A stretch of 38,182 nt of DNA from the IMG/VR virus record IMGVR_UViG_3300020474_001130, positions 1-38,182 of that record. One strand, written 5' to 3'. The translations under genes were made by a program, and so were the position numbers. Numbering within the stretch: the first letter of the stretch is position 1; every line of letters starts with the position of its first letter. The notes under the pieces were generated by a model. That model saw only the letters and a list, made by a program, of their open reading frames with translations, was not told the origin of the DNA and searched no databases. Below, in pieces: positions 1-38,182 of this stretch. The stretch comes from a virus.

Positions 1-453
1 CTATTAACAATCGAAAATGATGAAATGGGTTGGGGATTAGAATCTTCATTAGAATTAGAAAAACATTGTGCATTGGTTTTGGACATTCATCATCATTGGG
101 TACGTACAGGAGAATACATACAAGCAGATGATGACAGAGTAAAAAGAGTTGTAGACAGTTGGCGTGGAGTAAGACCAACTATGCATTATTCTTATTCAAG
201 AGATGAATGGTTGACTCCTGCTTATCCAAATGCAGAAGATATGCACAAAGGATTCCATGATATGGAAACACTATTAAGCAAAGGTTGTAAAAAACAAAAA
301 TTACGAGCACACTCGGAGTTACTACCAAATCGTGCAGTAAACGAATGGGCATTGTCTTTCCTACCAAATCTTGACATACAGGTAGAAGCAAAGATGAAAA
401 ATCAAGCGGCAGAACAATTACACACTCAGGCTGAAGAACTGGGTTTAGTTTAA
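1..453 (+). CDS. uvsE: UV-damage DNA endonuclease (UvdE/UvsE), C-terminal part
   Basis: The reading frame is open from base 1, so the gene starts upstream; about 150 residues are visible. UvdE enzymes are TIM-barrel metal-dependent endonucleases that nick 5' of UV photoproducts to start excision repair. The visible part has an ENDE motif near its start, a DIHHHW motif that fits the metal-binding histidine strand, and then VRPTMHYSYSRDEW, which fits the family pattern of a late barrel strand with a substrate-side loop. It ends with a helical tail and stops just before a late-promoter core that serves the SOD gene. Repair of UV lesions suits a phage of sunlit surface water. The assignment rests on motif recall, and the N-terminal half cannot be checked here. 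Confidence 0.8.
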   Translation, partial: LLTIENDEMGWGLESSLELEKHCALVLDIHHHWVRTGEYIQADDDRVKRVVDSWRGVRPTMHYSYSRDEWLTPAYPNAEDMHKGFHDMETLLSKGCKKQKLRAHSELLPNRAVNEWALSFLPNLDIQVEAKMKNQAAEQLHTQAEELGLV

Positions 454-454
454 A

Positions 455-462
455 AATAAATA
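455..462 (+). promoter_or_regulatory. T4-type late promoter core (AATAAATA) before the SOD gene
   Basis: The TAAATA core ends 6 nt before the ATG at 469, with no ribosome-binding site between them. By T4 late-promoter geometry (TATAAATA around -10), transcription would start at or next to the ATG. Confidence 0.65.
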
Positions 463-468
463 CAGCAT

Positions 469-1020
469 ATGAAATACGATCAAATAACAGAGGCGAAGAA
501 AAATCGCGAACAAAAACTTGAAGCAGTGAAACTACCTTACAAGTTAGGTGATCTATCTCCTGTACTTTCAAAAAATAATGTAGACTATCATTATAATGTT
601 TTAACAAAAGCATACGTTAGAAGGTACAACGAAGGTGAAGGTGATCCTGATTTTAATTATGGTGGTGCAAAACTTCATAATTTGTTTTGGAGTCAGTTAC
701 GTAAACCAACACCATCTAATAAACCAAGTGGTGCAATTAAAGAACTAATTGAAAAGAATCATAAAACATTTGATGCATTTAAAAAAGAAATGTTAAGAAT
801 GGCTATGAGCATACAAGGTTCTGGTTGGGTTTACTTGGCACGTAATGGATCGATAAAAAGGACTCCAAACCAATCTTACAAAACAGATATATTAATGCCA
901 ATCGATATGTGGGAGCATTCTTTTATGGATTATATTCCTGCCAAAGATGCAAAAAAGAAATATGTCGAAGGCATGATGAGAATTATAGATTGGGATTCAA
1001 TTAATCAACGACTATCATAG
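469..1020 (+). CDS. Fe/Mn-type superoxide dismutase
   Basis: This 183-aa protein matches the iron/manganese superoxide dismutase family, which converts superoxide to oxygen and hydrogen peroxide. It has the family opening LPYKLGDLSPVLS. All four expected metal ligands are in place: H41 (DYHYN), H70 (AKLHNLFW), and D146 and H150 (in IDMWEH). GSGWVYLARNG precedes the last pair, as usual, and the length is close to bacterial SODs. A short N-terminal extension, MKYDQITEAKK, precedes the SOD fold and resembles T4 capsid-targeting propeptides, with a possible cleavage after ITE. The gene follows a late promoter core, so it should be made late with virion proteins. Whether iron or manganese is used cannot be read from the sequence. 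Confidence 0.9.
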   Translation: MKYDQITEAKKNREQKLEAVKLPYKLGDLSPVLSKNNVDYHYNVLTKAYVRRYNEGEGDPDFNYGGAKLHNLFWSQLRKPTPSNKPSGAIKELIEKNHKTFDAFKKEMLRMAMSIQGSGWVYLARNGSIKRTPNQSYKTDILMPIDMWEHSFMDYIPAKDAKKKYVEGMMRIIDWDSINQRLS

Positions 1021-1031
1021 GAGGAAAAACA

Positions 1032-1205
1032 ATGATAACTTCAGTACAAAAATGGGTAAATGCAAGAATCAAAGAAAGAACTACTCTTGACGGAGCAATT
1101 CTTATTGGTGCAGGTATTGCCTTTTTAATTTTCAAACCGATAGCAAGTATAGTGGCATACGGAGCAATTGCCTACGGTGCTTGGACTATTTGGAAATCAG
1201 AATAA
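1032..1205 (+). CDS. Small membrane protein, 57 aa
   Basis: The ORF starts with ATG at 1032, 7 nt after a strong ribosome-binding site (TAGGAGG at 1018-1024) that overlaps the SOD stop codon. The protein has a short basic N-terminus (MITSVQKWVNARIKERTTLD) and then about 30 hydrophobic, glycine- and alanine-rich residues interrupted by a KP pair. This suggests a hairpin or one long membrane segment. It is probably co-transcribed with the SOD gene and ends one base before the convergent minus-strand gene. Function unknown; a role in the host membrane is only an inference. Confidence 0.7.
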   Translation: MITSVQKWVNARIKERTTLDGAILIGAGIAFLIFKPIASIVAYGAIAYGAWTIWKSE

Positions 1206-1493
1206 TTAAAGCGAACTTATAGGTGTGTCGCTTGATGCGTCCATTCTAAGAACTTGTCTTTGTTTAACACCTTGTTGTTGAGCAAATTTCTTTGGATTGC
1301 ATGAGTGGCACACGTGTTTATAAAAATTAGTTAGACGTTTCTTTTCAATCTTTCCTTTGGCTCTTTCAAAATCTTTTCCACAATTATCACACTGAAATAC
1401 ATAGATAGTTTTTATACGGGTGCATTTGTGCTTTTTACCCAGTTTACTCTTGCGTAATGATTCAGTTTTTATCTGCTTTTCACCTTTAAACAT
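1206..1493 (-). CDS. Small zinc-ribbon protein
   Basis: This is one of only two minus-strand genes. The start was placed at the ATG at 1493 (95 aa) because a TAAATA core lies 5 nt upstream on the same strand; an extension to 1550 is possible but reads into the HesB promoter region. The protein is strongly basic at its N-terminus and has two cysteine pairs, C35-x2-C38 and C62-x2-C65 with H60 beside the second, as in a zinc ribbon. This suggests nucleic-acid binding, as in small phage HNH-like or transcription-related zinc proteins, but no catalytic motif is visible. It converges with the 57-aa gene with no spacer. Function not known. Confidence 0.6.
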   Translation of the reverse strand: MFKGEKQIKTESLRKSKLGKKHKCTRIKTIYVFQCDNCGKDFERAKGKIEKKRLTNFYKHVCHSCNPKKFAQQQGVKQRQVLRMDASSDTPISSL

Positions 1494-1498
1494 ATACT

Positions 1499-1506
1499 TA
1501 TTTACA
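1499..1506 (-). promoter_or_regulatory. Late-promoter-like core (TGTAAATA) before the zinc-ribbon gene
   Basis: Read on the minus strand, TGTAAATA ends 5 nt before the ATG at 1493. The spacing matches the plus-strand late genes, which supports the chosen start. Confidence 0.45.
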
Positions 1507-1525
1507 TTAGCATTAGTAAAAATTC

Positions 1526-1533
1526 CATAAATA
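1526..1533 (+). promoter_or_regulatory. Late promoter core (CATAAATA) before HesB
   Basis: The core ends 23 nt before the HesB ATG at 1557. An AGGA-containing site (ATAGGA at about 1541-1546) lies between them, so this transcript should carry a normal leader. Confidence 0.55.
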
Positions 1534-1556
1534 CAAATGAAATAGGACAAAAAATT

Positions 1557-1907
1557 ATGCCAATAATGACAATGACCAACACAGCAGAAGACAAGATTAA
1601 AGAACTGTGTACAAGCAATAATAAGTGGGCAGTGCGTTTAGGCATAAAAGGCGGCGGCTGTGCAGGTTTTTCCTATGATTGGGGTTTTGCAGAACAAGAC
1701 GAAATGCAGGACAACGACGAACTAATTGAAACAGAAGGTGGAAGATTAGTGGTAGACAGCCATAGTGTAATGTACCTATTAGGAACTGAATTGGATTATG
1801 TCAATGAAGTGTGGGGTTCACATTTCGATATCAAAAATCCAAACGCAAAAAGCGCCTGTGGGTGTGGTGAAAGCATTCAGTTCGATTTGGAAAAAATAAA
1901 TGGCTAA
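1557..1907 (+). CDS. HesB/IscA A-type iron-sulfur carrier
   Basis: This 116-aa protein is an A-type carrier that receives Fe-S clusters and passes them to apoproteins. The three conserved cysteines are present: C35 in KGGGCAGFSY, and C101 and C103 in the C-terminal SACGCGESI motif. The length is standard for the family. The N-terminus reads MPIMTMTNTAEDKIKEL, so a start at M4 or M6 is possible. HesB-like genes are known auxiliary genes of marine T4-like phages. Likely clients are host proteins or the phage's own ferredoxin (21.6 kb). It overlaps the start of the giant structural gene by 8 nt, so the two are probably co-translated late in infection. Confidence 0.92.
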   Translation: MPIMTMTNTAEDKIKELCTSNNKWAVRLGIKGGGCAGFSYDWGFAEQDEMQDNDELIETEGGRLVVDSHSVMYLLGTELDYVNEVWGSHFDIKNPNAKSACGCGESIQFDLEKING

Positions 1908-4900
1908 ACAATTTGTAAACATTGGTATTGAAGGAAACGACGGGACGGGTGATAGTATCAGAGATGCCTTTAATAAGGTAAATGAAAACTTCACAGAACT
2001 GTATGCAGTATTTGGACAAGGTGGACAAATCAGTTTCACTTCATTAAGTGATACTCCTAGCACATTAGGAGCAAACAAAATTCCAGTATCTAATTCGGCG
2101 GGCAACGCAATCACAATGCGTGGCATCACTGGAACAGGTATAGCAGTAGATTTAACTTCAGATCCAAACAACATTCAATTATCAGTAACAGGAACTTCTG
2201 TTGCTTCAGACACAACACCAGGATTAGGTGGACCATTAAATGCGAATACTTACGCGATTGCAAACGTAGGTATCACACAAAACGCAGTAAACGATTTCAA
2301 TACAACACACGGAACAAATATAACTTTAGATGATGTTGTAATCACAAAAGGCTTTGCGGATCTAAATTATCTAGCAAGTTCAGGTGGAACAGGTACACTA
2401 GGTGAAATTAGAGTACGACCAGAACCAGCAAACGCAACAGACTACACAAAAACAATTACACAATATCAAAGTGGAAATTTAAATATTCCAACACATGGAT
2501 TTTCAAATGCCTCAAATGGTTTAGCATTCAAATACAAAACAACAGGAACAGCGGCAACAAATTTAACAGACAACACTGTCTACTATATTAGATTCGTCGA
2601 TGCAAACTATATCAGTTTACACTCTACTAAATCGGAAGCAACAAATGATAACGATGCCACAAGAGTTAAGATCACAGTAAGTGGTGGATCAGGCACACAA
2701 AGTATAGTTGACAACGAATACGACAGTTCACTAGATGGATTTTATCTAGGCACAGAAGCAATTCAGAGACAATCAGCAGTAAGACGTCAAGGTGACAAAA
2801 TGGCAGGTCCTTTATTCTTAAGCGACCACCCAGGAGACTTGGCAGGTGCAGGAACTCCTAACTCACAAGACGATTTACAAGCGGCTTCAAAATATTATGT
2901 TGATAATACAAGTTATGCTTCAACTAAAAATTTATTCGTCAGCACAAACGGCGACGATACAATGTCAGGTGTACCAGCAGACAAATATGGTAGATCATTA
3001 AGTTATGCATACAAAACAATAGCGAAGGCTTGTGAAAGAGCACAGCAACTTATTGAAACATCTCCAATTGAACCAGGACCATATAGACAAACTGTAACTT
3101 ATGGAAGTGGTGCTTCTAATTCAACAATCTCAACAGCGGCAGTAACCTCATCTTTCACGGCGGCACAAACGGCATTGAGAGCAGGTATGGCGGCTAACAA
3201 AACCTTTATTACAAACGAAGTAATTGGTTACCTAAACAACACATACCCAACATATTTTTACAATGTAAGTAGATGCAAAATAGATTTAGGCTTAATACAA
3301 GATTCAATTGTAACTGATGTATCAAACGGACTGACAGCAAACTTTCAGTCTATACAGGCAGGAAAAAGATATTACAGTTCTAACAGTGGATTAAAAGCAA
3401 TCAATCAACAAAGCACAGAAACATTGGCGGCAATTGCCCACGCAAAAATTGTTACAGCAAACGTTTTAAATAAATCAACATTAACATCATCAAATTCATA
3501 TCAAGGAAAATTTGCTGTATTGTCAGATGGATTTGGTGCAAACACTTTCACAATATTCACAGGAGCAAATGATTACACTCACACTTATGTTAGTGGTGGT
3601 ACAGTCACAGTAGGTTCAACAACAATAAACATTTCAACAGCAACTTACAATAAGGCTTCAGGTATAGTAACCGTTACAACAGTTTCACCGCACGGTGCAG
3701 TCGTTGGAGATATTGTACAGGTTGCCAACATCACATGGAGTTGTTCATTAGGTAATAAAATTTATCCGGAAGTTGTTGCACAAGACACAACTTTTGCTGG
3801 CACAGTCGATCAAGCGTCAAAAGATAGTGCGGCGGCAAAATTCGATGTAGTCACAAACTTAATAAACAATTACAATTACAATGTTTCACAAACAGACGGA
3901 AGCACATACACTATTACTATTTCAAATGGTGGTAATGGAAATGTTGACCAGAACGCAACAGGTAACAAAGATTTAGTTCCAGGAAAAGTTTTACGTGGTA
4001 AAACTTCTGGTGCATTAGGATTGCTTATTAAGGTTGATCAAGGAGCAACTAACGATACGTTAGAAATGTTCTTGTTAGAACCAAAAGAATTCAGTGTTGG
4101 AGAGCAAATAGAATTTGGAAACAAAGTTAAGACAACACAAATTACTATCTTTGTTGAATCTGGAATATATGAAGAACATTTACCTATACGAGTTCCTGCA
4201 AACGTTTCAATCAAAGGTGATGAGTTCAGAAGAACTATCGTAAGACCTAAAGCAGGAGTTTCAGAATCTATCTGGGCAGGCATACATTTCTTTAGAGATA
4301 CAACTTTCGACAGTTTAACACTAGCATCACAAAATTATGGTTATCATTATCTAACTGATGTAACAAATTCTTCTAGTGCGAAGAAAAACAATGCTGATAT
4401 GGACGTGTTCTTGATGAACGACGCAACTATAATCAGAAACATGACGATTCAAGGACATGGTGGATTTGCACAGGTGCTTGATCCTGAAGGACAGATATTA
4501 ACTAAATCACCTTACATACAGACAGGTGCTTCATTCAGTAGAGTAGAAAATAAAAAATTATTCAGAGGTGGTATGTTTGTTGATGGTTTCGTTGGAAATC
4601 AGGAAGTAACTATCAGCAACAAAGTAGATGCGTTCACATTAGACATAACAAGTACAGCAGGACAAGGATTATTCATACGTAAACCAGAACTACCTGCACC
4701 TTTCTACATCGCAGGAGTTAGATATCAAGTAACAGCAATTAAAAACTACGATCAAGCAAATGGAACAGCACAAATTTTATTGGCTAGTAACTCAAATACT
4801 AATAATGGTTACACAGGATCTACTCCATACAATATTATAATACAAACAGGTGGTAACAGATCATTACTTGCGAATGATTATACACAGGTCAACGACTTAG

Positions 4901-7900
4901 GTTATGGACTTGTTGTTACAAACGGTGCGTTGTCAGAACAAGTTTCAACTTTCACTTACTATTGTGAAACTAGTATGTTCGCAAACAACGGTGGTCAGAT
5001 ACGTTCTTTAAATTCTTCTAGTGCAAATGGTAACTTTGGATTGAAGGCACAAGGATCTAATCCAAACGAATTGATTGATAATATAACACTGGCTGACAAC
5101 ATGACACAAACAGGATTAATTTACAATCCTGGAACAACTGACTTTGCACAGAACACAGATGCGACAGCAATATATGTGTTCGACACAGAATACGTTCCAT
5201 TTAACTTAGGTGAAGTTGAGATTGATCACGGCGGATCGATTGGTATAGTGAGATATGAAATATCAAACATAGAAACAACCAATGCACCTATACAACCAGC
5301 AACTAGAAGCGGAACTGTTTACAAAGTAAACTTGTCAACAGCAGGTGCAAACACAACTTCAAGCACAGGATTAAAATCTGCATTGGCAGATATGCAGGCT
5401 GTTACATTTAGAAACAGTAGAGCATTTAAATTTGAAAACATAAATGACGTTGCACCAACAAGACCAAGCACAGCGATTGTGTTTGATGAATACACAGACG
5501 CAATTTACAGATCAATAGCATTTGGAAATACAGATCCAATTGGTACATCACTAGGAGCCAACGAAGCATTGATCACGATGGATTCACCATACGACACAGT
5601 CAAAATGAACGTTAACATGACTGAGGCACAAAACAATACATACGCAGGTTCAGGAACAACAATGGGTGCCACTGTTGGTGACGTTACAATCGCAATTGAT
5701 AGATTGACTCAAGCATCTGATGTTACAAGATTAAATGCTGGTGACATGATATTTGGTTGGGACGGAAAAGTTCACAAAATTACAAGTTACACAGATAGAA
5801 CGACTTATGGTACAATCACAATTCAAGATGTGAATAACATTCAACCAACACCTATTGGATCAGGTATCCATAGCACAATGTATAGAGCGTCAACAAGTGT
5901 AAACCTAAGAGCAAACTTGGCAGACAACGAAACAGGAACATTAACAGTTTCTATTTCAACAATGAGAGCAACAGGACACGACTTCCTAGACATAGGAACG
6001 GGTGGATTCAACACAACAAATTATCCAAATGTAATTTACGGAGATCCACAAGCACCTGTACAAGCAAATGAAGTTGTTGAGATTGGAAAAGGTAGAGTGT
6101 TCTATGTGTCCACAGACCAAGATGGATTCTTTAGAGTTGGTAGATTCTTCACAGTTGACCAAGGAACAGGAACGGTTACGTTCTCGGCTTCGATTGCTTT
6201 AAGTAATCTAGATGGTATAGGATTTAAACGTGGTGTTGTTGTTGCAGAATTCAGTTCTGATTCAGCAATGACTGACAATGCTTCTGACACAGTTCCAACT
6301 GAGTCGGCAGTAAGAGGATATGTAAACAGAAGATTACACTTTGACCATTCGAATCAGATTGTAACTAATCCAATTGGAGCAGGAGCAATAGCAAGAGATG
6401 GTACAACTCCAGCAACAAATTCTTTAAGTTTAGGTGGATTCAATATTAACAATGTAGCAGATCCAGGAGCGGATCAAGATGCGGCAACTAAATCATATGT
6501 CGATGCTGTAAATTACGCAACTGACGAAATAAGAAATAACAGAGACGCAGACTTTATTACACCATTAGCGGCTGGCAATTTATTGATGTACAATGGCAAA
6601 TTTATCATGTACACTACTCCTGCAAGTGGAGGAACTTTCAGCACAGGTCAAACACTTACAGGTTCAAACAGTGGAGCAACAGGAACAATTATAGATTTTG
6701 TACAAGCAAGTATTCCAGTGTATGGTATAGCAACAAGAATTACTTACACATTAACAAGTGGAACTAACTTTAATTTAAGTGACACAGTAAACAATGGCGG
6801 CGGTGTAACTGCAACTGTGTTCGACGCGGCAATACCGGCAATAGGAAATGCTGTTGTACAAGGTTCGTCAGACATCACAATCACAGCAGACAGAGACGCA
6901 ACTGCAACACAACTTACATTTAATATTGCAACAGGTTCGATCATCAATGCAGATATAAGCACAACGGCGGCGATACAACAAAGCAAGTTGGCTATGAATG
7001 CCGCAACAACCAGAGCAAACGCAGTAGGTATCACTCAAGCAGATTTAGGATTGGCAAGTTTCGATTCAGGAGACTTTACAGTGACAAACGGTTTTGTTAC
7101 ACTATCAACGTCTGGTGTAGATTTATCGGATCTTCCAAGTTTAGATCAATTCCAAGTGTTTGGTAGAACAACGGCAGGAACAGGTGATGCCCACAACATA
7201 TCATTCAGTTCCGTTGTTACAGATGGTGGTGGTATTGTTGATGGTGACTTTGGTTCAGAAGTTGCCGAGGCGGCTACTCCAGGTGAAGCATTAATTAAAA
7301 CTGGTGCAGGTGCATACGCATATACAAACGTTACAAAAAGCAGACAAGCAAACAGTATTCCAAAAACAGATGCAAATGGACAGATAGATTTAGTTTCATT
7401 GGCATTGAACGGCAACAAAGCATTTGATGTAGATTCAAGCAAAGTAAGAATCACAACACAAGGTGCCGTTGTTGCTTACGAAGTCATAGGTTCAACAACA
7501 AATAACACAGTCCATACTTTCACAGGTAATCAATTTGGATTTGGTGGTGCAGATGCATCAGCAAGTCAAAGCAACGATGCAGGTTCAGGTGTTAACACGT
7601 CTCCTGCAATAGCAAGTGATTACATCTACACAAAAACAATTGAAGATGGTGCAAAAGGAAGTTCATTCACAGGTATTGTGTTTGGTCCTACAAGTTCATT
7701 CATTCAACCATACGACGATTCAACAGATGGTAAGATAGGTTTTGTGGCGGCAGGTACGACGACTGTAATTGCAACACCAAACGGATTAATACCAGGTGGT
7801 GCAGGCGGTAACGCATCTACTAATATTAACATGGGTGACTCTAGCAATAGATTCAACACAATGTACGCGACAGTGTTCGATGGAACGGCTACACAGGCTC

Positions 7901-8283
7901 AGTATGCTGACTTGGCGGAAAAATTTGAAGCGGATCATAACTACGCACCTGGAACGGTTGTGATGTTCGGTGGTAGCAGAGAAGTTACAATATCAGTAGG
8001 CGAAAACAACAGAGCGGTTGCTGGTGTTGTTTCACAAAAACCTGCGTACTTGATGAACTCAACACTTGAAGGTGACAATGCAATTGAATTGGCAATGATG
8101 GGAAGAGTGTTCTGTAAAGTTGTAGGAAAAATTAGAAAAGGTGATATGCTAGTTTCATCAAAACAAAATGGAGTAGCAACATCAAGCGAAGAACCTAAAC
8201 TAGGAACTGTGATTGGTAAAGCATTAGCAAACTATGACAGCGACGAAATAGGTGAAATAGAAATTGTGGTAGGTAAATTATAA
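1900..8283 (+). CDS. Giant beta-helix virion protein (tail fibre/baseplate adhesin), 2127 aa
   Basis: This is the largest protein in the window. It begins with the NIG..(N)DG.GD..R.AF.K.N.NF.ELY module (residues 1-35) shared with neighbouring structural genes. Around residues 345-385 is a stretch of the form NLFVSTNGDDTMSG...AYKTIAKACE, as found at the start of pectin-lyase-like folds. Residues about 750-1080 look like a right-handed beta-helix, with short repeated hydrophobic strands and many N, T and G turns, including VESGIYEEHLPIRVPANVSI. The C-terminal 130 residues, from YADLAEKFEADHNYAPGT, form a compact domain resembling the terminal chaperone or anchoring domains of phage fibres. There is no signal peptide or membrane segment. 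It is probably a long, trimeric host-contact or baseplate-linked protein. The exact T4 counterpart is unclear. Confidence 0.85.
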   Translation: MAKQFVNIGIEGNDGTGDSIRDAFNKVNENFTELYAVFGQGGQISFTSLSDTPSTLGANKIPVSNSAGNAITMRGITGTGIAVDLTSDPNNIQLSVTGTSVASDTTPGLGGPLNANTYAIANVGITQNAVNDFNTTHGTNITLDDVVITKGFADLNYLASSGGTGTLGEIRVRPEPANATDYTKTITQYQSGNLNIPTHGFSNASNGLAFKYKTTGTAATNLTDNTVYYIRFVDANYISLHSTKSEATNDNDATRVKITVSGGSGTQSIVDNEYDSSLDGFYLGTEAIQRQSAVRRQGDKMAGPLFLSDHPGDLAGAGTPNSQDDLQAASKYYVDNTSYASTKNLFVSTNGDDTMSGVPADKYGRSLSYAYKTIAKACERAQQLIETSPIEPGPYRQTVTYGSGASNSTISTAAVTSSFTAAQTALRAGMAANKTFITNEVIGYLNNTYPTYFYNVSRCKIDLGLIQDSIVTDVSNGLTANFQSIQAGKRYYSSNSGLKAINQQSTETLAAIAHAKIVTANVLNKSTLTSSNSYQGKFAVLSDGFGANTFTIFTGANDYTHTYVSGGTVTVGSTTINISTATYNKASGIVTVTTVSPHGAVVGDIVQVANITWSCSLGNKIYPEVVAQDTTFAGTVDQASKDSAAAKFDVVTNLINNYNYNVSQTDGSTYTITISNGGNGNVDQNATGNKDLVPGKVLRGKTSGALGLLIKVDQGATNDTLEMFLLEPKEFSVGEQIEFGNKVKTTQITIFVESGIYEEHLPIRVPANVSIKGDEFRRTIVRPKAGVSESIWAGIHFFRDTTFDSLTLASQNYGYHYLTDVTNSSSAKKNNADMDVFLMNDATIIRNMTIQGHGGFAQVLDPEGQILTKSPYIQTGASFSRVENKKLFRGGMFVDGFVGNQEVTISNKVDAFTLDITSTAGQGLFIRKPELPAPFYIAGVRYQVTAIKNYDQANGTAQILLASNSNTNNGYTGSTPYNIIIQTGGNRSLLANDYTQVNDLGYGLVVTNGALSEQVSTFTYYCETSMFANNGGQIRSLNSSSANGNFGLKAQGSNPNELIDNITLADNMTQTGLIYNPGTTDFAQNTDATAIYVFDTEYVPFNLGEVEIDHGGSIGIVRYEISNIETTNAPIQPATRSGTVYKVNLSTAGANTTSSTGLKSALADMQAVTFRNSRAFKFENINDVAPTRPSTAIVFDEYTDAIYRSIAFGNTDPIGTSLGANEALITMDSPYDTVKMNVNMTEAQNNTYAGSGTTMGATVGDVTIAIDRLTQASDVTRLNAGDMIFGWDGKVHKITSYTDRTTYGTITIQDVNNIQPTPIGSGIHSTMYRASTSVNLRANLADNETGTLTVSISTMRATGHDFLDIGTGGFNTTNYPNVIYGDPQAPVQANEVVEIGKGRVFYVSTDQDGFFRVGRFFTVDQGTGTVTFSASIALSNLDGIGFKRGVVVAEFSSDSAMTDNASDTVPTESAVRGYVNRRLHFDHSNQIVTNPIGAGAIARDGTTPATNSLSLGGFNINNVADPGADQDAATKSYVDAVNYATDEIRNNRDADFITPLAAGNLLMYNGKFIMYTTPASGGTFSTGQTLTGSNSGATGTIIDFVQASIPVYGIATRITYTLTSGTNFNLSDTVNNGGGVTATVFDAAIPAIGNAVVQGSSDITITADRDATATQLTFNIATGSIINADISTTAAIQQSKLAMNAATTRANAVGITQADLGLASFDSGDFTVTNGFVTLSTSGVDLSDLPSLDQFQVFGRTTAGTGDAHNISFSSVVTDGGGIVDGDFGSEVAEAATPGEALIKTGAGAYAYTNVTKSRQANSIPKTDANGQIDLVSLALNGNKAFDVDSSKVRITTQGAVVAYEVIGSTTNNTVHTFTGNQFGFGGADASASQSNDAGSGVNTSPAIASDYIYTKTIEDGAKGSSFTGIVFGPTSSFIQPYDDSTDGKIGFVAAGTTTVIATPNGLIPGGAGGNASTNINMGDSSNRFNTMYATVFDGTATQAQYADLAEKFEADHNYAPGTVVMFGGSREVTISVGENNRAVAGVVSQKPAYLMNSTLEGDNAIELAMMGRVFCKVVGKIRKGDMLVSSKQNGVATSSEEPKLGTVIGKALANYDSDEIGEIEIVVGKL

Positions 8284-9686
8284 TGGCTATTAAGGTAATA
8301 AACATAGGAACAAGTGCAAACAAAGGTGATGGTGAACCATTAAGAACGGCGTTTGATAAGATTAATGACAATTTTTCAGAACTGTCTCTTAAAGTTACTA
8401 ATCTTGAGACAGGTGGTGTCACAGTAACAACTGGTGACATAAAAGGTTCTGTGTTTGGTGACGATTCAACATTACTTGTTGATGGTATAAACAGCAAAAT
8501 ACCTTCAGCAAATTTATCTGGTGCACTGCCGGCAATAGATGGTTCAGCACTTACAGGTGTTACAACAACAGAAACAGATCCAGTAGTAGGAGCAATTACA
8601 GGAATTGTAAAAGCAGATGGCTCTGGAAATATTTCAGCGGCAGTGGCAGGGACAGATTATCTTACAACTGTTGCTTTTGCTGACCTTACAAGCAAACCAA
8701 CAACAGTGGCAGGATATGGAATTACTGATGCATTGACAAGTGTGCCAGCACAATCATTCGCAAGTTTAACAGGCAAGCCAACAACAATAGCAGGTTACGG
8801 AATCACAGACGCTTTAGAATTGGGTACTAGTGCCACAACTGCTCTTGCAGGTAACACCGCGTTGTTCTCAGGTGCATACAACGACTTAACAGGTAAGCCA
8901 AGTTTTATGACAGATGTTGTAAACGACACAACTCCACAACTTGGTGGTAATCTTGGCTTGAGCGGTAAAGATATTCTTGGTGTAGGAAATATTAACTTAA
9001 CCCCGGGTACGATCACAGCAACAAGCGGAACACTAGGTTCAATACAATTAATAGACAACAACATATCATCTACTGACTCAACTCAATTATCAATACAGAC
9101 TCCAACAAGTTTCACAAATGCTGGAGCACCTGGAGTTACAATAGACGGCAACATTACATTTGAAGCCACTGGTGCTATCACAGGTCCGGCAGTTGACATA
9201 TATGGCATAGGAAACGGACAAGTAAAAATAGGTAACACAGGTTCATCTATCAATCCAGTTTTAGTAGGTAATGCAAACACCGCCGTAACAGTTGAAGGTG
9301 ATTTGACAGTTAGCGACGAAGCGAAGTTCCAAAGAGGAGTACAACACAAATATTCTACAATAGATTCAGCAACAGGTGTAACTGCACATGATTGCAACAG
9401 TGGACAATTTTTTAGACACACAAATATTGCAGGTGACATAACAGTCAACTTAACAAATTTAAATTTAAACAATGGATATTCAACAGAAATAGTATTGTTG
9501 ATAGAACAAGGTGCTTCGGCAAGAAACGTGACTGCACTTCAAATAGGTGGACAAGCACAAACGTTCCACGTACAAAGTGGACAGAACGTTAATACAAACA
9601 CCAAAGACACAATATTAATTAAACTGTGGAGAACTGGATCAGGTGCCACAGATTATATTGCAATGAGGGAGATTTACAACCATTAG
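8283..9686 (+). CDS. Tail fibre-like structural protein, 467 aa
   Basis: The start overlaps the previous stop (TAATG). The protein opens with the same N-terminal module (INIGTSANKGDGEPLRTAF, then KINDNFSEL). It continues with fibre repeats of the type F(A)(D/S)LT(S/G)KPTT(V/I)AGYGITDAL at residues 132-151 and 159-178, and a third partial copy YNDLTGKPSF near 195. Such KPTT..GYGITDA repeats are common in bacteriophage tail-fibre shafts. The C-terminal 110 residues form a separate beta-rich domain (from KFQRGVQHKYSTIDS), which could be the receptor-binding or trimerisation tip. A related tip is seen in the 181-aa protein at 17.0 kb, where NVTFATNGG resembles NVTALQIGG here. Confidence 0.82.
   Translation: MAIKVINIGTSANKGDGEPLRTAFDKINDNFSELSLKVTNLETGGVTVTTGDIKGSVFGDDSTLLVDGINSKIPSANLSGALPAIDGSALTGVTTTETDPVVGAITGIVKADGSGNISAAVAGTDYLTTVAFADLTSKPTTVAGYGITDALTSVPAQSFASLTGKPTTIAGYGITDALELGTSATTALAGNTALFSGAYNDLTGKPSFMTDVVNDTTPQLGGNLGLSGKDILGVGNINLTPGTITATSGTLGSIQLIDNNISSTDSTQLSIQTPTSFTNAGAPGVTIDGNITFEATGAITGPAVDIYGIGNGQVKIGNTGSSINPVLVGNANTAVTVEGDLTVSDEAKFQRGVQHKYSTIDSATGVTAHDCNSGQFFRHTNIAGDITVNLTNLNLNNGYSTEIVLLIEQGASARNVTALQIGGQAQTFHVQSGQNVNTNTKDTILIKLWRTGSGATDYIAMREIYNH
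8676..8816 (+). repeat. Tandem 20-residue tail-fibre repeat
   Basis: Two in-frame copies of a 20-residue repeat (8676-8735 and 8757-8816) encode FADLTSKPTTVAGYGITDAL and a near-identical version with FASLTGKPTTI. They are separated by a 7-residue linker. A weaker third copy begins near 8865. Confidence 0.8.
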
Positions 9687-9692
9687 TAAATA
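9685..9692 (+). promoter_or_regulatory. Late promoter core (AGTAAATA)
   Basis: The core directly follows the TAG stop at 9684-9686 and ends 6 nt before the ATG at 9699, the same spacing as at the SOD gene. No ribosome-binding site is present. Confidence 0.6.
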
Positions 9693-9698
9693 GTTAAT

Positions 9699-11618
9699 AT
9701 GGCAAACAGGATACCTTTAGTAGTAAGTGATAACAAGATAAAAGAATTACCGGTCGGTGATAGTTTAAATCTATCAGGTAATTCAATTGTAAACGCAACA
9801 AGCATCGCGTCTACAAATATTAATCTTGGCGGCACAGTGTTCACAGGTTCTTACACAGAACTAACAAACAAACCTACTATACCTACAGACATCAGTCAAC
9901 TAACAGACACAACTAATAAAATAGGTACAGGTGGCGGAACAACTTTCGTACAAGGTACAGGTGGCGGATTAATTATAGCAGGAGATGACAGTACTCAGGT
10001 AACAATTTTACCAAACAACACTTTACAAGTATCAGGTGGTACAGGAATCACAACAGCAATCACAGATGTTGCAGGGACACAAAGACTAACAATCACAAGC
10101 AGTGTCGTAGATACTAATACAACATACAGTTTTAATGCTGTTGATGGATCAGACTCAACTGAAAAAACTCTACAACTTATTGATAGCACAGGTGCAGTAC
10201 AAAATGTTAAATTAAAACAAGGAACAAATGTTGGTATCACAAGAGTAGCAAATGATTTAACAATATCAGCAACAGACACAGATACGACTTACGGCATCCA
10301 GACTGCAACAGACAATCTAGGATTTCAAGTTTTAAGATTAAGTGGTTCTAATTCAGTTACAGACGATGTTGCAATTAAACCAGGAACAAATATTTCAATC
10401 GCTAGAGCAACTGATAATGAAATTACAATTAACAACACGCAGACTTTACCAAATGTTTTTGGAACTATTGCTGTTGCAGGACAATCTAGCATCAATGCAG
10501 ATACAACAACAGACACATTAACGGTTGCAGGTGGTAATGGAATCACAGTAACCACAAACGCAACTAGTGACACATTAACAATCAGCACATCAACTCAAAG
10601 TCTTTTCGAAACATTCGTTGCTGATTCAGGAACTACAACGGCAAACAGTGGCACTGATACTTTAACAGTAACTGGTGGATCAGGTATTTCAACTTCTATT
10701 ACTGGAGACACATTAACAATCGCATACACAGGTGCAGGCAGTGGACAAAGTGATGAATTCAGTAACATAGCAGTAGGTGTTCCTGGCAATAACGTATTGT
10801 TGATTGCAGATGATCCAAATGATATTTTATATATTAGTGGTGGAACAGGAGTTAATGTAACAGCAAGTGGTACGGGTACAGGTTCAACAGTGGATCAAGT
10901 CCTTATTGAAAACTCAGCACCAAATATTGTACAAAATGTTTTCCAAACAATTCAAGTGGACGGTGCGGCAACTACAACTGCCAACACAGCAACAGACACA
11001 TTAACAATCCAAGGTGGCACTGACATAACAACTTCATTAGTTGGTGACGTTATCACAATCGCATACACAGGATCAGGTGGCGGTGGCGGTGGATCTGTCA
11101 ACGATGCATTTAAAACTATTGCAATATCTCCTTCAGGTGGTAGTGTGATTGCAGATGCTTCTGAGGATACATTGACACTAGAGAATGGTAATAATATTTC
11201 TATGAGTGCAAACTCAGGCACGGACACAATCACAATCAATGCAACAGCATCAGGATCGAACGAACAGGTACAGTTCAACAATGCTGGAAACTTTGGTGGC
11301 GATTCAGATTTCACATACAATTCATCAACAAATACATTAACAATTAAAAATTTAATTGCAGAAAGCGTCAACCCACCATCAACATTAACAGGCACATACA
11401 CTATTTCATCTCCAACTACAATTACATTAGATCCTACAAGTGAAATTATAAATGATGCACCAATGAAATTAAAAGGATACACAGTGGCACAACTGGGTTC
11501 ATTAACTTCATCAGCGGGTGCAATGGTTTATTGTACAGATGAAACAGGTGGTTCGATTCCTGCTTTCTATGATGGAACAAATTGGAGAAGAGTCAGTGAT
11601 AGAGCCATTGTCTCTTAA
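9699..11618 (+). CDS. Repeat-rich tail fibre protein, 639 aa
   Basis: The N-terminus (MANRIPLVVSDNKIKELPVGD, about 40 residues) differs from the NIG module of its neighbours. It is followed by a fibre-type TELTNKPTIP segment. The middle and C-terminal parts hold about five copies of a 50-60 residue module of the form F.TI.V.G...TDTLT..GG.GI......DTLTI, starting near residues 254, 303, 354, 415 and 471. A GGGGG run separates the last two. The C-terminal 60 residues end in a DETGGSIPAFYDGTNWRRVSD motif, frequent at the tips of marine phage fibres. The composition is very rich in T, S, G and N, with no cysteine-based or enzymatic motif. It is probably a long host-contact fibre expressed from its own late promoter. 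Confidence 0.8.
   Translation: MANRIPLVVSDNKIKELPVGDSLNLSGNSIVNATSIASTNINLGGTVFTGSYTELTNKPTIPTDISQLTDTTNKIGTGGGTTFVQGTGGGLIIAGDDSTQVTILPNNTLQVSGGTGITTAITDVAGTQRLTITSSVVDTNTTYSFNAVDGSDSTEKTLQLIDSTGAVQNVKLKQGTNVGITRVANDLTISATDTDTTYGIQTATDNLGFQVLRLSGSNSVTDDVAIKPGTNISIARATDNEITINNTQTLPNVFGTIAVAGQSSINADTTTDTLTVAGGNGITVTTNATSDTLTISTSTQSLFETFVADSGTTTANSGTDTLTVTGGSGISTSITGDTLTIAYTGAGSGQSDEFSNIAVGVPGNNVLLIADDPNDILYISGGTGVNVTASGTGTGSTVDQVLIENSAPNIVQNVFQTIQVDGAATTTANTATDTLTIQGGTDITTSLVGDVITIAYTGSGGGGGGSVNDAFKTIAISPSGGSVIADASEDTLTLENGNNISMSANSGTDTITINATASGSNEQVQFNNAGNFGGDSDFTYNSSTNTLTIKNLIAESVNPPSTLTGTYTISSPTTITLDPTSEIINDAPMKLKGYTVAQLGSLTSSAGAMVYCTDETGGSIPAFYDGTNWRRVSDRAIVS
10458..11250 (+). repeat. Five-copy fibre module repeat
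   Basis: In-frame modules start at about 10458, 10605, 10758, 10941 and 11109. Each begins with a hydrophobic F.TIAV-like strand, passes through TDTLT and GG.GI turns, and closes with DTLTI or a similar strand. Copies have diverged at DNA level, so the repeat is old rather than a recent tandem duplication. Confidence 0.65.
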
Positions 11619-11624
11619 TGTTAC

Positions 11625-13154
11625 ATGGATGAAAAAGAATATATCGTTACAGTAAAAGAAGGTGTTGATTGGCGTGAAGTCCATGAAGACCTAACAAAAG
11701 ATAATCAAAAACAATTCATTCCAAATCACAAAGTACCAGTTGACGATTTAAGAGAAATCAACAAACGTAATACGCATTATCATCTTTCAGACCACGAAGC
11801 ATCAGAATTAAGAAAAGATTCTAGAATAGAGGCAGTCGAAATACCTATGATACCTCAAAAGAAAGCACTGCAAGAAGGAGACTTCAATAGAGGCGGAACA
11901 GATTCAGGACAACAAGACAACTGGGGACTATTAAGACACATAGCAGACAATAATATTTTCGGAACATCATCAAGTGATCCGGGTGGAACGTATGACTATG
12001 TGCTAGACGGCAGTGGTGTAGATGTTGTTTTACAGGATTCAGGTATACACAAAACACACCCAGAGTTTCAAGATGCAAATGGAACAAGTAGAGTTCAAGA
12101 AATAAATTGGTTTACTGCTTCAGGAGTATCAGGAAGTCAACCAGCAAACTTCTACACAGACACAGATGGACATGGAACACACGTTGCATCGACAATGGCG
12201 GGACAAAAATTTGGTTGGGCCAAAAATGCAGACATCTATTCGCAAACAATATTGGACAATCCAGGAAATACTATATCAGTTGGAAATGCAATGGACACAT
12301 TGTTAGGTTGGCATCAAGCAAAAACAAATAATAGACCTACTGTGGTCAACATGAGTTACGGTTATGTTTATTACCTTAACACAGCAACAACTCCAAACGG
12401 ATTTGGTTTTAGTAGCAGTGGTCCTTGGTACGATTTAGTCAGCGGAACATACAGAGGAACACCACACACAGATACCACTAGAAGTAATTTAAGAACACGT
12501 GGAATAAATGGTCAATTCAGAGGAAATAGCCTTTACGGTTTTCCTGCAAGAGTGTCAAGTGTTGATGCTGATATAAAACAATTGACTGATGCAGGAATAA
12601 TTGTGTGCATCGCGGCTGGTAACGACAGCATGAAGCATGATATTTCTACAGGCGTAGATTACAACAACAGTCTTGTGGTAACTGCTTTTGGAACTTGGTT
12701 TTATCACACAGGTGGCAGTCCTAATCTAAACGGCGAACCTGGTTTCAATGTTGGTGCAATAGGATTTTCAAACAGCAATGCCGCTTTCAACGAGAAAGCA
12801 AGTTTCAGTGATTCTGGTCCAGCAACCAACATTTACACTTGCGGACAAAATATCATTGGAGCATGGCCCACTACAACTTATCCTTATCATTATAATAGTT
12901 CATTTGGACAAAATAAAATTTCAGGTACGTCTATGGCGTCACCACAAATGGCTGGTATGGCGGCTTGTTTATTACAGGCACATCCAGACTGGTCACCTAG
13001 ACAGGTAATGAATTGGTTTACAAGCAATGCCACATCAACAATTTTGAACACAGGACAAGATGACGATTATACAACAAGTAATAGTGTGCATGGCGGGCCT
13101 GCAAAAGTAGGATACTTACCATTAAAAGGTCAGAAACCGTTTGGAATAAACTAA
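11625..13154 (+). CDS. Subtilisin-like serine protease (peptidase S8)
   Basis: This 509-aa protein carries a complete S8 catalytic triad: D138 in VVLQDSGIHKTHPEF, H183 in DGHGTHVAS and S436 in SGTSMASPQMAG. The oxyanion asparagine N333 sits in AAGNDS. Residues 1-75 resemble an inhibitor-type propeptide, ending in DSRIEAVEIP as in I9-like prodomains. There is no signal peptide. The gene sits among fibre genes and follows the 639-aa fibre by 6 nt, so the product is probably made late. It may act on the virion (fibre maturation) or at the cell surface during entry or lysis; which of these cannot be decided from the sequence. Cyanophage-type T4-like genomes are known to carry subtilase genes. Confidence 0.92.
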   Translation: MDEKEYIVTVKEGVDWREVHEDLTKDNQKQFIPNHKVPVDDLREINKRNTHYHLSDHEASELRKDSRIEAVEIPMIPQKKALQEGDFNRGGTDSGQQDNWGLLRHIADNNIFGTSSSDPGGTYDYVLDGSGVDVVLQDSGIHKTHPEFQDANGTSRVQEINWFTASGVSGSQPANFYTDTDGHGTHVASTMAGQKFGWAKNADIYSQTILDNPGNTISVGNAMDTLLGWHQAKTNNRPTVVNMSYGYVYYLNTATTPNGFGFSSSGPWYDLVSGTYRGTPHTDTTRSNLRTRGINGQFRGNSLYGFPARVSSVDADIKQLTDAGIIVCIAAGNDSMKHDISTGVDYNNSLVVTAFGTWFYHTGGSPNLNGEPGFNVGAIGFSNSNAAFNEKASFSDSGPATNIYTCGQNIIGAWPTTTYPYHYNSSFGQNKISGTSMASPQMAGMAACLLQAHPDWSPRQVMNWFTSNATSTILNTGQDDDYTTSNSVHGGPAKVGYLPLKGQKPFGIN

Positions 13155-13160
13155 TAAATA
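13153..13160 (+). promoter_or_regulatory. Late promoter core (AATAAATA) with downstream RBS
   Basis: The core overlaps the protease stop codon. A ribosome-binding site (TAGGAG, 13165-13170) lies between it and the ATG at 13176, so this gene has a short, normal leader. Confidence 0.65.
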
Positions 13161-13175
13161 CAAGTAGGAGATAAA

Positions 13176-13853
13176 ATGGCACAATCAGGAATAAACATTG
13201 GAACACTTGCAAACGACGGCACGGGTGATGATCTAAGAGAAGCATTTGTAAAAGTTAATAATAACTTTACAGAATTATATGCAAGATCACCTGAAAGCAC
13301 GACTGCGGTTAATTTAGTAGCCGACGATGCCACGACGGCAGGTTTATTTGCACAGAAATCTTCACAAGAATTACAATTCAAAAGTTTAAAAGCGGGACCG
13401 AATGTCAGTTTATCTACAAGTAACAATCAAGTTACTATTACTTCATCAGGTATAGTAAGTATTTTATTCACAACTGATGCAGGATCAGTAGGTCCAATTA
13501 ATGCTTCAGGTGTTGCTAGATTTTTAGGAACAGGCGGTGTAGCAACAACTGGTTCAGGAACGGATGTCACAATAGATTCTAAACTAGAAAGAGAAACTTC
13601 ACCTAAACTAACTGCAACTTTAAATGTTAACAATCAAAATTTAACAAATGGTGGAACAATAACAGCATCAAACTTTGACGGTTTAGTAAGAGGTAAAAAT
13701 GTTGCTGATATAGACAGTGTTGTAGGCTTTGATTTTGGTGGAATTCAAGGTGGCATATCTAATATCATTGAATGGTTAGAAGCAGATAATTCAGTTAATT
13801 TAGGTACCGTTGCAAGTCCTTCTAGCAAAGGCGTAGACTTAGGTTCTATATAA
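13176..13853 (+). CDS. Virion structural protein, 225 aa
   Basis: The protein opens with a close match to the shared module (INIGTLANDGTGDDLREAF, then KVNNNFTELYAR, residues 1-37). It continues with beta-rich, T/S/G-rich sequence and ends in IEWLEADNSVNLGTVASPSS. It has no enzymatic motif, signal peptide or membrane segment. The module links it to the 2127-aa and 467-aa proteins, so it is probably another part of the same baseplate-proximal or fibre-attachment structure. It has its own late promoter and ribosome-binding site. Confidence 0.78.
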   Translation: MAQSGINIGTLANDGTGDDLREAFVKVNNNFTELYARSPESTTAVNLVADDATTAGLFAQKSSQELQFKSLKAGPNVSLSTSNNQVTITSSGIVSILFTTDAGSVGPINASGVARFLGTGGVATTGSGTDVTIDSKLERETSPKLTATLNVNNQNLTNGGTITASNFDGLVRGKNVADIDSVVGFDFGGIQGGISNIIEWLEADNSVNLGTVASPSSKGVDLGSI

Positions 13854-13882
13854 TAATCACTTACACTACACATCTAATCCAC

Positions 13883-13890
13883 GATAAATA
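13883..13890 (+). promoter_or_regulatory. Late promoter core (GATAAATA)
   Basis: The core ends 5 nt before the ATG at 13896, with no ribosome-binding site. It fits the leaderless late arrangement. Confidence 0.62.
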
Positions 13891-13895
13891 TCATT

Positions 13896-16800
13896 ATGCA
13901 TTCGATATGGACAGTACAGACAGGGCATAATTTAGGAACTTTACAGGAAAAAGTAGCCACAACAATTAATTTGCCTGTGTCAGGAGCAGACACAATAACA
14001 AAAATAGCAGGTACAATACCTCCTGGATTAAGACTATCTGGTACAACAATCACAGGTTCTCCATTTCAAGTAAGTAGAAACAGCACATTTGAATTTTGCC
14101 TAAGAGCAAAACACCAGACTAGAGTGCAGGATAGAACGTTTACGATAAACGTACAAGGGCCTGATGCTCCAACTTGGGTAACACCCGCAGGTACATTAAA
14201 GATTGGTGACAATAATCAACTATTTGTTTTAGACAGTGCAATAATAGATTATCAATTACAAGCCATAGATGCTGACTTGAGTGCAAATACAACTTTAGAA
14301 TATTATATTTCAGAAGGTGGTGGAGAATTACCACCAGGACTTTCGATGTCATCCACAGGAAGAATAACTGGTACAATAGATCCAATACTTGCTTTAGATA
14401 TCCAATCAAGCACAGGTTATTATGATTCAAATGATTATGCAAGTTCACCATTTGACTTTGGTATCCCTGGTGCATATGCTAATCAAAGTTTCTATTTTGA
14501 TATAAAAGATTACCAAGAATTATACAATGCCAATGCACAAAATAGAGTAACAAGAAAATTAAACAGATACTACTCATTCACTGTAAATGTAACAGATGGA
14601 GATTCAATTGCAACTAGGACTTTTCAAATATTTGTTGTTGGTGATGACTTTTTAAGAGCAGACAACACAATAATACAAGTAGGTTCAGGAGTATTCACTT
14701 CAGATGGAACGTTCTTAAGAAATCCACAATGGTTGACTCCAGCAGATTTAGGATTTAAAAGAGCAAACAACTACGTTACAATCTATTTAGAATTATATAA
14801 TCCAAGCACACTATCAGGAACGATAAGTTATTATCTAGAAAATACAAATCCGGACGGAACTTTCAGTGAACTACCAGAAGGAACTACGTTAGATTCCTCG
14901 AATGGAGAGATAGCAGGCAGAGTTCCATATCAACCGCAAATTACAAAAGAATATAAGTTCACAGTATCAGCCGTAAGAGCAGGTACAGGTGTTGATTTTG
15001 TAACTGTCAATATTATTCCTTATGAAGACCAACAACAGGGATCGGATCAATTAAAAATTAATAAACTGCCTGTAGGACTACAAGATGGATTAGACGATCT
15101 AAACAGTTTATTAAATGAAAAAATAAAAATTAATGATGTTGAATACACAGTGATCGGAGTAAACAACACGAATGCAAATTATGATGTATTAACTTTAAAT
15201 CAAACTTTGACTGCAACGGATTTAAAAGTATACACAGGAAACGTTTACAATCCAAGCACATATAAAACTAATCCAACTTTAATTAATAGAGCGAACAATG
15301 AAATATTTGTGTTCAATAGAATATCCAAAGACAAATACAAAAATAGAATAATAAAAATTGGCAACAACGAATACAAAATTGAAGATATTCAAACAATTTT
15401 AAATGAAGGCGAGCCAGCATTACAAAATATTACAACAATGACTGCTATGGAAAAACTTGTATTGAATGTGCCATTAACAGATTCATTTGTTAACGAACAA
15501 AACATTTCAATAGCGGCATTCAAAGGAGTGACATACACAAAAGACTTCTTGCTTTCTAGCACAGATACAGAGCCAAAAGCGACAAAAACTTTCACAGTAA
15601 AAATGTTGGGAGAAGTAGATAGCACAATTACATGGTCAACTGCAACTGCATTAGGAACTATTAAAGCAAACTTGATGAGTCATTTAAGAGTTACAGCAAC
15701 AAGCACAGTTCCAGATGCAAGATTAAAATATATTTTAACAAGTGGAACACTTCCACCAGGACTTGCATTAACAATTAACGGTGAGATAATTGGCAAAGTT
15801 AGATTAAATCCAGACGGAACATTACCTGGCGTGACTGCATTTGACAGTCGTGCATTTTCATTCGACGGTGGAACTACCACTGTTGATGCAGGATATTCTT
15901 TCACTGTAAGAGCACAAGATAGATTTGGATTCAGTTCTGTTGAAAGAACTTTTACAATAAAAACTACTATAGGTGGGTCAGCAGAATACACTAACTTATA
16001 CGTACAGCCTTTATTAAAAGAATCACAAAGATCATATTTCAAAGATTTTATTAGTAATTCAAATATATTTGATCCAGATAAAATTTATAGACCCACTGAC
16101 AAAGACTTTGGATTGCAGAAGAATTTAAGAATGCTATTGTACGCAGGCATTGAGAAAAAAGCAGTGGCAAATTATGTAACAGCCACATCAAGTAATCATA
16201 AAAGAAGAAGATTTAACTTTGGTGAAATAAAAACAGCCACAGCAAACTTTGAAGGAACCACAACAGCGGCTTACGAAGTTGTTTATGCAACAATAGTTGA
16301 CCCTAAAGATTCTACAACCAACCAAACAGCAAGTTCAATTAAGATTGCACAATCACAAAACAAGGTTAAAGTAAATCAAACACAATTAGAAGTGACTGAT
16401 GATGTCACAAAATTAAACGTTGGTGGTGCAACATACACAATTTTTGTAAGAGAAGGCTCTGCTATTAACATAGGAGCAGTTGGAAACGATTTAGAAATAC
16501 TATCTCGTACAGGAAGATTATTAATTAATGTACCTAATGGACAATTATTTGTTGATATGGTTACAGGTCCAGACTTATTGGTTGGATCGGTCGCAGAAAG
16601 TCCAGCAGATCCATTTAGATTCAGACCTAAGAATGCAGTGATCAAAGTTGACAGTGATTTAATCAAAGCGAGTGCATCAGATGATTACACAAGATATATT
16701 AGTAACATTAGCAATATGCGTGATAAAGTAAAAGCATTAGGTTCAACAGAAGGTGCGTTGTTACCTTTATGGATGCGTACAGCACAATCAGGCAGTTTGG

Positions 16801-17000
16801 CGGCAATGGGTTATGTGTCTGCTGTGCCAATTTGTTTCTGTAAGCCAGGACAAGCGGAATCCGTTAGATTAGCAATCAAAAATAGCACATTTGACATACG
16901 TCAGATAAACTTTGAAATAGATAGATACGTTGTGGAAGGCACTACTGGCAATAAAGAGGATCAGTACGTACTCTTTCCTGACTATCACTATAATATATAG
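13896..17000 (+). CDS. Large structural protein with Ig-like (He_PIG) repeats, 1034 aa
   Basis: Four copies of a putative Ig-like fold carry the signature (L/I)P(P/E)G......G.I.G followed by a closing beta strand: near residues 40-90 (GTIPPGLRLSGTTITGS), 145-245 (GELPPGLSMSSTGRITGT), 325-375 (ELPEGTTLDSSNGEIAGR) and 620-695 (GTLPPGLALTINGEIIGK). Such domains mediate carbohydrate or protein contact in phage tails. Between the third and fourth lies a region of about 200 residues with no clear motif (KINDVEYTVIGVNN). The C-terminal 300 residues are less repetitive and end in FDIRQINFEIDRYVVEG. This is probably a tail or baseplate-associated adhesin; a specific T4 homologue cannot be named. Confidence 0.8.
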   Translation: MHSIWTVQTGHNLGTLQEKVATTINLPVSGADTITKIAGTIPPGLRLSGTTITGSPFQVSRNSTFEFCLRAKHQTRVQDRTFTINVQGPDAPTWVTPAGTLKIGDNNQLFVLDSAIIDYQLQAIDADLSANTTLEYYISEGGGELPPGLSMSSTGRITGTIDPILALDIQSSTGYYDSNDYASSPFDFGIPGAYANQSFYFDIKDYQELYNANAQNRVTRKLNRYYSFTVNVTDGDSIATRTFQIFVVGDDFLRADNTIIQVGSGVFTSDGTFLRNPQWLTPADLGFKRANNYVTIYLELYNPSTLSGTISYYLENTNPDGTFSELPEGTTLDSSNGEIAGRVPYQPQITKEYKFTVSAVRAGTGVDFVTVNIIPYEDQQQGSDQLKINKLPVGLQDGLDDLNSLLNEKIKINDVEYTVIGVNNTNANYDVLTLNQTLTATDLKVYTGNVYNPSTYKTNPTLINRANNEIFVFNRISKDKYKNRIIKIGNNEYKIEDIQTILNEGEPALQNITTMTAMEKLVLNVPLTDSFVNEQNISIAAFKGVTYTKDFLLSSTDTEPKATKTFTVKMLGEVDSTITWSTATALGTIKANLMSHLRVTATSTVPDARLKYILTSGTLPPGLALTINGEIIGKVRLNPDGTLPGVTAFDSRAFSFDGGTTTVDAGYSFTVRAQDRFGFSSVERTFTIKTTIGGSAEYTNLYVQPLLKESQRSYFKDFISNSNIFDPDKIYRPTDKDFGLQKNLRMLLYAGIEKKAVANYVTATSSNHKRRRFNFGEIKTATANFEGTTTAAYEVVYATIVDPKDSTTNQTASSIKIAQSQNKVKVNQTQLEVTDDVTKLNVGGATYTIFVREGSAINIGAVGNDLEILSRTGRLLINVPNGQLFVDMVTGPDLLVGSVAESPADPFRFRPKNAVIKVDSDLIKASASDDYTRYISNISNMRDKVKALGSTEGALLPLWMRTAQSGSLAAMGYVSAVPICFCKPGQAESVRLAIKNSTFDIRQINFEIDRYVVEGTTGNKEDQYVLFPDYHYNI

Positions 17001-17008
17001 GATAAATA
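17001..17008 (+). promoter_or_regulatory. Late promoter core (GATAAATA)
   Basis: The core begins immediately after the TAG stop of the 1034-aa gene. An AAGGA site at 17014-17018 precedes the ATG at 17029. Confidence 0.62.
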
Positions 17009-17028
17009 ACAATAAGGAACATTAAATT

Positions 17029-17574
17029 ATGGCAATAGACGATACAAGCATAGATTCAACATTTCCAGTTGCTGGACAAGATAACAATAGTCAAGGTTTT
17101 AGAGATAATTTCTCTACAATCAAAAACAATTTCACGATTACAAAAACGCATATAGCAGAAGTTACTACAAACTATGCTAGAAAAAATGCGGCAAATAACT
17201 TTTCAGGCAATGAAATAACTGGTGCATTGTTTAAACAAAACTTTACAAAAATACATTCTATTGGCACAATCACTTCTGCGGCTAACGTTTCCACTACAAA
17301 CGGAAACTTTCAATACGCAGTTGTAGGTGGCGACCTTACAATTACAATGACTGATTGGACACAGAACAACAGTTCAATGGAGAAGGTTGTTGTACAATTA
17401 GTTCAAACAGGTGGAGCAAGAAACGTTACTTTCGCAACTAATGGCGGAACAGTTAAAACAGACTTCAGTCAACCAGTTTCAATAGACAGTGCGGCTAATC
17501 CAAAAGTTTTTGAATTATACACTTACGATAAAGGACAAACTGTTTACGTTCATTATGTAGGTCAGTTTTCATAA
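17029..17574 (+). CDS. Virion structural protein, 181 aa
   Basis: The N-terminus has a diverged form of the shared module (VAGQDNNSQGFRDNFSTIKN, then NFTITKTHI), in which GFRDNF..IKNNF corresponds to LR.AF.K.N.NF of the neighbours. The C-terminal half is beta-rich and contains QTGGARNVTFATNGGTVKT, which resembles the tip domain of the 467-aa fibre. This is probably a baseplate or short-fibre component at the end of the structural block. It has no enzymatic features. It has its own late promoter with a ribosome-binding site. Confidence 0.72.
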   Translation: MAIDDTSIDSTFPVAGQDNNSQGFRDNFSTIKNNFTITKTHIAEVTTNYARKNAANNFSGNEITGALFKQNFTKIHSIGTITSAANVSTTNGNFQYAVVGGDLTITMTDWTQNNSSMEKVVVQLVQTGGARNVTFATNGGTVKTDFSQPVSIDSAANPKVFELYTYDKGQTVYVHYVGQFS

Positions 17575-17578
17575 TGTT

Positions 17579-17815
17579 ATGTCTTTGCACCCTTTCAGTA
17601 AAGATCTAAAAGAAGTTTCTACTAACGACATCGAAAAACAATTACAAGAATTAAGAAGCAAGTATCTTAAGGCACGTAATCCAGAAATCCAAAAACAATT
17701 AAATTTTTTCATAATAGATTTACAAGAAGAATTGAAAATGCGTTGGTACGAGGAGCAAAAACAGATTGCCAAAGATAGCGGAAAAGATCTTGACAATTTG
17801 ATTAATATCGAGTAG
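17579..17815 (+). CDS. Conserved small helical protein, 78 aa
   Basis: This is a highly charged, almost entirely alpha-helical protein (LQELRSKYLKARNPEIQKQL, then a second amphipathic helix) ending in GKDLDNLINIE. Small proteins with this build and a DLDNLINI tail are common near the structural genes of marine T4-like phages, but no function is known. The gene starts 4 nt after the preceding stop, with no clear ribosome-binding site, so translational coupling is likely. Its 3' end contains the -35 and most of the -10 of an early promoter for the next small gene. Confidence 0.65.
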   Translation: MSLHPFSKDLKEVSTNDIEKQLQELRSKYLKARNPEIQKQLNFFIIDLQEELKMRWYEEQKQIAKDSGKDLDNLINIE

Positions 17816-17818
17816 TAT
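17790..17818 (+). promoter_or_regulatory. Early sigma70-type promoter before the 38-aa gene
   Basis: TTGACA (17790-17795), a 17-nt spacer and TAGTAT (17813-17818), ending 5 nt before the ATG at 17824. The -10 is imperfect but has the key T-A and A-T positions. The geometry matches four other promoters in the window. Confidence 0.5.
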
Positions 17819-17823
17819 AAAGA

Positions 17824-17940
17824 ATGCAAAAACAATCGATAAGTCAAAAAATAGCCAAATTAAAATCAGACAAAAAGAAATTCAAACGCAAAGTGGCATC
17901 CAAAGCCAAATTAAAAGCAAGAAGATTATTGACTTATTAG
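17824..17940 (+). CDS. Very basic 38-aa protein
   Basis: This short ORF encodes MQKQSISQKIAKLKSD followed by a lysine- and arginine-rich helix (KKKFKRKVASKAKLKARR). About 40% of residues are K or R, which suggests nucleic-acid or acidic-protein binding, as seen in early host-takeover peptides. A sigma70-type promoter placed 5 nt before its ATG is the main reason to regard it as a gene. The end of its coding sequence carries the -35 element of the next early promoter. Function unknown. Confidence 0.5.
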   Translation: MQKQSISQKIAKLKSDKKKFKRKVASKAKLKARRLLTY

Positions 17941-17957
17941 TCAAAATCAGTTACAAT
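17929..17957 (+). promoter_or_regulatory. Early sigma70-type promoter before the polymerase-fragment gene
   Basis: TTGACT (17929-17934), a 17-nt spacer and TACAAT (17952-17957), ending 5 nt before the ATG at 17963. The -35 forms one arm of an inverted repeat, TTGACT-TATT-AGTCAA (17929-17944), which could be an operator. Confidence 0.62.
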
Positions 17958-17962
17958 TAGAT

Positions 17963-18484
17963 ATGCAAATTGATTCTTTAGGACTGCCTAAGTATGGTAC
18001 AGATGATTTGATGGATCTAATTTACAAAGGTAAATTGGATACTTTGTTTAAAGTGTACACAGAAGATAACGAAGACACAAAACAATTCAATCATGCAGTA
18101 AAAGACACAGGAACAGGTCAGGCATTAAAATTCTATGAAAAAATGGACATTAGTCTTGAAGAGTTTGATTCATTATTACAGAATGAATGGTTCATGCCAA
18201 ATAGTTACAAACAATTTGATATGGAAAAATATTTAGAGCAAGTGTGTCCTGATAATGATATATCCAAGCAGAGGGTAAAAGATGAATTACAAGCATTTAG
18301 AAAGATGGGTTTCGAAAATTTATTAAAGTTCTTACACTTTTTGGTAACGTTTATGCGTGATAACAAAATTGTATGGGGTGTAGGCAGAGGCAGTTCGGTA
18401 GCAAGTTATGTATTATTCCTATTAGGAGTACACAAAGTTGATTCAATTCAATATGACTTGGACTGGCAGGAGTTCCTTAGATAA
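17963..18484 (+). CDS. Stand-alone fragment of a C-family (Pol III alpha-like) DNA polymerase
   Basis: The last 40 residues of this 173-aa protein contain WGVGRGSSVASYVLFLLGV followed by HKVDSIQYDLDWQEFLR. These match the GxGRGS...S...YLLGI..vDPi.yDLlFeRFL segment of the catalytic palm of bacterial DNA polymerase III alpha (DnaE/PolC). In full polymerases the catalytic aspartates follow just after this point (PDxDxD), but here the protein stops at FLR, so it cannot polymerise on its own. The N-terminal 130 residues are helical and acidic and do not match a PHP domain. It may bind nucleotide or interfere with the host replicase; that is inference. It has its own early promoter, so it is unlikely to be mere debris. 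Confidence 0.75.
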   Translation: MQIDSLGLPKYGTDDLMDLIYKGKLDTLFKVYTEDNEDTKQFNHAVKDTGTGQALKFYEKMDISLEEFDSLLQNEWFMPNSYKQFDMEKYLEQVCPDNDISKQRVKDELQAFRKMGFENLLKFLHFLVTFMRDNKIVWGVGRGSSVASYVLFLLGVHKVDSIQYDLDWQEFLR

Positions 18485-18487
18485 ATA
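18480..18487 (+). promoter_or_regulatory. Late promoter core (GATAAATA) with RBS
   Basis: The TAA of the core is also the stop codon of the polymerase-fragment gene (18482-18484). A TAGGAG ribosome-binding site at 18497-18502 precedes the ATG at 18510. Confidence 0.65.
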
Positions 18488-18509
18488 CATACATAATAGG
18501 AGAACCACA

Positions 18510-18848
18510 ATGGCAGTAAAACAAACAGGCAGAAAAACATATAAAACCATGCAAGGTAAAGCCGTGGACATGGACCTTTTAAGAAAAAGAAACGAACTAG
18601 AAATAGCAGTTGGCAATGCCAAAGTTAATGCTAGAGGCGACGAATTAGGTACAGGCGGTAAAATAGTTAAGAAGAGAGAAGACGTTCTTGCTGACTATTA
18701 CAGAGACAATCCAAGCAAGGTACCTGTAGTTGAGAAAGGTGCAGAACCAGTGCAAGACGCTGAAGCACCAGTAGAACCTAAAGCAGAAGAATCCAAAGAA
18801 GAATGGACTGAAGATGCTGAAGGTAATTTTGTAAAAAAAGGCGAATAA
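18510..18848 (+). CDS. Late virion-associated protein, 112 aa
   Basis: The start at 18510 was chosen over the upstream in-frame codon at 18438 because a late promoter and a TAGGAG site lie just before it. The N-terminal 60 residues (AVKQTGRKTYKTMQGKAVDM, then DLLRKRNELEIAVGN) are basic and look conserved. The tail is acidic and low in complexity (PVEPKAEESKEEW) and ends in GNFVKKGE. Proteins with this beginning are common in marine T4-like phages and are usually labelled structural. A head-scaffold or capsid-associated role is possible, but no known domain was recognised. Confidence 0.7.
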   Translation: MAVKQTGRKTYKTMQGKAVDMDLLRKRNELEIAVGNAKVNARGDELGTGGKIVKKREDVLADYYRDNPSKVPVVEKGAEPVQDAEAPVEPKAEESKEEWTEDAEGNFVKKGE

Positions 18849-18852
18849 TAAA

Positions 18853-19275
18853 ATGCCAATTGATCCAGGTATGCTAGGGCACACCAAGGAGACATATACA
18901 GTCTACCAAGCCGATACAATTACACCAATTCACGACAGAGTGTTAGTAACCGATATGGAATTCGGTGAACAAAAGACTGCTGGCGGTATAATACTTCCAG
19001 GTGATGATGGACAAGCAAGAGGCATACACCCAAGATGGTGTAGAGTACTTGCAAAAGGTCATGAAAACGATGACGAATATGAAGTTGGCGATTGGATATT
19101 GGTAGAACATGGCAGATGGACTAGAGGCTTAAAAGTTGAAATGGCACAAGAAGGCAAAATAACAGTTAGGGCAGTAGAGGCACAATCCGTTTTAGGAGTA
19201 TCAAAAACCAAACCAGATACCCAACTTACCAGAAAAACAGATTCCGAAAAACCTTACGTTGCTGAGGGCAAGTAA
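18853..19275 (+). CDS. GroES-like co-chaperonin (gp31-type)
   Basis: This 140-aa protein has the Cpn10 fold signature: ITPIHDRVLVTDMEFGEQKT, then AGGIILPGDD (mobile loop), RVLAKGHE and YEVGDWILVEHGRWTRGL. Co-chaperonins cap the host GroEL; T4 gp31 replaces GroES so that the major capsid protein gp23 can fold. The mobile-loop hydrophobic motif (GGIILP) that contacts GroEL is present. The protein is longer than GroES (about 97 aa) because of a C-terminal charged tail (QLTRKTDSEKPYVAEGK) and a 20-residue N-terminal extension. It follows the 112-aa late gene by 4 nt and is probably co-expressed with it, consistent with a role in head assembly. Confidence 0.88.
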   Translation: MPIDPGMLGHTKETYTVYQADTITPIHDRVLVTDMEFGEQKTAGGIILPGDDGQARGIHPRWCRVLAKGHENDDEYEVGDWILVEHGRWTRGLKVEMAQEGKITVRAVEAQSVLGVSKTKPDTQLTRKTDSEKPYVAEGK

Positions 19276-19278
19276 TAC

Positions 19279-19307
19279 TTGACAAATTAGCATAGTGCCA
19301 TTATACT
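19279..19307 (+). promoter_or_regulatory. Early sigma70-type promoter for the SET/gp44 operon
   Basis: TTGACA (19279-19284), a 17-nt spacer and TATACT (19302-19307). A 7-bp inverted repeat, GCATAGT-N8-ACTATGC (19290-19311), covers the spacer end and the -10, so a regulator could block it. The -10 ends 6 nt before the ATG at 19314. Confidence 0.75.
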
Positions 19308-19313
19308 ATGCAT

Positions 19314-19487
19314 ATGAGAATTCCAGAAATAAGAAGTAAAGGTATTAATACAACTGGCTTAACAGGCATTGTGTTAATGACGCTCCATATATTAGGACAT
19401 CTTACTGGTTGGGCATGGCCCATACTTTATGTCTTACTAATAATGAGCGGTATAGGACAAGAGTATTATAAAAAGAAGGACATCTAG
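19314..19487 (+). CDS. Small membrane protein, 57 aa
   Basis: The ORF has two in-frame ATGs, 19308 and 19314. The second is preferred because the -10 element ends 6 nt upstream of it, as at other early genes. The sequence starts with MRIPEIRSKGINTTGLTG, then about 30 hydrophobic residues that could form two short membrane segments split by GHLTGWAWP, and ends in a charged tail (EYYKKKDI). It is the first gene of an early operon with the SET protein, a 251-aa protein, another membrane protein and gp44. Function unknown. Confidence 0.68.
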   Translation: MRIPEIRSKGINTTGLTGIVLMTLHILGHLTGWAWPILYVLLIMSGIGQEYYKKKDI

Positions 19488-19807
19488 TGTATAAACCATT
19501 ACCAGATGGCATCACAATAAAAGATTCCAACGTCCAAGGACTTGGTGTGTTCGCCACGAAAGACTTTGACGCTGACGTGGTGTTGGGCATTGTGCATATT
19601 TTAAATAAAAATTTTCCACATGGTGCGATTAGAACAGCACTCGGCGCCTTTTACAATCATTCAGATAATCCTAATTGCAGAAACGTTGCAGGCTTCTGGC
19701 ATCAACTGCCTGTAAAATACTTGATGACTGTTAAACCTATCAAGGCTGGAGAAGAACTTACTGCCGAATATTCATTGTATGATGATTTCGACGAGCAAGG
19801 AAATTAA
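19487..19807 (+). CDS. SET-domain protein (putative lysine methyltransferase)
   Basis: This 106-aa protein starts with GTG at 19487, overlapping the upstream TAG by one base. It shows the SET fold hallmarks: SNVQGLGVFATKDF (the GxG...F N-terminal motif), AFYNHSDNPNC (the NHS motif that holds S-adenosylmethionine, N57-H58-S59) and a C-terminal GEELTAEYSLY motif with catalytic-type Y85. The domain is minimal, without pre- or post-SET cysteine clusters. SET proteins transfer methyl groups to lysines. In a phage, possible targets are host ribosomal, chaperone or transcription proteins, or phage proteins; none is shown by the sequence. It is an early operon member, so host modification is plausible. 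Confidence 0.85.
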   Translation: MYKPLPDGITIKDSNVQGLGVFATKDFDADVVLGIVHILNKNFPHGAIRTALGAFYNHSDNPNCRNVAGFWHQLPVKYLMTVKPIKAGEELTAEYSLYDDFDEQGN

Positions 19808-20562
19808 TGATAAAAGTATATTGGACAAGATCCTACATAGGACATGAAAAGATTAAAGGATTAGGACTCAACACAAAAGCGATGTTAAGTGCTTTAAGAG
19901 TTCCTGCTCCTGAGCCATTAATGAAACACATGGATCATAAAACGTTCTTTGGTCCTGAGGTAAGCAGATGTCCTTCTATTGTGGACGATATAAAAAATGT
20001 TTTCGTAATTAAAAGTCCAATGGATATGAAAATTAATATAGATGAAGCAAAAAGTAGAGTTAACATCGAAAAACAATCGCCCGACTTTGCACAATTATTC
20101 TTAGGTAACCCTCAAGGCAAATGGGGACTACATCAAGTGGGTGCATTAGGATATCTTTTCTTTGCAGAAAAAAGTTTAATGATCAATCAATTGCCAGCCT
20201 ATTACGATAACAACGATTACACTGATAAGACCAACACAATTACAGCAAGTTTTGATGTAGGGAATTGGTTTAGGCCCGCAGGTAAACCTGTGTTCCAAAT
20301 TAAAAAGGATGTAGCAAGTATTGACATCAGAGAGGGTGATGCGTTATTATATGTTAAATTTAATACAAGTGAAAAGATAAAACTTATAGAATTTGATGAT
20401 GTGGAGTTCAATCAACTTGCAGAAAGAAGTCCGGAGTATATGTGTGGTACACTTAAAGACCATAGTGAAAATATTATTTCTTTGCAGAAGTGTTATGATT
20501 ACTTCAATAGATTTAAAATGAAAAGAAGAATAATGAAACTAATAAAAAGGAACTTGATATGA
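19807..20562 (+). CDS. Conserved hypothetical protein, 251 aa
   Basis: The start overlaps the SET gene stop (TAATG), so translation is coupled. The protein has a mixed alpha/beta pattern with SFDVGNWFRPAGKPVFQIKK and IREGDALLYVKFNTSEKIKL strands, and a basic, helical C-terminus (FNRFKMKRRIMKLIKRNLI). No catalytic motif was recognised. It sits between a SET protein and gp44 in an early operon, which hints at a host-takeover or replication-related role, but this is only context. Similar proteins seem common in marine T4-like phages without known function. Confidence 0.68.
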   Translation: MIKVYWTRSYIGHEKIKGLGLNTKAMLSALRVPAPEPLMKHMDHKTFFGPEVSRCPSIVDDIKNVFVIKSPMDMKINIDEAKSRVNIEKQSPDFAQLFLGNPQGKWGLHQVGALGYLFFAEKSLMINQLPAYYDNNDYTDKTNTITASFDVGNWFRPAGKPVFQIKKDVASIDIREGDALLYVKFNTSEKIKLIEFDDVEFNQLAERSPEYMCGTLKDHSENIISLQKCYDYFNRFKMKRRIMKLIKRNLI

Positions 20563-20702
20563 AAAAACAAGAAATAAAAGAAGTAGAAGAGTATAACAAA
20601 TACGTAATGGAACGTATGCATCCAGCGGCAATGATACCAGGATTTTTTATTGCATTTATGGTCATTGTTGGTTGTTTGTTTAAAAATTATATGGGGTGGT
20701 AA
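20559..20702 (+). CDS. Small single-pass membrane protein, 47 aa
   Basis: The ATG overlaps the previous stop (ATGA) and follows an AAAAAGGAA site. The protein has a charged N-terminus (MKKQEIKEVEEYNKYVMERM) and one strong hydrophobic segment (PGFFIAFMVIVGCLF), then ends KNYMGW. A cytoplasmic-N single-pass topology is likely. Its stop overlaps the gp44 start (TAATG), so it is part of the same operon. Function unknown. Confidence 0.65.
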   Translation: MKKQEIKEVEEYNKYVMERMHPAAMIPGFFIAFMVIVGCLFKNYMGW

Positions 20703-21616
20703 TGAAAGAACTTTGGGTAGAAAAATATCGTCCTAAGACTATAGATGAATATGTCTTTAGAGATGAACAACAACGTAAACAGGTTCAGCAATGGATAAAG
20801 GAAAAAACTATTCCGCATTTATTGTTCAGCGGTAATGCAGGTATAGGTAAGACAACACTTGCAAAAGTTTTATTCAACGAACTTGAAGTAAATGATTTAG
20901 ATGTATTGGAAATAAATGCAAGTAGGACAAATAGTGTCGATGATATAAGAAACACTATCATAAACTTTGTGCAAATGATTCCATTTGGTGCATTTAAGGT
21001 TGTGTTGTTAGATGAAGCAGATTATCTAAGTCCAAATGCCCAGGCGGCACTACGTGGTGTGATGGAAGAGTATCATACAACAAGCAGATTTATTTTAACT
21101 TGTAACTATCCTAACAGAGTTATTCCAGCACTTCACAGCAGATGTCAAGGTTTCCATATTGAACGTATTGACCAAACAGAATTTACAACAAGGGTTGCAA
21201 AGATACTGATGGATGAAGGAATTACTCCAGACTTAGATATATTAGACACGTATGTGAAAGCACACTATCCTGATTTAAGAAAAACTATCAACACAGTTCA
21301 ATTGAATTCTACTGACAATACGTTGATTGCTCCAAACAAATCAGATAAAGCAGAAGCAGATTACAAATTGCAAATGACAGAATTATTCAAACAAGGAAAA
21401 ATTACTGAAGCAAGGAGACTGGTGTGTTCACAGGCACGTCCAGATGAAATTGAAGACATATACAAATGGTTGTATGACAATATTGCTTTATTCGGTGATG
21501 AAGCCAGACAAGAAAAAGCAATTCTAGTCATCAAGAAGGGCCTAGTTGATCACACATTGGTTGCAGATCCAGAAATTAATCTTGCCGCAACTATGATTCA
21601 ACTGCAAAATATCTAA
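20702..21616 (+). CDS. 44: Sliding-clamp loader large subunit (gp44-like AAA+ ATPase)
   Basis: The start at 20702 was chosen because its ATG overlaps the previous stop; an upstream GTG at 20696 is less likely. The 304-aa protein is a typical clamp-loader ATPase. It opens with [14 protein letters not shown], then Walker [10 protein letters not shown] (residues 44-52), Walker B VVLLDEAD (DEAD at 104-107) and the SRC motif at 146-148 that supplies the arginine finger to the neighbouring subunit. The C-terminal helical collar is present. In T4, four gp44 and one gp62 load the gp45 clamp for DNA polymerase. No gp62 or gp45 gene is in this window. It is co-transcribed with the SET gene from the early promoter at 19279. 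Confidence 0.93.
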
Positions 21617-21619
21617 ATA
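21612..21619 (+). promoter_or_regulatory. Late promoter core (TCTAAATA) before the ferredoxin gene
   Basis: TAAATA at 21614-21619 includes the gp44 stop codon (TAA 21614-21616) and ends 4 nt before the ferredoxin ATG at 21624. It is less perfect than the TATAAATA consensus. Confidence 0.5.
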
Positions 21620-21623
21620 CATT

Positions 21624-21947
21624 ATGACTTATGTTGTAAATGACAAATGTGTGATGTGTAAACACACCGACTGCGTTGAAGTCTGTCCAGTTGATTGTTT
21701 TTACGAAGGCGAGAATATGTTGGTCATCAATCCAGACGAGTGTATAGACTGTGGTGTGTGCGAGCCAGAATGTCCAGAAGATGCAATCAAATCAGATCAA
21801 GATCCAGATGGAGAACATTGGGTAGAGTTCAATAAGACATGGTCTCAAAAATGGGAAGTGATAGATACTAAAAAAGATCCACTGCCCGATTACGAAAAAC
21901 ATTCAGGGGAAGCGGATAAAATTAAGAAATACTTTAATGACAAGTAG
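21624..21947 (+). CDS. fdxA: Seven-iron ferredoxin (FdxA-type)
   Basis: This 107-aa protein is an almost canonical bacterial 3Fe-4S/4Fe-4S ferredoxin. The cluster cysteines are in the expected order: C9, C12, C17 and C21 in the first half ([14 protein letters not shown]), C25 in [11 protein letters not shown], and C40, C43, C46 and C50 in [12 protein letters not shown]. In FdI-type proteins C9, C17 and C50 hold the 3Fe-4S cluster and C21, C40, C43 and C46 the 4Fe-4S cluster (numbering shifted by one). The C-terminal extension ([18 protein letters not shown]) also matches the family. It would carry electrons at low potential. It overlaps thyX by 11 nt. Its closeness to the alphaproteobacterial type suggests host origin. 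Confidence 0.93.
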
Positions 21948-22578
21948 CCTACAAGTTGAATTTATAGATAAAATGGGAACGGATCTTTCCGTTGTAAATG
22001 CCGCTAGAGTTTCCTACGCAAAATTCAAAGACAGTTTCGAAGACAAAGACGAAAAATTAATTAAGTTTCTAGCAGAACACAATCATTGGTCACCATTTGC
22101 ACACGCAAGTTTACAATTTAGAATAAAGGCTCCTGTGTTCGTTGCAAGGCAACTTGTAAAACATCAGGTTGGTCTTGTATGGAATGAAATCAGTAGACGT
22201 TACGTGGACTATACACCAGAACTTTATGAACCAAAAGAATGGAGAGGAAGACCTCAGAATTCCAAACAAGGTTCAGATGGCACAGTGTCCATAGACTCTA
22301 ACGAGAAACACAGATTAGATATGACCATGGAACAATGCAAGATAATTTACAACTCATTAATAGGAAAAGGTATAGCACCAGAGCAGGCAAGAATGGTACT
22401 GCCACAGTCTATGATGACGGAATGGATATGGTCTGGTACCTTGTATGCTTTCGCTAGAGTATGTAATTTAAGATGTGCTAAAGATACTCAAGAAGAAACA
22501 AGAGAAGTAGCGAATCAAATACATAATATTTGTAAAGAGGAGTTTCCAATAAGTTGGAAATATTTAAAAAATGCTTAG
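21937..22578 (+). CDS. thyX: Flavin-dependent thymidylate synthase (ThyX)
   Basis: This 213-aa protein is ThyX, which makes dTMP from dUMP using FAD, NADPH and methylenetetrahydrofolate. The signature region reads [15 protein letters not shown], the phage-type variant of RHRxxSxNExSxRY that binds dUMP and [23 protein letters not shown] and the C-terminal [18 protein letters not shown] segment fit the family. It overlaps the ferredoxin gene by 11 nt and the PPIase gene by 8 nt. It supplies thymidine nucleotides for phage DNA synthesis. Whether the adjacent ferredoxin feeds it electrons is unknown; ThyX normally uses NADPH through its own flavin. Confidence 0.93.
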
Positions 22579-22912
22579 AGCCAGTCATATATTAATTGCA
22601 CACGAAGACGCAACTAGAACTCAAAGAAATGTTTCAAGGGAAGAAGCACTATTTTTGATTGCTGATATACAAAAGAAATTATTAGAAAATGAATTATCGT
22701 TCGAACAAGCCGCGAAAATGTTTAGCGATTGTCCTAGCGGAAAAGCCAACGGTGGCGACTTAGGTATTATAAAAAGATCACAAATGGATAAACTTTTTAT
22801 GATTTTCCTGGAACAATTATCAGAAGGTGAGGTAAGTGGTATTTGCTGTACTCCGTTTGGTTTCCACTTAATACGTAGAAACGTAACTATACAGATAAAT
22901 CAATCACCGTAA
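22571..22912 (+). CDS. Parvulin-type peptidyl-prolyl isomerase
   Basis: This 113-aa protein is a single PpiC/parvulin domain that speeds cis-trans isomerisation at prolines. The family opening [11 protein letters not shown], the central LSFEQAAKMFSDCPSG, NGGDLGIIKRSQM and the closing SGICCTPFGFHLIRR are all present. There is no signal peptide, so it acts in the cytoplasm. The start overlaps the thyX stop, so translation is coupled. It is one of several folding-related genes in the window and may assist folding of virion proteins rich in turns; the real client is unknown. Confidence 0.9.
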   Translation: MLRASHILIAHEDATRTQRNVSREEALFLIADIQKKLLENELSFEQAAKMFSDCPSGKANGGDLGIIKRSQMDKLFMIFLEQLSEGEVSGICCTPFGFHLIRRNVTIQINQSP

Positions 22913-23613
22913 ATATCTAGCACTTCTTGGACTGCTTTATTTCTTAACACATCCTTTTTGACAAAGTTTACAATGTCAATATACTTGCTAGACGTCTCGT
23001 TCAGTTTGTGAATAAAGTCGGATAACCCATTATCTCTAGGCCTATCAGTTTGATGTAGGTCGCCAGTAACTGCTAGTTTGCTATGTTTGCCGATCCTAGT
23101 CAACAACATTTTCATCTGATTGACTGAGGCGTTTTGCATTTCATCTGCTACTATGTAACTATTATGAAAAGTTCTGCCCCTCATATAAGCCAAAGGTGAT
23201 ATCTCGATAATACCTTCATAAAGCATATTTCTTATATCATTCGTTGTGTAGTATAATTTGAATACATCAAATATAGGGATGGTCCATGGTGCCATTTTTT
23301 CTTCTAAACTACCCGGAAGAAATCCTATATCCTCGTCCACACTTACTACCGGACGAGTAACAACTATCTTATTGACTTGTTTTTCTTTGAACATTTTGAC
23401 GGCTACCTGAACAGCAAGTAACGTCTTCCCAGTACCAGCAGGACCTATGCCTAAGACGATGTCTTTAGCAGGATCTAGAAGTTTTAACAGGTATGACTCT
23501 TGATTCACGTTCTTAGGAACAATGTTTACCTGTTTTGATACTTGTGGAAGATATTGTTTGAAAGGCAATACGTTCGCCCTGTTCTGGTGCCTTTTGGATG
23601 ATTTTTTACCCAT
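22900..23613 (-). CDS. phoH: PhoH-like ATPase
   Basis: The start was placed at the ATG at 23613 (237 aa) because AAGGAG lies 5 nt upstream; the GTG at 23619 would abut that site. The protein has Walker A GPAGTGKT (residues 57-64), Walker B-type SYIVADEMQNA, and LAVTGDLHQTDRP in a sensor position, all typical of PhoH-family P-loop NTPases. Marine phages often carry phoH; its biochemical role there is unresolved (RNA-related activity and phosphate stress have both been proposed). It is antisense to its neighbours and overlaps the PPIase end by 13 nt. It faces a divergent intergenic region of about 125 nt. Confidence 0.93.
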   Translation of the reverse strand: MGKKSSKRHQNRANVLPFKQYLPQVSKQVNIVPKNVNQESYLLKLLDPAKDIVLGIGPAGTGKTLLAVQVAVKMFKEKQVNKIVVTRPVVSVDEDIGFLPGSLEEKMAPWTIPIFDVFKLYYTTNDIRNMLYEGIIEISPLAYMRGRTFHNSYIVADEMQNASVNQMKMLLTRIGKHSKLAVTGDLHQTDRPRDNGLSDFIHKLNETSSKYIDIVNFVKKDVLRNKAVQEVLDIYGD

Positions 23614-23618
23614 TAGCA

Positions 23619-23624
23619 CTCCTT
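23619..23624 (-). promoter_or_regulatory. Ribosome-binding site deciding the phoH start
   Basis: On the minus strand AAGGAG at 23624-23619 is followed by 5 nt and then the ATG at 23613. Confidence 0.7.
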
Positions 23625-23711
23625 ATTAATTGAAGCAAAAATAGTATTTGCATAAAATTATTTAATGCTTTAAACTGCTTACAAAACTGCTCATATAAGT
23701 CAGCCCCTATT

Positions 23712-23719
23712 GATAAATA
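23712..23719 (+). promoter_or_regulatory. Late promoter core (GATAAATA)
   Basis: This is the late core for the gene at 23739, with AAAAAGG at about 23723-23729 as a possible ribosome-binding site. It lies in the phoH divergent region. A direct repeat AAACTGCT (23672-23679 and 23684-23691) is also found there. Confidence 0.6.
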
Positions 23720-23738
23720 CTTAAAAAGGTACCCACAT

Positions 23739-24254
23739 ATGCAAGATATTAAAGATATTATAGCAACCATATCAAACGTCTATGAAAATGACACGGCATT
23801 CACAGTCCTAAAAGACTTTGAAAGAGTGTTAGATGAATTAGATTTATACGTGTACGACAACTGGGAAACGGGCGAATTAGTAGAAGGCCCTAAGATGGCT
23901 AGACACTTTATTACTTGTTCTTTCATGTGGCCCAGAGAGAAAATGCCAGACCCAATGGGTGGCAAAAGATTAACAGACTTTGGCTGTAAAGTATTCTTCA
24001 AAAAAGATGTTTACATATTTCCAAGAAAAATTTTACAACAAAACGATATCAGACCAGGTACTAAAAAAGGTAAACTAGATCAGATGCCTATCTGGATAGT
24101 TGAAATAAGAATGCCTAAAGAATTAATTAGAACAATTTACAGCGGATACGAAGCAGAACAAGATTTCAATGTAGATCCTGCTAATTCAGAAGTTGTGGAC
24201 GATGCAACTCCAATTGAAAAAGCAGATACTATCGTTCCAGCAGAAGGCGAATAA
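23739..24254 (+). CDS. Conserved late protein, 171 aa
   Basis: The protein contains an alpha/beta region (NWETGELVEGPKMARHFITC, FMWPREKMPDPMGGKRLTDF, then CKVFFKKDVYIFPRKI) and an acidic tail (VVDDATPIEKADTIVPAEGE). No enzyme motif was recognised. It is preceded by a late promoter and its stop overlaps the next start (TAATG). Similar pairs of genes occur in marine T4-like phages and are often called virion structural proteins, which suits the late timing. Function remains unknown. Confidence 0.7.
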   Translation: MQDIKDIIATISNVYENDTAFTVLKDFERVLDELDLYVYDNWETGELVEGPKMARHFITCSFMWPREKMPDPMGGKRLTDFGCKVFFKKDVYIFPRKILQQNDIRPGTKKGKLDQMPIWIVEIRMPKELIRTIYSGYEAEQDFNVDPANSEVVDDATPIEKADTIVPAEGE

Positions 24255-24976
24255 TGGGACTTAATCAACACGATTTAGAATTCACAGTAGATCCTATCTT
24301 CGAAATAGATTCATACAAATCTAAAATGGGAGATGATCAAGACATAGTCGTATTAAGTTTCAGTGTAAGCGGAGAACAACCTGCAAAAGATTTAGTAAAC
24401 TTCATCGAGACAGGATATAACTTTGTTTTAGATGCTGATAAGACAAGTGGTGAACAAGCAGATAAAAAATATAGAGTGTTCGTTGAGATGGAAAGAAATA
24501 GACACGTTCCAAATCAAATAATAGAAATATTAGATGGCGTAAAAAAATTAACAAATATGCCTGAACTTAGATTTAGATACTACAAAAATTTTAGAAGCAT
24601 TCCAGCAGACGAGTCAAACATAAATGAACAAGTTCCATTAGATTCAGGCACATACGACATCAAAAGAAATGAAACTAAAATGGAAAACTACAAAAATTTC
24701 TTTGCAGACAGTTATGTTGATGAGGTCTTTATGGAAGGAAACAACGTGCATATGCACAAAAAATATGGTGACAATATCGTGTTTAACTTTATAGACATGG
24801 GTTGGAAAAAAGAAGTGCTTGAAAGCATAAAAGAATCTATTCAGATTGAAGCATTTCCAGAAATAATTTTCTTAAGTAAGTATGTTGGTGACTACAACAT
24901 TACCAAATTTGGTAACAAATTGGTATTTGAAAATAACGGTCACTGCGTGGTACTTAAGAGAGATGAGATTATCTAA
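24254..24976 (+). CDS. Conserved late protein, 240 aa
   Basis: Translation is coupled to the 171-aa gene (TAATG). The protein has an acidic alpha/beta N-terminal domain (QDIVVLSFSVSGEQPAKDLV, YRVFVEMERNRHVPNQIIEI) and a C-terminal part ending in NKLVFENNGHCVVLKRDEII. It has no signal, membrane segment or catalytic motif that I can name. It overlaps the endolysin start by 14 nt. By context it is probably a virion or assembly protein. Confidence 0.7.
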   Translation: MGLNQHDLEFTVDPIFEIDSYKSKMGDDQDIVVLSFSVSGEQPAKDLVNFIETGYNFVLDADKTSGEQADKKYRVFVEMERNRHVPNQIIEILDGVKKLTNMPELRFRYYKNFRSIPADESNINEQVPLDSGTYDIKRNETKMENYKNFFADSYVDEVFMEGNNVHMHKKYGDNIVFNFIDMGWKKEVLESIKESIQIEAFPEIIFLSKYVGDYNITKFGNKLVFENNGHCVVLKRDEII

Positions 24977-25424
24977 AAACTTTACACTCCAGGAATTTAC
25001 TAAAAGCCAAACAGCCTTGCGTCATGGCATTGATAATACTCCAGGTGAAGAACATCTTACAAGTGCCAAATCTTTATTTGAAAATGTAGTACAGCCGGTG
25101 AGAGAAAATTTTGGAGTCACTGTAATAAACTCAGGATACAGAGGACCAAAATTAAATGAAGCAGTTGGAGGTTCATCTAAGTCGCAACACTGTAAAGGTG
25201 AAGCAGTAGATATAGAATGTCCAGGAACAAGTAACTACGCAGTCGCAAGTTGGATTGAACAAAATTTAGATTTCGATCAACTCATATTAGAATTTTACAC
25301 ACCAGGCATACCTGATTCAGGTTGGGTACACGTTTCATATAAATCCGAAGGCAACAGAAAGTCCATACTTACTGCCATGAAGGAAAATGGAAAGACAGTT
25401 TACAAGCCTGGATTAATAGAATGA
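24963..25424 (+). CDS. M15 family peptidase (probable endolysin)
   Basis: The start at 24963 (153 aa) gives the standard M15A N-terminus (LSKNFTLQEFTKSQTALRHG); the longer frame from 24882 runs through the previous gene. The zinc-binding pattern is present: INSGYRGPKLNEAVGG, SQHCKGEAVD with H76 and D83, and WVHVS with H123. Family members cut peptides in peptidoglycan, and phage versions act as endolysins or virion-associated lysins. It has no signal peptide, so a holin is expected. A two-membrane-segment protein at 27.7 kb and a spanin-like pair at 26.1 kb fit this. It overlaps its neighbours by 14 nt and 4 nt. Confidence 0.88.
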   Translation: MRLSKNFTLQEFTKSQTALRHGIDNTPGEEHLTSAKSLFENVVQPVRENFGVTVINSGYRGPKLNEAVGGSSKSQHCKGEAVDIECPGTSNYAVASWIEQNLDFDQLILEFYTPGIPDSGWVHVSYKSEGNRKSILTAMKENGKTVYKPGLIE

Positions 25425-25930
25425 AGACCCAACAATTTATCACAGCATTCCATTACGACGATTTAGAACCTAGCATTGAACTAGAAAAATATTGCAAAGA
25501 AGTAAAATTAAAAGATGTTGAAGAACATAACACATCTTTCTTTGAAGAAAATCAAGAAGCACTGGCAAAATTATTAGTACCTGTTGTAAAAAATTTTTGG
25601 CAAGAGGCAGGCATAATGCATGGCTTCAAAGGATTTAGATTGAAACATATCTGGATACAACAATACAATGAAAGTCACTCACATAGACTTCACGTGCATG
25701 GACCTTTACCCAACGATTGGTCATTTGTTTATTATGTTGAGTGCAATGATGATTCCGCTGAGACTGTGTTTTACAATTATGGATATCCATATGTGGATCA
25801 TAACCATCACAAAGTAAAACCTAAGAAAGGTAGATGTGTGCTATTTCCTGGCGCAATGCCGCACGAAGCGATGCCTAACAAGGAAGATACACGGTTAGTT
25901 ATAAGTGGAAATTTATCATTCGATACTTGA
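25421..25930 (+). CDS. Probable 2-oxoglutarate/Fe(II)-type oxygenase
   Basis: This 169-aa protein resembles the phage-type 2OG-Fe(II) oxygenase family. IWIQQYNESHSHRLHVHG gives candidate iron ligands H91 and H93 region, followed by FVYYVECNDDSAETVFYN, KPKKGRCVLFPGAMPHEAMP with the second histidine H148, and a nearby RLVISGN with R158 to hold 2-oxoglutarate. This spacing suits the double-stranded beta-helix fold. Family members hydroxylate proteins, nucleotides or small molecules, and many marine phages carry several with unknown targets. The location within the lysis region is unusual; it overlaps the endolysin gene by 4 nt. The exact ligands are inferred. Confidence 0.72.
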   Translation: MKTQQFITAFHYDDLEPSIELEKYCKEVKLKDVEEHNTSFFEENQEALAKLLVPVVKNFWQEAGIMHGFKGFRLKHIWIQQYNESHSHRLHVHGPLPNDWSFVYYVECNDDSAETVFYNYGYPYVDHNHHKVKPKKGRCVLFPGAMPHEAMPNKEDTRLVISGNLSFDT

Positions 25931-25936
25931 TAAATA
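25929..25936 (+). promoter_or_regulatory. Late promoter core (GATAAATA)
   Basis: The core overlaps the TGA stop of the oxygenase gene (25928-25930) and lies 13 nt before the ATG at 25950. Confidence 0.58.
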
Positions 25937-25949
25937 GTAGCATATAATT

Positions 25950-26108
25950 ATGGAACAGAATAAAAAATATTGTTTGAACTGTGGCAATGAATGTCATGAA
26001 GGAAAAATATTGTATAGAACAGAACGTACATATGCTTCAGAAGGTTCAGAAGAATACAAAATAGAAGTGTGTAGACACTGTCGTTGTGGAGAATTAGAAA
26101 CAGAATGA
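25950..26108 (+). CDS. Small zinc-ribbon protein, 52 aa
   Basis: The sequence has two cysteine clusters: CLNCGNEC near the N-terminus and CRHCRCGE near the C-terminus, joined by a charged linker. This fits a small zinc ribbon. It follows a late promoter and its stop overlaps the next start (ATGA at 26105). It is probably a late regulatory or structural protein; function unknown. Confidence 0.62.
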   Translation: MEQNKKYCLNCGNECHEGKILYRTERTYASEGSEEYKIEVCRHCRCGELETE

Positions 26109-26581
26109 TTTTTGGACAAATAAAAATGTTGATTACAATCCTGCTTATAACAGGTATAGCGGGTGCGGGTATGTACGTGATGAAATTAAGATCGGACAAC
26201 GCAATTTTAAAAGCAAATCAACTTAAATTAGAGACAGCAGTTGCAGAACAAAACAAAGTGCTTGAACAACAAGAAAAAGATTTCAAAGCAATAATGGAAA
26301 GCAACAAGAAACTTAATGTATTGATCAATACATTTAAGAAAGATTTACAAGACCTAGATAAAAGATTCACAAAGAAAAACAGAGACATCGGCAAACTTGC
26401 ACTAGAAAGAACAAAAGCAATTGAGAGAATTGTCAACGGTGGTGGTAAAAATGCGGCTAGATGTATTGAATTGGCATCGGGTGCAGAACACACCGAAGCA
26501 GAACTTAAAGCAACATTGAAATCAGAAATTAACCCAGAGTGCCCGGCACTTGCAAATCCAAACTATGTACCATTTAAATAA
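26105..26581 (+). CDS. Inner-membrane spanin-like protein (Rz-type)
   Basis: The start at 26105 overlaps the previous stop (ATGA); a longer frame from 26084 is less likely. The 158-aa protein has one N-terminal membrane segment (residues about 8-26, LITILLITGIAGAGMYVM) with no lipobox, then a long predicted coiled coil (about 30-110). The C-terminal part has two cysteines (ARCIELASG and NPECPALANP). This is the build of phage i-spanins, which bridge inner membrane and periplasm in Gram-negative lysis. The next gene overlaps its 3' end and encodes a lipoprotein, as expected of a two-gene spanin pair. Assignment is by architecture, not by sequence identity. Confidence 0.68.
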   Translation: MIFGQIKMLITILLITGIAGAGMYVMKLRSDNAILKANQLKLETAVAEQNKVLEQQEKDFKAIMESNKKLNVLINTFKKDLQDLDKRFTKKNRDIGKLALERTKAIERIVNGGGKNAARCIELASGAEHTEAELKATLKSEINPECPALANPNYVPFK

Positions 26582-26921
26582 AATATTAGCAGTAGCATTT
26601 ATCATATTACTAACAGGTTGTAGTATCGGTGGCGAAAAGAAAATTAAAATATTCTCAATTGAAAAACCAAGAGAGAAATTAGACTACCCTATGCCAACAC
26701 CATTGCAAATGGAAGAGATCTACTGGCATATCATTACAAGTGAAAATGCAGAAGAAGTATTTAAGAAACTTGAAGAGGCAGGAATAGACCCTGTGTTGTT
26801 TGGAATAACAGACAAGGACTTCCAAGTACTTGCAAGAAACTTCGCACAGATTAGACAAAAATTACAGGAAACAAACAACTTATTAGAAGAGTATAAGAAG
26901 TATTACGAAGGTACTGAATAA
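26565..26921 (+). CDS. Lipoprotein, o-spanin candidate (Rz1-like role)
   Basis: The start at 26565 gives MYHLNKILAVAFIILLTGCS, a basic n-region, a hydrophobic core and the lipobox LTGC with C19 as the lipid-linked residue; an in-frame start at 26550 is possible. The mature part is about 100 residues, with a C-terminal coiled coil (QIRQKLQETNNLLEEYKKYY). It overlaps the upstream i-spanin-like gene by 17 nt, the arrangement typical of Rz/Rz1 pairs. Typical o-spanins are shorter and proline-rich, so the match is not perfect, and another outer-membrane role cannot be excluded. Confidence 0.62.
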   Translation: MYHLNKILAVAFIILLTGCSIGGEKKIKIFSIEKPREKLDYPMPTPLQMEEIYWHIITSENAEEVFKKLEEAGIDPVLFGITDKDFQVLARNFAQIRQKLQETNNLLEEYKKYYEGTE

Positions 26922-26924
26922 ATA
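26917..26924 (+). promoter_or_regulatory. Late promoter core (AATAAATA) with RBS
   Basis: TAA within the core is the stop codon of the lipoprotein gene (26919-26921). GAGGAG at 26939-26944 precedes the ATG at 26949. Confidence 0.62.
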
Positions 26925-26948
26925 CTACTATTATAGACGAGGAGTTAT

Positions 26949-27434
26949 ATGGGAAAGTTTAACGATAGATTGATGACAGAGTTTTGGCCACCTAGAGGCT
27001 GGAGACTGGGCAGAGATCTAACATATACAACAAAAGATATTACAGCAGACGAAATTAAAACACTTAAAGCAGTTGGTGTGAAAATAAAAAGAGACACAAA
27101 CAAAACTGAAAGTATTGTTGTGCCTGCAGGATTCGAAACAGATTTAGCATCAGTGCCAAGAGCGGCATGGGCCTTGATTGCTCCATGGGACGTGGCAAGA
27201 GCGGCAATAGTTCACGATATATTGTACAAAACAATTAGACAGTATAGATGGAAAATGAAAACAAAAGAAGATAAAGATTTAGTAGCAAAAGCAAAAGTGA
27301 TAAGCGATAAAGTATTTCTTCTTGCAATGAATGACGCACATCCACCAGTAGCACAATGGAAAAAATTTTCCGCATGGAAAGCCGTTGACCTATTTGGAAA
27401 TGGTTCAATTGTGCCTAACAAGGATAACATCTAA
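26949..27434 (+). CDS. DUF1353-type phage protein
   Basis: This 161-aa protein has the DUF1353 pattern: IVVPAGFETDLASVPRAAW, then ARAAIVHDILYKT and SDKVFLLAMND. Members of this family are phage-encoded, often near lysis or tail genes. The H-D pair in VHDILY and the D of SDKVF suggest a metal-binding or hydrolase-like site, but no activity is established. It is late-expressed and lies between the spanin pair and two membrane proteins, consistent with a lysis-region role. The C-terminus is rich in K and W. Confidence 0.83.
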   Translation: MGKFNDRLMTEFWPPRGWRLGRDLTYTTKDITADEIKTLKAVGVKIKRDTNKTESIVVPAGFETDLASVPRAAWALIAPWDVARAAIVHDILYKTIRQYRWKMKTKEDKDLVAKAKVISDKVFLLAMNDAHPPVAQWKKFSAWKAVDLFGNGSIVPNKDNI

Positions 27435-27676
27435 TGTGGTTCTTTTTAATTAAATCAATCGTAGGTGCAATACTAGGACAAGCAACAAACAGTTGGTTCA
27501 AGAAAACTAAAATGGGTGTTTGGTTCTATGCAAAAGTTGACTGCTGTTATAATTGGGCGGCAAAAAGATATGATTTACAAGTTTTAAGCAAAGAAGAAAA
27601 AGCAATGAAACGTTTTCCTGCATTAACTAAAAAGATGGCAGACTTAGAAAAACGAATTAAGAAATTGGAGAAATAA
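27434..27676 (+). CDS. Small membrane-anchored coiled-coil protein, 80 aa
   Basis: The start overlaps the previous stop (TAATG). The N-terminus is hydrophobic (MWFFLIKSIVGAILGQATN) and the C-terminal third is a lysine-rich coiled coil (LTKKMADLEKRIKKLEK). The middle holds aromatic and cysteine residues (VDCCYNWAAKRYDL). It is probably membrane-attached. It sits between a DUF1353 gene and a holin candidate, so it may be part of lysis control, but there is no direct motif. Confidence 0.62.
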   Translation: MWFFLIKSIVGAILGQATNSWFKKTKMGVWFYAKVDCCYNWAAKRYDLQVLSKEEKAMKRFPALTKKMADLEKRIKKLEK

Positions 27677-27678
27677 TA

Positions 27679-28023
27679 ATGGCTGAATTAAAAGAAGATA
27701 TGTTAGTGCCAAAAGTTAAGGTAAAAGAAGTTTCCAAAGAGTACGAAATTCCAAAAGAAGACCTTGTGCCAAAAACAGGTGACGAAGCACCAACTTGGTA
27801 CAACAAAACCGCAGGTATATTAGACAAATTTAGATTTATTCCTAGACTGATTATGTTGGCTTACATCTATGCTTTCTATAAGTCAATCACATGGTTCATG
27901 ACGTTGCCAGAACCTTCAAATGCTCAGGCAATGTTTATATCAACAATAGTAGGTGCCGGTGCGGCATTCTTTGGATTATATGTTGGTAAACCAGGTGCCA
28001 ATTTGCCTAAAGGTAAAAAATAA
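27679..28023 (+). CDS. Holin candidate, two membrane segments
   Basis: A GGAG site precedes the ATG. The 114-aa protein has a charged N-terminal 45 residues, then two hydrophobic segments (FIPRLIMLAYIYAFYKSITW and MFISTIVGAGAAFFGLYVG) and a short basic tail (KPGANLPKGKK). Holins are small membrane proteins with one to three segments and charged tails, and this is the only such gene near the signal-less endolysin. The N-terminal segment is longer than in most class II holins. The call is inference from architecture and position. Confidence 0.5.
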   Translation: MAELKEDMLVPKVKVKEVSKEYEIPKEDLVPKTGDEAPTWYNKTAGILDKFRFIPRLIMLAYIYAFYKSITWFMTLPEPSNAQAMFISTIVGAGAAFFGLYVGKPGANLPKGKK

Positions 28024-28057
28024 CAACAATCCGAAAATATTAAATACTACAAAGGAC

Positions 28058-28087
28058 TTGACTTTTTGGTAGGAGTCATTATATAAT
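28058..28087 (+). promoter_or_regulatory. Early sigma70-type promoter for dnaJ-def-clpA
   Basis: TTGACT (28058-28063), an 18-nt spacer and a perfect TATAAT (28082-28087), ending 6 nt before the ATG at 28094. TGACT and AGTCA (28059-28063 and 28074-28078) form a small inverted repeat. Confidence 0.78.
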
Positions 28088-28093
28088 ATAGAT

Positions 28094-28942
28094 ATGGATT
28101 ATTACAAAACATTAGGCGTGAATAAAAATGCATCACAAAGTGATATCAAAAGTGCATTTAAAAAACAAGCCATGAAACATCACCCGGACAAAGGTGGTGA
28201 TCCTAAACAATTTCAACAACTGAACGAAGCATACGAAGTATTAGGCAACGCACAAAAGAAAAGTCAATACGATATGTTTGGCTCTGCTAATCCACAACAA
28301 GGTGGTCCAGGAAGAACATGGGAATTTAGAAGCGATAGTTTCCCGGACGATATAGGTGATGTATTCAATCAATTCTTTGGCGGAGGCAGATCGCCCTTTG
28401 GACAACGTCAACCATTTAGAAAAAATAGAGATATCATAATACAAACTGAAATATCTTTAGAGGATGTCTTGACTGGAAAGGAAATGATTGCTACGTATAG
28501 ATTAACTAATGGCAAAGAACAAAGTGTCAATATAACTTTACCTGCAGGAGTGGATAATAACACAACTATAAAATTTCCATCTCTTGGCGACGACTATCAT
28601 TCAAATGCTCCACGAGGAGACTTAATGGTTAGAGTAAGAGTGCGTAGACATCCTAAATGGAATAGAGACGGACCAAACCTGCACACAATAGAAAAAGTAA
28701 ATGTATTTGATCTAATGATTGGAACCAAAAAAGAAATAACAACCTTAGATGGCAAGAAATTATCTATATCAATTCCTAAGGCTACTCAACCAGGAACTGT
28801 ATTAAGTATTACTGAACAAGGCTTACCAGCAAGAGGTGGTAGAAGAGGAAACATATATTTGACAATACAAGCGGATATACCAAACATTACGGATCAAAAC
28901 ACGTTAAACAAAATTAAAGGAATAAGAAATGGAACTGATTAA
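28094..28942 (+). CDS. dnaJ: DnaJ-family co-chaperone
   Basis: This 282-aa protein has a J domain at residues 1-65 with YYKTLGVNKNAS and the diagnostic HPD at 30-32, which stimulates Hsp70 (DnaK) ATPase. A short G/F-rich linker (FNQFFGGGRSPFG) follows, then the C-terminal substrate-binding domains (ISLEDVLTGKEMIATYRL, INLPAGVD-like TLPAGVDNNTTIKFP, then RGDLMVRVRVRRHP). There is no zinc-finger region, so it is a class B, CbpA-like protein. It is the first gene of an early operon with peptide deformylase and ClpA-like ATPase. It may direct host DnaK to phage proteins or alter host proteostasis. It overlaps the deformylase start by 14 nt. Confidence 0.93.
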   Translation: MDYYKTLGVNKNASQSDIKSAFKKQAMKHHPDKGGDPKQFQQLNEAYEVLGNAQKKSQYDMFGSANPQQGGPGRTWEFRSDSFPDDIGDVFNQFFGGGRSPFGQRQPFRKNRDIIIQTEISLEDVLTGKEMIATYRLTNGKEQSVNITLPAGVDNNTTIKFPSLGDDYHSNAPRGDLMVRVRVRRHPKWNRDGPNLHTIEKVNVFDLMIGTKKEITTLDGKKLSISIPKATQPGTVLSITEQGLPARGGRRGNIYLTIQADIPNITDQNTLNKIKGIRNGTD

Positions 28943-29417
28943 AGCACCAAACGAATTTTTAGAAAAACAAGTTAAGCCTTTTGACTTTGAAAACATGGAT
29001 GCAGGAAAAATATCTAATGATATGGTAGAAACAATGCTGAAGTATAAAGGTATAGGACTTGCTTCTAATCAGGTTGGAATTGATGCACAGATATTTGTAA
29101 TGGGAGAAGAAAAACCTATCACAGTTATCAATCCTATAATAACAGAAGTAGGACCTGAAAGAGTTGAAATGGAAGAAGGTTGTTTAAGTTTTCCAGGACT
29201 ATATTTTAAAGTAAAAAGACCATCAGTTGTGAGTGTCCAATATCTTGACATTGAACAAAAAGAATGTATAATAAAATTAGAAGGACTTCATGCTAGAGTA
29301 TTTCTACACGAATACGATCATCTCCAGGGTATTACATTTGATCAAAGGATATCAAAACTACGTTTGGAAATGGCAAAAAAGAAACAGGAAAAATTATTAA
29401 AGGATTTACATGGTTGA
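28929..29417 (+). CDS. def: Peptide deformylase
   Basis: This 162-aa enzyme removes the formyl group from the first methionine of new proteins. All three family motifs are present: GIGLASNQVG at 41-50, EGCLSFPG at 83-90 with metal ligand C85, and HEYDHLQG at 127-134 with ligands H127 and H131 and catalytic E128. Length is near the bacterial norm; the C-terminal lysine-rich helix is intact. Peptide deformylases are common in marine phages and are thought to support fast translation of phage proteins. It overlaps dnaJ and clpA by 14 and 8 nt, so translation is coupled in one early operon. Confidence 0.95.
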   Translation: MELIKAPNEFLEKQVKPFDFENMDAGKISNDMVETMLKYKGIGLASNQVGIDAQIFVMGEEKPITVINPIITEVGPERVEMEEGCLSFPGLYFKVKRPSVVSVQYLDIEQKECIIKLEGLHARVFLHEYDHLQGITFDQRISKLRLEMAKKKQEKLLKDLHG

Positions 29418-31656
29418 ACCAAGTGGTGATTTACAGGCAGTATTTGACAGAGCAGTAGGCAGTGCTAAAAGTTGGAGGCACGAATACGTTACTCTAGAAC
29501 ATCTACTCTTCTCTATGCTTGAAGACAAAAAGTTCAACGGCATAGTAAAAGACTTTGGTGCAGATCCAGAAGATATGAAAAGTCATTTAAAAACATATCT
29601 TGATACAAAATTAGAAAAAATTAAAATGCCGACAGGCAAATACAAACCTAAGAAGACTGTCAGTGTCGAAAGAGTTTTAAATAGAGCATTCACGCAAGTA
29701 TTGTTCAGTGGTAGAACAAACATAGACTTAACAGACGTATTCATGAGTTTATTATCCGAAACTAAAAGTTGGGCATATTATTATATCATGGAAGCACAGA
29801 TTGATAAAGATAAATTCCAAGATTTCTTACACAATGAAATGGAAGAACTGTTTGAAGACGAAATTGATGTAAGCGAAACGAAACGTGCATTAAGCAAATA
29901 CACATCTAATTTAAACAACGAAGTTAAAAAGAAAAAAATTGATCCAGTGATAGGAAGGATTGAAGAATTAAATCAAATTGCATTATCTCTAGGACGTAGA
30001 ACTAAAAACAATGTAATTTTAGTTGGTGATCCAGGAGTAGGTAAAACTGCCATCGCTGAAGGACTTGCATTTAATATTGTTAATAACACTTGTCCAGATT
30101 TCCTAATAGGCTACGAAGTTTACAATTTAGACATTGGTGCAATGTTGGCTGGTTCTAAATACAGAGGTGACTTTGAAGAACGTTTCAAAATGGTGTTAAA
30201 CGGTTTAAAGAAAAAAGGTAAAACAATTTGTTTTATCGATGAAGCACACAATATAAGTGGTGCAGGAGCAGGTGGTGGACAAAATAGCAATGACTTGGCA
30301 AACTTACTGAAGCCGGTTTTAACCAAGGGTGATTTAAAAGTTGTTGCGTCCACAACTTGGGAAGAATATAGAAAATACTTTGAAAAAGACAGAGCATTAA
30401 TGAGACGTTTCGCAAGAATAAGTGTAGACGAACCTGACAAAAATACAACACTAGAAATTTTACACGGACTCAAAAAATACTACGAAGAGTTTCATAACGC
30501 AACTATATTAGATGAAGCGATAGAATCTTCTGTTAAATTAAGTGTCAAATATCAAACAGATAAAAAATTGCCTGATAAAGCAATAGATTTAATAGACTTG
30601 GCTTGTAGTAGATTTAATTTAAAAGACCAAAACGTAGATAGAGTTATAGGCGCAGACGAAATACAATTTGAAATATCTAAACAGGTTAAAATGCCTGTAG
30701 AAAATATTGCAGAAAAAGAATCAAGCAATCTTGCAAACTTATCTAAAAACATGAACGCAACGGTGTTCGGACAGGAAAAAGCAATTAGCACAGTCGTAGA
30801 CAAAATACTTGTTGCCCAGGCAGGACTGAAACGTGATAACAAACCTATTGGTTCTTTTGTGTTTATGGGACCGACTGGTTGTGGTAAGACTGAAACTGCA
30901 AAACAATTGGCAGAGCAACTAGGAGTTCAATTAGTAAGATTTGATATGTCGGAATATCAGGAAAAACATTCTGTAAGTAAATTAATTGGTTCACCTCCAG
31001 GTTATGTAGGCTTTGAAGAAAATACAGGACTATTAATTACAAAATTACAAGAACATCAAAATTGTGTATTACTTTTAGATGAGGTTGAGAAAGCACACCC
31101 AGACGTTTCACAAATATTATTGCAAATTATGGACGAAGGAACTATACAAGGTAATAATGGTAAGTCAGCAAACTGTAAAAATATTGTGTTAATACTTACA
31201 ACTAACCTAGGTGCTGATCAACTAGAGAAAAATGCTATGGGTTTCAATCAAACTAAAGATGCTGAATATGATGACAAAGATATTAAACGTTTCTTTGCTC
31301 CAGAATTTAGAAATAGACTAGACGCAACTGTGGTATTTGCTAAACTATCTAAAGAAGTGTTAATTAAAATTGTAGGCAAATTTATGCTAGAATTAAAGAA
31401 TATGCTTAAAGAAAAAAGTGTTAAATTAGAACTTACAAACGAAGCAATTGATTATCTAGTAGAAAATGGTTACGATAGCAAAATGGGTGCAAGACCTATG
31501 CAACGTCTAATAGATGACAAGATCAAGCAACCTTTAAGTAAAGAACTGTTATTTGGTAAATTAAAGCAGGGTGGTGAGGTCAAAGTAACCGCAAATGATA
31601 AAGGTTTAGTGCTTGATATACCCGATAACGTTAAACTTTTAGAAAAACAAGCCTAG
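29410..31656 (+). CDS. clpA: ClpA-type AAA+ unfoldase
   Basis: This 748-aa protein is a full two-ring Clp ATPase: an N-terminal Clp_N-like domain (residues 1-145), AAA1 with Walker A GDPGVGKT at 206-213 and FIDEAH, and AAA2 with Walker A GPTGCGKT at 487-494 and [11 protein letters not shown], then [13 protein letters not shown] pore-loop sequence. The region that in bacterial ClpA holds the ClpP-binding (I/L)G(F/L) loop reads [10 protein letters not shown] (M610-G611-F612), so ClpP docking is plausible. There is no middle ClpB-type coiled coil. It would unfold proteins for the host ClpP. No ClpP or ClpS gene is visible here. A phage ClpA could redirect host proteolysis, but targets are unknown. 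Confidence 0.93.
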
Positions 31657-31676
31657 CATCACTAGAAGGCATATAG

Positions 31677-31684
31677 GCTAAATA
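31677..31684 (+). promoter_or_regulatory. Late promoter core (GCTAAATA)
   Basis: The TAAATA core ends 7 nt before the ATG at 31692, with no ribosome-binding site. It fits the leaderless late pattern. Confidence 0.58.
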
Positions 31685-31691
31685 TAAGCAT

Positions 31692-32045
31692 ATGCCAGCA
31701 ACAAGCACAACAATAATGTCAAATCAGACCCATCCAGGTGATAGTACAAGTACGACTGTCACAGGTGATAAGTTTAAAGGTGATGGATATTACGGTAGAT
31801 CAGACGGTTTTCACACTGTCCAGATGAATGTACTTGGTGTTGCTGGTACAATACAAATACAAGGAACATTAGCAACTACACCTGCAGAAGCAGACTATTT
31901 CAATATTGCTGGCGCTTTATATGATAGTACAACTGCTGGGAAAGATGGTTCTTTTGTTTTTAACTTTACAGGAAACTTTGTCTGGATTAGAGCAGTGTTA
32001 GTTTACACAGATGGCACTGTCAGTTCAGTGATGTTGAACAATTAA
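31692..32045 (+). CDS. Small beta-rich virion protein, 117 aa
   Basis: The sequence is T/S/G-rich and beta-strand-like (TVTGDKFKGDGYYGRSDGFH, then FNIAGALYDSTTAGKDGSF), with no signal or enzymatic motif. It ends in SSVMLNN, and the regular alternation suggests a single beta-sandwich. It is the first of a long run of late genes and is probably a structural or decoration protein of head or tail. No homologue could be named. Confidence 0.62.
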   Translation: MPATSTTIMSNQTHPGDSTSTTVTGDKFKGDGYYGRSDGFHTVQMNVLGVAGTIQIQGTLATTPAEADYFNIAGALYDSTTAGKDGSFVFNFTGNFVWIRAVLVYTDGTVSSVMLNN

Positions 32046-32046
32046 T

Positions 32047-32634
32047 ATGCACCATTATATAAACATTATAAAAGAAAAAGACTTTACAGAATCAGAAATA
32101 GATACGTGCTTATGGCACAGTGCCGTTGGTCTTTTAGAGAGTGAAACAAATTACATCACGTTCGAAAACGTAGACGGCAATCAAGTATTAAGACTTGAAT
32201 TACACAGACAATTAGACGAATTTGAATCAGATGAACTTGCAGATGCAATTTCTAAAAACTTACAAGAAATGGGTGTAGAAGGATTAGAAGTTGAAATTAG
32301 CAATAACGATCCAGAAGAAGAAACTTATGACGGAGACAGTTTCCATGAAGCATATGGAGATATGTTTTACAATGAAGACGAATCTTTAGACGAAGCAGAG
32401 TACAGAGGAAGAAAAGTTTCACTAGGCAAACCAATGCGTGGTGATGTTAAAAAATTTAAAGTGTATGTAAGAGATCCGAAAACAAAAAATATTAAAAAAG
32501 TAAACTTCGGTGATCCTAATATGAGAATTAAAAAATCTAATCCTGCAAGACGTAGAAGTTTTAGAGCAAGACATAACTGCGATAATCCAGGACCAAGAAC
32601 AAAAGCAAGATATTGGAGTTGCAGAAAATGGTAA
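32047..32634 (+). CDS. Late protein with conserved basic C-terminal domain, 195 aa
   Basis: The N-terminal 120 residues are acidic. The C-terminal 65 residues form a distinct basic domain with KVYVRDPKTKNIKKVNFGD, NPARRRSFRARHNCDNPGPR and a closing ARYWSCRKW. This tail, with its conserved H, C and W residues, recurs in several marine T4-like phage proteins, as recalled. Two cysteines and a histidine could bind metal. The gene starts 1 nt after the previous stop. A nucleic-acid or head-related role is possible; no direct evidence. Confidence 0.66.
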   Translation: MHHYINIIKEKDFTESEIDTCLWHSAVGLLESETNYITFENVDGNQVLRLELHRQLDEFESDELADAISKNLQEMGVEGLEVEISNNDPEEETYDGDSFHEAYGDMFYNEDESLDEAEYRGRKVSLGKPMRGDVKKFKVYVRDPKTKNIKKVNFGDPNMRIKKSNPARRRSFRARHNCDNPGPRTKARYWSCRKW

Positions 32635-32918
32635 GACTAGTAGAATTTACAGATGAAATGCGTTTAGATTATGATCTAATGGACGACTTATTCCATTACA
32701 TGATGAACGACGATGACTTTTATAGAAAAAATTATTATCCTGCAATGAACAAAGCAAAGCAAACAGGCAACAGTGAAATGATGATGCCTGTGATTGAATA
32801 TGCTATGACGGAATATTCAAAAAAATTTAAAGTACCATCTAGAATGATGGACATGGTTACACCTGAAGACAAGAAAACTTTAATGGCTAGAATGTTTGAT
32901 GCTGAAAATGAGGAGTAA
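32628..32918 (+). CDS. Small acidic late protein, 96 aa
   Basis: The start at 32628 overlaps the previous gene by 7 nt; a longer frame from 32613 is possible. The protein is acidic and methionine-rich (FHYMMNDDDFYRKNYYPAMN) with mostly helical prediction. No known domain was found. It is translated between two late genes and may be a head-related internal protein; function unknown. Confidence 0.6.
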   Translation: MVRLVEFTDEMRLDYDLMDDLFHYMMNDDDFYRKNYYPAMNKAKQTGNSEMMMPVIEYAMTEYSKKFKVPSRMMDMVTPEDKKTLMARMFDAENEE

Positions 32919-32920
32919 TC

Positions 32921-33502
32921 ATGCGTATTGTAGAAGTTGTAGAGGCTCCAAGTAAAACGGCAGTATTCGCATTTGGCAGAATGAATCCGCCAACAGCAGG
33001 TCACAAAAAATTAGTAAACACAATCATGAAACAGGCAGGAGACCATTACCTGTTTTTAGGGCCATCTAAAAGTGCCAGTCCCGCAACAGATCCTTTAACA
33101 CACGATCAAAAAGTAAAATACGCAACAGCAATGTTTCCAGGAATACAATTAGGTGACAGTTCAGTTAGAACTTGGGTACAAGCAATGCAATACCTACAAA
33201 AAAGAGGATACACAGATATCATATACGTTGCTGGTAGCGATAGAGCAAACACATTCAACACATTATTAAACAGATACAATGGCAAGGACTATAACTTCAC
33301 TTCTATTAAAACTGTAGACGCAGGCACTAGAGATCCTGACTCGCCCGGAATTGAGGGGATTAGCGCCAGTAAAATGCGTGAATTAGCGGCGAGAGGCGAC
33401 GAAAAGAACTTTATTCGTATGACGCCATTGCCCACTAAACTAGCAAAAACCATGTACGATGAAGTACGTAAAGGTATGGGTGTACAGAAGGAGCCAGCAT
33501 AA
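32921..33502 (+). CDS. Nucleotidyltransferase of the cytidylyltransferase fold (NadM-like)
   Basis: This 193-aa protein has the signature pair of the family: FAFGRMNPPTAGHKKLV at residues 17-32, with the HxGH-like NPPTAGH loop at 22-28, and GISASKMR at 146-153, matching the ISxSxxR motif. Relatives make NAD or CDP compounds from nucleotide triphosphates (NMN adenylyltransferases, CTP:phosphocholine-type enzymes). The substrate cannot be told here. The protein begins with MRIVEVVEAPSK, which resembles a T4 capsid-targeting propeptide with a possible cut after VVE. It is coded in the late cluster, 2 nt after the previous stop. Confidence 0.86.
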   Translation: MRIVEVVEAPSKTAVFAFGRMNPPTAGHKKLVNTIMKQAGDHYLFLGPSKSASPATDPLTHDQKVKYATAMFPGIQLGDSSVRTWVQAMQYLQKRGYTDIIYVAGSDRANTFNTLLNRYNGKDYNFTSIKTVDAGTRDPDSPGIEGISASKMRELAARGDEKNFIRMTPLPTKLAKTMYDEVRKGMGVQKEPA

Positions 33503-33504
33503 AT

Positions 33505-33717
33505 ATGAATATAGCGGAGTTGAAAAAACTTGCAGGTATAGGTGAAAAACAAAATGAACCATCTATGGGTGAAAATATTAGTCACACTGCAACTGAATTA
33601 AAACATAAAGAAAGACAACTAGGCTTAAAACCAGGTGATGATGAATGGTTTAAATTATGGTTTAGAAGACCATATATGCAAGGGGCACACAAAGGATTTA
33701 AAGGTAGAAAGAAATGA
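33505..33717 (+). CDS. Small late protein, 70 aa
   Basis: The ORF starts 2 nt after the previous stop. The N-terminus MNIAELKKLAGIGEKQ is a short amphipathic helix, of a type seen at the start of several marine phage late proteins. The middle (SHTATELKHKERQLGLKPGD) and the tail (WFRRPYMQGAHKGFKGRKK) are basic. No domain was recognised. It may be a small head-associated protein; function unknown. CATAAATA overlaps its own start codon and is not likely to be its promoter. Confidence 0.6.
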   Translation: MNIAELKKLAGIGEKQNEPSMGENISHTATELKHKERQLGLKPGDDEWFKLWFRRPYMQGAHKGFKGRKK

Positions 33718-34427
33718 AGATAAGAAACATATTACCAGAGTTTAAAATTGCAGGACAACCGGATCCAAAGGATGCGGCTGACTACAAAGAAAAAATGAAA
33801 ACTCTGCAACAGATTCAAAACGATCCTAAAATGAGAGATCCTCAGACTCAGGCAACTATCGCAAAGAGAAAAGAAGAACTACGTAGATGGGCAGAAAAAA
33901 ATATGCCTAAAAATGAAGACGCACCATTTGACGGTATGGGTTTAGTGAGAATGGCTTTAATGAAAAAGTTTATTACAGCAGAAGAATGGCATGGTTTAAA
34001 AGATAAGTGGAAAGGTGCAGTTGAAGAATTAGAACAAAAATATGATGATTGGCCAGAAGACCAAGGTTTTGGATCATCAGACCACAACTATGCAATTAAA
34101 GAATTAATGGAACTAGTAGGATATAAATTTGACGATCAAGATACAAGTGGTAGATTTGTTGTTTCTAAAATGCCTCCAGAGTTAGAAAAGATGGGCATAA
34201 AAAATGCAAGGATGAAAGATGCAGTGACAACTGGCGAAGACGCAGACATTGACGCACAGATGAAAGTTGATATACTACAATTCCTTAACACAAAAGTTGC
34301 AGGCATAGAAAGACAAATAGAAATGAAACCTGCATTTACACAAGAAGATATTGACAATAAAGAATTTACTTTAAAATTAATTGACTTTGTTCAAAAGAAG
34401 TTAGACGACAAACAAAAGGGTGACTAA
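33714..34427 (+). CDS. Late helical protein with propeptide-like N-terminus, 237 aa
   Basis: The start overlaps the previous stop (ATGA). The protein begins MKIRNILPEFKIAG, which fits the pattern M-K-x-x-x-I-L-P-E of T4-type capsid-targeting propeptides (possible cut after LPE). The rest is highly charged and helical (KEELRRWAEKNMPKNEDAPF, MALMKKFITAEEW, DWPEDQGFG). No catalytic motif was found. By position it is a candidate internal head protein. Confidence 0.62.
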   Translation: MKIRNILPEFKIAGQPDPKDAADYKEKMKTLQQIQNDPKMRDPQTQATIAKRKEELRRWAEKNMPKNEDAPFDGMGLVRMALMKKFITAEEWHGLKDKWKGAVEELEQKYDDWPEDQGFGSSDHNYAIKELMELVGYKFDDQDTSGRFVVSKMPPELEKMGIKNARMKDAVTTGEDADIDAQMKVDILQFLNTKVAGIERQIEMKPAFTQEDIDNKEFTLKLIDFVQKKLDDKQKGD

Positions 34428-34858
34428 TGAGATTCCAAGAACTTATAGAAGGCGCATCAATGATGCCTTACTTCAAAGACCCTAAAGACAAAACACAAAA
34501 AACTTGGACCTTCCCAGATGCTTGGCAAAAAGACGAACCATTAGATACTCCATACATGAGCAATTATAGTATGAGACAATTTCTTGATGCGTTAGGTTAT
34601 AATCCAGACTTTGAAGATAATCAACCACCTGTACCAGCAAAAGAATTTATTGCTAGAACTACGCAATGGCTTCAAAAGAATATTGACAAGCCGTCAAAAT
34701 ACGAACCAACCCAAGTGGATAAAAATCCAGGTGGACCCACAATGTACACTGGTGGTAGAGAAGAAGGGCATATGAATAAAACAATCAAATACCACAACGA
34801 ACTTGCCAGAAAAATTATTGCCAAATATCCAGAAGTAACACATTTTGGTTTTAATTAA
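34427..34858 (+). CDS. Late protein with propeptide-like N-terminus, 143 aa
   Basis: The start overlaps the previous stop (TAATG). The N-terminus MRFQELIEGASMM closely fits a capsid-targeting propeptide, with a cleavage-type LIE followed by G (residues 6-8). The remainder has a proline- and aromatic-rich region (TWTFPDAWQKDEPLDTPYMS) and a helical C-terminus (HNELARKIIAKYPEVTHFGF). Function unknown. Its stop overlaps the nucleotidase start. Confidence 0.63.
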   Translation: MRFQELIEGASMMPYFKDPKDKTQKTWTFPDAWQKDEPLDTPYMSNYSMRQFLDALGYNPDFEDNQPPVPAKEFIARTTQWLQKNIDKPSKYEPTQVDKNPGGPTMYTGGREEGHMNKTIKYHNELARKIIAKYPEVTHFGFN

Positions 34859-35745
34859 TGCGTCTTTCCGAAATAAGCAGAACTATTGACATTTACAACA
34901 AAAGGTTGTATAATGAAAATATGGAATCGATGCCTACAGTTTATTTGGATATGGACGGAGTCCTTGCAGACTTTTTTGGTGGTATAGAAAAGTTGTATGG
35001 AGTCCAACATTGGAAAGAACTTACTTCTGACAGAACGAAAGATTTAAAAACAGAAGTAATTAAAAAAATTACAGGAACAAATTTCTTTGAAACTTTGCCT
35101 AAATTTAATACAGCAGATGCATTAATTAAATTAGTGCAGGATTTTACAGGCGGTGTATATTCAATTAACACTTCACCATTAAGAGGTGATAATAAAAATT
35201 CAGCATACTATAAAAAGATTTGGATAGGTAAGCATTTACCTAAACCACAAGAAATAATTGTTACAGGACGTAAAGAATCTTACGCAATGAATAAAAATAA
35301 CAAACCAAATATACTAATTGATGATAGACCAATCAATATACAACGTTGGACAGGTAGAGGTGGATATGGTATATTGTATCAAGCAAACAAAGATTCAGTA
35401 GGCAAAGTTCAAACTGGTTTAGAAGAGTATAAGAAAAAATATTTGATCACTAAAAACGAAGGCGTTGGAATTATTACAAAGCAAAATGCAACCAAAGACA
35501 GTCCTATCGGAAGTGAATATTCCAATGTTAAAAAATTAGGATTAGGCAAAGGCAAGCCTAAAAGTATGAGAGAAAACTTTGCAGATGGCAAAGGTCCAGG
35601 CAAACCTGGTGACAGTCAGAGACATGGAATACCCAAAGGTGCAACAATGGCACAATTACAAAAAGCCGCAAAAGCACCCGGCAGGAAAGGTCAATTGGCA
35701 CGTTGGCAAATCAATATGCGAAAAGGCAGAAAAAAAGCAAAATGA
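34858..35745 (+). CDS. 5'-deoxyribonucleotidase (HAD family) with basic C-terminal extension
   Basis: The 295-aa frame starts at 34858 (TAATG overlap); a second in-frame ATG at 34921 lies 6 nt after an early promoter, so two products (295 and 274 aa) are likely. The nucleotidase domain begins with PTVYLDMDGVLADFFGG, where D31 and D33 are the catalytic HAD aspartates, and continues with YSINTSPLRGDNK, KLVQDFTGGVYS and NILIDDRPINI for the remaining motifs. Such enzymes remove phosphate from deoxynucleoside monophosphates. From about residue 195 an added region follows (IITKQNATKDSPIGSEYSNV, then FADGKGPGKPGDSQRHGIPK and QLARWQINMRKGRKK). It is basic and not part of the enzyme; similar tails occur on marine phage virion proteins. 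Confidence 0.87.
   Translation: MRLSEISRTIDIYNKRLYNENMESMPTVYLDMDGVLADFFGGIEKLYGVQHWKELTSDRTKDLKTEVIKKITGTNFFETLPKFNTADALIKLVQDFTGGVYSINTSPLRGDNKNSAYYKKIWIGKHLPKPQEIIVTGRKESYAMNKNNKPNILIDDRPINIQRWTGRGGYGILYQANKDSVGKVQTGLEEYKKKYLITKNEGVGIITKQNATKDSPIGSEYSNVKKLGLGKGKPKSMRENFADGKGPGKPGDSQRHGIPKGATMAQLQKAAKAPGRKGQLARWQINMRKGRKKAK
34886..34914 (+). promoter_or_regulatory. Consensus early sigma70-type promoter inside the nucleotidase gene
   Basis: TTGACA (34886-34891), a 17-nt spacer and TATAAT (34909-34914): a full consensus match. It ends 6 nt before the in-frame ATG at 34921. An inverted repeat TACAAC-N5-GTTGTA (34894-34910) fills the spacer and touches the -10. Confidence 0.8.
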
Positions 35746-35897
35746 TATCAGAATCACCTGATAAAAAATGGTCAGTTAGAGTGGACGAAGAAGGTAATTT
35801 TCATTGGACAGATACCAAGCACATTTATGGTAAATACAGTATAGAAGAAATACTGGAAGCAATGGATATTATCAATGGCGTTCAGAAGAGCGAATAA
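35742..35897 (+). CDS. Small acidic protein, 51 aa
   Basis: The ATG at 35742 overlaps the nucleotidase stop (ATGA). The protein (WSVRVDEEGNFHWTDTKHIY then SIEEILEAMDIING) looks like a small alpha/beta unit. It was preferred over the longer in-frame start at 35703, which would use a TTG inside the upstream gene. No function recognised. Confidence 0.55.
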   Translation: MISESPDKKWSVRVDEEGNFHWTDTKHIYGKYSIEEILEAMDIINGVQKSE

Positions 35898-36033
35898 ACC
35901 CAAACCGTATAACTCACTAGGTAAAAAGCCTAAAAAGTTTAAGAGTTATCGTGTGCTGAAAGACGGCACAGTACAGCACTGGGATAAATCAGCAAATGGC
36001 AAAAGAGGTGGCTGGCGTCCTAAGAAAGTATAA
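35875..36033 (+). CDS. Small basic protein, 52 aa
   Basis: This short ORF overlaps the previous one by 23 nt. It encodes a lysine- and arginine-rich sequence (FRRANKPKPYNSLGKKPKKF, then VLKDGTVQHWDKSANGKRGG) ending in WRPKKV. Its TAA stop is part of the late promoter core that follows. Such strongly basic small proteins could bind DNA or package with it; no direct evidence. Confidence 0.5.
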   Translation: MAFRRANKPKPYNSLGKKPKKFKSYRVLKDGTVQHWDKSANGKRGGWRPKKV

Positions 36034-36036
36034 ATA
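36029..36036 (+). promoter_or_regulatory. Late promoter core, exact T4 consensus (TATAAATA)
   Basis: This is an exact TATAAATA match. Its TAA (36031-36033) is the stop codon of the preceding gene, and it ends 5 nt before the ATG at 36042. Confidence 0.75.
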
Positions 36037-36041
36037 ACAAT

Positions 36042-36284
36042 ATGAACTACTTGACAGAACTATTAAGAATAAGAGACGACGAAGGCACTAGCGGATGGGC
36101 AAAAGAAACTGCTAAAAGTATCCTTGCTTTAAAAGACAGATTCGAATCAAAAGAAATCACAGCAGATGCATTCGTAGAAGGACTAGAATCATTACGTTCA
36201 GGTGATGAAGAAGCAGGTCCAGGTAGCATAAACAACCGTGCTGTAATAGACAACGGCATAGAACATCTGAAAAAACTAGCCTAA
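36042..36284 (+). CDS. Small acidic helical protein, 80 aa
   Basis: The protein (MNYLTELLRIRDDEGTSGWA, then KSILALKDRFESKEITADAF and VEGLESLRSGDEEAGPGSIN) is acidic and mostly helical, with a glycine-rich loop before the C-terminal INNRAVIDNGIEHLKKLA. It has its own consensus late promoter. No domain recognised; a small internal or regulatory late protein is possible. Confidence 0.58.
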   Translation: MNYLTELLRIRDDEGTSGWAKETAKSILALKDRFESKEITADAFVEGLESLRSGDEEAGPGSINNRAVIDNGIEHLKKLA

Positions 36285-36301
36285 TTTCACACACAAAATC
36301 C

Positions 36302-36309
36302 GATAAATA
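36302..36309 (+). promoter_or_regulatory. Late promoter core (GATAAATA) with RBS
   Basis: The core ends 19 nt before the ATG at 36329, with TAGGAG at 36316-36321 as ribosome-binding site. Confidence 0.65.
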
Positions 36310-36328
36310 CACACATAGGAGATAAACT

Positions 36329-36421
36329 ATGTTTAAAAAGATAGCAAAAAAAGTTAATGGTTGGTACAAATTCTCTAAATTAAGAGTACTTGTGGACAGC
36401 ATTAAAAGAAAATTTAAGTAA
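36329..36421 (+). CDS. Basic 30-aa peptide
   Basis: This very short gene has both a late promoter core and a TAGGAG site, which makes it credible despite its size. The product (FKKIAKKVNGWYKFSKLRVL, then VDSIKRKFK) is a cationic, probably amphipathic helix with K and R on one side and aromatic and aliphatic residues on the other. It could interact with membranes or nucleic acids. The stop adjoins the next start codon. Confidence 0.52.
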   Translation: MFKKIAKKVNGWYKFSKLRVLVDSIKRKFK

Positions 36422-36604
36422 ATGCGTTACAAGGACATCAAAATGGTGGAGGCACGTATTGATTATCATTACGGCTTGGATCCAGAACTAATGGTGTACC
36501 GACATAAAATAGGCGATATTTACGGCAAGAAGAACCTTAAAGTGCCTCACGCAAAATACAGCACTTCTAAAAAAGTGAAGAATTTGTTTAAACCAAGTAA
36601 ATAA
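36422..36604 (+). CDS. Late protein with propeptide-like N-terminus, 60 aa
   Basis: The ATG directly follows the previous stop. The N-terminus MRYKDIKMVEARID fits the capsid-targeting pattern, with a possible cut after MVE before A (residues 8-10). The rest is basic and aromatic (YHYGLDPELMVYRHKIGDIY, then KYSTSKKVKNLFKPSK). No domain recognised. It is a candidate small head protein. Confidence 0.58.
   Translation: MRYKDIKMVEARIDYHYGLDPELMVYRHKIGDIYGKKNLKVPHAKYSTSKKVKNLFKPSK
36596..36603 (+). promoter_or_regulatory. Late promoter core (AGTAAATA)
   Basis: The core overlaps the end of the 60-aa gene and its stop, and ends 5 nt before the ATG at 36609. Confidence 0.58.
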
Positions 36605-36608
36605 ACAT

Positions 36609-36866
36609 ATGAAGATTAGAGATATCATATCAGAAGTAGCGTCAGTAGGCGCAACAAGTGCCGCCAATATTGCAACAGTGGCATCACCACACATAGCAGT
36701 AGGCCCTGATAGATTTAAGAAATCATACACAGGTACTCCTGGAAAGTCAGGAACAAAGGCTCCAAGATTACCGAAAGTAGTACAACCTAAAAAGAAAGAC
36801 GGCACAGCCAAAGGCGCTCATGCATTACCAGGAGTGAGTATCTTCGGTGGACCGCTAAAGAGATAA
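36609..36866 (+). CDS. Late protein with propeptide-like N-terminus, 85 aa
   Basis: The N-terminus MKIRDIISEVASVG fits the T4 capsid-targeting pattern, with ISE at residues 7-9 as a possible gp21-type cleavage site. An alanine-rich helix follows (GATSAANIATVASPHIAVGP), then a basic, proline-rich tail (KSGTKAPRLPKVVQPKKKDG). A small, processed internal head protein is a reasonable hypothesis, but nothing enzymatic is visible. It ends in FGGPLKR. Confidence 0.6.
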   Translation: MKIRDIISEVASVGATSAANIATVASPHIAVGPDRFKKSYTGTPGKSGTKAPRLPKVVQPKKKDGTAKGAHALPGVSIFGGPLKR

Positions 36867-36869
36867 ATA
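36862..36869 (+). promoter_or_regulatory. Late promoter core (GATAAATA) before the cysteine-rich peptide
   Basis: The core's TAA (36864-36866) is the preceding stop codon, and it ends 5 nt before the ATG at 36875. Confidence 0.63.
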
Positions 36870-36874
36870 TTAAC

Positions 36875-36961
36875 ATGGCTTGTAAAAATTGTAAATGCGA
36901 ATGTGAAAATTGCAACTGTGACTATTGCAGATGTGATGATTGCGGAGAAACAAGAGATTAA
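36875..36961 (+). CDS. Cysteine-rich 28-aa peptide, metallothionein-like
   Basis: The ORF encodes only 28 residues, 9 of them cysteine, in a regular C-x2-C-x-C-x-C-x2-C-x-C-x2-C-x-C-x2-C order (C3, C6, C8, C10, C13, C15, C18, C20, C23), starting MACKNCKCEC. There are no hydrophobic stretches. Alternating C-x-C and C-x2-C pairs are typical of metallothioneins, which bind Zn, Cu or Cd ions. A late promoter core with leaderless spacing supports real expression. A related cysteine cluster lies inside the next gene. Metal storage, protection or a small metal-folded decoration peptide are possible; no function is proven. Confidence 0.6.
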   Translation: MACKNCKCECENCNCDYCRCDDCGETRD

Positions 36962-36963
36962 TT

Positions 36964-38182
36964 ATGAAATTCAAAGAAATGTCAGGTGACGGAGTTCAAG
37001 CAACAGACTTAAAAAGAGTAGGTAAAGCAGAACCAAAAGTTTACGTACACAAAGACGGAAAAACAATCATGATACCTGCAGAGAAAAAGGATGAGTACAT
37101 GGCAAAAGGTTATAAACTTTCTTCTTTAAGAGCAGAAGATGACAATTCATCTAAAGGCATGAACAAATACGGATTAGCGGCAAAGAACAAAGATGGTAAA
37201 TTCTATTCATACAGAAATGGCAAACTAACAGGAACATTTGATAACATGGCAGACTTACAAAAACATCAACACGATTTAATTAAAGACGAATCAATACAAA
37301 CAGAAGACCTAGCACAAATGGCACAAAAAGTAGAACAAGACCACGAAGTGCAAATGGCAAGATCAGATTTATACAAAGCGGCAAAATATTCAATAGCACT
37401 TCATGAAATGTTAAAAAATGTTTCAGAAGAACAAGGTATTGAAGGTTGGGTAGCGGCAAAGATTACAAAAGCATCTGACTATTTGAGTTCAGTAAAACAT
37501 TATATGGAATATGATATGATGGAAAGCAAAGCAGTAACAGAATCAATGGCTTGTGATTGTGATGCAAATTGTGGTTGCGGTGGTGAATGCACAACAGGTT
37601 GTAACTGTAAACCAGGTTGCGATACTTTAGATGAAAGTTGGTTAGATGACCTTAAACAAATGGGTTATAGATTTAGAGATGAAATTAAAAGTTTAAGTGA
37701 TCCGGCACTTGCGGCAAAACTTCAAGCAGATGATCAAGCAGATTTAAGAACAGACAACATGGTAAATGATATAAACACTGTTCACGCAATGAATAGAACA
37801 CCTGTTGACAAAGGATACGACAACGAAACTATTGTTGGTTATATTTCTAAATATGTTATGCCAAGACATCCAGCATTGCACAATCAAGGTGACTTTTTAA
37901 AGAAAATGTTTCCTCCAGGACAAAATACAAGTAAAGATGTGTTGAGAGGACAATTACAAAAGATTGCACAGATGAGTCAAAAAGTTGATGTAGGGCAACA
38001 AGGACAACAAGGACAACAAACACAACAACCACAGACTGCGTCAATAGATTACAAACAATCTATGCACAAAAAATTTGAAGCAAAATTAAAAGAGTCTACA
38101 AAAAAAGCGGTACTTGAAGATTTTGTTGGTAAACCTATTTCAGAAGAAGAATTCGATAAATTAGCAGAGAAACAAGATGCCT
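36964..38182 (+). CDS. Large late virion-type protein, incomplete at the window end
   Basis: The frame is open from the ATG at 36964 to the last base (at least 406 residues) and continues beyond. It starts with MKFKEMSGDG, without a clear cleavage-type ExA motif. Residues about 139-178 hold a conserved helical block, YSIALHEMLKNVSE... then EGWVAAKITKASDYLSSVKH, that recurs in structural-type proteins of marine T4-like phages, as recalled. A cysteine-rich insert follows (residues 195-219, 8 Cys). The C-terminal visible part is acidic and helical with a QQGQQGQQTQQPQ run near residue 345. It is probably a head or core protein, inferred from the block and from its late cluster; the end is not available. 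Confidence 0.68.
   Translation, partial: MKFKEMSGDGVQATDLKRVGKAEPKVYVHKDGKTIMIPAEKKDEYMAKGYKLSSLRAEDDNSSKGMNKYGLAAKNKDGKFYSYRNGKLTGTFDNMADLQKHQHDLIKDESIQTEDLAQMAQKVEQDHEVQMARSDLYKAAKYSIALHEMLKNVSEEQGIEGWVAAKITKASDYLSSVKHYMEYDMMESKAVTESMACDCDANCGCGGECTTGCNCKPGCDTLDESWLDDLKQMGYRFRDEIKSLSDPALAAKLQADDQADLRTDNMVNDINTVHAMNRTPVDKGYDNETIVGYISKYVMPRHPALHNQGDFLKKMFPPGQNTSKDVLRGQLQKIAQMSQKVDVGQQGQQGQQTQQPQTASIDYKQSMHKKFEAKLKESTKKAVLEDFVGKPISEEEFDKLAEKQDA

Follow-up and report, generated by a model that had tools for sequence, protein, structure and literature searches.

Probable T4-like capsid-targeting tags on late proteins and a superoxide dismutase encoded by an uncultured virus

The window, i.e., the whole stretch of 38,182 nucleotides of viral DNA analyzed here, probably encodes a set of tagged head-interior proteins of a marine T4-like phage, which would be cut after a Glu residue. 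The tagged late genes lie at 32.9 to 38.2 kb, and the gene for a superoxide dismutase (SOD) stands apart at position 469. A tagged homologue of one of these proteins is published in virions, and relatives of the window encode a gp21-type protease.

Tagged genes of the window

The six N-termini quoted by the first-pass annotation, at 469, 32921, 33714, 34427, 36422, and 36609, were all found at the starts of open reading frames (ORFs). They are real and, as a set, more than chance. Their common layout is Met, Lys or Arg, an amphipathic stretch, and then hydrophobic-x-Glu (hxE). Two further ORFs, at 34858 and 36964, have the same start type, and the ORF at 33505 carries a variant start. The features are as follows, with a slash after the Glu at which the tag would end:

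469 to 1020, plus strand: Fe/Mn superoxide dismutase; MKYDQITE/A, tag at 469-492, then a linker and the core (LPYK)
32921 to 33502, plus strand: cytidylyltransferase-like nucleotidyltransferase; MRIVEVVE/A, tag at 32921-32944; phrog_3041, 3.2e-48
33505 to 33717, plus strand: 70-aa protein; second tag type MNIAELKKLAGIGE, tag at 33505-33546
33714 to 34427, plus strand: module protein, function not assigned; MKIRNILPE/F, tag at 33714-33740
34427 to 34858, plus strand: GASMMPYF module protein; MRFQELIE/G, tag at 34427-34450
34858 to 35745, plus strand: 5'-deoxyribonucleotidase (NT5C); PF06941, 1.1e-6; phrog_2643, 1.2e-24; start MRLSEI, no clear hxE
36422 to 36604, plus strand: 60-aa protein; MRYKDIKMVE/A
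36609 to 36866, plus strand: 85-aa protein; MKIRDIISE/V, tag at 36609-36635, then a capsid-arm mimic and a Lys-containing tail
36964 to 38181, plus strand: multi-module protein with the DHEVQMARSDLYKAAKYSI module; start MKFKEM; ORF open at the window end

The late-promoter motif KATAAATA had 8 matches, with 6.7 expected.

Among 12 matches to the 36422 protein, four of the five distinct N-termini kept the hxE. Homologues of the 33714 protein start with MKLRDFIRE/FK or MKLIDFLRE/FK, and in relatives this module is found within ORFs of 357 to 844 aa. The C-terminal part of the 5'-deoxyribonucleotidase is basic. In relatives, this enzyme and the nucleotidyltransferase are fused in one ORF, with both domains present in L067. 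The 36964 ORF gave no Pfam family above the cut-off and a single weak PHROG match (E 0.016).

Nucleotidyltransferase

The nucleotidyltransferase missed the cut-off of Pfam PF01467 (CTP_transf_like), with 19 bits versus 21; its L067 homologue scored 30.8 bits to this family. Among homologues with the motif, 25 of 30 distinct N-termini kept the hxE, and it was present at the start in six of the seven isolates examined. The starts are MKKFSAFLNE/A in S-SM1, MKKFSAFLSE/A in Syn9, KSFGQFLTE/A in S-SSM7, MKSFTSFFTE/A in P-TIM68, MKKFSEIIE/A in Melnitz, and ILE/G in S-PRM1; for comparison, T4 IPIII starts with MKTYQEFIAE/A. The HTVC008M start lacks the Glu.

The S-SM1 homologue, SSM1_190, belongs to T4-GC190, which is reported in purified virions in the available text of PMC3037559. 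The cyanophage protein is similar to that of the window in enzyme family and in its T4-type tag, but about 80 residues separate its tag from the enzyme. The identity of the window protein to the other cyanophage matches listed (S-SM1 apart) was 38 to 42%.

Superoxide dismutase

Both SOD domains were detected with Pfam (Sod_Fe_C, 6.4e-19; Sod_Fe_N, 1e-8). In 15 homologues, hand-picked from 80, Glu 8 was invariant together with H41, H70, D146, and H150, which we take to be the metal ligands by E. coli numbering. The predicted structure had a mean pLDDT of 91.6, with residues 1 to 8 below 50; in this model, the tag is outside the fold. The strings upstream of the SOD core matched [ILVF]xE in 37 of 43 distinct cases and [ILVFMT]xE in all 43. 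Among jumbo-phage SODs, that of Callisto carries MNDSIKKYISIAEAA and that of Vibrio phage 2.275.O has no tag. A gene for Fe-S biosynthesis is located near the SOD gene in the window. The gene preceding SOD has a UvdE-like start, without a tag, in 42 of 74 rows.

The tag and the gene context suggest that the SOD may be packaged. If delivered with the DNA, it might counter superoxide at entry, as proposed in the first-pass annotation. It is possible, although a minority view, that head packaging is confined to the nucleotidyltransferase and the modules, with the SOD tag a look-alike and the SOD itself cytoplasmic; for the other proteins this is compatible with the main reading. The distance of about 30 kb between the SOD gene and the late cluster in the window would fit a cytoplasmic SOD, as would the six of 43 upstream strings that need the looser hxE. 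However, the SOD gene sits between cluster genes in L027, L031, and the L074 group, and some SODs bear the second tag type of the cluster. The LAGI-type start (LKKLAGIxE) was found in 76 of 3,127 ORFs of a redundant set, versus 2.0 expected, and in our reading of the sequences it appears to span two unrelated families, the 33505 type and some SODs. A tblastn search with the LAGI peptide gave no match.

Among the literature matches listed, no report of SOD in virions was found. The MIJ3 paper names four virion proteins, and the word "superoxide" is absent from its main text.

Tag loss and module edges in relatives

Relatives have long ORFs that contain these modules in series; the internal tag is gone, and hxE tends to persist at the module edges. 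At up to 75% identity, the alignment of tagged proteins began at residues 1 to 3 in 727 of 1,178 pairs with N-terminal homologues versus 52 of 748 pairs with internal copies; the tagged queries had been selected for hxE, and 1,229 raw pairs with a tag without hxE were set aside. Of 573 distinct pairs with internal copies, 90 had the Glu as the first aligned residue, 89 began two residues earlier, at the hydrophobic position of hxE, and 6 began between the two; a smaller peak, of 35 pairs, lay 9 residues behind the Glu. When the median alignment start was taken for each tagged N-terminus, 61 of 112 fell no more than 3 residues from the Glu. Internal copies of the 34427 module align with it from its Glu, residue 8, onward (from residue 4 in L087), and VSE/ or VKE/ stands before them.

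At the internal junctions, Glu occupied P1 in 92 of 144 distinct strings from 28 module groups, which partly overlap and whose query side was selected for hxE; the other positions from -12 to +8 had 4 to 26 each. The group-weighted hydrophobic share was 0.57 at P3 and 0.10 to 0.31 elsewhere. These strings were derived from 6,066 pairs without a tag filter, which a start and Glu filter reduced to 2,498, the removal of junctions with tag-like upstream sequence to 1,355, and a register check to 1,168. The 28-group set replaced a first grouping that had merged modules.

These results indicate that the peptide is separable from the domain behind it, as in T4-type internal head proteins. Because the long ORFs combine several modules behind a single N-terminal tag, with hxE at many of the edges, they would be head polyproteins that are cut into pieces.

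Capsid-arm mimic and head genes

Residues 9 to 28 of the 36609 protein (36633-36692) resemble the N-terminus that the major capsid protein has in relatives after maturation. With the gp23 stretch of G002, a genome syntenic with the window, the best match in the window was the 36609 protein (score, 41; next, 26), and 2 of 200 shuffles reached 41. The T4 protein gp61.1, hypothetical in its record, is built alike: its tag, MKTFKEFIKE/, leads into a sequence resembling the start of mature T4 gp23 (score, 65, reached by 0 of 200 shuffles; next best, 28). It differs in that it resembles the gp23 of Straboviridae and not marine gp23. The mimics of T4 gp61.1, G002, and G005 are in register with the gp23 cut site. 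The similarity was first noticed on visual inspection, at which point the gp23 stretches were selected.

The mimic was absent from HTVC008M (score 28, reached by 106 of 200 shuffles) and weak in G006 (10 of 200 shuffles). The best match in S-SM1, SSM1_197, has no tag (1 of 200 shuffles, or 5 of 200 when the stretch was shortened).

G002 encodes gp17, gp18, gp20, gp21, and gp23, and a gp21-type protease was found in 3 of the 11 relatives searched (G002, G004, and G005). G005 has both SOD and gp21; a search for SOD in G002 gave no match. The search for gp17 to gp23 gave no match in G001, G006, or the window, which is a fragment.

Frequency of the tag pattern

A pattern taken from the N-termini of T4 head proteins (M, 1 to 3 residues, h-x-x-h-h-x-E) was matched by 4 of 50 window ORFs, versus an expectation of 0.36 based on internal positions (P = 5e-4). 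The matches were 32047, 32628, and, as the only ones of the six under the strict pattern, 33714 and 36609. A relaxed form was matched by 7 of 50 (1.08 expected; P = 1e-4). The looser start pattern M[KR](x)h-x-[DEQNAS]-h was matched by 8 of 50 (0.44 expected), namely, all six together with 34858 and 36964; its P value of 1.5e-8 is optimistic because the pattern was framed after the window had been seen. In T4, the T4-derived pattern picked 9 of 254 ORFs: IPII, IPIII, Alt, gp24, gp2, gp61.1, alc, segG, and rnh.

The T4-derived pattern was enriched in G001, G006, and G002, as in the window and T4, but not in HTVC008M (2 of 185 ORFs) or S-SM1 (2 of 211), and G005 was borderline (5 of 304; P = 0.097). 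A K/R-led pattern gave mixed results (P = 6e-4 in the window, 2e-4 in G001, 0.054 in T4, 0.24 in G006, 0.69 in HTVC008M, and 0.67 in S-SM1). A first family-weighted profile was dropped; it contained a merged family of 616 members.

The tags might instead be docking peptides with a different role inside the infected cell, e.g., in a multienzyme complex; hxE would then belong to a helix, no protein would be packaged, and SOD would be an ordinary auxiliary metabolic gene. This would agree with the UvdE-like start before SOD and with the nearby Fe-S biosynthesis gene. Moreover, Glu inside the modules was conserved in 388 of 660 cases, about as often as the junction Glu, so Glu conservation alone is little proof. 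We nevertheless consider such docking unlikely, given the S-SM1 virion report, the gp23-site register of the mimics, and the annotation of five of the nine T4 ORFs picked as head or DNA-end proteins. Chance together with the composition of translation starts, where early codons rich in A yield Met-Lys/Arg and hxE is a frequent motif, is very improbable: plain [IL]xE with Glu at residues 8 to 13 was raised only about twofold (4 of 37 window ORFs of at least 90 aa; control mean, 2.1) and a stricter K/R-led pattern lacked family-level significance (2 of 24 families; P = 0.14), but neither tag loss in internal copies nor the capsid-arm register is expected from early-codon bias.

Comparison with known systems

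The packaging reading is modeled on T4 IPI, IPII, IPIII, and Alt, which are cut by gp21. Their N-terminal targeting peptides are about 10 residues long and resemble the window tags in their hydrophobic positions and in the nearly equal spacing of (L/I)xE. The IPIII peptide suffices to load foreign proteins, as described in the available text of PMC9026906. In contrast to the T4 proteins, the window tags are on SOD, a nucleotidyltransferase, and small modules, there is a second tag type, the modules also occur joined in long ORFs that have hxE at the module edges, and cutting is predicted. Polyvalent phage proteins, as far as described in the available text of PMC5512222, are also multidomain and predicted to be packaged and injected; the window-type ORFs differ in their short modules and T4-type tag. 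The peptidase domain, the commonest hub domain of polyvalent proteins, was found in none of nine ORFs, including 36964 (E 0.1). The cleaved head proteins of phiKZ and SPN3US likewise have N-terminal propeptides cut after Glu by the prohead protease; according to the parts of PMC9026906 and PMC10052503 available, the phiKZ cut motif is S/A-x-E, and six of eight N-terminal propeptides of SPN3US have 111 to 254 residues.

Proposed mechanism and implications

In the mechanism that we propose, the late cluster, which follows a large ATPase ORF at 29410, and the SOD gene would encode head-interior proteins. The peptide ending in hxE, which most of them carry, would dock the precursor into the prohead core, where the gp21-type protease would cleave behind the Glu. 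The trimmed protein would remain in the head with the DNA and could be delivered at infection. For the window's own proteins, we infer packaging, cutting, and delivery from sequence comparison. The initial claim of T4-like, protease-cut targeting tags is thus well supported by the separable tag, the hxE edges, the capsid-arm register, gp21 in G002, and the published virion homologue, whereas the description as an enzyme-cargo system has to be narrowed, since several small proteins are a capsid-arm mimic or exchangeable modules.

After cutting, the 36609 protein would expose a mature-capsid-like N-terminus joined to its Lys-containing tail, as gp61.1 would. It could then dock at the inner capsid wall, at the sites of the capsid-protein arm, with the tail touching DNA. 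The idea of DNA contact is weakened because the tail of T4 gp61.1 has 6 D+E besides 7 K+R. We tentatively suggest that a tagged small protein in several T4-like families may be a shell-to-DNA adaptor, consisting of a capsid-arm copy and a Lys-rich tail. In marine phages, it might be a unit of exchangeable head polyproteins; the companion units, together with separately encoded tagged enzymes such as SOD, may be carried into the next host.

New here are the long ORFs interpretable as head polyproteins and the tagged capsid-arm mimic. Such tags in marine phages appeared in none of the titles and abstract beginnings among the literature matches listed (gp61.1 was outside the scope of that search). 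The tags give a sequence rule to find head-packaged proteins in uncultured marine T4-like phages, and the delivery of enzymes with the DNA (SOD, nucleotidyltransferase, and deoxyribonucleotidase) becomes testable. For T4 gp61.1, a role is offered as a likely gp21 substrate that copies the start of matured gp23.

Tagged N-termini in the window

The six late-protein N-termini listed in the first-pass annotation, those of ORFs 469 (superoxide dismutase, SOD), 32921 (nucleotidyltransferase), 33714, 34427, 36422 and 36609 (named by start position), were confirmed in the window, a virus record of 38,182 bases. The six begin with a short tag ending in hydrophobic-x-Glu (hxE). Two unlisted ORFs share the start: 34858, a deoxyribonucleotidase with no clear hxE, and 36964, truncated where the window ends. 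ORF 33505 begins with a second, related (LAGI-type) tag, MNIAELKKLAGIGE.

A strict pattern derived from the N-termini of T4 head proteins matched 4 of the 50 window ORFs, where 0.36 would be expected by chance (P = 5e-4); two of the four belong to the listed six. In the T4 genome, it matched 9 of 254 ORFs against 2.24 expected (IPII, IPIII, gp24, Alt, gp2, gp61.1, alc, segG and rnh). For the relatives' genomes, the counts were 5/222 ORFs in G001 (P = 0.04), 5/188 in G006 (P = 0.01), 6/281 in G002 (P = 0.011) and 5/304 in G005 (P = 0.097); no enrichment was found in phages HTVC008M (2/185) and S-SM1 (2/211). A looser start pattern, framed post hoc on the already inspected window, matched eight window ORFs, 469 and seven within 32.9-38.2 kb (the putative cargo cluster), and none of the other 42.

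Tags, module edges and junctions

In the relatives, the same modules occur as single tagged ORFs or within longer ORFs. At ≤75% identity, alignments of tagged proteins began at residues 1-3 in 727 of 1178 pairs with N-terminal homologues and in only 52 of 748 pairs with internal copies. Across 573 distinct internal-copy pairs, 90 alignments started at the Glu, 89 at the hydrophobic position two residues ahead of the Glu and 6 between, with minor peaks at -3 (57) and +9 (35) relative to the Glu. The median internal-copy start lay ≤3 residues from the Glu for 61 of 112 tagged N-termini. At 92 of 144 distinct internal junctions Glu was P1, and hydrophobic residues peaked at P3. Since Glu elsewhere in the modules is also conserved (388 of 660 non-junction cases), the argument is based on position, on P3 and on the absence of the tag from internal copies rather than on how well Glu is conserved.

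Together, the alignment starts and junction profile indicate that the amphipathic tag tracks the polypeptide N-terminus and hxE the module edge. This is the behavior predicted if a targeting peptide precedes a protease site. With hxE at module edges and the tag at the N-terminus, the long ORFs look like polyproteins. Of the earlier proposal that these proteins are capsid cargo, targeting and cutting are supported; delivery of the SOD is a possibility. Long modular ORFs near the cargo cluster at two relatives' loci (L141, 1845-3818; L121, 7080-9530) have ParB-like and nuclease PHROG matches.

Superoxide dismutase and nucleotidyltransferase

Both SOD domains of ORF 469 were found by Pfam. In 15 homologues chosen from 80, the ligand positions H41, H70, D146 and H150 and the tag residue E8 are invariant, with variable-length gaps behind E8; a few rows of this alignment were clipped near the start by the coordinates chosen. 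Query residues 15-18 correspond to chain residues 3-7 in the PDB matches reaching the N-terminal part, and the predicted model (mean pLDDT, 91.6) is confident save for residues 1-8. The 80 loci yielded 43 distinct upstream strings; [ILVF]xE was present in 37 of these, its Glu 10-15 residues ahead of the SOD core, and [ILVFMT]xE in all 43. The SODs of L067, L072 and L074-L079 carry the LAGI-type start instead, and SOD is flanked by cargo-cluster genes in L027, in L031 and in the L074 group.

The ORF preceding SOD has an untagged, UvdE-like start (as in the L006 UvdE) in 42 of 74 rows. Upstream of SOD in the window, positions 25-453 resemble the C-terminal part of UvdE (UV endonuclease; 9.8e-5, just under the cut-off), and the UvdE-SOD pair recurs in relatives. 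The SOD of Vibrio phage 2.275.O (L200, 2495-3064) lacks an N-terminal tag, and its C-terminal extension ends MLDESVNIRHLINFISK.

Among 76 nucleotidyltransferase ORFs with the GRxNPP motif, representing 30 distinct N-termini, hxE precedes the first strand in 25; three of the exceptions begin at the fold and two have short starts without hxE. The start ends in hxE in six of seven isolates examined (slash, supposed cut):

S-SM1: MKKFSAFLNE/A
Syn9: MKKFSAFLSE/A
S-SSM7: KSFGQFLTE/A
P-TIM68: MKSFTSFFTE/A
S-PRM1: ILE/G
Melnitz: MKKFSEIIE/A
HTVC008M: MKTLKELLRKK (without hxE ending)

According to a passage in Sullivan et al. (2010, PMC3037559), purified S-SM1 virions contain T4-GC190, a putative cytidylyltransferase. 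GC190 is SSM1_190 in the S-SM1 record.

Lineage and other late features

G002 (268 kb) has homologues of 14 window ORFs, 23739 to 36964, in conserved order over 223-208 kb, and encodes gp17, gp18, gp20, gp21 and gp23; it gave no match to window 33714, 34427 or SOD. G005 (243 kb) encodes a SOD with a LAGI-type start, gp20, gp21 and gp23. No gp17-gp23 match was found in the window, G001 or G006, which we take to be fragments.

Other window features were as follows:

13883, 17001, 18480, 23712, 25929, 36029, 36302 and 36862, + strand: KATAAATA sites
1557-1907: Fe-S biosynthesis protein
11625-13154: subtilase (Peptidase_S8; 3.8e-36), amid large ORFs
18853-19275: Cpn10
21624-21947: ferredoxin
21937-22578: ThyX
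22571-22912: PPIC-type isomerase
28929-29417: peptide deformylase
29410-31656: resembles Clp ATPase, judged by eye

All eight KATAAATA sites have an ATG 5-22 bases downstream and may be T4-type late promoters; their number is at chance level. The Fe-S protein, Cpn10, ferredoxin, ThyX, isomerase and deformylase share one late region.

Resemblance of small tagged ORFs to the capsid arm

With cuts placed by analogy with T4, the major capsid proteins read RKWLNE/TATAGSTSAGNVATL (G002 gp23) and KYLAE/AASAGATGAGNVAAL (G005 gp23). The best match of each stretch elsewhere in its own genome was a small tagged ORF close to the cargo cluster (G002, 58 versus 30 for the next, 0/200 shuffles; G005, 43 versus 27, 1/200). 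The G002 stretch also matched ORF 36609 best in the window (41 versus 26; 2/200) and its homologue, ORF 35165, in G001 (52 versus 28; 0/200).

T4 gp23 is cut after residue 65. The best T4 match of the mature N-terminus was gp61.1 from residue 11 (65 versus 28; 0/200), directly behind MKTFKEFIKE. Genome searches with T4 gp23 found gp61.1 in three of six other Straboviridae (E, 1.8e-4 to 6.8e-4), the matches beginning at gp23 residues 61-65. Four of these six have the 61.1 module as the C-terminal portion of a longer protein (151-158 aa), and the junction there reads RVEE, LFE, LIE (one residue off register) or ITE.

Against Straboviridae arms, the Straboviridae mimics scored 58-102 and the marine mimics 21-35; against marine arms, the scores were 22-29 and 52-65, respectively. 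The own arm scored best within the lineage for only 3 of 9 mimics. The last 25 residues of the mimics hold 5-11 K+R and 0-6 D+E; the T4 tail is nearly neutral. The gp23-stretch search showed no mimic in HTVC008M, the G006 match was weak, and the S-SM1 candidate has no tag. Aeromonas phage PX29 (L258, 96326-96415) has, outside the capsid gene, a second ORF with a stretch that resembles residues 100-129 of gp23.

Proposed mechanism

A passage in PMC9026906 assigns residues 4 and 7 of T4 IPIII to targeting and residues 8 and 10 to processing. MKIRDIISE and MKIRNILPE fit this spacing, minus one residue ahead of the first hydrophobic position, whereas the shorter window tags (ITE, VVE and LIE) have one residue fewer still. 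In the preferred reading, the tag would carry precursors into the prohead core, the prohead protease gp21 would cleave behind hxE, and the products would remain with the DNA. On the inner wall, the mimic would then fill the sites of the capsid arm and, in the weakest step, its tail may contact DNA. Packaging of the SOD in the head is plausible and somewhat favored; that it protects at entry is a guess, and a rather doubtful one.

Follow-up and report, generated by a model that had tools for sequence, protein, structure and literature searches.

A superoxide dismutase with a predicted capsid-targeting leader in T4-related marine phages

The stretch of DNA analysed here in its entirety, hereafter the window, corresponds to a 38,182-base IMG/VR record and represents a fragment of a T4-related phage, with a clamp loader, a gp9/10-like structural protein and others among its genes. 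The nearest match of its clamp loader lies in the PA5oct-type Pseudomonas jumbo phages (56%). Close to its start, the window carries a gene for a superoxide dismutase (SOD) of the Fe/Mn family, preceded by a UvdE-like UV endonuclease gene, of which only the 3' part is present, and by a late-promoter-like motif, and followed by genes for a small protein and an IscA/SufA-type Fe-S biosynthesis protein (Table 1). This neighbourhood recurs among the 90 SOD loci compared: a UvdE-like homologue stands upstream in 66 of them at a median distance of 39 nt, the 57-aa small protein is conserved beside the SOD gene in 47, and the Fe-S biosynthesis gene, which in the window has its own ATAAATA at 1527-1533, is conserved nearby in 68. 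In T4 (NC_000866, 65416-66415), the UV-repair gene denV adjoins ipII/ipIII, while in most loci studied here the UvdE-like gene precedes SOD; this parallel of neighbourhood and gene order is suggestive only.

Other genes of the window and its relatives deserve mention in their own right. A protein of 173 aa encoded at 17963-18484 has its match in a DNA polymerase family of phages (phrog_11127, E 9.5e-40) and is far below polymerase length, and a subtilase-family protease (Pfam Peptidase_S8, E 4e-36) is encoded at 11625-13154 amid tail-fibre-like genes. In relatives G001 (133463-134653 and 141281-143197) and G007 (190246-192138), inspection by eye suggests genes for 5-aminolevulinate synthase and DnaK. 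A search of the whole window against Rfam gave no match.

Table 1. Features of the SOD locus and of leader- or module-bearing genes in the window; a slash in a protein sequence marks the end of the leader.
Feature	Position	Strand	Evidence or remark
UvdE-like UV endonuclease gene, 3' part (5' side cut by window start)	1..453	+	phrog_8420 endonuclease, E 4.4e-30; Pfam UvdE weak
Late-promoter-like ATAAATA	456..462	+	6 nt 5' of the SOD start codon
Fe/Mn-family superoxide dismutase gene, 183 aa	469..1020	+	Pfam, PDB matches, fold
Leader codons MKYDQITE	469..492	+	predicted capsid-targeting; predicted prohead protease cut E8/A9 (nt 492/493)
SOD fold, residues 16-183	514..1017	+	predicted structure, alignment
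Ligand codons H41, H70, D146, H150	589-591, 676-678, 904-906, 916-918	+	
Leu45 codon, at the His30 position	601-603	+	
Small protein, 57 aa, weak membrane-protein match	1032..1205	+	phrog_502, E 6e-4
IscA/SufA-type Fe-S biosynthesis protein	1557..1907	+	Pfam Fe-S_biosyn, E 1.1e-19
Cytidylyltransferase-like protein, leader MRIVEVVE/A	32921..33502	+	phrog_3041, E 3e-48
Protein with leader MRFQELIE/G, no Pfam match	34427..34858	+	leader pattern
Deoxyribonucleotidase-like protein with basic C-terminal module	34858..35745	+	Pfam NT5C, E 1.1e-6

The open reading frame had been described from its sequence as a SOD with all metal ligands intact, and Pfam, the PDB, the predicted fold and the ligand alignment agree with this description. 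Both Pfam domains score above their cut-offs (Sod_Fe_C, 68.3 bits against 20.9, E 6.4e-19; Sod_Fe_N, 35.9 bits against 27, E 1e-8), and SODs in the PDB match the product with E values down to 7e-20. The structure predicted for the window SOD (pLDDT 92.4) superposes over residues 16-183 on solved SODs with a Z of 23.9 and an rmsd of 1.7 Å over 165 residues; compared with the model, solved Mn and Fe enzymes give Z values of 23-24 and rmsd values mostly of 1.4-2.0 Å. H41, H70, D146 and H150 align with the ligands of Escherichia coli SodA and SodB and are the same in every one of the 56 unique phage relatives. This strict conservation argues for a retained chemistry, which is predicted. Tyr49, Gln/His135, Trp148 and Glu149 are conserved as well in phage SODs. 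In having Gly66 and Gln135, the window SOD resembles E. coli SodA, which shows the Mn-type pattern, and not SodB, which shows the Fe type; the enzyme therefore probably uses Mn, the better guess for its metal.

The phage enzymes share with bacterial SodA/SodB (PF00081 and PF02777) the fold, the four ligands, the gate Tyr, the WEH motif and, in the window, the Mn-type Gly/Gln pattern. They are unlike them in four respects: an N-terminal leader, the distance between the first two ligands, the residue at the His30 position and an identity of 39% at best to the cellular relatives found. All 27 phage proteins placed in our tree have Leu at the position of the second-sphere His30, whereas 23 of the 24 cellular SODs have His30. 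The first and second ligands are 28-29 residues apart in phage SODs (29 in the window, H41 to H70), as opposed to 45-55 in cellular ones, and the phage alpha-hairpin between them is shortened. His30 and a full-length alpha-hairpin, both absent from the phage SODs, are usual in cellular SODs and do not define them. Leu45 and the short hairpin may alter activity, stability or subunit assembly.

The sequence-only reading had considered phage SODs to be rare. This is correct for cultured phages and does not hold for the ocean. Among 50,697 cultured phage records, only 12 appear to carry a member of this clade, 11 of PA5oct type and Vibrio phage 2.275.O, a membership based on a hit count with two representatives placed in the tree; the remaining SOD matches in these records look cellular. 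In uncultured phages the enzyme is not rare, since a first scan of IMG/VR gave 95 relatives and a profile-derived scan at least 437 loci. No PHROGs family matches the phage SOD, and the NCBIfam SOD models score far under their cut-off on it. The PA5oct-type proteins, annotated as sodB or as hypothetical, and the Vibrio 2.275.O protein have the same Leu at the His30 position and the same short hairpin; they differ from the window SOD by an identity of 35-36% and by His at the Gln135 position.

The tree comprised 24 cellular SODs and, on the phage side, 25 SODs of T4-related phages plus the PA5oct-type and Vibrio proteins. Phage and cellular SODs are split at 100/100 by a branch of 1.26 changes per column, so that the phage SODs lie outside the cellular ones, bacterial SodA/SodB being the comparison that had been proposed for such a phylogeny. 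The phage SODs form one deep, phage-only clade, which is old. Pairwise dN/dS values of 0.02-0.11 indicate strong purifying selection (the pair L027/L031 was ignored, its value being an artefact of unequal length). These enzymes could conceivably descend from a recent capture of a host sodA or sodB with no settled role: many bacteria have SOD genes, and a freshwater phage contig (L251) carries a cellular-type SOD that groups with the cellular enzymes in the tree. The split at 100/100, the long branch and the low dN/dS nevertheless make this origin extremely improbable at this sampling. Moreover, the best cellular identity found is 39%, and no closer match, hence no close cellular donor, was found among 199 genomes of one phylum, plasmids and a pattern scan of GTDB species. 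A recent, random acquisition lacking conservation had been named beforehand as one outcome that would refute the sequence-only reading; the result was the opposite, an old and phage-specific gene under purifying selection.

The gene had also been placed behind a late promoter, and the conserved ATAAATA-type motif just upstream supports this. All 13 copies of ATAAATA in the window lie on the plus strand, which is the mainly coding one. Of the copies in the window and in four relatives, 62-86% are found at most 70 nt upstream of an open reading frame on the same strand, compared with 9-12% for permuted motifs, and the motif also stands 5' of the portal gene in three relatives. As for the SOD genes themselves, 49 of the 62 unique ones have NTAAATA 4-6 nt ahead of the ATG. 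Over seven genomes, the spacing between motif and start codon shows two peaks, one formed by 35 genes in which it is exactly 5 nt, the other broad and around 16-28 nt. A Shine-Dalgarno-like stretch accompanies 4 of 54 genes in which this distance is 8 nt or less, against 77 of 104 in which it is 10 nt or more. T4 late transcription starts about 6 nt after the motif, so transcription of the short-distance genes would begin at the ATG. The SOD mRNA is probably leaderless, and the pattern suggests that many late mRNAs of the SOD-phage relatives may be so too. Members of the short-distance class occur in the window at 456-462, 13884-13890, 36030-36036 and 36863-36869 and also in G001, G003, G006, G007, G013 and G015. 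Inverted repeats seen at some SOD genes around the promoter motif (CGATAAATATCG) or around a variant motif (GCTAAATATTAGC) were discarded as promoter elements, most ATAAATA sites in the genomes being without them.

The N-terminus of the window SOD, MKYDQITE/A, sets it apart from its cellular counterparts. Residues 1-14 fall outside the SOD fold in the structure superposition, whereas the N-termini of E. coli SodA and SodB lie almost directly at the fold. The relatives show 51 distinct N-termini, of which 44 carry a short leader with hydrophobic-x-Glu at its end. These correspond to 43 distinct leaders. The Glu is fixed in them, 38 have Leu or Ile at position -2, and the residue after the Glu is mostly Ala, Ser or Thr; the length and the remaining sequence vary. 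Upon shuffling of 14 representative leaders, each had a 14-47% chance of such a motif; the product of these chances, 3e-8, gives a scale only, as the leaders are not independent. The PA5oct-type SOD has the leader MNDSIKKYISIAE/A. An initial claim that the leader Glu is invariant in all unique N-termini was refuted by the seven remaining sequences and reduced to 44 of 51. These seven have a different, longer leader, their open reading frames starting further upstream; four contain LAGIGE (I-x-E) and three no clean site. A second leader type, MDLEYLKKLAGIGE.., opens the SODs of L067, L072, L074, L076, L078 and L079 and resembles the start of the window open reading frame at 33505 (MNIAELKKLAGIGE); it may be another targeting signal. 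The Vibrio jumbo-phage SOD is devoid of an N-terminal leader, unlike that of the window, and carries instead a leader-like stretch at its C-terminus, NIRHLINFISK, similar to leaders of the DIRKYINLFE type.

The published specificity of the T4 prohead protease gp21 is L/I-X-E (PMC9026906). Ten N-terminal residues of IPIII are enough to have a foreign protein packaged and, upon infection, delivered (PMC9026906; see also PMC3012670, PMC12373910). As a control, we examined T4 itself, where ipII and ipIII start with MKTYQEFIAE/A. The SOD leader is accordingly predicted to be a T4-type capsid-targeting sequence with a gp21-type cut site. With T4 IPI-IPIII, the phage SODs have in common a short N-terminal leader ending in hydrophobic-x-Glu before Ala or Ser, late expression and, in near-complete relatives, a gp21-type protease encoded by the same phage. 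They differ in their more variable leader sequence and in their cargo, an enzyme-fold protein whose packaging is predicted, whereas the T4 cargo is a small restriction inhibitor.

The protease family (PF03420) scores over the cut-off in G007, G013 and G015, which are all three relatives longer than 200 kb, and in both SOD-clade jumbo-phage isolates examined, Callisto and Vibrio 2.275.O; a gp21-type protease is hence present in 5 of 5 SOD phages with near-complete sequence. The window and the shorter contigs (40-148 kb) gave no gp21 match, probably as they are fragments, and the protease is known from relatives only. The gp23 proteins of the three large relatives have LAE/A or LAE/N where T4 has LTE/A; gp23 is absent from the fragment that constitutes the window.

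Leaders of this kind are not confined to SOD. Over seven genomes, similar leaders are enriched at N-termini starting with M[KR] relative to internal positions (odds ratio about 3.6, p 7e-10), an enrichment that is modest and not significant in two of the seven. A proteome-wide positional count of the pattern [LIVMF]xE[ASGT] gave no usable enrichment and was abandoned for the pattern anchored at the N-terminal M[KR]. A gp67-like core protein has such a leader in G007 (MRYKELKE/AY) and in G015 (MKLFEFFE/AA), and the set includes a protein starting with MKTFTQYLSE/A, very near to the T4 leader. In G007, SOD lies within a run of genes whose products start with MRYSEIINE, MRLTKLFE, [SOD], MNLKDF..., MLISEIC... 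and MKNNIRKWKQLIE. In the window, the cytidylyltransferase-like protein is a candidate for a further packaged enzyme. Finally, in L058 (3426-4340) SOD forms an in-frame fusion with a basic C-terminal module that matches the product of window 34858-35745 (46% over 95 aa, E 6.5e-16), and relatives of the first part of this module in G013, G015 and G001 stand directly after such a leader. The same lysine-rich module (..ENFADGK.. to ..MYHWCANMKSGRSKK) occurs at the C-terminal end of unrelated proteins, at window 34858-35745, G006 23883-24683, G015 65680-67830 and in L058.

The same observations invite two other explanations. The SOD could be an ordinary late auxiliary enzyme detoxifying superoxide in the infected cell, its N-terminal extension serving stability, dimer contacts or nothing. 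The late promoter and the intact ligands are compatible with this, and neighbouring genes for UV repair and Fe-S assembly fit a support of the stressed cell. It would leave unexplained, however, why L/I-x-E followed by a small residue is kept in otherwise variable leaders, why other proteins and the T4 internal proteins have leaders that look alike, and why SOD is fused to and clustered with leader-bearing genes; we consider it unlikely. Alternatively, the protein might be a packaged head component with a SOD fold and little or no activity, playing a structural or DNA-associated internal role. The loss of His30 and the shortened hairpin, common to every one of the 27 phage proteins in the tree, as well as the L058 fusion to a basic module, would suit such a protein, but a structural role does not require the four ligands, Tyr49, Gln/His135, Trp148 and Glu149 to be conserved, which renders this option quite improbable.

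We favour a capsid-targeted SOD that would be made late, lose its leader in the prohead and be injected with the DNA, removing superoxide, and we give this reading a probability of roughly two in three. A compact, probably Mn-using SOD would be produced late in infection, and its first eight residues would draw it into the prohead core in the manner of a T4-type capsid-targeting sequence. The gp21-type protease of the phage would then cut after E8, and the mature enzyme would stay in the head with the DNA until ejected into the next cell. Superoxide would be removed there or in the stored virion. The sequence-only reading had proposed that the virion or, at entry, the next host is protected, and this gains independent support from the T4-style leader and from the gp21-type protease of near-complete relatives; that the protein is packaged, cleaved, injected and catalytically active, which metal it uses and what it protects are what we infer. 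A functional parallel may exist in the chlorovirus PBCV-1, whose Cu/Zn SOD is reportedly the product of a late viral gene and found in the virion, but this is an unrelated fold in a eukaryotic algal virus with another packaging route.

A broader scenario can be proposed more tentatively, and we regard it as somewhat less probable than its negation. Large T4-related marine phages may inject a head-packaged SOD streamlined by a short hairpin and the lack of His30, and its compaction would ease passage through the portal. Within the first minutes of infection the enzyme would disarm superoxide, which the host might make as a defence, and proteins with similar leaders, the cytidylyltransferase-like enzyme and others, would travel with it.

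SOD and capsid targeting are each known already, and what is new here is the N-terminal leader outside the SOD fold. The open literature on phage-encoded, virion and marine phage SOD yielded no paper on this clade, and no description was found there of SOD and capsid targeting combined in tailed phages. If the proposed reading is true, a vague 'phage stress gene' becomes directly testable, and the T4 capsid-targeting route, known for small restriction inhibitors, would also serve a redox enzyme that hundreds of ocean phage contigs encode. It would also suggest a sequence rule for recognizing injected enzymes among genes currently classed as auxiliary metabolic genes, namely a leader ending in L/I-x-E together with a gp21-type protease.
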